Assembly (NCBI GenBank): GCA_949710005.1
Contig: OX453286.1
Coordinates: 1,140,001-1,204,000, forward strand
Source of the DNA: Ricordea florida
Taxonomy: Eukaryota > Cnidaria > Anthozoa > Corallimorpharia > Ricordeidae
DNA length: 64,000 nucleotides
Direction: 5' to 3'
Shown piece after piece: positions 1-64,000 of the stretch. The first letter of the stretch is position 1. Every line of letters starts with the position of its first letter. The notes beneath the pieces were generated by a model, which saw only the letters and a program-made list of their open reading frames with translations, had not been told where the DNA came from and did no database searches. A program made the position numbers and the translations under genes.

Positions 1-270
1 TATGTAAGTTCTCCCTGTGATATCAATGCACTAATGGACAAAGGGGTATGGAGAATTGAGAGAATCATGAACTTAAGGATATTGTGTCTTTGTCTAAGGA
101 AGTGTGATGCTCTGTAAGGAGAATTAACAACCAGATCTTGGGAGTGGAATGGGCTTATTTACTTTTATTTAATATTTTAAACTCATTTCATTTTTTAATA
201 TCTTAAAAGTAAGAACTAATGACAAAAGTGTATATGTTTTGGTTTAATGTATGCATGTCTGTTTTTGTAG
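1..270 (+). other. ITFG1: ITFG1 intron sequence at the left edge
   Basis: AT-rich intron before the first visible exon. A GTAAGT at 4-9 may be the donor of the preceding exon. Nothing else was recognised. Confidence 0.6.
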
Positions 271-316
271 GTTCTAATGTCAGCTTCACAATGAGTGATC
301 AGCCACTTGTCATGGA
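271..316 (+). CDS. ITFG1: ITFG1 exon a (first visible)
   Basis: Acceptor TTTTTGTAG, donor GTAAGT. It starts with two bases of a split codon and encodes NVSFTMSDQPLVM. The previous exon may end at base 3, because GTAAGT occurs at 4-9, but too little is visible to be sure. Confidence 0.9.
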
Positions 317-3300
317 GTAAGTATTAAAACTATTAATATTATCTGTTGCTGAAATTTGCTGTAATTATCTTTTATTGTGGCACAACTTCTGCTGGTTTTG
401 AGGAAAATTAATTGTAAAAAAATGTCTGAAAGACTTTTCTGTTTTTTCTTTTTGTGTTTGCTGTTTAGTGCTAATGGAGACTTGCTTCCTGATCTGTTTG
501 GTTTGGTGGAAGATGAAAACACATCTGTCAGAACATACTGGATCTCCAAAGGGTATGCCAGAGAATTTTATTGAACAATGTAAAATGCTAGAGTAAAGAT
601 TTTGTCTTAAAATTATGAAAAGAGGTTAAAGTGAACGATTATCACTACGAAAGCTTGCATTCTTAATCAAATACAAATTGAAACAAATGGCATGTTTTCT
701 CATTCTCATCTGTAAAGATATGGAATTTGACAATAATTTTCTGTTGGCAGTTTAAAGGTTAGGGCAGTAAGTTAAATATGTATATCAGTATAGTATCACA
801 AGAAATACATACAACTTGTTTTTTATTTCCTTTATTATTTTCCTTTATTTTCTTTTTTACTTTGCCGTTCGCATGACTGTGCTTAAATTGTGTGCAATAT
901 GGCTGTTTTACACACTCACTACACTCATTTTATGCCGTTATACCTGTGACCGATACTGTACATGTTATAGCTTGGGAGTTTGTACATGTATTGCAATACA
1001 TAAAACATTTGGCATCATTAGTAAAAGGAGTTACCGGTTCTTTACTTGTTGCATTCTTTAACATTGTTTTTATTTGGCTTTAGATCGGAGAGAGATTTTA
1101 AAGTTCAACCTCAGGTCAATGGTAGTAAAGAGCAAGAACCTATCAGAATTCCACACTCCAATGCTTTCCTCGACTTAACTGGTGATTTTGCCGCAGGTAT
1201 AATGAGACAGCCCCTTTATGGGATGCTTTGTTTGAAAGCTGATTTTATTTACAGTATGTAGCAGACTGTGCTTACATGTATTTGGCAACAGCTTGAAAGG
1301 TCTAATCGGATAAGCTTTGAAGTACCTGTCCCAGTAATACAGAGAAGTAATCCATTGTTTATTTCTTCCCTGGAAAAGTTCATTTTCCAGACAGTCAGGT
1401 TTATTACATTGTATTGCAACTGATTTCTTTTATCCATTGAGATATGTTAAATTCCAAGCACAGTAATTGGTTTTGCCTCAGTGTAATGACAAACATGTGA
1501 GTTTGTAAGTTCTTTATTGCTGATAGCGCCAATCGGTTAGCTCAGTTGGTAGAGCACCGGACTATCATGTAGGAGGTCATTGGTTTGAACGTCAGCCATA
1601 CCATCACTCAGTGTCTTTAAATAACTGAGGAGAAAGTGCTGCCTTTGCAATGACATCTGCAAATTGTTAGACTTTCTTGTCTTCTCGGATAAGCATTATG
1701 ATAATAAACCGTATGTCCCATCTCACAACCCTTGTTCATAATAACTTTGTAGAACGTTTGCGAAGGGTAGGAGGTGTAGAACCTGGTGTTAGGCCCTTGT
1801 AGTTGCAGTTGTAATTTATATATGTTGAGTGTTTCTTACATGAGCTTCTGGCTGGGAAGATTGGGCGACCACTCCCCACATTATCAGCAATAAATACATT
1901 GATTGATTGATTAATAACATTGATTCTTTTTTGTAGATCTTTTCATTACAACCAATGATTTAAAGTTTGAGCTGTGGAAAAACAAAGTGAGCCTATCACA
2001 TGTGGTTCTTTTATAGAAATGTTGCTATCTTAACATAGCTATTTATCAAGATAACAGTCTAATAATTATCTACAATATTTTGTTTGGCATAATTGTTTTT
2101 CATAGGATGGTACCCTTATGCCTCCATTGCAGTCCTTTGGTCCCCCATTCAATGTTGTAACACATGTCGGCCAGTCAAGTTTTGCTGATATTGGTAAGTA
2201 TATGTTTTGAAAATGTAATACTAATCTGCATGACAGTCAATTCTATATTGTTATGGAGTTTTTCATTTATTATGAAATGCAAATCTGTTTGCTGTAGTTC
2301 TTACCAACACTGCAACAAGGCCATCTGGGACTTTATCAACACATTAGTTCTGTACTATCATTTCTAAACCATAAACTAAAGTCTTTTGATGCCAGAGATT
2401 ATGGTAATGGCTTTTTGTCAAACTCCAGTGCTTATATTTTTTGCAGATGGTGATGGAAACATTGATCACTTGTTACCCATTTGCACTACACCTGAATGTG
2501 AAGAAAGTCACATTTTTGTACGCCATGATGAACAAGTAATGTATTCAGGGACTTCATGTTGTATAAGATATACAGTGCTTGCACATTTACATGTATGTTA
2601 CAGTGGAACCCTGCTATAACGAAGTGCCGCGGTACTGAAAACAATGTTCGTTATAGCGGGGTCTTCGTTATAGCAAAGACCCCGCTATAACAAATTATCT
2701 GGTTAACAGCAAAAATATTCGTTATAGCGGGGTAACATGGAGGGAAAATCTCAGTCGAAGTCACAGGGAAAAGAAGAAACAAAGGCATCGGCTTGGAAAT
2801 CCCAGCCACCTACAAATTTGAGCACAAGAAGCCGTCCAAAGTGTCAAAGCTTGTGTCCATAATTGAAGATAAGGAAGACGTGTCAGCACGCTGAAGGATA
2901 CATTCAAGACAACAAGTAGTCGTACCGTATTTGTCGAAACCGGAATAAAGCAAGATCTGTTTTCTACTCAAATCTGTCGTCTTTACTGACTGCTGCGAGC
3001 GATCGGACAAAATGTTCGTTATAGCGGGGTAAATTGTGCGTTGGGACCGTCAAAATCTGTTCGTAAAAGCAGGAATTTCGTTATTGCGGGGTTCGTTAGA
3101 ACGGGGTTTGTATCCACATATTTTACTGTAATTCTGCCGGGCTTTCAGATTTTGTTCGTTATAACAGGGTCTTCGTTATAGCGGGGTTCGTTATAGCGGG
3201 GTTCCACTGTAACATGATTTTCTATGTGATGCCATCCTATGAGATTTTTAGCTTTACACAGATACAGTAGATAGTAAGATAATCTTATATCAAGTTTTAA

Positions 3301-6300
3301 TTAGATTACCATTACTGGTTAGGGTACATGTTTTTTTTTTGTTGTGCATGAAATCTACAGTACAGCATACAAGGAAATTTATTGCAAAATGTTTGCTTCT
3401 CCAGTTGGCAACAAAAATTGTCAATTTCAAACAGAATTACAGTATTAAATAATTTGATAATTTTGTACTCATTTTTCAGTGGAAGCGTATTTTATCAAAT
3501 GTACAGCTGCCTTTAAAGTGGAAGTTAATACCACTATCTAGTGACCAGAGCTCACTTTTGTTCCCTTTAATGACCATCAGAATAGGTAGGCTAACTGTGT
3601 TCCTTTGTGTGTTGTGAACAATTTGACAGTTACCAACTTATGAGTAGTAAAAATGTAACTATAATATCAGACAGTATAAAATTATATACATATAATAATG
3701 AAAATAATAAATGAGAAAAGGCTCCTATATTTCCAAGCAAGTATTCCTTGCACATGAAATGAGTGATGATTGAATACTTCCAAGATCCAGTTGTACTTTG
3801 TATTTTTGAGATTGAATATTGGAGGCTCCATTCTGAAACTGATCCCCCTTAAACATAGAGCAATTGTTTTCATTATTAAACTGTATTGTGTTTGAATTTT
3901 CACAGGTGATTATAACATGGATGGCTTCCCTGATGCTGTTGTTGTGCTGGCTGTTGATATTAATGGGTACAAACATTGAATCAACATTAATGATGATTTA
4001 TATATCAGTGTTGTTGTTTCAGGTTTACAGTACTGTGGGTATCTGAAATGACTATGTGATAGTGTTTTTCTCTTTGTTCATCAAGGTTTTATGTAATTAA
4101 AATATATAAAGCATGTGTATGTACCATTAACTTAACAGAGACCAAAGTTTCAAGGAAGTTCCCGTTTTGTTGGAGAATGTTCCTTGCAAAGATGAGAACT
4201 GTTTTCATGGCCGCACATTTTCGGTTCACTATGAGGTGAGAAGAATTTATATTGTGAGCTTAACTCTTCTGTTTGACACCAGAATCATTATCAATAATGA
4301 TACTAACAATGACAATGATAATGACAATGTTAATGATAACGACAATAATAATGATAATAACAATGACAATAGTAGTGATAATGGCAATGATAACGACAAT
4401 GATAATGATAATGATGAATGATGATGATCATGATAATGATAATGATGATAATGGCAATGATAATGGAAATGATAATGATAATGGTAATAATGGCAATGAT
4501 AATGATAATTACTATGATAATGATAATGATGATGATATTGTTGAAAATGATAATGATAATGGCAATGATAATGATAACGATAATGATGATAATGATAATG
4601 ATAATGGAAATGATAATGATGATGACAATGATAATGATGATGACAATGATAATGACAATGATAATGACCATGATAATGATAATGACCATGATAATGATAA
4701 TGACAATGAGAATGATAATGGCAACTGCAATGGTATTGTACTGGGTTGTATATTGTTTGCGTTGAGCAGGCATAAAGCAATTTTTTACCCTTCCAGTGTG
4801 TGTTACTCAACTTTAGTTTGACTCATATTTATTCCATTTCTGTCTTCAGGCTTTGATCTCCTTAGAGGGAGCTGTGCTGGCAACATTCTTTGACCTTTAT
4901 GAAGATGTACGTTTGATAATATAACAGAGTCTGTTCATTTGTGGTTTATACATTAACATGTACAAAACAACTTTTCCCACTTGTGTCTCTATCAGTTGCT
5001 CTGTGCCTTGTTATGTACTCCAGCTTGATATCAATTGAACGGGTGCCTAGATTAAAGCCTGAAGTGACAATTGATCAATATGTCAATTCTCCTTTCAATT
5101 TACCCTGTATTTGCTTGGAAACTGAAGGGAGAATATGATACTGGATCAAGAGTCACTTAGGGTTTTATTCCACACACCCCTTGATTGCAATTCTTGCAGG
5201 GAAAGAATGGTATTCTTGTTGTTACAAGGTCATACACAGACGAATCACCACAATATCAACTACACGCTGTTCGCAATGATCTTTACACAGATACTTCCTT
5301 CCTGAAAGTCATAGGTAAGCCTTTGTTTCTGTAAGCTAATGTTATGCAGCACAAGACCCACAGGAGGCCCAAGAGACAGTAGCTGCTAAGATTGAACCCC
5401 TCTTCTCAGATGTGGCCGTCTAGGGATAGGGGGAAGGGCGTGGTGGGGTGCAGACTGTGCATATCTTTCATTCATCTATTTACTCTTATCGGTTCATTTG
5501 TGTTCAGTTCTAGGAGGTCAGTGTTTTTCTTCCTGTCCTAAGGGAAATCTGGTAAGCAATTTGCTGTACTTTTCGAAAGCCTGGATGAGCGTCCTTAACA
5601 TAGCAGCATTTCATTCTCTGTTATTCCGTTGTAAGGCATTCAGTGATCTGTATTTTAGCCGGTTTTATCTCCATCTCTGACAGCCTTACGGTGTTAACCA
5701 AGTGGGGCCTTTTATTAAGTACTCAACAACAACAACAGAGGGGAAAGCAAAGTTAGGAAGTGGTGAGTATTGATCACCTCTGTCTGATCTCTGTCTGTTG
5801 TTCTTGTTTGTATGACCAAGACCAAGTTCTCTCTTCTTGCAGTAGATTCATTCTTCTCACTTGATGTTATTTGTCTTTCGTGAAAACCCTAAACCCCTAA
5901 CATCGTCGCACCCCAAAGGCTGGTTTTCACTAGCGACGGAGTCGTAGTCATAAGAGCGCTTATGACCCAGTGAAAATTGAAAATTGGAGTCTTAAGCAGA
6001 GTCATGAGCTCCAAGGAATCGGAGTCGGAAGAATCAGTACGGTTCCATTTTCCTCCGATTCCGCTTGACTCCGACGCTTATGATCAAGTGAGAACTGGAT
6101 TGTCGGAGTCGCAAGCAGAATAAGAAGGACAAACCAATCTTAAGGCCTGGATTCTAGCATTGTGATTGGTTTATTCTTCTGCTTCTCAGGGTTTTCAAAA
6201 CAAGCCGGCGCCCGCCGGAGTTCCGCCGGCTACTTGAAATTATATCGCCGGTTACTCTGGTCACAGCAATCAGCTCGAGGCTCCGGCCCCAACATTGACA

Positions 6301-8589
6301 CAGCCGCCTTCTCTTCCAGTTGCTGATGTCTACTTCAAAACATTTTGAAAACTCTGCTTCTTCTTCCGACTCCGACAATCTAGTTTTCACCAGATCGTAA
6401 GCGACGGAGTCGTAAGCAGAATCGATATTTTTCTTCGATATTTTTCTGATTTTGTCGATTTGATTTTCATTACATCGTGTCGCTCTACTCTTCTCACTAC
6501 GACTCCGACTCCGTCGCTAGTGAAAACCAGCCTTAAATGATATGTGTAAATATGTATTGTACGACCGTTTGGCAAGAGGCCTCTGAAAAGGACATGTACG
6601 TGTCGTATGATTCACAAAATCTCCCAGAACGTGTCTGGGCGTTGTTTTCAGTTGCTACTCCGCAGTGTTAGAATAACGTTAAATATAATTACAACCATTC
6701 AATGGACGGATTGATCTCTGCGTTCCTGTATCAATGTTTGTTGTACAGCAGACTATAGCAACAAGAGGTGGATTGGGCTATCATGTTTTGTTTTCTTCCC
6801 AACAGCTGCGCAGTTGTCCCAATCTGCATACTTTGCCCTGCAGTGCCCTTACACATTGTTTGGACTAGGCAGAACACCTAACTTTGTAGATCAACTTATT
6901 GTTGGCATGCCGAGAGGAAAAACATCGGTAAGCTCATACATGTATTTGGTTTTTTACACTGTGAACTCAACACACTTGACTTCTTCCAGATTGATTCACA
7001 GTTTCTAAGATGTTTTTATGGAGAGTATTTTGACTGTTATTTTATTAGGCAAAATTACACTAATGAGATGACCAGTCGCTTTATTCTTATTGAAACTATG
7101 ATTGCCTTTCCGCTGTTTTGTTATGGAGAGGATACGTGCTGATTCAAATAAGTACAGGTAATCAAATGGTTTCAAGTGCAATTTGGAATAAGTAAGCACA
7201 AGTAAATTTCAAAGACTGAAAATATTGTACGAGCTCGTAGGGGGGAGGAAAAATTAATTTCAAAATTCTGCACGCAATTTCAACTTTCTGCTCTGTTTGG
7301 GATTAATTTGCTCTCAGCCAATTAGCGTGTGGACATTTTTGCATGTGTATTATTAATAAATGAGTAACTACTGAGAGAAATGATTTTAGTCGCTGAGGGT
7401 TTTTAAAACTCATTTTGGCCCTCCCTTGATGAAAACGCAATAATAATAGTTTATAATAGTTTAGTGACACTTCAGTTCTGTCACTTCTGGCCGTTAAAAC
7501 TGAATAAACAGTGTAATTTACAAGCTAAAACTAATCACTTTACAAGCTAAATCTTATAACTATGATAATAATAATAATAATAATAATATATTAATATATT
7601 TATGCAAATCAAAATGCAAAAAAGTCATTCGCTCTCTTAGTCCTTTTCATTGTTCTCGTAGCTATGGTATTTCCTGAACTTTTGACGTAGAGCCATTTAG
7701 AAGCAAACCCTCTCCTCCCTGATATTACAATCAAAAATAGGTTAAAATTAGCTTGAAATATGATTGGTAATTTGTACAGAAGGAAAGATGTTAAAGCTAT
7801 TAAACAGAACAATGGGAAATCGTCAACGCTGACAAACCTGCACTTCCTGTTAAAATTTTGATTAAATTTTACGTAGAATATTTAATTGTAGAGGTACAGC
7901 TGTAGAGCTAATATTCAATAATTACCTTCATTTTATTGTTACATGTAGCTTTAAGTCTTCACGTCTTGTTCTTAGTGTCAGAGCTCGTTGTGTTCCTTAG
8001 TGAGTGACTTTTGTTCTTGTGTTTAGCCAAAGAGGGAGCGTAGTTGGCCATCCATCATTCCAAATTCTCAGTTAATTGTGATCCCGTATCCTCCTGATAA
8101 TCCTTCAAGGTAAGTCAAAAAATCTTTTTCCATCTTTGTAGCAGTTCGATGGTGCCATAATTTTTTTTTGATATCTTTGTAATTAATATCTTCGGTATCT
8201 CCTCTTTTTTGTCACAGCTGGGCGACCAAGCTGTTTATCACGCCCAGTAAACTGGTATTATTGACAGGTATCAGTCTTCTTGGAATCTGCGTTGTGATTG
8301 GTTTGATCATTTTGTTGTTGCATCTTAAGGAAAAGGTGAGATGGGACGTCATCTAAGGTTTGTTGACAATATTGATTTTAGTATTATATGTATACTGTAG
8401 CTTAGGAGCGTAGGTTGAAAGTAGTTGGAGTAAGTTTGTGGAGTTGCTCCAGAGGAATTTGATGGGGTCAGTTTGTATAATAGTGATTGATACATTTCAG
8501 TGCTTTTAAGATCTTCAATTTTATTGCAGAGAGAGGATCAGAAAGAGAAACGACAGGATGCTCATAAGTTCCATTTCGATGCAATGTGA
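271..8589 (+). CDS. ITFG1: ITFG1 / T-cell immunomodulatory protein homologue (LINKIN), 3' part, 17 exons; 5' end outside the window
   Basis: Exons: 271-316, 469-552, 1084-1196, 1937-1986, 2106-2193, 2447-2535, 3480-3585, 3906-3966, 4139-4235, 4850-4906, 5200-5314, 5508-5551, 5684-5762, 6806-6927, 8027-8109, 8218-8335, 8530-8589. All introns are GT-AG, phases agree throughout, and the join gives 469 codons plus TGA. The product is a type I membrane protein. Seen in order: Ca-binding FG-GAP loops (DANGDLLPD, DIDGDGNID, DYNMDGFPD), paired-cysteine segments (CTTPEC, PCKDENC, CFSSC), the family stretches GVNQVGPFIKY and IIPNSQLIVIPYP, one transmembrane helix (VLLTGISLLGICVVIGLIIL) and a charged tail ending HKFHFDAM. 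Known of the family: ITFG1/LINKIN is an integrin-alpha-like adhesion protein, about 612 residues in human, reported to act in collective cell migration and to bind RUVBL1/2 and tubulin. About 140 N-terminal residues are therefore missing to the left. Possible N-glycosylation sequons are NVS, NTS and NGS. Identification rests on alignment from memory over the whole length. Confidence 0.96.
469..552 (+). CDS. ITFG1: ITFG1 exon b, Ca-loop repeat
   Basis: Acceptor CTGTTTAG, donor GTATGC. It completes the Asp of the DANGDLLPDLFGL loop, an FG-GAP type D-x-N-x-D-x-x-x-D motif, and continues to TYWISKG. Confidence 0.92.
1084..1196 (+). CDS. ITFG1: ITFG1 exon c
   Basis: Acceptor GGCTTTAG, donor GTATAA. 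It encodes SERDFKVQPQVNGS through IRIPHSNAFLDLTGDFAA; the IPHS-AF-DL-DF-AD pattern is conserved in the animal family. Confidence 0.92.
1526..1912 (+). mobile_element. tRNA-derived SINE in an ITFG1 intron
   Basis: The head is tRNA-like: an A box TAGCTCAGTTGG at 1538-1549 and a B box GGTTTGAACGT at 1582-1592 (RNA polymerase III internal promoter, B box diverged by C to T). About 300 bases of unrelated body follow, ending in a tandem ATTGATTGATTGATT tail at 1898-1912. There is no 3' acceptor strand to pair with the 5' end, so it is not a working tRNA. It sits in sense orientation. Target-site duplications were not resolved; the tail blurs the 3' end. Confidence 0.8.
1937..1986 (+). CDS. ITFG1: ITFG1 exon d
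   Basis: Acceptor TTTTGTAG, donor GTGAGC. It completes ADLFITTNDLKFELWKNK, with both flanking phases consistent. The SINE at 1526-1912 ends just 24 bases upstream of this exon. Confidence 0.92.
2106..2193 (+). CDS. ITFG1: ITFG1 exon e
   Basis: Acceptor TTTTCATAG, donor GTAAGT. It encodes DGTLMPPLQSFGPPF and VGQSSFADI, running into the next Ca-loop; VGQS-FAD-DGDG is a family hallmark. Confidence 0.93.
2447..2535 (+). CDS. ITFG1: ITFG1 exon f, Ca-loop DxDGDGxxD
   Basis: Acceptor TTTTTTGCAG, donor GTAATG. It encodes DGDGNIDHLLPICTTPEC and the HIFVRHDEQ strand. The DIDGDGNID loop is the clearest metal-binding repeat, and the CTTPEC cysteines match a conserved pair. Confidence 0.94.
2601..3209. 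mobile_element. pogo/Tigger-like MITE, 609 bp, TA target-site duplication
   Basis: Terminal inverted repeats of 23 bp (2601-2623 and 3187-3209) start CAGTGGAACCC and match at 22 of 23 positions. TA dinucleotides flank both ends (2599-2600 and 3210-3211). A CAGT-start with GAACC and TATAACGAA is the known pogo/Tigger signature of the Tc1/mariner superfamily. The TIR core TTCGTTATAGCGGGG recurs inside in both orientations (around 2647, 2664, 2680, 2718, 3013, 3160 and 3174). No transposase is encoded; the central 2745-3010 stretch has only short open frames. It is non-autonomous. Confidence 0.88.
3480..3585 (+). CDS. ITFG1: ITFG1 exon g
   Basis: Acceptor ATTTTTCAG, donor GTAGGC. It encodes WKRILSNVQLPLKWKLIPL through FPLMTIRIG, leading into the next repeat. 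The preceding intron holds the pogo/Tigger-like MITE. Confidence 0.93.
3906..3966 (+). CDS. ITFG1: ITFG1 exon h, Ca-loop
   Basis: Acceptor TTTTCACAG, donor GTACAA. It encodes DYNMDGFPDAVVVLAVDING. The end phase joins directly and in frame to the exon at 4139, so no exon is required in between. Confidence 0.92.
4139..4235 (+). CDS. ITFG1: ITFG1 exon i
   Basis: Acceptor CTTAACAG, donor GTGAGA. The frame after one split-codon base gives DQSFKEVPVLLENVPCKDEN and HGRTFSVHYE. LLENVPC is strongly conserved in this family and fixes the frame; the other two frames do not match. Confidence 0.92.
4292..4732. repeat. GATAAT/AATGAT-type microsatellite
   Basis: About 440 bp of imperfect GATAAT, AATGAT and GACAAT units in the intron between ITFG1 exons i and j. 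The open frames running through it (Asn-Asp, Ile-Met or His-Tyr runs in different frames) are artefacts of the repeat. Confidence 0.95.
4850..4906 (+). CDS. ITFG1: ITFG1 exon j
   Basis: Acceptor TGTCTTCAG, donor GTACGT. It encodes ALISLEGAVLATFFDLYED, exactly 19 codons; ATFFD-YEDG is a conserved family stretch. The AATGAT microsatellite lies in the intron before it. Confidence 0.93.
5200..5314 (+). CDS. ITFG1: ITFG1 exon k
   Basis: Acceptor TTCTTGCAG, donor GTAAGC. It encodes GKNGILVVTRSYTDESPQYQ through NDLYTDTSFLKVI, matching the family's IHTLKNN-F--DAYFVKVI region. Confidence 0.93.
5508..5551 (+). CDS. ITFG1: ITFG1 exon l
   Basis: Acceptor TGTTCAG, donor GTAAGC. It encodes LGGQCFSSCPKGNL. 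The C-x3-C-P pattern is conserved just before the GVNQ-GP motif of the next exon. Confidence 0.92.
5684..5762 (+). CDS. ITFG1: ITFG1 exon m
   Basis: Acceptor CTCTGACAG, donor GTGAGT. It encodes PYGVNQVGPFIKYSTTTTEG and KAKLGS; GVNQ-GP-I-YTT is diagnostic of ITFG1. The following intron contains the 5916-6534 terminal-inverted-repeat element. Confidence 0.95.
5916..6534. mobile_element. 619-bp element with terminal inverted repeats (MITE-like)
   Basis: Ends are inverted: AAGGCTGGTTTTCACTAGCG at 5916-5935 mirrors the complement at 6515-6534, and pairing continues through GACGGAGTCG with a 6-base length difference. Related GCGACGGAGTCGTA and AGTTTTCACCAG copies occur internally (around 6370-6415), as do GGAGTCGG/CCGACTCC repeats. 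No transposase frame is visible. Flanking bases do not show a clear duplication, so the superfamily is not assigned. It lies in the intron between exons m and n. Confidence 0.75.
6806..6927 (+). CDS. ITFG1: ITFG1 exon n
   Basis: Acceptor CCCAACAG, donor GTAAGC. It encodes AAQLSQSAYFALQCPYTLFG, LGRTPNFVDQLIVGMPRGKT and S; QLSQSA-LALQ-PY-LGLGR is highly conserved across animals. Confidence 0.96.
7561..7602. repeat. Short ATA/AT-rich microsatellite
   Basis: Eight or so ATA units followed by ATATTAATATATTTA, in the long ITFG1 intron between exons n and o. The rest of that intron (6928-8026) is plain AT-rich sequence in which I see nothing else. Confidence 0.85.
8027..8109 (+). CDS. ITFG1: ITFG1 exon o
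   Basis: Acceptor GTGTTTAG, donor GTAAGT. It encodes PKRERSWPSIIPNSQLIVIP and YPPDNPS. IIPNSQLIVIPYP is identical to my memory of the vertebrate protein. Confidence 0.96.
8218..8335 (+). CDS. ITFG1: ITFG1 exon p, transmembrane helix
   Basis: Acceptor TTGTCACAG, donor GTGAGA. It encodes WATKLFITPSK and then about 22 hydrophobic residues (VLLTGISLLGICVVIGLIIL and on to LLH), followed by the basic stop-transfer LKEK. It orients the protein with its repeats outside the cell. Confidence 0.96.
8530..8589 (+). CDS. ITFG1: ITFG1 last exon, cytoplasmic tail and stop
   Basis: Acceptor TTATTGCAG. It encodes REDQKEKRQDAHKFHFDAM and TGA. The ending FHFDAM is the conserved C-terminus of the family. Confidence 0.97.
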   Translation, partial: REDQKEKRQDAHKFHFDAM

Positions 8590-9420
8590 ACTGACTGCAA
8601 TTCTCTACTTGTGATTGGTCGTTGTCTAGGAAAGGTGTGTTTCTATTGGGTTGTAGCAGGGACCTCTACTCAGCAGTCTCGTGTCTTTACTTTCAATTGG
8701 ACGGCGTCAGATAACCTGGGATTTTAAAAGACTTGCTTGGTGATGCGCAGTCAAACAGTGCCGCGAAGGACATTGATATTGATAGAACTTCATTATTGTT
8801 GGGTCTTGCAACAGACTGGAATGTGCCACTGCGAAACATTATATACGGTTTCCATGGACATTATCGATTGGGCCACGTGTTGCGCTAGGTACGCTCCGAG
8901 GAGCTTTTGTCAGAAAGCAAACTGGTGATAAAGACACCAGCCCTATGCCGTCTCCAGTCTCCACCACTGATGTCGACTGGTTCCCTTCGAAGGTTGGCGG
9001 GGAACTTGCTGGTCGGGACCTGGTATCAACTCACGTTATCAACTGTCACATTTTCGGTTCTGAATACCAGAAATCAGGAGATGCAGCATTACAGGCAACA
9101 AAGAAGGACAGTTTCATTGTTCTGAACAGTAAAAGTAGATGATAGTTGGACTCGCTACGTCATTGTTGGAAGAGGGTATCGTTCACACGCAAAACGCCGG
9201 GCTTCACTCCGGGACTTCTGTGTGTTGAATTGATCAAACACCACAGTCCCCAAACTCACATATCAGAAACTGTATGATACACACTAAGGAGAAGAACGAT
9301 CTTCATCTTGGGAATGAACTTTAGTTTTGTATTTCTTTCACCTTTGCACAAATTTTAAGATATGATGAAATTGCTGTATGTCGAGGTAAGTCTTACAAAC
9401 GAGTAATGCAAATTTTGTTG
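8590..9420 (+). other. Probable ITFG1 3'UTR and downstream sequence
   Basis: This follows the ITFG1 stop directly, with no intron signal needed. No canonical AATAAA occurs close by; the first AATAAA I found downstream is at 10101-10106, so the transcript end is undecided. Open frames at 8737-9142 overlap in several frames and have no recognisable protein content. Confidence 0.45.
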
Positions 9421-9700
9421 TGCAACTCATTCTCCACCGGCGCGAAAAGCCCAGCACGTGACCTGCTCATGCACATTACCGTCTAACTCTGATGGAGCTG
9501 CTAATAATATTTTGCTCATGCGCAATTTCGTCGCACTCATTCAGCCGCGGGCGCTTATAACTCTGAACTGAAGTTTTAAAGTCGTTTTCTTCAGCAAAAA
9601 CAAAATGGTGACTAGTTTGGTTGAATGGTGAAACAATTATTGAACTTGACTTTGCAAAAGTATTTGTTTTTACCACAATTGCTACTAATCTCAGAATCTG

Positions 9701-9809
9701 ATTGGCTGGTTTGCCGTTGTCGATGAGAGTCTAGACAACGCTGCTCGCGCCAATGTGTCACGCAATGCAATAGCCAATCAGAAACGCTCATTTTTGGAAA
9801 GAAGCCAAT
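9701..9809. promoter_or_regulatory. CCAAT-box cluster
   Basis: Four CCAAT pentamers lie within about 110 bp: one inverted (ATTGG 9701-9705) and three direct (9750-9754, 9774-9778, 9805-9809). Two are embedded in an 11-bp inverted repeat, TCTGATTGGCT against AGCCAATCAGA. NF-Y-type promoters often carry such spacing. No gene start is proven here; an unrecognised 66-codon minus-strand frame begins at 9676. Confidence 0.3.
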
Positions 9810-9962
9810 CATATTGCGAGAAAGTTACAGACAACGTCTGCTCTTTCTTTGTGTCACGACCTTGGTCACGCTTTGAAAAAAAAAACATTCTCTTTCACGT
9901 TGATATTGTGGTAAAAAACAAATCGAGTGTGGTTCAGCGTTGTCTGTACTCTTTTTGACGAG

Positions 9963-10023
9963 TACGCGTCATCACAGTGGTCAAAATGTCCACAAGAAAT
10001 TTTGACCACTGTGATGACGCGTA
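9963..10023. repeat. Perfect 25-bp inverted repeat with 11-nt loop
   Basis: Arms are 9963-9987 and 9999-10023. The left arm begins TACGCGTCATCACAGTGGTC and the right arm is its exact complement. The loop is 9988-9998. It could be a foldback element remnant or a structured 3' end; it is not followed by a T-run. Confidence 0.9.
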
Positions 10024-10100
10024 TTGGTTACTTAAAGTAAATATAAATACTTTTGTAAAGGCCTTAAATGGTGGAGGGAAAAAGTTAAGTTGCAGATTGC

Positions 10101-10106
10101 AATAAA
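10101..10106 (+). terminator. Candidate polyadenylation signal AATAAA
   Basis: It is the first canonical AATAAA on the + strand after the ITFG1 stop codon, about 1.5 kb downstream. No GT-rich downstream element stands out. It could serve ITFG1 or be chance. Confidence 0.25.
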
Positions 10107-10368
10107 AGAAAGTTAAACCGTCATAGTTGGATTCCTGTTTACATGGTTTTACGTTTGACTTTTATTTGCGTTGTTTAAAAGTTAAAACCATTTGGTATAA
10201 TTCAAATTTTAATTCTGGGAAATGAAGTGGTTAATAATTAGGACCACATCAATGGATGCAAGGTTAGACTGTGAGGGGTTAGCAGGACCAAAGTGTATCT
10301 TATGTATTTTATTTATAACGGGTTTGGTTTTATTCGCTCGGCTATCGTTCACTCACGCGACCCTATGT

Positions 10369-10530
10369 GAAATTGGGTAAATCAAAGAGCGGCGAAGGGC
10401 TAACGCTCGAAACGTCAGCACCTCCCTTTTACCTTATAGTGGTATAACTTATTTAATCAATTCGTTTGATTTATCCAATTTCTTGTGTTTCAATTCGCCA
10501 CCGACGCAGCACCAGTTTCTTTAGAAATTA
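10369..10530 (+). mobile_element. Degenerate retroelement-like fragment with hammerhead-like core
   Basis: GGCGAAGGGCTAACGCTCGA with AAACGTCAGC (10391-10420) resembles the C-GANGA...GAAAC-GTC core of hammerhead ribozymes carried by Penelope-like elements, with the CTGANGA box damaged (GCGGCGA here). It is enclosed by an 18-bp inverted repeat (10369-10386 and 10465-10482, 17 of 18 matching). The following CCGACGCAGCACCAGTTTCT (10502-10521) looks like widespread repeat sequence. The family assignment is from memory and tentative. Confidence 0.35.
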
Positions 10531-12591
10531 TCCCCACAATACCTTTTTTATTTGCTTCTCAGAACTAAAGAAAACTGGGTGCCCTGTTCGTGTACCTCTA
10601 ATTATTTTTGTCTCGTTCGCTACTTCGGCAGGGGTCCAATTTTGTGCTGCAAATTGATCACCAAAATGGCTTGAAATTGCCACCATAGTAACAGGAATGC
10701 CCACGGCATCATGAAGGCAAGTGAGAGTTGCTTCATACAGCGAACCATTTATCAAGTGGGGGTACCACATGCGTTCCTAATGATCCATACCACCCTAATA
10801 ACGTGTCCTGCATATAGCGGATGCGGGCACTAAAATTAATTCGACATTAAATTCCTACCTGTAAAAGTCATTACGTAGCGCAAGCTGAACTGAATTTACT
10901 CATGCAGCCCAAGCTGAAGACATAATTGGTTTTTTGTTTCAATTTCTTGTTGTTTGATAAAATTCCAACCCTGTTACGTAACCTCGAATTAACAGTACTG
11001 AAATTACAACCGATGATTTGTTGCGAAAAGATCAAAGAAAAATTAAAGAGGTTACGCTTGTACCACACCAACGCCGACCCAAATAAAACGAAAATCAATT
11101 CAGTGTACGAGGAACTGTAGAAGCGAATCACCCATCCTGGAACTGATATAAATACACATTTCATATTCTTTTATTGTGTGTTTTCCCGGCGGTAGTATGT
11201 TTTACGGATCACTTTAAATGGCAAGTGAATCTGAAACCGATTCTGCTGAAATGATTTTATGTAAGAAATACATTCTCGTTATTTACGAGGTTGTTTCTCA
11301 TTCTGTTAGGTAATTTTCTGAGAAGATTAATGATAGTACATGTTTCGAAGTCAGTTAGGGCTGTGATTATACTTCGTGTTCTGTATACTGTTCAATCTGA
11401 TTAGTATGAATTTGAATCTAAATCACCAAATAAAGTTTGCGGAAATTAGCTGCAGTAAGACGTACAATATTCAGGGGTGGACTCTGTTATTTTAAGGAAG
11501 TGCTGGTTGATTTCAGGAAAAAAAGCTTCTGAAAACTCAGTCGATCCGAAGAAATTGTTAAGAGGATAACACCTGTACAGAAGCGTATAGTGACAAGATT
11601 TAGTTAGATAATATTCAGCATGGACCACTTTACGTAACCTGCCTTAGTTTCAGTAGAAGTTTGGTTTTCACGTAAAATTTTTCCCACTTTGGTTGATTCT
11701 AAAGTGACATTAGGCGTTATCCTCGGGTAGAAAACATTGCGACTGAAACTAAAGATTTGATTGCAATTTTACTGCAACATAGCCACATTTCAAGTTATTG
11801 TTTCAACATCGATCTTTCTCTTTTGAAAAGGCGTCAACCATTCGCACAGATTTTCGAGCAGCTTCATTATCTGAAAATCGTCTTACGACTCCATGGCTTT
11901 TCAGCTGACCTGACTGAAATTATGAATCCTCAAGAACGAACAGTTGAGTGGGCATTTGTGTTCGGCACATTTACACCCGTTTACAAGACCATTAGACTCC
12001 AGTGGGTTGTAGGAATTGTAGGATAACTAAGATGGTGAAATAGGTTGAGCCTGGTGAATAATGTATTTCGGTATGTCACTGGAGAACTTTGAAAAACGGA
12101 CTCCTGGTTCCCCCCGATAGAAGTCGAGCCTATCACATTCTAACGTTCCTATGTCCCACCAGTGAGTTACAGTAGACTCGTGGGATTAAGGACTTGTGAT
12201 GGTCCCACAAGTCTCCTATTGCTTACTAAGTAGCTGAGTCTCCGAATGAAACAAATTGTTACTTTGTTGCTAAAGGCTAAAAGAAAAAGCCTCAGTTGCA
12301 CTTATTATCAATACCTTGATATTGCTCAATCCTGAAAGTCTATAAACCTCTTGTTGACTCGGTAATTAAAAATAAGTATCGGAATCTACACACTTGATTG
12401 AAACGTGCAACTTAATTAGCTCACAAACGAGCAGGAAATTAAAAAAAAGAGTTACATTGCACAAGTTCGCTCACCTTTCACGCACATCGGGGCTAACCGG
12501 TAATTCAGTGTTTTCGCAATTCTTTAACACATCGGTTTACGTAACGCTTGTGTTAGGATAAAACAAATTGACTGTTTTCCTAAATTTACAG
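10531..12591. other. Intergenic sequence, no confident gene
   Basis: Open frames of 60-97 codons occur on both strands (for example minus 10528-10770 and 10871-11164, plus 11757-12026), but none shows a recognisable domain and none has clear splice partners. An AATAAA lies at 11429-11434. The stretch may include the upstream region of the exon at 12631-12699; an acceptor-like TTTCCTAAATTTACAG ends at 12591. Confidence 0.5.
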
Positions 12592-12630
12592 TGTAAATTG
12601 CACAGCTATTTATTCCACGTAAATGTTGAA

Positions 12631-12699
12631 ATGATGGAGCACGTTTCAAACGCGCGACAGTGGATTTACCTATTTCTGCTGATGTTCTTGGCACAGCAG
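12631..12699 (+). CDS. Putative first coding exon: signal peptide of an unidentified secreted or membrane protein
   Basis: The frame reads MMEHVSNARQWIYLFLLMFL then AQQ (23 codons) and stops at a good donor, GTATGT, at 12700-12705 in phase 0. The second ATG (12634) has A at -3 and G at +4, a strong initiation context. The peptide has a short polar start with one Arg, an 11-residue hydrophobic core and an Ala-Gln-Gln end, a typical signal peptide. The same frame is open upstream to an acceptor-like site ending at 12591, with an in-frame TAA at 12559-12561, so a 5'UTR intron is possible. The rest of the gene lies beyond the satellite, to the right of the window. The protein cannot be named from this exon, and the exon call is inference from codons plus donor. 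Confidence 0.5.
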
Positions 12700-12705
12700 G
12701 TATGT
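12700..12705 (+). promoter_or_regulatory. Splice donor GTATGT next to the satellite start
   Basis: CAG/GTATGT follows the signal-peptide frame. The first satellite CAGCTG begins at 12709, so only three bases separate the donor hexamer from the array. Confidence 0.5.
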
Positions 12706-13160
12706 ACCCAGCTGATTATTAACCCATCAAAATGACCATAAAAAAAATCTGATTAATAACCCATCAAAATGACCATAAGAAACAGCTCATTATTAACCCA
12801 TCAAAATGACCATAAAAAACAGCTGATTATTAACCCATCAAAATGACCATAAAAAACAGCTGAGTATTAACCAATCAAAATCACCATAAAAAACAGCTGA
12901 GTATTAACCCATCAAAATGACAATAAAAAACAGCTGATTATTACCCACCAAAATCACCATAAAAAAAAGCTGAGTATTAACCCATCAAAATGACCATAAA
13001 AAACAGCTGAGTATTAACCCATCAAAATGACCATAAAAACAGCTGATTATTAACCCATCAAAATGACCATAAGAAAAAGCTAATTATTAACCGATCAAAA
13101 TGACAGTAAAAAACAGGTGAGTATTAACCCATCAAAATGACCATAAAAAACAGCTGATTG

Positions 13161-15006
13161 TTAACCCGTCAAAATGACCATAATAAACAGCTGATTATTA
13201 ACCCATCAAAATGACCATAAAAAACAGCTGATTAATAACCCATCAAAATGACCATAAAAAACAGCTGATTATTAACCCATCAAAATGACCATGAAAAACA
13301 GCTGATTATTAACCCATCATAATGACAATAAAAAACAACTGATTATTAACCCATCAAAATGACCATAAAAAACACCTGAGTATTAAGCCATCAAAATGAC
13401 CATAAAAACAGCTCATTATTAACCCATCAAAATGACCATAAAAAACAGCTGATTATTAACCAATCAAAATGACCATAAAAAACAGCTAATTATTACCCCA
13501 TCAAAATGACCATAAAAAACAGCTCATTATTAACCCATCAAAATGACAATAAGAAACGGCTGATTATTAACCTATCAAAATGACCATAAGAAACAGCTAA
13601 GTATTAACCCATCAAAATGACCATAAAAAACAGCTGACTATTAACCCATCAAAATGACCATAAAAAACAGCTGATTATTAACCCATCAAAATGACCATGA
13701 AAAAAAACTGATTATTAACCCATCAAAATGACCATAAAAAACAGCTGATTATTAACCCATCATAATAAGCATAAAAAAAAGCTGACTATTAACCCATCAA
13801 AATGACCATAAAAAACAACTGATTATTAACCCATCAAAATGACCATAGAAAACAGCTGAGTATTAACCCATCAAAATGACCATAAAAAACAGCTGATTAT
13901 TAACCCATCAAAATGACCATAAAAAACAGCTGAGTATTAACCCATCAAAATGACCATAAAAACAGCTGATTATTAACCCATCAAAATGACCATAAGAAAC
14001 AGCTAATTATTAACCGATCAAAATGACAGTAAAAAACAGGTGAGTATTAACCCATCAAAATGACCATAAAAAACAGCTGATTGTTAACCCGTCAAAATGA
14101 CCATAAGAAACAGCTGATTATTAACCCATCAAAATGACCATAAAAAACAGCTGATTATTAACCCATCAAAATGACCATAAAAAACAGCTGATTATTAACC
14201 CATCAAAATGACCATGAAAAACAGCTGATTATTAACCCATCATAATGACCATAAAAAACAACTGATTATTAACCCATCAAAATGACCATAAAAAACAGCT
14301 GAGTATTAAGCCATCAAAATGACCATAAAAAACAGCTCATTATTAACCAATCAAAATCACCATAAAAAACAGCTGAGTATCAACCCATCAAAATGACCAT
14401 AAAAAACAGCTGATTATTACCCCATCAAAATGACCATAAAAAACAGCTGATTATTAACCCATCAAAATGACCATAAGAAACGAATGATTATTAACCCATC
14501 AAAATGACCATAAGAAACAGCTAAGTATTAACCCATCAAAATGACCATAAAAAAAAGCTGACTATGAACCCATCAAAATGACCATAAAAAACAGCTTATT
14601 ATTAACCCATCAAAATGACCATGAAAAAAAACTGATTATTAACCCATTAAAATGACCATAAAAAACAGCTGATTATTAACCCATCATAATGAGCATAAAA
14701 AAAAGCTGACTATTAACCCATCAAAATGACCATAAAAAACAACTGATTATTAACCCATCAAAATGACCATAGAAAACAGCTGAGTATTAACCCATCAAAA
14801 TGACCATAAAAAACAGCTGATTATTAACCCATCAAAATCACCATAAAAAACAGCTGAGTATTAACCCATCAAAATGACCATAAAAAACAGCTGATTATTA
14901 ACCCATCAAAATCACCATAAAAAACAGCTGAGTATTAACCCATCAAAATGACCATAAAAACAGCTGATTATTAACCAATCAAAATGACCATAAAAAACAG
15001 CTGATT
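13161..15006 (+). repeat. Higher-order repeat, about 923 bp, two tandem copies
   Basis: Marker variants recur at a constant offset: TTAACCCGTC at 13161 and 14084 (923), TATTAAGCC at 13381 and 14303 (922), CATAAT before AAGC/GAGC at 13761 and 14685 (924). That is about 25 units of 37 bp per copy. Confidence 0.85.
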
Positions 15007-15700
15007 ATTACCCCATCAAAATGACCATAAAAAACAGCTGATTATTAACCCATCAAAATGACCATAAGAAACGGATGATTATTAACCCATCAAAGTTACC
15101 ATAAAAAACAGCTAAATATTAACCCACCAAAATCACCATAAAAAACAGCTGATTATTAACCGATAAAAATGACCATAGAAAACAGCTGACTATTAACCCA
15201 CCAAAATCACCATTAAAAACAGCTTATTATTAACCCATCAAAATGACCATAAAAAACAGCTGATTAATAACCCATCAAAATGACCTCAAGAAACAGCTGA
15301 CTATTAACCCATCAAAATGACTATAAGAAACATCTGACTATTAACCCATCAAAATGACCATAAGAAACAGCTGATTATTAACCAATCAAAATCACCATAA
15401 AAAACAGCTGATTGTTAACCCGTCAAAATGACCATAAGAAACAGCTGATTATTAACCCATCAAAATGACCATAAAAAACAGCTGATTATTAACCCATCAA
15501 AATGACCATAAAACAGCTGATTATTAACCCATCAAAATGACCATGAAAAACAGCTGATTATTAACCCATCATAATGACCATAAAAAACAACTGATTATTA
15601 ACCCATCAAAATGACCATAAAAAACAGCTGAGTATTAAGCCATCAAAATGACCATAAAAAACAGCTCATTATTAACCCATCAAAATCACCATAAAAAACA

Positions 15701-18700
15701 GCTGAGTATCAACCCATCAAAATGACCATAAAAAACAGCTGATTATTAACCAATCAAAATGACCATAAAAAACAGCTGATTATTGCCCCATCAAAATGAC
15801 CATAAAAAACAGCTGATTATTAATCCATCAAAATGACCATAAGAAACGGCTGATTATTAACCCATCAAAATGACCATAAGAAACAGCTAAGTATTAACCC
15901 ATCAAAATGACCATAAAAAACAGCTGACTATGAACCCATCAAAATGACCATAAAAAACAGCTTATTATTAACCCATCAAAATGACCATGAAAAAAAACTG
16001 ATTATTAACAAATCAAAATCACCATAAAAAACAGCTGATTATTAACCCATCATAATGAGCATAAAAAAAAGCTGACTATTAACCCATCAAAATGACCATA
16101 AAAAACAACTGATTATTAACCCATCAAAATGACCATAGAAAACAGCTGAGTATTAACCCATCAAAATAACCATAACAAACAGCTGATTATTACCCCATCA
16201 AAATGAACATAAAAAACAGCTGAGTATTAACCCATCAAAATGACCATAAAAACAGCTGATTATTAACCAATCAAAATGACCATAAAAAACAGCTGATTAT
16301 TACCCCATCAAAATGACCATAAAAAACAGCTGATTATTAACCCATCAAAATGACCATAAGAAACAGCTGATTATTAACTCATCAAAGTTACCATAAAAAA
16401 CAGCTAAATATTAACCCACCAAAATCACCATAAAAAACAGCTGATTATTAACCGATAAAAATGACCATAGAAAACAGCTGACTATTAACCCACCAAAATC
16501 ACCATTAAAAACAGCTGATTATTAACCCATCAAAATGACCATAAAAAACAGCTGATTAATAACCCATCAAAATGACCTCAAGAAACAGCTGACTATTAAC
16601 CCATCAAAATGACTATAAGAAACATTTGACTGTTAACCCATCAAAATGACCATAAAAAACAGCTGATTATTAACCAATCAAAATGACGATAAAAAACAGC
16701 TGATTATTACCCCATCAAAATGACAATAAAAAAAAGCTGATTATTAACCCATCAAAATGACCATAAGAAACGGCTGATTATTAACCCATCAAAATGACCA
16801 TAAGAAACAGCTAAGTATTAACCCATCAAAATGACCATAAAAAACAGCTGACTATTAACCCATCAAAATGACCATAAAAAACAGCTTATTATTAACCCAT
16901 CAAAATGACCATAAAAAACAGCTGATTATTAACCCATCATAATGAGCATAAAAAAAGCTGACTATTAACCCATCAAAATGACCATAAAAAACAACTGATT
17001 ATTAACCCATCAAAATGACCATAGAAAAAAGGTGAGTATTAACCCATCAAAATGACCATAAAAAACAGCTGATTGTTAACCCGTCAAAATGACCATAAGA
17101 AACAGCTGATTATTAACCCATCAAAATGACCATAAAAAACAGCTGATTATTAACCCATCAAAATGACCATAAAAAACAGCTGATTATTAACCCATCAAAA
17201 TGACCATGAAAAACAGCTGATTATTAACCCATCATAATGACCATAAAAAACAACTGATTATTAACCCATCAAAATGACCATAAAAAACAGCTGAGTATTA
17301 AGCCATCAAAATGACCATAAAAAACAGCTGATTATTAACCAATCAAAATCACCATAAAAAACAGCTGAGTATCAACCCATCAAAATGACCATAAAAAACA
17401 GCTGATTATTACCCCATCAAAATGACCATAAAAAACAGCTGATTATTAACCCATCAAAATGACCATAAGAAACGGCTGATTATTAACCCATCAAAATGAC
17501 CATAAGAAACAGCTAAGTATTAACCCATCAAAATGACCATAAAAAAAAGCTGACTATGAACCCATCAAAATGACCATAAAAAACAGCTTATTATTAACCC
17601 ATCAAAATGACCATGAAAAAAAACTGATTATTAACCCATCAAAATGACCATAAAAAACAGCTGATTATTAACCCCTCATAATAAGCATAAAAAAAGCTTA
17701 CTATTAACCCATCAAAATGACCATAAAAAACAACTGATTATTAACCCATCAAAATGACCATACAAAACAGCTGAGTATTAACCCATCAAAATGACCATAA
17801 AAAACAGCTGATTATTAACCCATCAAAATCACCATAAAAAACAGCTGAGTATTAACCCATCAAAATGACCATAAAAAACAGCTGATGATTAACCCATCAA
17901 AATCACCATAAAAAACAGCTGAGTATTAACCCATCAAAATGACGATAAAAACAGCTTATTATTAACCAATCAAAATGACCATAAAAAACAGCTGATTATT
18001 ACCCCATCAAAATGACCATAAAAAACAGCTGATTATTAACCCATCAAAATGACCATAAGAAACGGATGATTATTAACCCATCAAAGTTACCATAAAAAAC
18101 AGCTAAATATTAACCCACCAAAATCACCATAAAAAACAGCTGATTATTAACCGATAAAAATGACCATAGAAAACAGCTGACTATTAACCCACCAAAATCA
18201 CCATTAAAAACAGCTCATTATTAACCCATCAAAATGACCATAAAAAACAGCTGATTAATAACCCATCAAAATGACCTCAAGAAACAGCTGACTATTAACC
18301 CATCAAAATGACTATAAGAAACATCTGACTATTAACCCATCAAAATGACCATAAGAAACAGCTGATTATTAACCAATCAAAATGACCATAAAAAACAGCT
18401 GATTATTAACCCATTAAAATGACCTTAAAAAACAGGTGACTATTAACCCATCAAAATGACCATAAAAAAACAGCTGATTATTAACCCATCAAAATTACAA
18501 TAAAAACAGCTGATTATTCAGCCATCAAAATGACCTTAAAAACAGCTGACTATTAACCCATAAAAATGACCATAAGAAACAGCTGAGTATTAACCCATCA
18601 AAATGACCTTTTAAAACAGCTGACTATTAACCCATCAAAATGACCATAAAAAAACAGCTGATTAATAACCCATCAAAATGACCTTAAAAAACAGCTGACT

Positions 18701-21700
18701 ATTAACCCACTAAAATCACCATAAAAAAACCTGATTATTAACCCATTAAAATGACCATAAAAAACAGCTGACTATTAACCCATCAAGATGACCTTAAAAA
18801 ACAGCTGACTATTAACCCATCAAAATAATAAAAAACAACAGTTGATTAATAACCCATCAAAATGACCATGAAAAACAGCTGATTATTAACCCACAAAAAT
18901 CACCATAAAAAACAGCTGATTATTAACCCATCAAAATCACCATAAAGAACAGCTGGTTAATAACCCATCAAAATGACCTCAAGAAAAAGCTGACTATTAA
19001 CCCATCAAAATGACTATAAGAAACATCTGACTATTAACCCATCAAAATGACCATAAGAAACAGCTGATTATTAACCAATCAAAATGACCATAAAAAACAG
19101 CTGAGTATTAAGCCATCAAAATGACCATAAAAAACAGCTCATTATTAACCCATCAAAATCACCATAAAAAACAGCTGAGTATCAACCCATCAAAATGACC
19201 ATAAAAAACAGCTGATTATTAACCAATCAAAATGACCATAAAAAACAGCTGATTATTGCCCCATCAAAATGACCATAAAAAACAGCTGATTATTAATCCA
19301 TCAAAATGACCATAAGAAACGGCTGATTATTAACCCATCAAAATGACCATAAGAAACAGCTAAGTATTAACCCATCAAAATGACCATAAAAAACAGCTGA
19401 CTATGAACCCATCAAAATGACCATAAAAAACAGCTTATTATTAACCCATCAAAATGACCATGAAAAAAAACTGATTATTAACAAATCAAAATCACCATAA
19501 AAAACAGCTGATTATTAACCCATCATAATGAGCATAAAAAAAAGCTGACTATTAACCCATCAAAATGACCATAAAAAACAACTGATTATTAACCCATCAA
19601 AATGACCATAGAAAACAGCTGAGTATTAACCCATCAAAATAACCATAACAAACAGCTGATTATTACCCCATCAAAATGAACATAAAAAACAGCTGAGTAT
19701 TAACCCATCAAAATGACCATAAAAACAGCTGATTATTAACCAATCAAAATGACCATAAAAAACAGCTGATTATTACCCCATCAAAATGACCATAAAAAAC
19801 AGCTGATTATTAACCCATCAAAATGACCATAAGAAACAGCTGATTATTAACTCATCAAAGTTACCATAAAAAACAGCTAAATATTAACCCACCAAAATCA
19901 CCATAAAAAACAGCTGATTATTAACCGATAAAAATGACCATAGAAAACAGCTGACTATTAACCCACCAAAATCACCATTAAAAACAGCTGATTATTAACC
20001 CATCAAAATGACCATAAAAAACAGCTGATTAATAACCCATCAAAATGACCTCAAGAAACAGCTGACTATTAACCCATCAAAATGACTATAAGAAACATTT
20101 GACTGTTAACCCATCAAAATGACCATAAAAAACAGCTGATTATTAACCAATCAAAATGACGATAAAAAACAGCTGATTATTACCCCATCAAAATGACAAT
20201 AAAAAAAAGCTGATTATTAACCCATCAAAATGACCATAAGAAACGGCTGATTATTAACCCATCAAAATGACCATAAGAAACAGCTAAGTATTAACCCATC
20301 AAAATGACCATAAAAAACAGCTGACTATTAACCCATCAAAATGACCATAAAAAACAGCTTATTATTAACCCATCAAAATGACCATAAAAAACAGCTGATT
20401 ATTAACCCATCATAATGAGCATAAAAAAAGCTGACTATTAACCCATCAAAATGACCATAAAAAACAACTGATTATTAACCCATCAAAATGACCATAGAAA
20501 AAAGGTGAGTATTAACCCATCAAAATGACCATAAAAAACAGCTGATTGTTAACCCGTCAAAATGACCATAAGAAACAGCTGATTATTAACCCATCAAAAT
20601 GACCATAAAAAACAGCTGATTATTAACCCATCAAAATGACCATAAAAAACAGCTGATTATTAACCCATCAAAATGACCATGAAAAACAGCTGATTATTAA
20701 CCCATCATAATGACCATAAAAAACAACTGATTATTAACCCATCAAAATGACCATAAAAAACAGCTGAGTATTAAGCCATCAAAATGACCATAAAAAACAG
20801 CTGATTATTAACCAATCAAAATCACCATAAAAAACAGCTGAGTATCAACCCATCAAAATGACCATAAAAAACAGCTGATTATTACCCCATCAAAATGACC
20901 ATAAAAAACAGCTGATTATTAACCCATCAAAATGACCATAAGAAACGGCTGATTATTAACCCATCAAAATGACCATAAGAAACAGCTAAGTATTAACCCA
21001 TCAAAATGACCATAAAAAAAAGCTGACTATGAACCCATCAAAATGACCATAAAAAACAGCTTATTATTAACCCATCAAAATGACCATGAAAAAAAACTGA
21101 TTATTAACCCATCAAAATGACCATAAAAAACAGCTGATTATTAACCCCTCATAATAAGCATAAAAAAAGCTTACTATTAACCCATCAAAATGACCATAAA
21201 AAACAACTGATTATTAACCCATCAAAATGACCATACAAAACAGCTGAGTATTAACCCATCAAAATGACCATAAAAAACAGCTGATTATTAACCCATCAAA
21301 ATCACCATAAAAAACAGCTGAGTATTAACCCATCAAAATGACCATAAAAAACAGCTGATGATTAACCCATCAAAATCACCATAAAAAACAGCTGAGTATT
21401 AACCCATCAAAATGACGATAAAAACAGCTTATTATTAACCAATCAAAATGACCATAAAAAACAGCTGATTATTACCCCATCAAAATGACCATAAAAAACA
21501 GCTGATTATTAACCCATCAAAATGACCATAAGAAACGGATGATTATTAACCCATCAAAGTTACCATAAAAAACAGCTAAATATTAACCCACCAAAATCAC
21601 CATAAAAAACAGCTGATTATTAACCGATAAAAATGACCATAGAAAACAGCTGACTATTAACCCACCAAAATCACCATTAAAAACAGCTGATTATTAACCC

Positions 21701-24000
21701 ATCAAAATGACCATAAAAAACAGCTGATTAATAACCCATCAAAATGACCTCAAGAAACAGCTGACTATTAACCCATCAAAATGACTATAAGAAACATCTG
21801 ACTATTAACCCATCAAAATGACCATAAGAAACAGCTGATTATTAACCAATCAAAATGACCATAAAAAACAGCTGATTATTAACCCATTAAAATGACCTTA
21901 AAAAACAGGTGACTATTAACCCATCAAAATGACCATAAAAAAACAGCTGATTATTAACCCATCAAAATTACAATAAAAACAGCTGATTATTCAGCCATCA
22001 AAATGACCTTAAAAACAGCTGACTATTAACCCATAAAAATGACCATAAGAAACAGCTGAGTATTAACCCATCAAAATGACCTTTTAAAACAGCTGACTAT
22101 TAACCCATCAAAATGACCATAAAAAAACAGCTGATTAATAACCCATCAAAATGACCTTAAAAAACAGCTGACTATTAACCCACTAAAATCACCATAAAAA
22201 AACCTGATTATTAACCCATTAAAATGACCATAAAAAACAGCTGACTATTAACCCATCAAGATGACCTTAAAAAACAGCTGACTATTAACCCATCAAAATA
22301 ATAAAAAACAACAGTTGATTAATAACCCATCAAAATGACCATGAAAAACAGCTGATTATTAACCCACAAAAATCACCATAAAAAACAGCTGATTATTAAC
22401 CCATCAAAATCACCATAAAGAACAGCTGGTTAATAACCCATCAAAATGACCTCAAGAAAAAGCTGACTATTAACCCATCAAAATGACTATAAGAAACATC
22501 TGACTATTAACCCATCAAAATGACCATAAGAAACAGCTGATTATTAACCAATCAAAATGACCATAAAAAACAGCTGAGTATTAAGCCATCAAAATGACCA
22601 TAAAAAACAGCTCATTATTAACCCATCAAAATCACCATAAAAAACAGCTGAGTATCAACCCATCAAAATGACCATAAAAAACAGCTGATTATTAACCAAT
22701 CAAAATGACCATAAAAAACAGCTGATTATTGCCCCATCAAAATGACCATAAAAAACAGCTGATTATTAATCCATCAAAATGACCATAAGAAACGGCTGAT
22801 TATTAACCCATCAAAATGACCATAAGAAACAGCTAAGTATTAACCCATCAAAATGACCATAAAAAACAGCTGACTATGAACCCATCAAAATGACCATAAA
22901 AAACAGCTTATTATTAACCCATCAAAATGACCATGAAAAAAAACTGATTATTAACCAATCAAAATCACCATAAAAAACAGCTGATTATTAACCCATCATA
23001 ATGAGCATAAAAAAAAGCTGACTATTAACCCATCAAAATGACCATAAAAAACAACTGATTATTAACCCATCAAAATGACCATAGAAAACAGCTGAGTATT
23101 AACCCATCAAAATAACCATAAAAAACAGCTGATTATTACCCCATCAAAATGAACATAAAAAACAGCTGAGTATTAACCCATCAAAATGACCATAAAAAAC
23201 AGCTGATTATTAACCAATCAAAATGACCATAAAAAACAGCTGATTATTACCCCATCAAAATGACCATAAAAAACAGCTGATTATTAACCCATCAAAATGA
23301 CCATAAGAAACAGCTGATTATTAACTCATCAAAGTTACCATAAAAAACAGCTAAATATTAACCCACCAAAATCACCATAAAAAACAGCTGATTATTAACC
23401 GATAAAAATGACCATAGAAAACAGCTGACTATTAACCCACCAAAATCACCATTAAAAACAGCTGATTATTAACCCATCAAAATGACCATAAAAAACAGCT
23501 GATTAATAACCCATCAAAATGACCTCAAGAAACAGCTGACTATTAACCCATCAAAATGACTATAAGAAACATTTGACTGTTAACCCATCAAAATGACCAT
23601 AAGAAACAGCTGATTATTAACCAATCAAAATGACGATAAAAAACAGCTGATTATTACCCCATCAAAATGACAATAAAAAACAGCTGATTATTAACCCATC
23701 AAAATGACCATAAGAAACGGCTGATTATTAACCCATCAAAATGACCATAAGAAACAGCTAAGTATTAACCCATCAAAATGACCATAAAAAACAGCTGACT
23801 ATTAACCCATCAAAATGACCATAAAAAACAGCTTATTATTAACCCATCAAAATGACCATAAAAAACAGCTGATTATTAACCCATCATAATGAGCATAAAA
23901 AAAGCTGACTATTAACCCATCAAAATGACCATAAAAAACAACTGATTATTAACCCATCAAAATGACCATAGAAAACAGCTGAGTATTAACCCATCAAAAT
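15701..24000 (+). repeat. Higher-order repeat, 3473 bp, two full copies and a partial third
   Basis: GCTGAGTATC followed by AACCC occurs at 15701, 19174 and 22647. AACATTTGACTG occurs at 16621, 20094 and 23568. TTAACCCGTC occurs at 17076 and 20549, and CAAAATAATA at 18821 and 22294. All give 3473 (+1 once), about 94 units. Long stretches appear identical; the third copy diverges near 24.0 kb. Exact breakpoints were not computed. Confidence 0.9.
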
Positions 24001-27000
24001 GACCATAAAAAACAGCTGATTATTAACCCATCGAAATGACCATAAAAAACAGCTGAGTATTAACCCATCAAAATGACCATAAAAACAGCTGATTATTAAC
24101 CAATCAAAATGACCATAAAAAACAGCTGATTATTACCCCATCAAAATGACCATAAAAAACAGCTGATTATTAACCCATCAAAATGACCATAAGAAACAGC
24201 TGATTATTAACCCATCAAAATGACCATAAAAAAACAGCTGATTATTAACCCATCAAAATGACCATAAGAAACAGCTGATTATTAACCGATCAAAATTACC
24301 ATAAAAAAATGCTGACTAGTAACCCATCAAAATGACCTTTATAAACAGCTGAGTATTAACCCATCAAAATGACCATAAGAAACAGCTGATTATTAACCAA
24401 TCAAAATGACCATAAAAAACAGCTGATTATTACCCACTCAAAATGACCATAAAAAACAGCTGATTATTAACCCATCAAAATGACCATAAGAAACAGCTGA
24501 TTATTAACCCACGAAAATCACCATAAGAAACAGCTGATTATTACCCCATAAAAATGACCATAAAGACATCTGATTATTCACCCATCAAAATGACCTTAAA
24601 AAACAGCTGATTATTAACCCATTAAAATGACCTTAAAAAACTGGTGACTATTAACCAATCAAAATGACCATAAAAAAACAGCTGATTATTAACCCATCAA
24701 AATGACCGTAAAAACAGCTGATTATTCAGCCATCAAAATGACCTTAAAAACAGCTGACTATTAACCCATCAAAATGACCATAAAAAACAGCTGAGTATTA
24801 ACCCATCAAAATGACAATAAGAAACAGCTGATTATTAACCCACCAAAATCACCATAAAAAACAGCTGATTATTACCCCAAAAAAATGACCATAAAGACAT
24901 CTGATTATTCACCCATCAAAATGACCTTAAAAAACAGCTGATTATTAACCCATTAAAATGACCTTAAAAAACAGGTGACTATTTCCCATCAAAATGACCA
25001 TAAAAAAACAGCTGATTATTAACCCATCAAAATTACCATAAAAACAGCTGATTATTCAGCCATCAAAATGACCTTAAAAACAGCTGACTATTAACCCATA
25101 AAAATGACCATAAGAAACAGCTGAGTATTAACCCATCAAAATGACCTTTTAAAACAGCTGACTATTAACCCATCAAAATGACCATAAAAAAACAGCTGAT
25201 TAATAACCCATCAAAATGACCTTAAAAAACAGCTGACTATTAACCCACTAAAATCACCATAAAAAAACCTGATTATTAACCCATTAAAATGACCATAAAA
25301 AACAGCTGACTATTAACCCATCAAGATGACCTTAAAAAACAGCTGACTATTAACCCATCAAAATAATAAAAAACAACAGTTGATTAATAACCCATCAAAA
25401 TGACCATGAAAAACAGCTGATTATTAACCCACAAAAATCACCATAAAAAACAGCTGATTATTAACCCATCAAAATCACCATAAAGAACAGCTGGTTAATA
25501 ACCCATGAAAATCACCTTAAAAAATAGCTGATTATTAACCCATTAAGATCACCATAAAAAACAGCTGATTATTAACCCATCAAAATGACCCTAAAAAAAA
25601 GCTGATTAATAACCCATCAAAATGACCACAAGAAACAGCTGATTATTAACCCACCAAAATCACCATTAAAAACAGCTGATTATTAACCCATAAAATGACC
25701 ATAAAAAACAGCTCATTAATAACCCATAAAAATGACTTCAAAAAACGGCCGACTATGAACCCATTAAAATGACAATAAAAAACAGCTGATTATTAATCCA
25801 TCAAAATGACCATAAAAAACAGCTGACTATTAACCCATCAAATTAAGAAAAAACAGAACAGCTGATTATTAACCCATCAAAGTTACCATAAAAAACAGCT
25901 AAATATTAACCCACCAAAATCACCATAAAAAACAGCTGATTATTAACCGATAAAAATGACCATAGAAAACAGCTGACTATTAACCCACCAAAATCACCAT
26001 TAAAAACAGCTGATTATTAACCCATCAAAATGACCATCAAAAAAAAACTGATTAATAACCCATCAAAATGACCTCAAGAAACAGCTGACTATTAACCCAT
26101 CAAAATGACTATAAGAAACATCTGACTATTAACCCATCAAAATGACCATAAGAAACAGCTGAGTATTAACCCATCAAAATGACCATAAAAAACAGCTGAT
26201 TATTAACCCATCAAAATGACCATAAAAAACAGCTGATTATTTTCCCATCAAAATGACCTTAAAAAACAGCTGATTATTAACCCACCAAAATCACCATAAA
26301 AACAGAGCTGATTATTAACCCATCAAAATGACCATAAAAAACAGCTGATAATTAAACCATTAAAATAAAAAAAAAAAGCTGATTAATAACCCATCAAAAG
26401 GACCTCAAGAAACAGCTGACTATTAACCCATCAAAATGACCATAAGAAACAGATAATCATTAACCCATCAAAATGACCTTTAAAAACAGCTGATTATTAA
26501 CCCATTAAGATCACCATAAAAAACAGCTGATTAATAAGCCATCAAAATGACCATAACAAGCAGCTGATTATTAACCTACCAAAATCACCATTAAAAACAG
26601 CTGATTATTACCCATCAAAATGACCATAAAAACCGCTGATTAATAACCCATCAAAATGACTTTAAAAAACGGCTGACTATTAACCCATTAAAATGACAAT
26701 AAAAAACAGCTGATTATTAACCCATCAAAATGACCATAAGAAACAGCTGATTATTAACTCATCAAAGTTACCATAAAAAACAGGTAAATATTAACCCAAC
26801 AAAATCACCATAAAAAACAGCTGATTATTAACCGATAAAAATGACCATAGAAAACAGCTGACTATTAACCCACCAAAATCACCATTAAAAACAGCTGATT
26901 ATTAACCCATCAAAATGACCATAAAAAACAGCTGATTAATAACCCATCAAAATGACCTCAAGAAACAGCTGACTATTAACCCATCAAAATTACTATAAGA

Positions 27001-30000
27001 AACATTTGACTGTTAACCCATCAAAATGACCATAAGAAACAGCTGATTATTAACCAATCAAAATGACGATAAAAAACAGCTGATTATTACCCCATCAAAA
27101 TGACAATAAAAAACAGCTGATTATTAACCCATCAAAATGACTATAAGAAACATCTGACTATTAACCCATCAAAATGACCATAAGAAACAGCTGATTATTA
27201 ACCAATCAAAATCACCATAAAAAACAGCTGATTGTTAACCCGTCAAAATGACCATAAGAAACAGCTGAGTATTAACCCATCAAAATGACCATAAAAAACA
27301 GCTGATTATTAACCCACCAAAATGACCATAAAAAACAGCTGATTATTAACCCATCAAAATCACATTAAAAAACAGCTGATTATTAACCCATCAAAATGAC
27401 CATAAAAAGCAGCTGATTAATAACCCATCAAAATGACGATAAGAAACAGCTGAGTATTAACCCATCAAAATGACCATAAGAAACAGCTGATTATTAACCC
27501 ATCAAAATGACCATAAAAAACAGCTGATTATTACCCTATCAAAATGACCATAAAAAACAGCTGATTATTAACCCATCAAAATGACCATAAAAAAAATCTG
27601 ACTATTAATCCATCAAAATGACAAGAAAAAACAGCTGATTATTAACCCATCATAATGAGGATAAAAAAAAGATGACTATTAACCCATCTAAATGACCATA
27701 AAAAACAACTGATTATTAACCCATCAAAATGACCATAAAAAACAGCTCATTATTAACCCATCAAAATCACCATAAAAAACAGCTGAGTATTAACCCATCA
27801 AAATGACCATAAAAAAAGCTAATTATAAACCAATCAAAATGACCATAAAAAACAGCTGATTATTAACCCATCATAATGAACATAAAAAACAGCTGAGTAT
27901 TAACCCATCAAAATGACCATAAAAACAGCTGATTATTAACCAATCAAAATGACCATAAAAAAATGCTGATTATTACCCCATCAAAATGACCATAAAAAAC
28001 AGCTGATTATTAACCCATCAAAATGACAATAAGAAACAGCTGATTATTAACTCATCAAAGTTACCATAAAAAACAGGTAAATATTAACCCACCAAAATCA
28101 CCATAAAAAACAGCTGATTATTAACCGATAAAAATGACCATAGAAAACAGCTGACTATTAACCCACCAAAATCACCATTAAAAACAGCTGATTATTAACC
28201 CATCAAAATGACCATAAAAAACAGCTGATTAATAACCCATCAAAATGACCTCAAGAAACAGCTGACTATTAACCCATCAAAATTACTATAAGAAACATTT
28301 GACTGTTAACCCATCAAAATGACCATAAGAAACAGCTGATTATTAACCAATCAAAATGACGATAAAAAACAGCTGATTATTACCCCATCAAAATGACAAT
28401 AAAAAACAGCTGATTATTAACCATCAAAATGACCATAAGAAACGGCTGATTATTAACCCATCAAAATGACCATAAGAAACAGCTAAGTATTAACCCATCA
28501 AAATGACCATAAAAAACAGCTGACTATTAACCCATCAAAATGACCATAAAAAACAGCTTATTATTAACCCATCAAAATGACCATAAAAAACAGCTGATTA
28601 TTAACCCATTATAATGAGCATAAAAAAAGCTGACTATTAACCCATCAAAATGACCATAAAAAACAACTGATTATTAACCCATCAAAATGACCATAGAAAA
28701 CAGCTGAGTATTAACCCATCAAAATGACCATAAAAAACAGCTGATTGTTAACCCGTCAAAATGACCATAAGAAACAGCTGATTATTAACCCATCAAAATG
28801 ACCATAAAAAACAGCTGATTATTAACCCATCAAAATGACCATAAAAAACAGCTGATTATTAACCCATCAAAATGACCATGAAAAACAGCTGATTATTAAC
28901 CCATCATAATGACCATAAAAAACAACTGATTATTAACCCATCAAAATGACCATAAAAAACAGCTGAGTATTAAGCCATCAAAATGACCATAAAAAACAGC
29001 TCATTATTAACCAATTAAAATCAACATAAAAAACAGCTGAGTATCAACCCATCAAAATAACCATAAAAAACAGCTGATTATTACCCCATCAAAATGACCA
29101 TAAAAAACAGCTGATTATTAACCCATCAAAATGACCATAAGAAACGGCTGATTATTAACCCATCAAAATGACCATAAGAAACAGCTAAGTATTAACCCAT
29201 CAAAATGACCATAAAAAAAAGCTGACTATGAACCCATCAAAATGACCATAAAAAACAGCTTATTATTAACCCATCAAAATGACCATGAAAAAAAACTGAT
29301 TATTAACCCATCAAAATGACCATAAAAAACAGCTGATTATTAACCCCTCATAATGAGCATAAAAAAAAGCTGACTATTAACCCATCAAAATGACCATAAA
29401 AAACAACTGATTATTAACCCATCAAAATGACCATAGAAAACAGCTGAGTATTAACCCATCAAAATGACCATAAAAAACAGCTGATTATTAACCCATCAAA
29501 ATCACCATAAAAAACAGCTGAGTATTAACCCATCAAAATGACCATAAAAAACAGCTGATTATTAACCCATCAAAATCACCATAAAAAACAGCTAAGTATT
29601 AACCCATCAAAATGACCATAAAAACAGCTGATTATTAACCAATCAAAATGACCATAAAAAACAGCTGATTATTACCCCATCAAAATGACCATAAAAAACA
29701 GCTGATTATTAACCCATCAAAAAGACCATAAGAAACGGATGATTATTAACCCATCAAAGTTACCATAAAAAACAGCTAAATATTAACCCACCAAAATCAC
29801 CATAAAAAACAGCTGATTATTAACCGATAAAAATGACCATAGAAAACAGCTGACTATTAACCCACCAAAATCACCATTAAAAACAGCTGATTATTAACCC
29901 ATCAAAATGACCATAAAAAACAGCTGATTAATAACCCATCAAAATGACCTCAAGAAACAGCTGACTATTAACCCATCAAAATGACTATAAGAAACATCTG

Positions 30001-33000
30001 ACTATTAACCCATCAAAATGACCATAAGAAACAGCTGATTATTAACCAATCAAAATGACCATAAAAAACAGCTGATTATTAACCCATTAAAATGACCTTA
30101 AAAAACAGGTGACTATTAACCCATCAAAATGACCATAAAAAAACAGCTGATTATTAACCCATCAAAATTACAATAAAAACAGCTGATTATTCAGCCATCA
30201 AAATGACCTTAAAAACAGCTGACTATTAACCCATAAAAATGACCATAAGAAACAGCTGAGTATTAACCCATCAAAATGACCTTTTAAAACAGCTGACTAT
30301 TAACCCATCAAAATGACCATAAAAAAACAGCTGATTAATAACCCATCAAAATGACCTTAAAAAACAGCTGACTATTAACCCACTAAAATCACCATAAAAA
30401 AACCTGATTATTAACCCATTAAAATGACCATAAAAAACAGCTGACTATTAACCCATCAAGATGACCTTAAAAAACAGCTGACTATTAACCCATCAAAATA
30501 ATAAAAAACAACAGTTGATTAATAACCCATCAAAATGACCATGAAAAACAGCTGATTAATAACCCACAAAAATCACCATGAAAAACAGCTGATTATTAAC
30601 CCACAAAAATCACCATAAAGAACAGCTGGTTAATAACCCATCAAAATGACCTCAAGAAACAGCTGACTATTAACCCATCAAAATGACTATAAGAAACATC
30701 TGACTATTAACCCATCAAAATGACCATAAGAAACAGCTGATTATTAACCAATCAAAATGACCATAAAAAACAGCTGATTGTTAACCCGTCAAAATGACCA
30801 TAAGAAACAGCTGATTATTAACCCATCAAAATGAACATAAAAAACAGCTGATTATTAACCCATCAAAATGACCATAAATACAGCTGATTATTAACCCATC
30901 AAAATTACCATGAAAAACAGCTGATTATTAACCCATCATAATGACCATAAAAAACAACTGATTATTAACCCATCAAAATGACCATATAAAACAGCTGAGT
31001 ATTAAGCCATCAAAATGACCATAAAAAACAGCTCATTATTAAGCCATCAAAATGACCATAAAAAACAGCTGAGTATCAACGCATCAAAATGACCATAAAA
31101 AACAGCTGATTATTAACCAATCAAAATGACCATAAAAAACAGCTGATTATTGCCCCATCAAAATAACCATAAAAAACAGCTGATTATTAATCCATCAAAA
31201 TGACCATAAGAAACGGCTGATTATTAACCCATCAAAATGACCATAAGAAACAGCTAAGTATTAACCCATCAAAATGACCATAAAAAACAGCTGACTATGA
31301 ACCCATCAAAATGACCATAAAAAACAGCTTATTATTAACCCATCAAAATGACCATGAAAAAAAACTGATTATTAACCAATCAAAATCACCATAAAAAACA
31401 GCTGATTATTAACCCATCATAATGAGCATAAAAAAAGCTGACTATTAACCCATCAAAATGACCATAAAAAACAACTGATTATTAACCCATCAAAATGACC
31501 ATAGAAAACAGCTGAGTATTAACCCATCAAAATAACCATAAAAAACAGCTGATTATTACCCCATCAAAATGAACATAAAAAACAGCTGAGTATTAACCCA
31601 TCAAAATGACCATAAAAACAGCTGATTATTAACCAATCAAAATGACCATAAAAAACAGCTGATTATTACCCCATCAAAATGACCATAAAAAACAGCTGAT
31701 TATTAACCCATCAAAATGACCATAAGAAACAGCTGATTATTAACTCATCAAAGTTACCATAAAAAACAGCTAAATATTAACCCACCAAAATCACCATAAA
31801 AAACAGCTGATTATTAACCGATAAAAATGACCATAGAAAACAGCTGATTATTAACCCATCAAAATGACCATAAAAAAAATCTGACTATTAATCCATCAAA
31901 ATGACAAGAAAAAACAGCTGATTATTAACCCATCATAATGAGGATAAAAAAAAGCTGACTATTAACCCATCTAAATGACCATAAAAAACAACTGATTATT
32001 AACCCATCAAAATGACAAGAAAAAACAGCTGATTATTAACCCATCATAATGAGGATAAAAAAAAGCTGACTATTAACCCATCTAAATGACCATAAAAAAC
32101 AACTGATTATTAACCCATCAAAATGACCATAGAAAACAGCTGAGTATTAACCCATCAAAATAACCATAAAAAACAGCTGATTATTACCCCATCAAAATGA
32201 ACATAAAAAACAGCTGAGTATTAACCCATCAAAATGACCATAAAAACAGCTGATTATTAACCAATCAAAATGACCATAAAAAACAGCTGATTATTACCCC
32301 ATCAAAATGACCATAAAAAACAGCTGATTATTAACCCATCAAAATGACCATAAGAAACAGATAATCATTAACCCATCAAAATGACCTTAAAAAACAGCTG
32401 ATTATTAACCCATTAAGATCACGATAAAAAACAGCTGATTAAAAACCCATCACAATGACGATAAGAAACAGCTGAGTATTAACCCATCAAAATGACCATA
32501 AGAAACATCTGATTATTAACCCATCAAAATGACCATAAAAAACAGCTGATTATTACCCTATCAAAATGACCATAAAAAACAGCTGATTATTAACCCATCA
32601 AAATGACCATAAAAAAAATCTGACTATTAATCCATCAAAATGACAAGAAAAAACAGCTGATTATTAACCCATCATAATGAGGATAAAAAAAAGCTGACTA
32701 TTAACCCATCTAAATGACCATAAAAAACAACTGATTATTAACCCATCAAAATGACCATAAAAAACAGCTCATTATTAACCCATCAAAATCACCATAAAAA
32801 ACAGCTGAGTATTAACCCATCAAAATGACCATAAAAAAAAGCTAATTATAAACCAATCAAAATGACCATAAAAAACAGCTGATTATTAACCCATCATAAT
32901 GAACATAAAAAACAGCTGAGTATTAACCCATCAAAATGACCATAAAAACAGCTGATTATTAACCAATCAAAATGACCATAAAAAAATGCTGATTATTACC

Positions 33001-36000
33001 CCATCAAAATGACCATAAAAAACAGCTGATTATTAACCCATCAAAATGACCATAAGAAACAGCTGATTATTAACTCATCAAAGTTACCATAAAAATCAGG
33101 TAAATATTAACCCACCAAAATCACCATAAAAAACAGCTGATTATTAACCGATAAAAATGACCATAGAAAACAGCTGACTATTAACCCACCAAAATCACCA
33201 TTAAAAACAGCTGATTATTAACCCATCAAAATGACCATAAAAAACAGCTGATTAATAACCCATCAAAATGACCTCAAGAAACAGCTGACTATTAACCCAT
33301 CAAAATGACTATAAGAAACATTTGACTGTTAACCCATCAAAATGACCATAAGAAACAGCTGATTATTAACCAATCAAAATGACGATAAAAAACAGCTGAT
33401 TATTACCCCATCAAAATGACAATAAAAAACAGCTGATTATTAACCCATCAAAATGACCATAAGAAACGGCTGATTATTAACCCATCAAAATGACCATAAG
33501 AAACAGCTAAGTATTAACCCATCAAAATGACCATAAAAAACAGCTGACTATTAACCCATCAAAATGACCATAAAAAACAGCTTATTATTAACCCATCAAA
33601 ATGACCATAAAAAACAGCTGATTATTAACCCATCATAATGAGCTTAAAAAAAGCTGACTATTAACCCATCAAAATGACCATAAAAAACAACTGATTATTA
33701 ACCCATCAAAATGACCATAGAAAACAGCTGAGTATTAACCCATCAAAATGACCATAAAAAACAGCTGATTGTTAACCCGTCAAAATGACCATAAGAAACA
33801 GCTGATTATTAACCCATCAAAATGACCATAAAAAACAGCTGATTATTAACCCATCAAAATGACCATAAAAAACAGCTGATTATTAACCCATCAAAATGAC
33901 CATGAAAAACAGCTGATTATTAACCCATCATAATGACCATAAAAAACAACTGATTATTAACCCATCAAAATGACCATAAAAAACAGCTGAGTATTAAGCC
34001 ATCAAAATGACCATAAAAAACAGCTCATTATTAACCAATCAAAATCACCATAAAAAACAGCTGAGTATCAACCCATCAAAATAACCATAAAAAACAGCTG
34101 ATTATTACCCCATCAAAATGACCATAAAAAACAGCTGATTATTAACCCATCAAAATGACCATAAGAAACGGCTGATTATTAACCCATCAAAATGACCATA
34201 AGAAACAGGTAAGTATTAACCCATCAAAATGACCATAAAAAAAAGCTGACTATGAACCCATCAAAATGACCATAAAAAACAGCTTATTATTAACCCATCA
34301 AAATGACCATAAAAAACAGCTGATTATTAACCCCTCATAATGAGCATAAAAAAAAGCTGACTATTAACCCATCAAAATGACCATAAAAAACAACTGATTA
34401 TTAACCCATCAAAATGACCATAGAAAACAGCTGAGTATTAACCCATCAAAATGACCATAAAAAACAGCTGATTATTAACCAATCAAAATCACCATAAAAA
34501 ACAGCTGAGTATTAACCCATCAAAATGACCATAAAAAACAGCTGATTATTAACCCATCAAAATCACCATAAAAAACAGCTGATTATTAACCGATAAAAAT
34601 GACCATAGAAAACAGCTGACTATTAACCCACCAAAATCACCATTAAAAACAGCTGATTATTAACCCATCAAAATGACCATAAAAAACAGCTGATTAATAA
34701 CCCATCAAAATGACCTCAAGAAACAGCTGACTATTAACCCATCAAAATGACTATAAGAAACATCTGACTATTAACCCATCAAAATGACTAAAGAAACAGC
34801 TGATTATTAACCAATCAAAATGACCATAAAAAACAGCTGATTATTAACCCATTAAAATGACCTTAAAAAACAGGTGACTATTAACCCATCAAAATGACCA
34901 TAAAAAAACAGCTGATTATTAACCCATCAAAATTACAATAAAAACAGCTGATTATTCAGCCATCAAAATGACCTTAAAAACAGCTGACTATTAACCCATA
35001 AAAATGACCATAAGAAACAGCTGAGTATTAACCCATCAAAATGACCTTTTAAAACAGCTGACTATTAACCCATCAAAATGACCATAAAAAAACAGCTGAT
35101 TAATAACCCATCAAAATGACCTTAAAAAACAGCTGACTATTAACCCACTAAAATCACCATAAAAAAACCTGATTATTAACCCATTAAAATGACCATAAAA
35201 AACAGCTGACTATTAACCCATCAAGATGACCTTAACAAACAGCTGACTATTAACCCATCAAAATAATAAAAAACAACAGTTGATTAATAACCCATCAAAA
35301 TGACCATGAAAAACAGCTGATTATTAACCCACAAAAATCACCATAAAGAACAGCTGGTTAATAACCCATCAAAATGACCTCAAGAAACAGCTGACTATTA
35401 ACCCATCAAAATGACTATAAGAAACATCTGACTATTAACCCATCAAAATGACCATAAGAAACAGCTGATTATTAATCAATCAAAATGACCATAAAAAACA
35501 GCTGATTGTTAACCCGTCAAAATGACCATAAGAAACAGCTGATTATTAACCCATCAAAATGACCATAAAAAACAGCTGATTATTAACCCATCAAAATGAC
35601 CATAAATACAGCTGATTATTAACCCATCAAAATGACCATGAAAAACAGCTGATTATTAACCCATCATAATGACCATAAAAAACAGCTGAGTATTAAGCCA
35701 TCAAAATGATCATAAAAAACAGCTCATTATTAACCCATCAAAATCACCATAAAAAACAGCTGAGTATCAACCCATCAAAATGACCATAAAAAACAGCTGA
35801 TTATTAACCAATCAAAATGACCATAAAAAACAGCTGATTATTGCCCCAACAAAATGACCATAAAAAACAGCTGATTAATCCATCAAAATGACCATAAGAA
35901 ACGGCTGATTATTAACCCATCAAAATGACCATAAGAAACAGCTAAGTATTAACCCATCAAAATGACCATAAAAAACAGCTGACTATGAACCCATCAAAAT

Positions 36001-36420
36001 GACCATAAAAAACAGCTTATTATTAACCCATCAAAATGACCATGAAAAAAAACTGATTATTAACCAATCAAAATCACCATAAAAAACAGCTGATTATTAA
36101 CCCATCATAATGAGCATAAAAAAAAGCTGACTATTAACCCATCAAAATGACCATAAAAAACAACTGATTATTAACCCATCAAAATGACCATAGAAAACAG
36201 CTGAGTATTAACCCATCAAAATAACCATAAAAAACAGCTGATTATTACCCCATCAAAATGAACATAAAAACAGCTGAGTATTAACCCATCAAAATGACCA
36301 TAAAAACAGCTGATTATTAACCAATCAAAATGACCATAAAAAACAGCTGATTATTACCCCATCAAAATGACCATAAAAAACAGCTGATTATTAACCCATC
36401 AAAATGACCATAAGAAACAG

Positions 36421-39400
36421 CTGATTATTAACTCATCAAAGTTACCATAAAAAACAGCTAAATATTAACCCACCAAAATCACCATAAAAAACAGCTGATT
36501 ATTAACCGATAAAAATGACCATAGAAAACAGCTGACTATTAACCCACCAAAATCACCATTAAAAACAGCTGATTATTAACCCATCAAAATGACCATAAAA
36601 AAATGCTGATTAATAACCCATCAAAATGACCTCAAGAAACAGCTGACTATTAACCCATCAAAATGACTATAAGAAACATTTGACTGTTAACCCATCAAAA
36701 TGACCATAAGAAACAGCTGATTATTAACCAATCAAAATGACGATAAAAAACAGCTGATTATTAACCCATCAAAATGACAATAAAAAACAGCTGATTATTA
36801 ACCCATCAAAATGACCATAAGAAACGGCTGATTATTAACCCATCAAAATGACCATAAGAAACAGCTAAGTATTAACCCATCAAAATGACCATAAAAAACA
36901 GCTGACTATTAACCCATCAAAATGACCATAAAAAACAGCTTATTATTAACCCATCAAAATGACCATAAAAAACAGCTGATTATTAACCCATCATAATGAG
37001 CATAAAAAAAGCTGACTATTAACCCATCAAAATGACCATAAAAAACAACTGATTATTAACCCATCAAAATGACCATAGAAAACAGCTGAGTATTAACCCA
37101 TCAAAATGACCATAAAAAACAGCTGATTATTAACCCATCGAAATGACCATAAAAAACAGCTGAGTATTAACCCATCAAAATGACCATAAAAACAGCTGAT
37201 TATTAACCCATCAAAATAACCATAAGAAACAGCTGATTATTAACCCATTAAAATGACCATAAAAAAACAGCTGATTATTAACCCATCAAAATGACCATAA
37301 GAAACAGCTGATTATTAACCGATCAAAATTACCATAAAAAAATGCTGACTAGTAACCCATCAAAATGACCTTTATAAACAGCTGAGTATTAACCCATCAA
37401 AATGACCATAAGAAACAGCTGATTATTAACCAATCAAAATGACCATAAAAAACAGCTGATTATTACCCACTCAAAATGACCATAAAAAACAGCTGATTAT
37501 TAACCCATCAAAATGACCATAAGAAACAGCTGATTATTAACCCACGAAAATCACCATAAAAAACAGCTGATTACTACCCCATAAAAATGACCATAAAGAC
37601 ATCTGATTATTCACCCATCAAAATGACCTTAAAAAACAGCTGATTATTAACCCATTAAAATGACCTTAAAAAACAGGTGACTATTAACCAATCAAAATGA
37701 CCATAAAAAAACAGCTGATTATTAACCCATCAAAATGACCGTAAAAACAGCTGATTATTCAGCCATCAAAATGACCTTAAAAACAGCTGACTATTAACCC
37801 ATCAAAATGACCATAAAAAACAGCTGAGTATTAACCCATCAAAATGACCATAAGAAACAGCTGATTATTAACCCACCAAAATCACCATAAAAAACAGCTG
37901 ATTATTACCCCATAAAAATGACCATAAAGACATCTGATTATTCACCCATCAAAATGACCTTAAAAAACATCTGATTATTAACCCATTAAAATGACCTTAA
38001 AAAACAGGTGACTATTAACCCATCAAAATGACCATAAAAAAACAGCTGATTATTAACCCATCAAAATTACCATAAAAACAGCTGATTATTCAGCCATCAA
38101 AATGACCTTAAAAACAGCTGACTATTAACCCATAAAAATGACCATAAGAAACAGCTGAGTATTAACCCATCAAAATGACCTTTTAAAACAGCTGACTATT
38201 AACCCATCAAAATGACCATAAAAAAACAGCTGATTAATAACCCATCAAAATGACCTTAAAAAACAGCTGACTATTAACCCACTAAAATCACCATAAAAAA
38301 ACCTGATTATTAACCCATTAAAATGACCATAAAAAACAGCTGACTATTAACCCATCAAGATGACCTTAAAAAACAGCTGACTATTAACCCATCAAAATAA
38401 TAAAAAACAACAGTTGATTAATAACCCATCAAAATGACCATGAAAAACAGCTGATTATTAACCCACAAAAATCACCATAAAAAACAGCTGATTATTAACC
38501 CATCAAAATCACCATAAAGAACAGCTGGTTAATAACCCATGAAAATCACCTTAAAAAATAGCTGATTATTAACCCATTAAGATCACCATAAAAAACAGCT
38601 GATTATTAACCCATCAAAATGACCCTAAAAAAAAGCTGATTAATAACCCATCAAAATGACCACAAGAAACAGCTGATTATTAACCCACCAAAATCACCAT
38701 TAAAAACAGCTGATTATTAACCCATAAAATGACCATAAAAAACAGCTCATTAATAACCCATAAAAATGACTTCAAAAAACGGCCGACTATGAACCCATTA
38801 AAATGACAATAAAAAACAGCTGATTATTAATCCATCAAAATGACCATAAAAAACAGCTGACTATTAACCCATCAAATTAAGAAAAAACAGAACAGCTGAT
38901 TATTAACCCATCAAAGTTACCATAAAAAACAGCTAAATATTAACCCACCAAAATCACCATAAAAAACAACTGATTATTAACCGATAAAAATGACCATAGA
39001 AAACAGCTGACTATTAACCCACCAAAATCACCATTAAAAACAGCTGATTATTAACCCATCAAAATGACCATCAAAAAAAAACTGATTAATAACCCATCAA
39101 AATGACCTCAAGAAACAGCTGACTATTAACCCATCAAAATGACTATAAGAAACATCTGACTATTAACCCATCAAAATGACCATAAGAAACAACTGAGTAT
39201 TAACCCATCAAAATGACCATAAAAAACAGCTGATTATTACCCCATCAAAATGACCATAAAAAACAGCTGATTATTTTCCCATCAAAATGACCTTAAAAAA
39301 CAGCTGATTATTAACCCACCAAAATCACCATAAAAACAGAGCTGATTATTAACCCATCAAAATGACCATAAAAAGCAGCTGATAATTAACCCATTAAAAT

Positions 39401-42400
39401 AAAAATAAAAAAGCTGATTAATAACCCATCAAAAGGACCTGAAGAAACAGCTGACTATTAACCCATCAAAATGACCATAAGAAACAGATAATCATTAACC
39501 CATCAAAATGACCTTAAAAAACAGCTGATTATTAACCCATTAAGATCACCATAAAAAACAGCTGATTAATAAGCCATCAAAATGACCATAACAAGCAGCT
39601 GATTATTAACCTACCAAAATCACCATTAAAAACAGCTGATTATTAACCCATCAAAATGACCATAAAAACCGCTGATTAATAACCCATCAAAATGACTTTA
39701 AAAAACGGCTGACTATTAACCCATTAAAATGACAATAAAAAACAGCTGATTATTAACCCATCAAAATGACCATAGAAAACAGCTGACCATTAACCCACCA
39801 AAATATCCATTAAAAACAGCTGATTATTAACCCATCAAAATGACCATAAATAACAGCTGATTAATAACCCATCAAAATGACCTCAAGAAACAGCTGACTA
39901 TTAACCCATCAAAATGACTATAAGAAACATGACTATTAACCCATCAAAATGACCATAAGAAACAGCTGAGTATTAACCCATCAAAATGACCATAAAAAAC
40001 AGCTGATTATTAACCCACCAAAATGACCATAAAAAACAGCTGATTATTAACCCATCAAAATCACATTAAAAAACAGCTGATTATTAACCCATCAAAATGA
40101 CCATAAAAAGCAGCTGATTAATAACCCATCAAAATGACGATAAGAAACAGCTGAGTATTAACCCATCAAAATGACCATAAGAAACAGATAATCATTAACC
40201 CATGAAAATGACCTTAAAAAACAGCTGATTATTAACCCATTAAGATCACGATAAAAAACAGCTGATTAATAACCCATCACAATGACGATAAGAAACAGCT
40301 GAGTATTAACCCATCAAAATGACCATAAGAAACAGCTGATTATTAACCCATCAAAATGACCATAAAAAACAGCTGATTATTACCCTATCAAAATGACCAT
40401 AAAAAACAGCTGATTATTAACCCATCAAAATGACCATAAAAAAAATCTGACTATTAATCCATCAAAATGACAAGAAAAAACAGCTGATTATTAACCCATC
40501 ATAATGAGGATAAAAAAAAGCTGACTATTAACCCATCTAAATGACCATAAAAAACAACTGATTATTAACCCATCAAAATGACCATAAAAAACAGCTCATT
40601 ATTAACCCATCAAAATCACCATAAAAAACAGCTGAGTATTAACCCATCAAAATGACCATAAAAAAAAGCTAATTATAAACCAATCAAAATGACCATAAAA
40701 AACAGCTGATTATTAACCCATCATAATGACCATAAAAAAACAGCTGATTATTAACCCATCAAAATGACCACAAGAAACAGCTGATTATTTACCCATCAAA
40801 ATGACCATAAAAAACAGCTGATTATTAACCCATCATAATAACCATAAAAAACAGCTAATTATTAACCCATCAAAATGACCATAAAAAACAGCTGATTATT
40901 AACCCATCAAAATGACCATGAAAAAAAACTGATTATTAACCCATCAAAATGACCATAAAAAACAGCTGATTATTAACCCATCAAAATGACCATAAGAAAC
41001 AGCTGATTATTAACCCATCAAGATGACCATAAAAAAACAGCTGATTATTAACCCATCAAAATAACCATAAAAAAATGCTAACTAGTAACCCATCAAAATG
41101 ACCTTAAAAAACCGCTGACTATTAACCCATTAAAATGACCATAAGAAACAGCTGATTATTAACCCATCAAAATGACGATAAAAAACAGCTGATTGTTTTC
41201 CCAGCAAAATGACCATATAAAACAGCTGATTATTAACCCATCATAATGAGGATAAAAAAAAGCTGACTATTAACCCATCTAAATGACCATAAAAAACAAC
41301 TGATTATTAACCCATCAAAATGACCATAAAAAACAGCTCATTATTAACCCATCAAAATCACCATAAAAAAAGCTGATTAATAACCCATCAAAAGGACCTC
41401 AAGAAACAGCTGACTATTAACCCATCAAAATGACCATAAGAAACAGATAATCATTAACCCATCAAAATGACCTTAAAAAACAGCTGATTATTAACCCATT
41501 AAGATCACCATAAAAAACAGCTGATTAATAACCCATCAAAATGAACATAACAAGCAGCTGATTATTAACCCACCAAAAAAACAATTAAAAACAGCTGATT
41601 ATTAACCCATCAAAATGACCATAAAAACCGCTGATTAATAACCCATCAAAATGACTTTAAAAAACGGCTGACTATTAACCCATTAAAATGACAATAAAAA
41701 ACAGCTGATTATTAACCCATCAAAATGACCATAGAAAACAGCTGACCATTAACCCACCAAAATATCCATTAAAAACAGCTGATTATTACCCCATCAAAAT
41801 GACCATAAAAAACAGCTGATTATTAACCCATCAAAATGACCATAAGAAACAGCTGATTATTAACTCATCAAAGTTACCATAAAAAACAGCTAAATATTAA
41901 CCCACCAAAATCACCATAAAAAAAAGCTGATTATTAACCGATAAAAATGACCATAGAAAACAGCTGACTATTAACCCACCAAAATCACCATTAAAAACAG
42001 CTGATTATTAACCCATCAAAATGACCATAAAAAAATGCTGATTAATAACCCATCAAAATGACCTCAAGAAACAGCTGACTATTAACCCATCAAAATGACT
42101 ATAAGAAACATTTGACTGTTAACCCATCAAAATGACCATAAGAAACAGCTGATTATTAACCAATCAAAATGACGATAAAAAACAGCTGATTATTACCCCA
42201 TCAAAATGACAATAAAAAACAGCTGATTATTAACCCATCAAAATGACCATAAGAAACGGCTGATTATTAACCCATCAAAATGACCATAAGAAACAGCTAA
42301 GTATTAACCCATCAAAATGACCATAAAAAACAGCTGACTATTAACCCATCAAAATGACCATAAAAAACAGCTTATTATTAACCCATCAAAATGACCATAA

Positions 42401-45400
42401 AAAACAGCTGATTATTAACCCATCATAATGAGCATAAAAAAAGCTGACTATTAACCCATCAAAATGACCATAAAAAACAACTGATTATTAACCCATCAAA
42501 ATGACCATAGAAAACAGCTGAGTATTAACCCATCAAAATGACCATAAAAAACAGCTGATTATTAACCCATCGAAATGACCATAAAAAACAGCTGAGTATT
42601 AACCCATCAAAATGACCATAAAAACAGCTGATTATTAACCCATCAAAATAACCATAAGAAACAGCTGATTATTAACCCATTAAAATGACCATAAAAAAAC
42701 AGCTGATTATTAACCCATCAAAATGACCATAAGAAACAGCTGATTATTAACCGATCAAAATTACCATAAAAAAATGCTGACTAGTAACCCATCAAAATGA
42801 CCTTTATAAACAGCTGAGTATTAACCCATCAAAATGACCATAAGAAACAGCTGATTATTAACCAATCAAAATGACCATAAAAAACAGCTGATTATTACCC
42901 ACTCAAAATGACCATAAAAAACAGCTGATTATTAACCCATCAAAATGACCATAAGAAACAGCTGATTATTAACCCACGAAAATCACCATAAAAAACAGCT
43001 GATTACTACCCCATAAAAATGACCATAAAGACATCTGATTATTCACCCATCAAAATGACCTTAAAAAACAGCTGATTATTAACCCATTAAAATGACCTTA
43101 AAAAACAGGTGACTATTAACCAATCAAAATGACCATAAAAAAACAGCTGATTATTAACCCATCAAAATGACCGTAAAAACAGCTGATTATTCAGCCATCA
43201 AAATGACCTTAAAAACAGCTGACTATTAACCCATCAAAATGACCATAAAAAACAGCTGAGTATTAACCCATCAAAATGACCATAAGAAACAGCTGATTAT
43301 TAACCCACCAAAATCACCATAAAAAACAGCTGATTATTACCCCATAAAAATGACCATAAAGACATCTGATTATTCACCCATCAAAATGACCTTAAAAAAC
43401 ATCTGATTATTAACCCATTAAAATGACCTTAAAAAACAGGTGACTATTAACCCATCAAAATGACCATAAAAAAACAGCTGATTATTAACCCATCAAAATT
43501 ACCATAAAAACAGCTGATTATTCAGCCATCAAAATGACCTTAAAAACAGCTGACTATTAACCCATAAAAATGACCATAAGAAACAGCTGAGTATTAACCC
43601 ATCAAAATGACCTTTTAAAACAGCTGACTATTAACCCATCAAAATGACCATAAAAAAACAGCTGATTAATAACCCATCAAAATGACCTTAAAAAACAGCT
43701 GACTATTAACCCACTAAAATCACCATAAAAAAACCTGATTATTAACCCATTAAAATGACCATAAAAAACAGCTGACTATTAACCCATCAAGATGACCTTA
43801 AAAAACAGCTGACTATTAACCCATCAAAATAATAAAAAACAACAGTTGATTAATAACCCATCAAAATGACCATGAAAAACAGCTGATTATTAACCCACAA
43901 AAATCACCATAAAAAACAGCTGATTATTAACCCATCAAAATCACCATAAAGAACAGCTGGTTAATAACCCATGAAAATCACCTTAAAAAATAGCTGATTA
44001 TTAACCCATTAAGATCACCATAAAAAACAGCTGATTATTAACCCATCAAAATGACCCTAAAAAAAAGCTGATTAATAACCCATCAAAATGACCACAAGAA
44101 ACAGCTGATTATTAACCCACCAAAATCACCATTAAAAACAGCTGATTATTAACCCATAAAATGACCATAAAAAACAGCTCATTAATAACCCATAAAAATG
44201 ACTTCAAAAAACGGCCGACTATGAACCCATTAAAATGACAATAAAAAACAGCTGATTATTAATCCATCAAAATGACCATAAAAAACAGCTGACTATTAAC
44301 CCATCAAATTAAGAAAAAACAGAACAGCTGATTATTAACCCATCAAAGTTACCATAAAAAACAGCTAAATATTAACCCACCAAAATCACCATAAAAAACA
44401 GCTGATTATTAACCGATAAAAATGACCATAGAAAACAGCTGACTATTAACCCACCAAAATCACCATTAAAAACAGCTGATTATTAACCCATCAAAATGAC
44501 CATCAAAAAAAAACTGATTAATAACCCATCAAAATGACCTCAAGAAACAGCTGACTATTAACCCATCAAAATGACTATAAGAAACATCTGACTATTAACC
44601 CATCAAAATGACCATAAGAAACAACTGAGTATTAACCCATCAAAATGACCATAAAAAACAGCTGATTATTACCCCATCAAAATGACCATAAAAAACAGCT
44701 GATTATTTTCCCATCAAAATGACCTTAAAAAACAGCTGATTATTAACCCACCAAAATCACCATAAGAACAGAGCTGATTATTAACCCATCAAAATGACCA
44801 TAAAAAGCAGCTGATAATTAACCCATTAAAATAAAAATAAAAAAGCTGATTAATAACCCATCAAAAGGACCTGAAGAAACAGCTGACTATTAACCCATCA
44901 AAATGACCATAAGAAACAGATAATCATTAACCCATCAAAATGACCTTAAAAAACAGCTGATTATTAACCCATTAAGATCACCATAAAAAACAGCTGATTA
45001 ATAAGCCATCAAAATGACCATAACAAGCAGCTGATTATTAACCTACCAAAATCACCATTAAAAACAGCTGATTATTAACCCATCAAAATGACCATAAAAA
45101 CCGCTGATTATTAACCCATCAAAATGACTTTAAAAAACGGCTGACTATTAACCCATTAAAATGACAATAAAAAACAGCTGATTATTAACCCATCAAAATG
45201 ACCATAGAAAACAGCTGACCATTAACCCACCAAAATATCCATTAAAAACAGCTGATTATTAACCCATCAAAATGACCATAAATAACAGCTGATTAATAAC
45301 CCATCAAAATGACCTCAAGAAACAGCTGACTATTAACCCATCAAAATGACTATAAGAAACATGACTATTAACCCATCAAAATGACCATAAGAAACAGCTG

Positions 45401-47190
45401 AGTATTAACCCATCAAAATGACCATAAAAAACAGCTGATTATTAACCCACCAAAATGACCATAAAAAACAGCTGATTATTAACCCATCAAAATCACATTA
45501 AAAAACAGCTGATTATTAACCCATCAAAATGACCATAAAAAGCAGCTGATTAATAACCTATCAAAATGACGATAAGAAACAGCTGAGTATTAACCCATCA
45601 AAATGACCATAAGAAACAGATAATCATTAACCCATCAAAATGACCTTAAAAAACAGCTGATTATTAACCCATTAAGATCACGATAAAAAACAGCTGATTA
45701 ATAACCCATCACAATGACGATAAGAAACAGCTGAGTATTAACCCATCAAAATGACCATAAGAAACAGCTGATTATTAACCCATCAAAATGACCATAAAAA
45801 ACAGCTGATTATTACCCTATCAAAATGACCATAAAAAACAGCTGATTATTAACCCATCAAAATGACCATAAAAAAAATCTGACTATTAATCCATCAAAAT
45901 GACAAGAAAAAACAGCTGATTATTAACCCATCATAATGAGGATAAAAAAAAGCTGACTATTAACCCATCTAAATGACCATAAAAAACAACTGATTATTAA
46001 CCCATCAAAATGACCATAAAAAACAGCTCATTATTAACCCATCAAAATCACCATAAAAAACAGCTGAGTATTAACCCATCAAAATGACCATAAAAAAAAG
46101 CTAATTATAAACCAATCAAAATGACCATAAAAAACAGCTGATTATTAACCCATCATAATGACCATAAAAAAACAGCTGATTATTAACCCATCAAAATGAC
46201 CACAAGAAACAGCTGATTATTTACCCATCAAAATGACCATAAAAAACAGCTGATTATTAACCCATCATAATAACCATAAAAAACAGCTAATTATTAACCC
46301 ATCAAAATGACCATAAAAAACAGCTGATTATTAACCCATCAAAATGACCATGAAAAAAAACTGATTATTAACCCATCAAAATGACTATAAAAAACAGCTG
46401 ATTATTAACCCATCAAAATGACCATAAGAAACAGCTGATTATTAACCCATCAAGATGACCATAAAAAAACAGCTGATTATTAACCCATCAAAATAACCAT
46501 AAAAAAATGCTAACTAGTAACCCATCAAAATGACCTTAAAAAACCGCTGACTATTAACCCATTAAAATGACCATAAGAAACAGCTGATTATTAACCCATC
46601 AAAATGACGATAAAAAACAGCTGATTGTTTTCCCAGCAAAATGACCATATAAAACAGCTGATTATTAACCCATCATAATGAGGATAAAAAAAAGCTGACT
46701 ATTAACCCATCTAAATGACCATAAAAAACAACTGATTATTAACCCATCAAAATGACCATAAAAAACAGCTCATTATTAACCCATCAAAATCACCATAAAA
46801 AAAGCTGATTAATAACCCATCAAAAGGACCTCAAGAAACAGCTGACTATTAACCCATCAAAATGACCATAAGAAACAGATAATCATTAACCCATCAAAAT
46901 GACCTTAAAAAACAGCTGATTATTAACCCATTAAGATCACCATAAAAAACAGCTGATTAATAACCCATCAAAATGAACATAACAAGCAGCTGATTATTAA
47001 CCCACCAAAAAAACAATTAAAAACAGCTGATTATTAACCCATCAAAATGACCATAAAAACCGCTGATTAATAACCCATCAAAATGACTTTAAAAAACGGC
47101 TGACTATTAACCCATTAAAATGACAATAAAAAACAGCTGATTATTAACCCATCAAAATGACCATAGAAAACAGCTGACCATTAACCCACC
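36421..47190 (+). repeat. Higher-order repeat, 5432 bp, two tandem copies
   Basis: Offset 5432 holds for every marker checked: CTGATTATTAACTC 36421/41853, TCGAAATG 37138/42570, CAAAATAATA 38393/43825, AATTAAGAAAA 38875/44307, AACATGAC 39926/45358, CATCATAATA 40831/46263, GATTGTTTTC 41191/46623 and CACCAAAAAA 41571/47003. That is about 147 units per copy, joined near 41.8 kb. Confidence 0.92.
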
Positions 47191-50100
47191 AAAATATCCA
47201 TTAAAAACAGCTGATTATTAACCCATCAAAATGACCATAAAAAACAGCTGATTATTTACCAATCAAAATGACCTTAAAGAACAGCTGATTATTAACCCAC
47301 AACAATGACCATAAAAAACGGCTGATTATTAACCCATTAAAGTGACCATAAAAAACATCTGATTAATAACCGATCAAAATGACTATATAAAACAGCTGAT
47401 TATTAACCCATCAAAATGACCATAAAAAACAGCTCATTAATAACCCATCAAAATAACCATAAAAAATAGGTGACTATTAACCCACCAAAACCATCATAAA
47501 AAATAGCTAATTATTAACCCACAAAAATGACCATAAAAAACATCTGACTATTAACCCATCAAAATGACCTTAAAAAACAGCTGACTATTAACCCATCAAA
47601 ATGACCTTAAAAACCGCTTACTATTAACCCATCAAAATGACCATAACAAATCAGCTAATTAATAACCCATCAAAATGACCATAAAAAACAGCTGATTATT
47701 AACCCACCAAAATCACCATAAAAAAAGCTGATTATTAAACCATTAAAATGACCATAAAAAACAGCTGACTATTAACCCATCAAAATCACCTTAAAAAACA
47801 GCTGAATATTAACACATCAAAATGACCAAAAAAGAACAGTTGATTTATAAGCCATCAAAATGACCATAAAAAAAGAGCTCATTATTAACCCACCAAAATC
47901 ACCATAAAAAACAGCTGACTATTAACCCATCAAAATGACCTCAAAAAACAGCTGACTATTAACCCATCAAAATGACCATAAAAAACAGCTGATTTTTAAC
48001 CCATAAAAATGACCTTAAAAAACAGCTAATTATTAACCCACAAAAAATCACCATAAAAAACAGCTGATTATTAACCCATAAAAATAAACATAAAAAAGGT
48101 GACTATTAACCCATCCAAATGACCTTAAGAAACAGTTGAGTATTAACCCATCAAAATGACCATAAGAAACAGCTGATTATTAACCCATTAAAATGACCAT
48201 GAAAAAAAGCTGATTAATAACCCATCGAAATGACCACAAGAAAAAGCTGATTATTAACCCACCAAAATCACCATAAAAAACAGCTGATTATTCAGCCATC
48301 AAAATGACCTTAAAAAGCAGCTGACTATTAACCCATCAAAATGACCATAAGAAACAGCTGAGTATTAACCCATCAAAATGACCTTAAAAACAGCTGACTA
48401 TTAACCCATCAAAATGACCAAAAAAGAACAGCTGATTAATAACCCATCAAAATGACAATAAAAAACAGCTGATTTTTAACCCATTAAAATCCCCATAAAA
48501 AAACGGCTGATTATTAACCCACCAAAATAACCATGAAAAATCGCTAATTATTAACCCATCAAAATCACCATAAAAAACACCTGATTAATAACCCATTAAA
48601 ATGACCTCAAGAAACAGCTGACTTTTAACCCATCAAAATGACCTTAAAAAACAGCTGACTATTAACGCATTAAAATGACCATAAAAAAACAGCTGATTAA
48701 TAACCCATCAAAATGACGATAAAAACCAGCTAACTATTAACCCACCAAAAACACCATAAAAAAAGCTGATTATTAACCCATTAAAATGACCATAAAAAAC
48801 AGCTGAATCTTAACCCATCAAAATGACCATAAAAAACAGGTGATTATTAACCCATCAAAATGACCATAAAAAACAGTTGATTATTTAGCCATAGAAATGA
48901 CCTTAAAAAACAACTGATTATTAACCCACCAAAATCACTAAAAAACAGCTGATTATTAACCCATCAAAATGACCATAAAAAACAGCTGATTAATAACCCA
49001 TCAAAATGACCATAAAAAACAGCTGATTATTAACCCATCAAAATGACCATAAAAAACAGCTGATTAATAACCCATCAAAATGACCATAAAAAACAACTGA
49101 TTATTAACCCATCAAAATCACCATAAAAAACAGCTGAATATTAACCCATCAAAATGACCTTAAAAAACAGCTAATTATTAACCCACAAAAAATCACTATA
49201 AAAAACAGCTGATTATTAACCCATAAAAATAAACATAAAAAAGGTGACTATTAACCCATCCAAATGACCTGAAGAAACAGTTGAGTATTAACCCATCAAA
49301 ATGACCATAAGAAACAGCTGATTATTAACCCATTAAATTGACCATGAAAAAAAGCTGATTAATAACCCATCGAAATGACCACAAGAAAAAGCTGATTATT
49401 AACCCACCAAAATCACCATAAAAAACAGCTGATTATTCAGCCATCAAAATGACCTTAAAAAGCAGCTGACTATTAACCCATCAAAATGACCATAAAAAAC
49501 AGCTCATTATTAACCCATCAAAATCACCATAAAAAACAGCTGAGTATTAACCCATCAAAATGACCATAAAAAAAAGCTAATTATAAACCAATCAAAATGA
49601 CCATAAAAAACAGCTGATTATTAACCCATCATAATGACCATAAAAAAACAGCTGATTATTAACCCATCAAAATGACCACAAGAAACAGCTGATTATTTAC
49701 CCATCAAAATGACCATAAAAAACAGCTGATTATTAACCCATCATAATAACCATAAAAAACAGCTAATTATTAACCCATCAAAATGACCATAAAAAACAGC
49801 TGATTATTAACCCATCAAAATGACCATGAAAAAAAACTGATTATTAACCCATCAAAATGACCATAAAAAACAGCTGATTATTAACCCATCAAAATGACCA
49901 TAAGAAACAGCTGATTATTAACCCATCAAGATGACCATAAAAAAACAGCTGATTATTAACCCATCAAAATAACCATAAAAAAATGCTAACTAGTAACCCA
50001 TCAAAATGACCTTAAAAAACAGCTGACTATTAACCCATTAAAATGACCATAAAAAACAGCCTATTATTCACCCATCAAAATGACCATAAGAAACAGCTGA

Positions 50101-53100
50101 TTATTAACCCATCAAAATGACGATAAAAAACAGCTGATTTTTTTCCCAGCAAAATGACCATAAAAAACACCTAATTATTAAACCATTAAAATGACCATAA
50201 AAAAAGCTGATTAATAACCCATCAAAAGGACCTCAAGAAACAGCTGACTATTAACCCATCAAAATGACCATAAGAAACAGATAATCATTAACCCATCAAA
50301 ATGACCTTAAAAAACAGCTGATTATTAACCCATTAAGATCACCATAAAAAACAGCTGATTAATAACCCATCAAAATGAACATAACAAGCAGCTGATTATT
50401 AACCCACCAAAATAACAATTAAAAACAGCTGATTATTAACCCATCAAAATGACCATAAAAACCGCTGATTAATAACCCATCAAAATGACTTTAAAAAACG
50501 GCTGACTATTAACCCATTAAAATGACAATAAAAAACAGCTGATTATTAACCCATCATAATGAGGATAAAAAAAAGCTGACTATTAACCCATCTAAATGAC
50601 CATAAAAAACAACTGATTATTAACCCATCAAAATGACCATAAAAAACAGCTCATTATTAACCCATCAAAATCACCATAAAAAACAGCTGAGTATTAACCC
50701 ATCAAAATGACCATAAAAAAAAGCTAATTATAAACCAATCAAAATGACCATAAAAAACAGCTGATTATTAACCCATCATAATGACCATAAAAAAACAGCT
50801 GATTATTAACCCATCAAAATGACCACAAGAAACAGCTGATTATTTACCCATCAAAATGACCATAAAAAACAGCTGATTATTAACCCATCATAATAACCAT
50901 AAAAAACAGCTAATTATTAACCCATCAAAATGACCATAAAAAACAGCTGATTATTAACCCATCAAAATGACCATGAAAAAAAACTGATTATTAACCCATC
51001 AAAATGACTATAAAAAACAGCTGATTATTAACCCATCAAAATGACCATAAGAAACAGCTGATTATTAACCCATCAAGATGACCATAAAAAAACAGCTGAT
51101 TATTAACCCATCAAAATAACCATAAAAAAATGCTAACTAGTAACCCATCAAAATGACCTTAAAAAACCGCTGACTATTAACCCATTAAAATGACCATAAG
51201 AAACAGCTGATTATTAACCCATCAAAATGACGATAAAAAACAGCTGATTGTTTTCCCAGCAAAATGACCATATAAAACAGCTGATTATTAACCCATCATA
51301 ATGAGGATAAAAAAAAGCTGACTATTAACCCATCTAAATGACCATAAAAAACAACTGATTATTAACCCATCAAAATGACCATAAAAAACAGCTCATTATT
51401 AACCCATCAAAATCACCATAAAAAAAGCTGATTAATAACCCATCAAAAGGACCTCAAGAAACAGCTGACTATTAACCCATCAAAATGACCATAAGAAACA
51501 GATAATCATTAACCCATCAAAATGACCTTAAAAAACAGCTGATTATTAACCCATTAAGATCACCATAAAAAACAGCTGATTAATAACCCATCAAAATGAA
51601 CATAACAAGCAGCTGATTATTAACCCACCAAAAAAACAATTAAAAACAGCTGATTATTAACCCATCAAAATGACCATAAAAACCGCTGATTAATAACCCA
51701 TCAAAATGACTTTAAAAAACGGCTGACTATTAACCCATTAAAATGACAATAAAAAACAGCTGATTATTAACCCATCAAAATGACCATAGAAAACAGCTGA
51801 CCATTAACCCACCAAAATATCCATTAAAAACAGCTGATTATTAACCCATCAAAATGACCATAAAAAACAGCTGATTATTTACCAATCAAAATGACCTTAA
51901 AGAACAGCTGATTATTAACCCACAACAATGACCATAAAAAACGGCTGATTATTAACCCATTAAAGTGACCATAAAAAACATCTGATTAATAACCGATCAA
52001 AATGACTATATAAAACAGCTGATTATTAACCCATCAAAATGACCATAAAAAACAGCTCATTAATAACCCATCAAAATAACCATAAAAAATAGGTGACTAT
52101 TAACCCACCAAAACCATCATAAAAAATAGCTAATTATTAACCCACAAAAATGACCATAAAAAACATCTGACTATTAACCCATCAAAATGACCTTAAAAAA
52201 CAGCTGACTATTAACCCATCAAAATGACCTTAAAAACCGCTTACTATTAACCCATCAAAATGACCATAACAAATCAGCTAATTAATAACCCATCAAAATG
52301 ACCATAAAAAACAGCTGATTATTAACCCACCAAAATCACCATAAAAAAAGCTGATTATTAAACCATTAAAATGACCATAAAAAACAGCTGACTATTAACC
52401 CATCAAAATCACCTTAAAAAAGAGCTGAATATTAACACATCAAAATGACCAAAAAAGAACAGTTGATTTATAAGCCATCAAAATGACCATAAAAAAAGAG
52501 CTCATTATTAACCCACCAAAATCACCATAAAAAACAGCTGACTATTAACCCATCAAAATGACCTCAAAAAACAGCTGACTATTAACCCATCAAAATGACC
52601 ATAAAAAACAGCTGATTTTTAACCCATAAAAATGACCTTAAAAAACAGCTAATTATTAACCCACAAAAAATCACCATAAAAAACAGCTGATTATTAACCC
52701 ATAAAAATAAACATAAAAAAGGTGACTATTAACCCATCCAAATGACCTTAAGAAACAGTTGAGTATTAACCCATCAAAATGACCATAAGAAACAGCTGAT
52801 TATTAACCCATTAAAATGACCATGAAAAAAAGCTGATTAATAACCCATCGAAATGACCACAAGAAAAAGCTGATTATTAACCCACCAAAATCACCATAAA
52901 AAACAGCTGATTATTCAGCCATCAAAATGACCTTAAAAAGCAGCTGACTATTAACCCATCAAAATGACCATAAGAAACAGCTGAGTATTAACCCATCAAA
53001 ATGACCTTAAAAACAGCTGACTATTAACCCATCAAAATGACCAAAAAAGAACAGCTGATTAATAACCCATCAAAATGACAATAAAAAACAGCTGATTTTT

Positions 53101-55163
53101 AACCCATTAAAATCCCCATAAAAAAACGGCTGATTATTAACCCACCAAAATAACCATGAAAAATCGCTAATTATTAACCCATCAAAATCACCATAAAAAA
53201 CACCTGATTAATAACCCATTAAAATGACCTCAAGAAACAGCTGACTTTTAACCCATCAAAATGACCTTAAAAAACAGCTGACTATTAACGCATTAAAATG
53301 ACCATAAAAAAACAGCTGATTAATAACCCATCAAAATGACGATAAAAACCAGCTAACTATTAACCCACCAAAAACACCATAAAAAAAGCTGATTATTAAC
53401 CCATTAAAATGACCATAAAAAACAGCTGAATCTTAACCCATCAAAATGACCATAAAAAACAGGTGATTATTAACCCATCAAAATGACCATAAAAAACAGT
53501 TGATTATTTAGCCATAGAAATGACCTTAAAAAACAACTGATTATTAACCCACCAAAATCACTAAAAAACAGCTGATTATTAACCCATCAAAATGACCATA
53601 AAAAACAGCTGATTAATAACCCATCAAAATGACCATAAAAAACAGCTGATTATTAACCCATCAAAATGACCATAAAAAACAGCTGATTAATAACCCATCA
53701 AAATGACCATAAAAAACAACTGATTATTAACCCATCAAAATCACCATAAAAAACAGCTGAATATTAACCCATCAAAATGACCTTAAAAAACAGCTAATTA
53801 TTAACCCACAAAAAATCACTATAAAAAACAGCTGATTATTAACCCATAAAAATAAACATAAAAAAGGTGACTATTAACCCATCCAAATGACCTGAAGAAA
53901 CAGTTGAGTATTAACCCATCAAAATGACCATAAGAAACAGCTGATTATTAACCCATTAAATTGACCATGAAAAAAAGCTGATTAATAACCCATCGAAATG
54001 ACCACAAGAAAAAGCTGATTATTAACCCACCAAAATCACCATAAAAAACAGCTGATTATTCAGCCATCAAAATGACCTTAAAAAGCAGCTGACTATTAAC
54101 CCATCAAAATGACCATAAAAAACAGCTCATTATTAACCCATCAAAATCACCATAAAAAACAGCTGAGTATTAACCCATCAAAATGACCATAAAAAAAAGC
54201 TAATTATAAACCAATCAAAATGACCATAAAAAACAGCTGATTATTAACCCATCATAATGACCATAAAAAAACAGCTGATTATTAACCCATCAAAATGACC
54301 ACAAGAAACAGCTGATTATTTACCCATCAAAATGACCATAAAAAACAGCTGATTATTAACCCATCATAATAACCATAAAAAACAGCTAATTATTAACCCA
54401 TCAAAATGACCATAAAAAACAGCTGATTATTAACCCATCAAAATGACCATGAAAAAAAACTGATTATTAACCCATCAAAATGACCATAAAAAACAGCTGA
54501 TTATTAACCCATCAAAATGACCATAAGAAACAGCTGATTATTAACCCATCAAGATGACCATAAAAAAACAGCTGATTATTAACCCATCAAAATAACCATA
54601 AAAAAATGCTAACTAGTAACCCATCAAAATGACCTTAAAAAACAGCTGACTATTAACCCATTAAAATGACCATAAAAAACAGCCTATTATTCACCCATCA
54701 AAATGACCATAAGAAACAGCTGATTATTAACCCACCAAAATGACCATAAAAAACAGCTGATTGTTTTCCCAGCAAAATGACCATAAAAAACACCTAATTA
54801 TTAAACCATTAAAATGACCATAAAAAAAGCTGATTAATAACCCATCAAAAGGACCTCAAGAAACAGCTGACTATTAACCCATCAAAATGACCATAAGAAA
54901 CAGATAATCATTAACCCATCAAAATGACCTTAAAAAACAGCTGATTATTAACCCATTAAGATCACCATAAAAAACAGCTGATTAATAACCCATCAAAATG
55001 AACATAACAAGCAGCTGATTATTAACCCACCAAAATAACAATTAAAAACAGCTGATTATTAACCCATCAAAATGACCATAAAAACCGCTGATTAATAACC
55101 CATCAAAATGACTTTAAAAAACGGCTGACTATTAACCCATTAAAATGACAATAAAAAACAGCT
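45915..55163 (+). repeat. Higher-order repeat, 4623 bp, two tandem copies
   Basis: Offset 4623: CATAATGAG 45932/50555, CATCATAATA 46263/50886, GATTGTTTTC 46623/51246, ATTATTTACC 47251/51874, AAACCGCTTA 47611/52234 and GCTAATTATA 49576/54199. Copies diverge before 45.91 kb and after 55.16 kb, so the junction is near 50.54 kb. It overlaps the right end of the 5432-bp repeat, showing layered duplication. Confidence 0.92.
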
Positions 55164-56769
55164 GATTATTAACCCATCAAAATGACCATAGAAAACAGCT
55201 GACCATTAACCCACCAAAATATCCATTAAAAACAGCTGATTATTAACCCATCAAAATGACCATAAAAAACAGCTGATTATTTACCAATCAAAATGACCTT
55301 AAAGAACAGCTGATTATTAACCCACAACAATGACCATAAAAAACGGCTGATTATTAACCCATTAAAGTGACCATAAAAAACATCTGATTAATAACCGATA
55401 AAAATGACTATATAAAACAGCTGATTATTAACCCATCAAAATGACCATAAAAAACAGCTCATTAATAACCCATAAAAATAACCATAAAAAATAGGTGACT
55501 ATTAACCCACCAAAACCATCATAAAAAATAGCTAATTATTAACCCACAAAAATGACCATAAAAAACATCTGACTATTAACCCATCAAAATGACCTTAAAA
55601 AACAGCTGACTATTAACCCATCAAAAAGACCAAAAAGGAACAGCTTATTAATAACCCATCAAAATGACCATAAAAAGCAGCTGACTATTAACCCATCAAA
55701 ATGACCTTGAAAAATAGCTGGCTATTAACCCATCAAAATGACCATAAAAAAACAGCTGATTAATAACCCATCAAATTAATTATAAAAAAGAGCTGACTAT
55801 TAACCCACCAAAATCACCATAAAAAAGGTGATTATTAACCCATCAAAATGACCATAACAAACAGCTGAATATTAACCCATCAAAATGACCTTAAAAAACA
55901 GCTGATTATTAACCAATCAAAATAAACTAAAAAGAACAGCTGATTAATAACCCATCAAAATGACCATAAAAAACAGCTGATTATTAACGCACCAAAATCC
56001 CCATAAAAAAAGCTAATTATTAACCCACCAAACTCACCATAAAAAACAGCTGATTATTAACCCATCAAAGTGACCATAAAAAACAGTTGATTAATAACCT
56101 ATCAAAATGACCTCAAGAAACAGCTGACTATTAACCCATCAAAATGACCATAAAAAACAGCTGATTATTAACCCATCGAAATGACCATAAAAAACAGCTG
56201 AGTATTAACCCATCAAAATGACCATAACAAATCAGCTAATTAATAACCCATCAAAGTGACCATAAAAAACAGCTGATTATTAACCCACCAAAATCACCAT
56301 AAAAAAGCTGATTATTAAACCATTAAAATGACCATAAAAAACAGCTGACTATTAACCCATCAAAATCACCTTAAAAAACAGCTGAATATTAACACATCAA
56401 AATGACCAAAAAAGAACAGTTGATTTATAAGCCATCAAAATGACCATAAAAAAAGAGCTCATTATTAACCCACCAAAATCACCATAAAAAACAGCTGACT
56501 ATTAACCCATCAAAATGACCATAAAAAACAGCTGTTTTTAACCCATCAAAATGACCTTAAAAAACAGCTAATTATTAACCCACAAAAAATCACCATAAAA
56601 AACAGCTGATTATTAACCCATAAAAATAAACATAAAAAAGGTGACTATTAACCCATCCAAATGACCTTAAGAAACAGTTGAGTATTAACCCATCAAAATG
56701 ACCATAAGAAACAGCTGATTATTAACCCATCAAAATGACCATAAAAAACAGCTGATTATTAACCCACCA

Positions 56770-59700
56770 AAATCACCATAAAAAACAGCTGATTATTACC
56801 CCATAAAAATGACCATAAAGACATCTGATTATTCACCCATCAAAATGACCTTAAAAAACATCTGATTATTAACCCATTAAAATGACCTTAAAAAACAGGT
56901 GACTATTAACCCATCAAAATGACCATAAAAAAACAGCTGATTATTAACCCATCAAAATTACCATAAAAACAGCTGATTATTCAGCCATCAAAATGACCTT
57001 AAAAACAGCTGACTATTAACCCATAAAAATGACCATAAGAAACAGCTGAGTATTAACCCATCAAAATGACCTTTTAAAACAGCTGACTATTAACCCATCA
57101 AAATGACCATAAAAAAACAGCTGATTAATAACCCATCAAAATGACCTTAAAAAACAGCTGACTATTAACCCACTAAAATCACCATAAAAAAACCTGATTA
57201 TTAACCCATTAAAATGACCATAAAAAACAGCTGACTATTAACCCATCAAGATGACCTTAAAAAACAGCTGACTATTAACCCATCAAAATAATAAAAAACA
57301 ACAGTTGATTAATAACCCATCAAAATGACCATGAAAAACAGCTGATTATTAACCCACAAAAATCACCATAAAAAACAGCTGATTATTAACCCATCAAAAT
57401 CACCATAAAGAACAGCTGGTTAATAACCCATGAAAATCACCTTAAAAAATAGCTGATTATTAACCCATTAAGATCACCATAAAAAACAGCTGATTATTAA
57501 CCCATCAAAATGACCCTAAAAAAAAGCTGATTAATAACCCATCAAAATGACCACAAGAAACAGCTGATTATTAACCCACCAAAATCACCATTAAAAACAG
57601 CTGATTATTAACCCATAAAATGACCATAAAAAACAGCTCATTAATAACCCATAAAAATGACTTCAAAAAACGGCCGACTATGAACCCATTAAAATGACAA
57701 TAAAAAACAGCTGATTATTAATCCATCAAAATGACCATAAAAAACAGCTGACTATTAACCCATCAAATTAAGAAAAAACAGAACAGCTGATTATTAACCC
57801 ATCAAAGTTACCATAAAAAACAGCTAAATATTAACCCACCAAAATCACCATAAAAAACAGCTGATTATTAACCGATAAAAATGACCATAGAAAACAGCTG
57901 ACTATTAACCCACCAAAATCACCATTAAAAACAGCTGATTATTAACCCATCAAAATGACCATCAAAAAAAAACTGATTAATAACCCATCAAAATGACCTC
58001 AAGAAACAGCTGACTATTAACCCATCAAAATGACTATAAGAAACATCTGACTATTAACCCATCAAAATGACCATAAGAAACAACTGAGTATTAACCCATC
58101 AAAATGACCATAAAAAACAGCTGATTATTACCCCATCAAAATGACCATAAAAAACAGCTGATTATTTTCCCATCAAAATGACCTTAAAAAACAGCTGATT
58201 ATTAACCTACCAAAATCACCATAAAAACAGAGCTGATTATTAACCCATCAAAATGACCATAAAAAGCAGCTGATAATTAACCCATTAAAATAAAAATAAA
58301 AAAGCTGATTAATAACCCATCAAAAGGACCTGAAGAAACAGCTGACTATTAACCCATCAAAATGACCATAAGAAACAGATAATCATTAACCCATCAAAAT
58401 GACCTTAAAAAACAGCTGATTATTAACCCATTAAGATCACCATAAAAAACAGCTGATTAATAAGCCATCAAAATGACCATAACAAGCAGCTGATTATTAA
58501 CCTACCAAAATCACCATTAAAAACAGCTGATTATTAACCCATCAAAATGACCATAAAAACCGCTGATTAATAACCCATCAAAATGACTTTAAAAAACGGC
58601 TGACTATTAACCCATTAAAATGACAATAAAAAACAGCTGATTATTAACCCATCAAAATGACCATAGAAAACAACTGACCATTAACCCACCAAAATATCCA
58701 TTAAAAACAGCTGATTATTAACCCATCAAAATGACCATAAATAACAGCTGATTAATAACCCATCAAAATGACCTCAAGAAACAGCTGACTATTAACCCAT
58801 CAAAATGACTATAAGAAACATGACTATTAACCCATCAAAATGACCATAAGAAACAGCTGACTATTAACCCATCAAAATGACCATAAAAAACAGCTGATTA
58901 TTAACCCACCAAAATGACCATAAAAAACAGCTGATTATTAACCCATCAAAATCACATTAAAAAACAGCTGATTATTAACCCATCAAAATGACCATAAAAA
59001 GCAGCTGATTAATAACCCATCAAAATGACGATAAGAAACAGCTGAGTATTAACCCATCAAAATGACCATAAGAAACAGATAATCATTAACCCATCAAAAT
59101 GACCTTAAAAAACAGCTGATTATTAACCCATTAAGATCACGATAAAAAACAGCTGATTAATAACCCATCACAATGACGATAAGAAACAGCTGAGTATTAA
59201 CCCATCAAAATGACCATAAGAAACAGCTGATTATTAACCCATCAAAATGACCATAAAAAACAGCTGATTATTACCCTATCAAAATGACCATAAAAAACAG
59301 CTGATTATTAACCCATCAAAATGACCATAAAAAAAATCTGACTATTAATCCATCAAAATGACAAGAAAAAACAGCTGATTATTAACCCATCATAATGAGG
59401 ATAAAAAAAAGCTGACTATTAACCCATCTAAATGACCATAAAAAACAACTGATTATTAAACCATCAAAATGACCATAAAAAACAGCTCATTATTAACCCA
59501 TCAAAATCACCATAAAAAACAGCTGAGTATTAACCCATCAAAATGACCATAAAAAAAAGCTAATTATAAACCAATCAAAATGACCATAAAAAACAGCTGA
59601 TTATTAACCCATCATAATGACCATAAAAAAACAGCTGATTATTAACCCATCAAAATGACCACAAGAAACAGCTGATTATTTACCCATCAAAATGACCATA

Positions 59701-60100
59701 AAAAACAGCTGATTATTAACCCATCATAATAACCATAAAAAACAGCTAATTATTAACCCATCAAAATGACCATAAAAAACAGCTGATTATTAACCCATCA
59801 AAATGACCATGAAAAAAAACTGATTATTAACCCATCAAAATGACCATAAAAAACAGCTGATTATTAACCCATCAAAATGACCATAAGAAACAGCTGATTA
59901 TTAACCCATCAAGATGACCATAAAAAAACAGCTGATTATTAACCCATCAAAATAACCATAAAAAAATGCTAACTAGTAACCCATCAAAATGACCTTAAAA
60001 AACCGCTGACTATTAACCCATTAAAATGACCATAAGAAACAGCTGATTATTAACCCATCAAAATGACGATAAAAAACAGCTGATTGTTTTCCCAGCAAAA
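56770..60100 (+). repeat. Displaced copy of 43.3-46.6 kb (offset 13,459 bp)
   Basis: AATTAAGAAAA at 44307 reappears at 57766, AACATGAC at 45358 at 58817, and CATCATAATA at 46263 at 59722: the same offset of 13,459 each time. The copy starts near 56.77 kb and loses similarity near 60.1 kb. Confidence 0.85.
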
Positions 60101-63100
60101 TGACCATAAAAAACACCTAATTATTAAACCATTAAAATGACCATAAAAAAAGCTGATTAATAACCCATCAAAAGGACCTCAAGAAACAGCTGACTATTAA
60201 CCCATCAAAATGACCATAAGAAACAGATAATCATTAACCCATCAAAATGACCTTAAAAAACAGCTGATTATTAACCCATTAAGATCACCATAAAAAACAG
60301 CTGATTAATAACCCATCAAAATGAACATAACAAGCAGCTGATTATTAACCCACCAAAAAAACAATTAAAAACAGCTGATTATTAACCCATCAAAATGACC
60401 ATAAAAACCGCTTATTAATAACCCATCAAAATGACTTTAAAAAACGGCTGACTATTAACCCATTAAAATGACAATAAAAAACAGCTGATTATTAACCCAT
60501 CAAAATGACCATAGAAAACAGCTGACCATTAACCCACCAAAATATCCATTAAAAACAGCTGATTATTAACCCATCAAAATGACCATAAAAAACAGCTGAT
60601 TATTTACCAATCAAAATGACCTTAAAGAACAGCTGATTATTAACCCACAACAATGACCATAAAAAACGGCTGATTATTAACCCATTAAAGTGACCATAAA
60701 AAACATCTGATTAATAACCGATCAAAATGACTATATAAAACAGCTGATTATTAACCCATCAAAATGACCATAAAAAACAGCTCATTAATAACCCATCAAA
60801 ATAACCATAAAAAATAGGTGACTATTAACCCACCAAAACCATCATAAAAAATAGCTAATTATTAACCCACAAAAATGACCATAAAAAACATCTGACTATT
60901 AACCCATCAAAATGACCTTAAAAAACAGCTGACTATTAACCCATCAAAATGACCTTAAAAACCGCTTACTATTAACCCATCAAAATGACCATAACAAATC
61001 AGCTAATTAATAACCCATCAAAATGACCATAAAAAACAGCTGATTATTAACCCACCAAAATCACCATAAAAAAAGCTGATTATTAAACCATTAAAATGAC
61101 CATAAAAAACAGCTGACTATTAACCCATCAAAATCACCTTAAAAAACAGCTGAATATTAACACATCAAAATGACCAAAAAAGAACAGTTGATTTATAAGC
61201 CATCAAAATGACCATAAAAAAAGAGCTCATTATTAACCCACCAAAATCACCATAAAAAACAGCTGACTATTAACCCATCAAAATGACCTCAAAAAACAGC
61301 TGACTATTAACCCATCAAAATGACCATAAAAAACAGCTGATTTTTAACCCATAAAAATGACCTTAAAAAACAGCTAATTATTAACCCACAAAAAATCACC
61401 ATAAAAAACAGCTGATTATTAACCCATAAAAATAAACATAAAAAAGGTGACTATTAACCCATCCAAATGACCTTAAGAAACAGTTGAGTATTAACCCATC
61501 AAAATGACCATAAGAAACAGCTGATTATTAACCCATTAAAATGACCATGAAAAAAAGCTGATTAATAACCCATCGAAATGACCACAAGAAAAAGCTGATT
61601 ATTAACCCACCAAAATCACCATAAAAAACAGCTGATTATTCAGCCATCAAAATGACCTTAAAAAGCAGCTGACTATTAACCCATCAAAATGACCATAAGA
61701 AACAGCTGAGTATTAACCCATCAAAATGACCTTAAAAACAGCTGACTATTAACCCATCAAAATGACCAAAAAAGAACAGCTGATTAATAACCCATCAAAA
61801 TGACAATAAAAAACAGCTGATTTTTAACCCATTAAAATCCCCATAAAAAAACGGCTGATTATTAACCCACCAAAATAACCATGAAAAATCGCTAATTATT
61901 AACCCATCAAAATCACCATAAAAAACACCTGATTAATAACCCATTAAAATGACCTCAAGAAACAGCTGACTTTTAACCCATCAAAATGACCTTAAAAAAC
62001 AGCTGACTATTAACGCATTAAAATGACCATAAAAAAACAGCTGATTAATAACCCATCAAAATGACGATAAAAACCAGCTAACTATTAACCCACCAAAAAC
62101 ACCATAAAAAAAGCTGATTATTAACCCATTAAAATGACCATAAAAAACAGCTGAATCTTAACCCATCAAAATGACCATAAAAAACAGGTGATTATTAACC
62201 CATCAAAATGACCATAAAAAACAGTTGATTATTTAGCCATAGAAATGACCTTAAAAAACAACTGATTATTAACCCACCAAAATCACTAAAAAACAGCTGA
62301 TTATTAACCCATCAAAATGACCATAAAAAACAGCTGATTAATAACCCATCAAAATGACCATAAAAAACAACTGATTATTAACCCATCAAAATCACCATAA
62401 AAAACAGCTGACTATTAACCCATCAAAATGACCTTAAAAAACAGCTTACTATTAACCCATCAAAATGACCATAAAAAAAGCTGATTATTAACCCATCAAA
62501 ATGACCATAACAAACAGCTGAATATTAACCCATCAAAATGACCTTAAAAAACAGCTAATTATTAACCCACAAAAAATCACTATAAAAAACAGCTGATTAT
62601 TAACCCATAAAAATAAACATAAAAAAGGTGACTATTAACCCATCCAAATGACCTGAAGAAACAGTTGAGTATTAACCCATCAAAATGACCATAAGAAACA
62701 GCTGATTATTAACCCATTAAATTGACCATGAAAAAAAGCTGATTAATAACCCATCGAAATGACCACAAGAAAAAGCTGATTATTAACCCACCAAAATCAC
62801 CATAAAAAACAGCTGATTATTCAGCCATCAAAATGACCTTAAAAAGCAGCTGACTATTAACCCATCAAAATGACCATAAAAAACAGCTCATTATTAACCC
62901 ATCAAAATCACCATAAAAAACAGCTGAGTATTAACCCATCAAAATGACCATAAAAAAAAGCTAATTATAAACCAATCAAAATGACCATAAAAAACAGCTG
63001 ATTATTAACCCATCATAATGACCATAAAAAAACAGCTGATTATTAACCCATCAAAATGACCACAAGAAACAGCTGATTATTTACCCATCAAAATGACCAT

Positions 63101-64000
63101 AAAAAACAGCTGATTATTAACCCATCATAATAACCATAAAAAACAGCTAATTATTAACCCATCAAAATGACCATAAAAAACAGCTGATTATTAACCCATC
63201 AAAATGACCATGAAAAAAAACTGATTATTAACCCATCAAAATGACCATAAAAAACAGCTGATTATTAACCCATCAAAATGACCATAAGAAACAGCTGATT
63301 ATTAACCCATCAAGATGACCATAAAAAAACAGCTGATTATTAACCCATCAAAATAACCATAAAAAAATGCTAACTAGTAACCCATCAAAATGACCTTAAA
63401 AAACAGCTGACTATTAACCCATTAAAATGACCATAAAAAACAGCCTATTATTCACCCATCAAAATGACCATAAGAAACAGCTGATTATTAACCCATCAAA
63501 ATGACGATAAAAAACAGCTGATTGTTTTCCCAGCAAAATGACCATAAAAAACACCTAATTATTAAACCATTAAAATGACCATAAAAAAAGCTGATTAATA
63601 ACCCATCAAAAGGACCTCAAGAAACAGCTGACTATTAACCCATCAAAATGACCATAAGAAACAGATAATCATTAACCCATCAAAATGACCTTAAAAAACA
63701 GCTGATTATTAACCCATTAAGATCACCATAAAAAACAGCTGATTAATAACCCATCAAAATGAACATAACAAGCAGCTGATTATTAACCCACCAAAAAAAC
63801 AATTAAAAACAGCTGATTATTAACCCATCAAAATGACCATAAAAACCGCTGATTAATAACCCATCAAAATGACTTTAAAAAACGGCTGACTATTAACCCA
63901 TTAAAATGACAATAAAAAACAGCTGATTATTAACCCATCAAAATGACCATAAAAAACAGCTGATTATTTACCAATCAAAATGACCTTAAAGAACAGCTGA
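60100..64000 (+). repeat. Further copy of the 50.2-55.3 kb type block, cut by the window edge
   Basis: ATTATTTACC at 51874 and 55276 recurs at 60599 and 63963, and AAACCGCTTA at 52234 recurs at 60959 (offset 8725 for the first marker pair as well). The block continues past the end of the window. Confidence 0.8.

What the first reader, a model, noticed from the sequence alone, without database searches (positions are those of the whole stretch)
12709..64000. At least 51 kb of one uninterrupted 37-bp satellite
Roughly 1,390 direct copies with no gene, transposon or orientation switch. The unit matches no satellite I can name. Arrays this long with such a short unit are usually centromeric, subtelomeric or heterochromatic, yet this one begins only about 4 kb past the 3' end of a conserved housekeeping-type gene.
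Basis: partly seen in the sequence, partly recalled or inferred. Interest (0 to 1): 0.8.

Follow-up and report, generated by a model that had tools for sequence, protein, structure and literature searches.

The report
Large young array of dispersed minisatellite
A coral- or anemone-like genome carries a real 59-kb block of about 1,590 copies of a 37-letter repeat, one of many blocks of the same repeat family in that genome, and the block begins where a copied fragment of a gene-like front end stops; its size and setting are unusual, but it is probably ordinary selfish repeat growth.

Summary
The array is real. It starts at window 12709, runs past the window edge and ends at C15:1,211,526 (L009:7526): 58.8 kb, about 1,592 head-to-tail units, no gap, interruption or orientation switch. 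It is not unique. The genome holds 1,632 forward and 1,428 reverse near-matches (up to 3 mismatches; reversed-pattern control 0); 1,116 of the forward ones lie here. Related, often decayed arrays sit on C5, C13 and C15, older relatives on C9 and C10. Median best identity is 1.000 within this array, against 0.860-0.914 to 12 other held pieces (its size favours it). It grew by copying kb-scale blocks (exact copies up to 2,611 bp). Its left edge coincides, within about 3 bp, with the end of a 732-bp, 95%-identical copy of C15:796,763-797,510, which includes a putative signal-peptide exon and splice donor; no array follows the other copy in the 1.5 kb read. Best reading: recent local expansion of an old dispersed minisatellite, joined to a transposed gene fragment; function probably none. 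The genome server stopped answering, so the right flank, parent gene and unplaced reverse copies remain untested.

The parts
12709..64000 (+). 37-bp minisatellite array (consensus CAGCTGATTATTAACCCATCAAAATGACCATAAAAAA); continues to L009:7526 = C15:1,211,526
11977..12708 (+). 732-bp segment, about 95% identical to C15:796,763-797,510; ends at the left edge of the array (within about 3 bp)
12631..12699 (+). putative copied exon 1 (MMEHVSNARQWIYLFLLMFLAQQ, signal-peptide-like by eye) followed at 12700 by a splice-donor-like GTATGT
   Evidence: sequence read; aligned with the other copy; the exon call itself is inference, no predictor was run
15605..18215 (+). 2,611-bp block, exact copy of 19078-21688 (lag 3,473 bp): example of kb-scale block duplication
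47800..50111 (+). 2,312-bp block, exact copy of 52423-54734 (lag 4,623 bp)
36765..38968 (+). 2,204-bp block, exact copy of 42197-44400 (lag 5,432 bp)

Best explanation
It is a young, locally amplified array of an old dispersed minisatellite family with a unit of about 37 bp and a CAGCTG core. Shown: the same subfamily occurs at other loci on three contigs, and older, more diverged arrays of a related unit occur elsewhere; this array is the most homogeneous of those compared and contains repeated kb-scale block copies, most often spaced 3,473, 4,623 or 5,432 bp apart (about 94, 125 and 147 units); its left edge is sharp and coincides with the end of a copied 732-bp segment that looks like the 5' end of a gene. 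Inferred: a rearrangement (template switching during repair, or reintegration of a circular or ectopic copy) joined the copied fragment to satellite units, and unequal exchange or replication-based copying of kb blocks expanded the array. It most likely has no selected function; passive effects could be late replication, silencing of neighbours, or length polymorphism.
For: Dispersed family: (3,060 matches, control 0). Homogeneity: 222-bp tiles have median best identity 1.000 inside this array (176 of 176 tiles) but 0.860-0.914 to the 12 other held array pieces. Block copying: exact repeats of 2,611, 2,312, 2,204 and 1,956 bp at lags 3,473, 4,623, 5,432 and 13,348; of 52 tiles of 1.11 kb, 35 have a non-overlapping copy at 99% or more and 44 at 95% or more. 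Sharp edge at a duplication end; the 1.5 kb that follows the other copy finds no match right of the array (L009:7526-10000 compared).
Against: Only one edge could be placed at a duplication end; the genome-wide right-flank search did not complete. The other copy's downstream could not be read, so that it is the source and an intact gene is inferred. The array could be older than the copied fragment and have received it at its edge. This array is 58.8 kb and the other pieces at most 9.9 kb, so the within-array identity is favoured by size; 6 of the 12 other pieces, mostly short ones, are not more alike inside than to their best other piece. Mean identity to the unit falls from 0.948 at the left to 0.917 at the right, which a single expansion does not explain. 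No population, read-depth or outgroup data.
Confidence: 0.7

Rival explanations
1. The array is the internal repeat of a transposable element (Helitron-like or TIR element) that carried it here.
For: Satellite arrays that are parts of Helitrons are described in molluscs (PMC5139131, abstract and outline read). Another array of this family (C13, 7.357-7.367 Mb) is bracketed by TIR element pieces meeting it at TTAA.
Against: The immediate flanks of this array match none of the other array flanks that I compared, apart from short matches of 30-38 bases about 2.2 kb left of the array; the left flank has two places in the genome search. The unit itself contains TTAA, so TTAA elements can simply insert into it.
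Confidence: 0.08
2. It is a centromeric or subtelomeric satellite.
For: Size of the array, A+T richness (GC about 0.31), the C15 loci seen lie in the outer parts of that contig (1.15-5.64 and 23.46-24.02 of 27.09 Mb).
Against: Genes lie on both sides (ITFG1; lectin-like and collagen-like ORFs downstream, recognised by eye); several loci on one contig in both orientations. The lists are capped, so absence from other contigs is not proven, and contig ends were not read.
Confidence: 0.07
3. It is the enormous first intron of a working gene whose exon 1 is the signal-peptide-like exon at 12631-12699.
For: Open frame with a donor-like GTATGT starting 9 bp before the array.
Against: The exon is a copy of, or copied to, another locus, differing from it by Q to H, K to N and an altered donor. 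By eye the array strand has no pyrimidine tract before an AG at its right end. A downstream partner exon was not searched for systematically, so this is not excluded.
Confidence: 0.1
4. Assembly artefact: the true copy number is far smaller.
For: Long near-identical blocks are hard to assemble; PMC6868369 (listing and abstract start seen) says tandem repeats lead to assembly errors.
Against: No N; blocks carry private substitutions; longest exact repeat 2.6 kb, below usual long-read length (recalled).
Confidence: 0.1

Closest known systems
Euchromatic dispersed satellite of the beetle Tribolium (TCAST), PMC3411249 and PMC5844308 (search listing and abstract starts seen)
   Same: Satellite units dispersed in gene-bearing DNA
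   Different: TCAST is described as the major pericentromeric satellite of all chromosomes; no such block was looked for or seen here, and one single array here is 59 kb
Mollusc satellite arrays with abrupt junctions, PMC5139131 (abstract and outline read)
   Same: Abrupt transition from satellite to other DNA
   Different: One of the two groups there consists of arrays in Helitrons; no Helitron evidence was found here, and the left flank here is a copied segment that looks like a gene's 5' end
Porites 188-nt intergenic satellite, PMC10236652 (passages read)
   Same: Tandem satellite in intergenic DNA of a coral
   Different: 188-nt unit with a palindromic telomeric sequence; this unit is 37 bp and holds only a single telomere-like TAACCC hexamer, which may be chance

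Membership tests
Minisatellite / satellite DNA | Head-to-tail tandem copies of a short unit over a long stretch | tested here: met
Minisatellite / satellite DNA | Concerted evolution: copies within a locus more alike than between loci | tested here: met
   met for this array (1.000 against 0.860-0.914; size favours it) and for 6 of 12 other pieces; the other 6 pieces, mostly short, are no more alike inside than to their best other piece
Centromeric satellite | A dominant array on every chromosome, CENP-A binding | tested here: inconclusive
   exact units listed only on C5, C13 and C15, several loci on C15, but the listing is capped (omits exact copies seen); CENP-A not testable
Higher-order-repeat satellite (alpha-like) | Regular higher-order period | tested here: not met
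   block lags are irregular (3,473; 4,395; 4,623; 5,432; 8,200; 13,348 bp)
Helitron- or TIR-carried satellite | Element ends flank the array, shared among copies | tested here: inconclusive
   no immediate flank shared with the other array flanks compared, left flank at two places only; genome-wide right-flank search unanswered
Structured RNA / retrozyme-type repeat | Match to an RNA family, or compensatory changes in a fold | tested here: not met
   no Rfam match at the gathering score in the window; no clear covariation of dyad pairs in 264 distinct gapless monomers (the largest excess is pair 11-33, 225 paired against 222.4 with sd 1.5 in shuffles), although one 148-base stretch folds better than shuffles (z -3.26)

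The most novel reading that the evidence does not exclude
The copied 5' end is a working promoter that fires into the array, so a captured promoter and first exon turn a 59-kb satellite into a long one-strand transcription unit (for example a small-RNA source or a silencing centre) that could feed back on the dispersed family.
Probability: 0.08. Interest if true: 0.6.

Novelty: new member of a known kind. Interest (0 to 1): 0.32.

Why it matters
It gives a case, in an animal group for which my searches found few satellite papers, in which the edge of a large young satellite array can be laid against a copy of the same flank without array. That makes two questions testable: how satellite arrays are seeded in gene-bearing DNA, and whether a captured promoter makes them transcribed.

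Tried and rejected
Rfam scan of the window at gathering scores: 0 matches. DNA fold of four units: z -3.26, but dyad pairs show no clear covariation over 264 distinct gapless monomers (of 317 distinct; 53 with gaps left out), so I do not claim a selected hairpin. A 26-base piece of the unit in viral contigs: 0. Downstream ORF L009:7743-8639: no Pfam match at 0.1; its part L009:7845-8639: no PDB match at 0.1. Window frames 1025-1261, 2380-2619 and 8786-9142 gave no Pfam hit; 4131-4421 only a weak sub-threshold one. A 13-base match to a satellite variant (GAAACAGCTGATT) in the other copy of the flank, absent from the window copy where 9 bases are missing, was judged coincidence and not pursued.

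Full report
WHAT WAS CHECKED. Tandem Repeats Finder places a 37-bp array at window 12709-64000 with 1388.2 copies. The window is C15:1,140,001-1,204,000 of a 537.8-Mb genome in 48 contigs. Reading on, the array ends at L009:7526 (C15:1,211,526), which gives 58,818 bp. A wrap-around alignment splits it into 1,592 monomers: 1,332 of 37 bp, 124 of 36, 100 of 38, 30 of 35, 4 of 39 and 2 of 34; 317 distinct types. There is no N, no insertion and no reverse near-match in it. Composition is flat: GC 0.30-0.31, GC skew about -0.42 and AT skew about +0.385 from 14 kb to the window end.

IT IS ONE OF A FAMILY. Up to 3 mismatches, the genome has 1,632 forward and 1,428 reverse copies of the unit, and none of the backward-read control. 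This array holds 1,116 of the forward copies; 13 other loci that I counted hold 279 forward and 295 reverse, so about 237 forward and 1,133 reverse copies lie outside the counted loci. Loci seen are C5 27.44 and 28.37-28.39 Mb, C13 7.357-7.367 Mb, and C15 2.80, 3.48-3.50, 5.64, 23.46 and 24.02 Mb; the listings are capped, so there may be more. A hand-made older unit finds 21 copies: C5 (2, one of them beside the C5 28.39-Mb array), C9 (8), C10 (2) and C13 (9). The C9 array is made of several alternating units of about 36-37 bp that share AAAATCAGCTGATTTT-like junctions (by eye), and one of these units is alignable with the window unit over its whole length (by eye). Several arrays have decayed edges or orientation switches; the window array has neither.

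IT LOOKS YOUNG AND GREW BY BLOCKS. For 222-bp tiles the median best match inside this array is 1.000 (176 tiles), and to the 12 other held array pieces 0.860-0.914. The next most homogeneous piece is C15 23.464 Mb, at 0.975, then C13 at 0.959. Against this: the array is nearly six times longer than the longest other piece, which helps it find close copies; in 6 of the 12 other pieces the inside value does not exceed the best outside value; and tiles without any alignment of 200 bases dropped out (for example 7 tiles counted in the 3.7-kb C5_28.38 piece). Exact internal repeats reach 2,611 bp (lag 3,473), 2,312 bp (lag 4,623), 2,204 bp (lag 5,432) and 1,956 bp (lag 13,348). Of 52 tiles of 1.11 kb, 35 have a non-overlapping copy at 99% or better and 44 at 95% or better; the worst is 91.4%. 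Lags are irregular, so this is not a regular higher-order repeat. Mean identity to the unit drifts from 0.948 at the left end to 0.917 at the right; I have no explanation for that.

THE LEFT EDGE IS A REARRANGEMENT JOIN. A genome search with window 11700-12708 gives two places: itself, and C15:796,763-797,510 at 95% for window 11977-12708. A second alignment, which runs 3 bases into the array (11977-12711), has 24 mismatches and 16 gapped columns in 751. The segment contains an open frame of 23 codons that looks like a signal-peptide exon, followed by a donor-like site: GTGAGT in the other copy, GTATGT here after a 4-base difference. The other copy goes on with unrelated sequence and no array for the 1.5 kb read, and that sequence finds no match in the 2.5 kb right of the array. 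So the copied segment stops where the array starts. Which came first, whether they arrived together, and even which copy is the source, are not settled; calling the other copy the parent is inference, because its downstream could not be fetched (and later, unanswered).

SURROUNDINGS. Upstream lies ITFG1 (PF23122). Downstream are an ORF without Pfam match at L009:7743-8639, a 544-aa ORF with two sub-threshold Pfam hits, lectin-like and collagen-like ORFs, and two Maverick-like elements (recognised by eye). The genome is probably a hexacoral: its mitochondrial COX1 is split by an intron of about 1.1 kb; that such an intron marks Hexacorallia is recalled.

MECHANISM. Shown: dispersal, homogeneity, block copying, one sharp edge at a duplication end. 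Inferred: a repair or reintegration event made the join, and unequal exchange or copying made the expansion. Not shown: transcription, chromatin state, function. I think no selected function is most likely. A selected fold is not supported: dyad pairs do not clearly covary, although a four-unit stretch folds somewhat better than shuffles. The bold alternative is that the captured 5' end is a promoter firing into the array; nothing here excludes it and nothing here tests it.

COMPARED WITH WHAT IS KNOWN. Euchromatic satellites (PMC3411249, PMC5844308; listing and abstract starts), abrupt satellite junctions in molluscs (PMC5139131; abstract and outline) and an intergenic satellite in Porites (PMC10236652; passages) are the nearest kinds that I saw. 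Four strings of the unit were not found in the held papers, but repeat libraries were not available. I file it as a new member of a known kind.

Noticed in passing
C15 about 1,250,480-1,265,870 and 1,303,690-1,319,150 (L013-L015, L018-L020): Two Maverick/Polinton-like elements: a very long ORF of 1,530 or 1,459 aa, an integrase-like ORF of 325 or 324 aa and an ATPase-like ORF of 214 aa in each (recognised by eye, not scanned). Described only.
   Followed up: no
L030:4096-4919 and L021:8800 to L022 about 2312 (C13 7.356-7.370 Mb): The C13 array is bracketed by pieces of two related TIR elements in the same orientation (97% and 96% over the shared parts), each meeting the array at TTAA; every consensus unit contains TTAA, a possible repeated target.
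   Followed up: partly
L034:1-1900 and L035:3290-3600: The C9 array of the older units is flanked on both sides, in the same orientation, by another minisatellite (TGCAATTGATTGCAATTTTTTTC-like): a satellite nested in a satellite (by eye).
   Followed up: no
L028:9456-10000: The array at C15 2.80 Mb stops abruptly at a helicase-like coding stretch that changes frame (recognised by eye): a second array edge at a gene fragment.
   Followed up: partly
L027 about 7800-9585: A TIR element of about 1.75 kb (ends CATTACAACACAGGCACGC...) sits inside the C15 3.48-Mb array (by eye).
   Followed up: no
L009 about 8636-8770 and 9850-9979: Inverted repeats of 135 columns at 93%, a probable TIR element just downstream of the array.
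   Followed up: no
G000, reverse strand: 1,133 of 1,428 reverse near-matches are outside the loci counted, so further large arrays in reverse orientation are expected, perhaps at C15 23.46-24.02 Mb.
   Followed up: partly
window 12709-64000: Each consensus unit contains TAACCC, a permutation of the animal telomere hexamer (recalled), once and not in tandem; perhaps chance.
   Followed up: no
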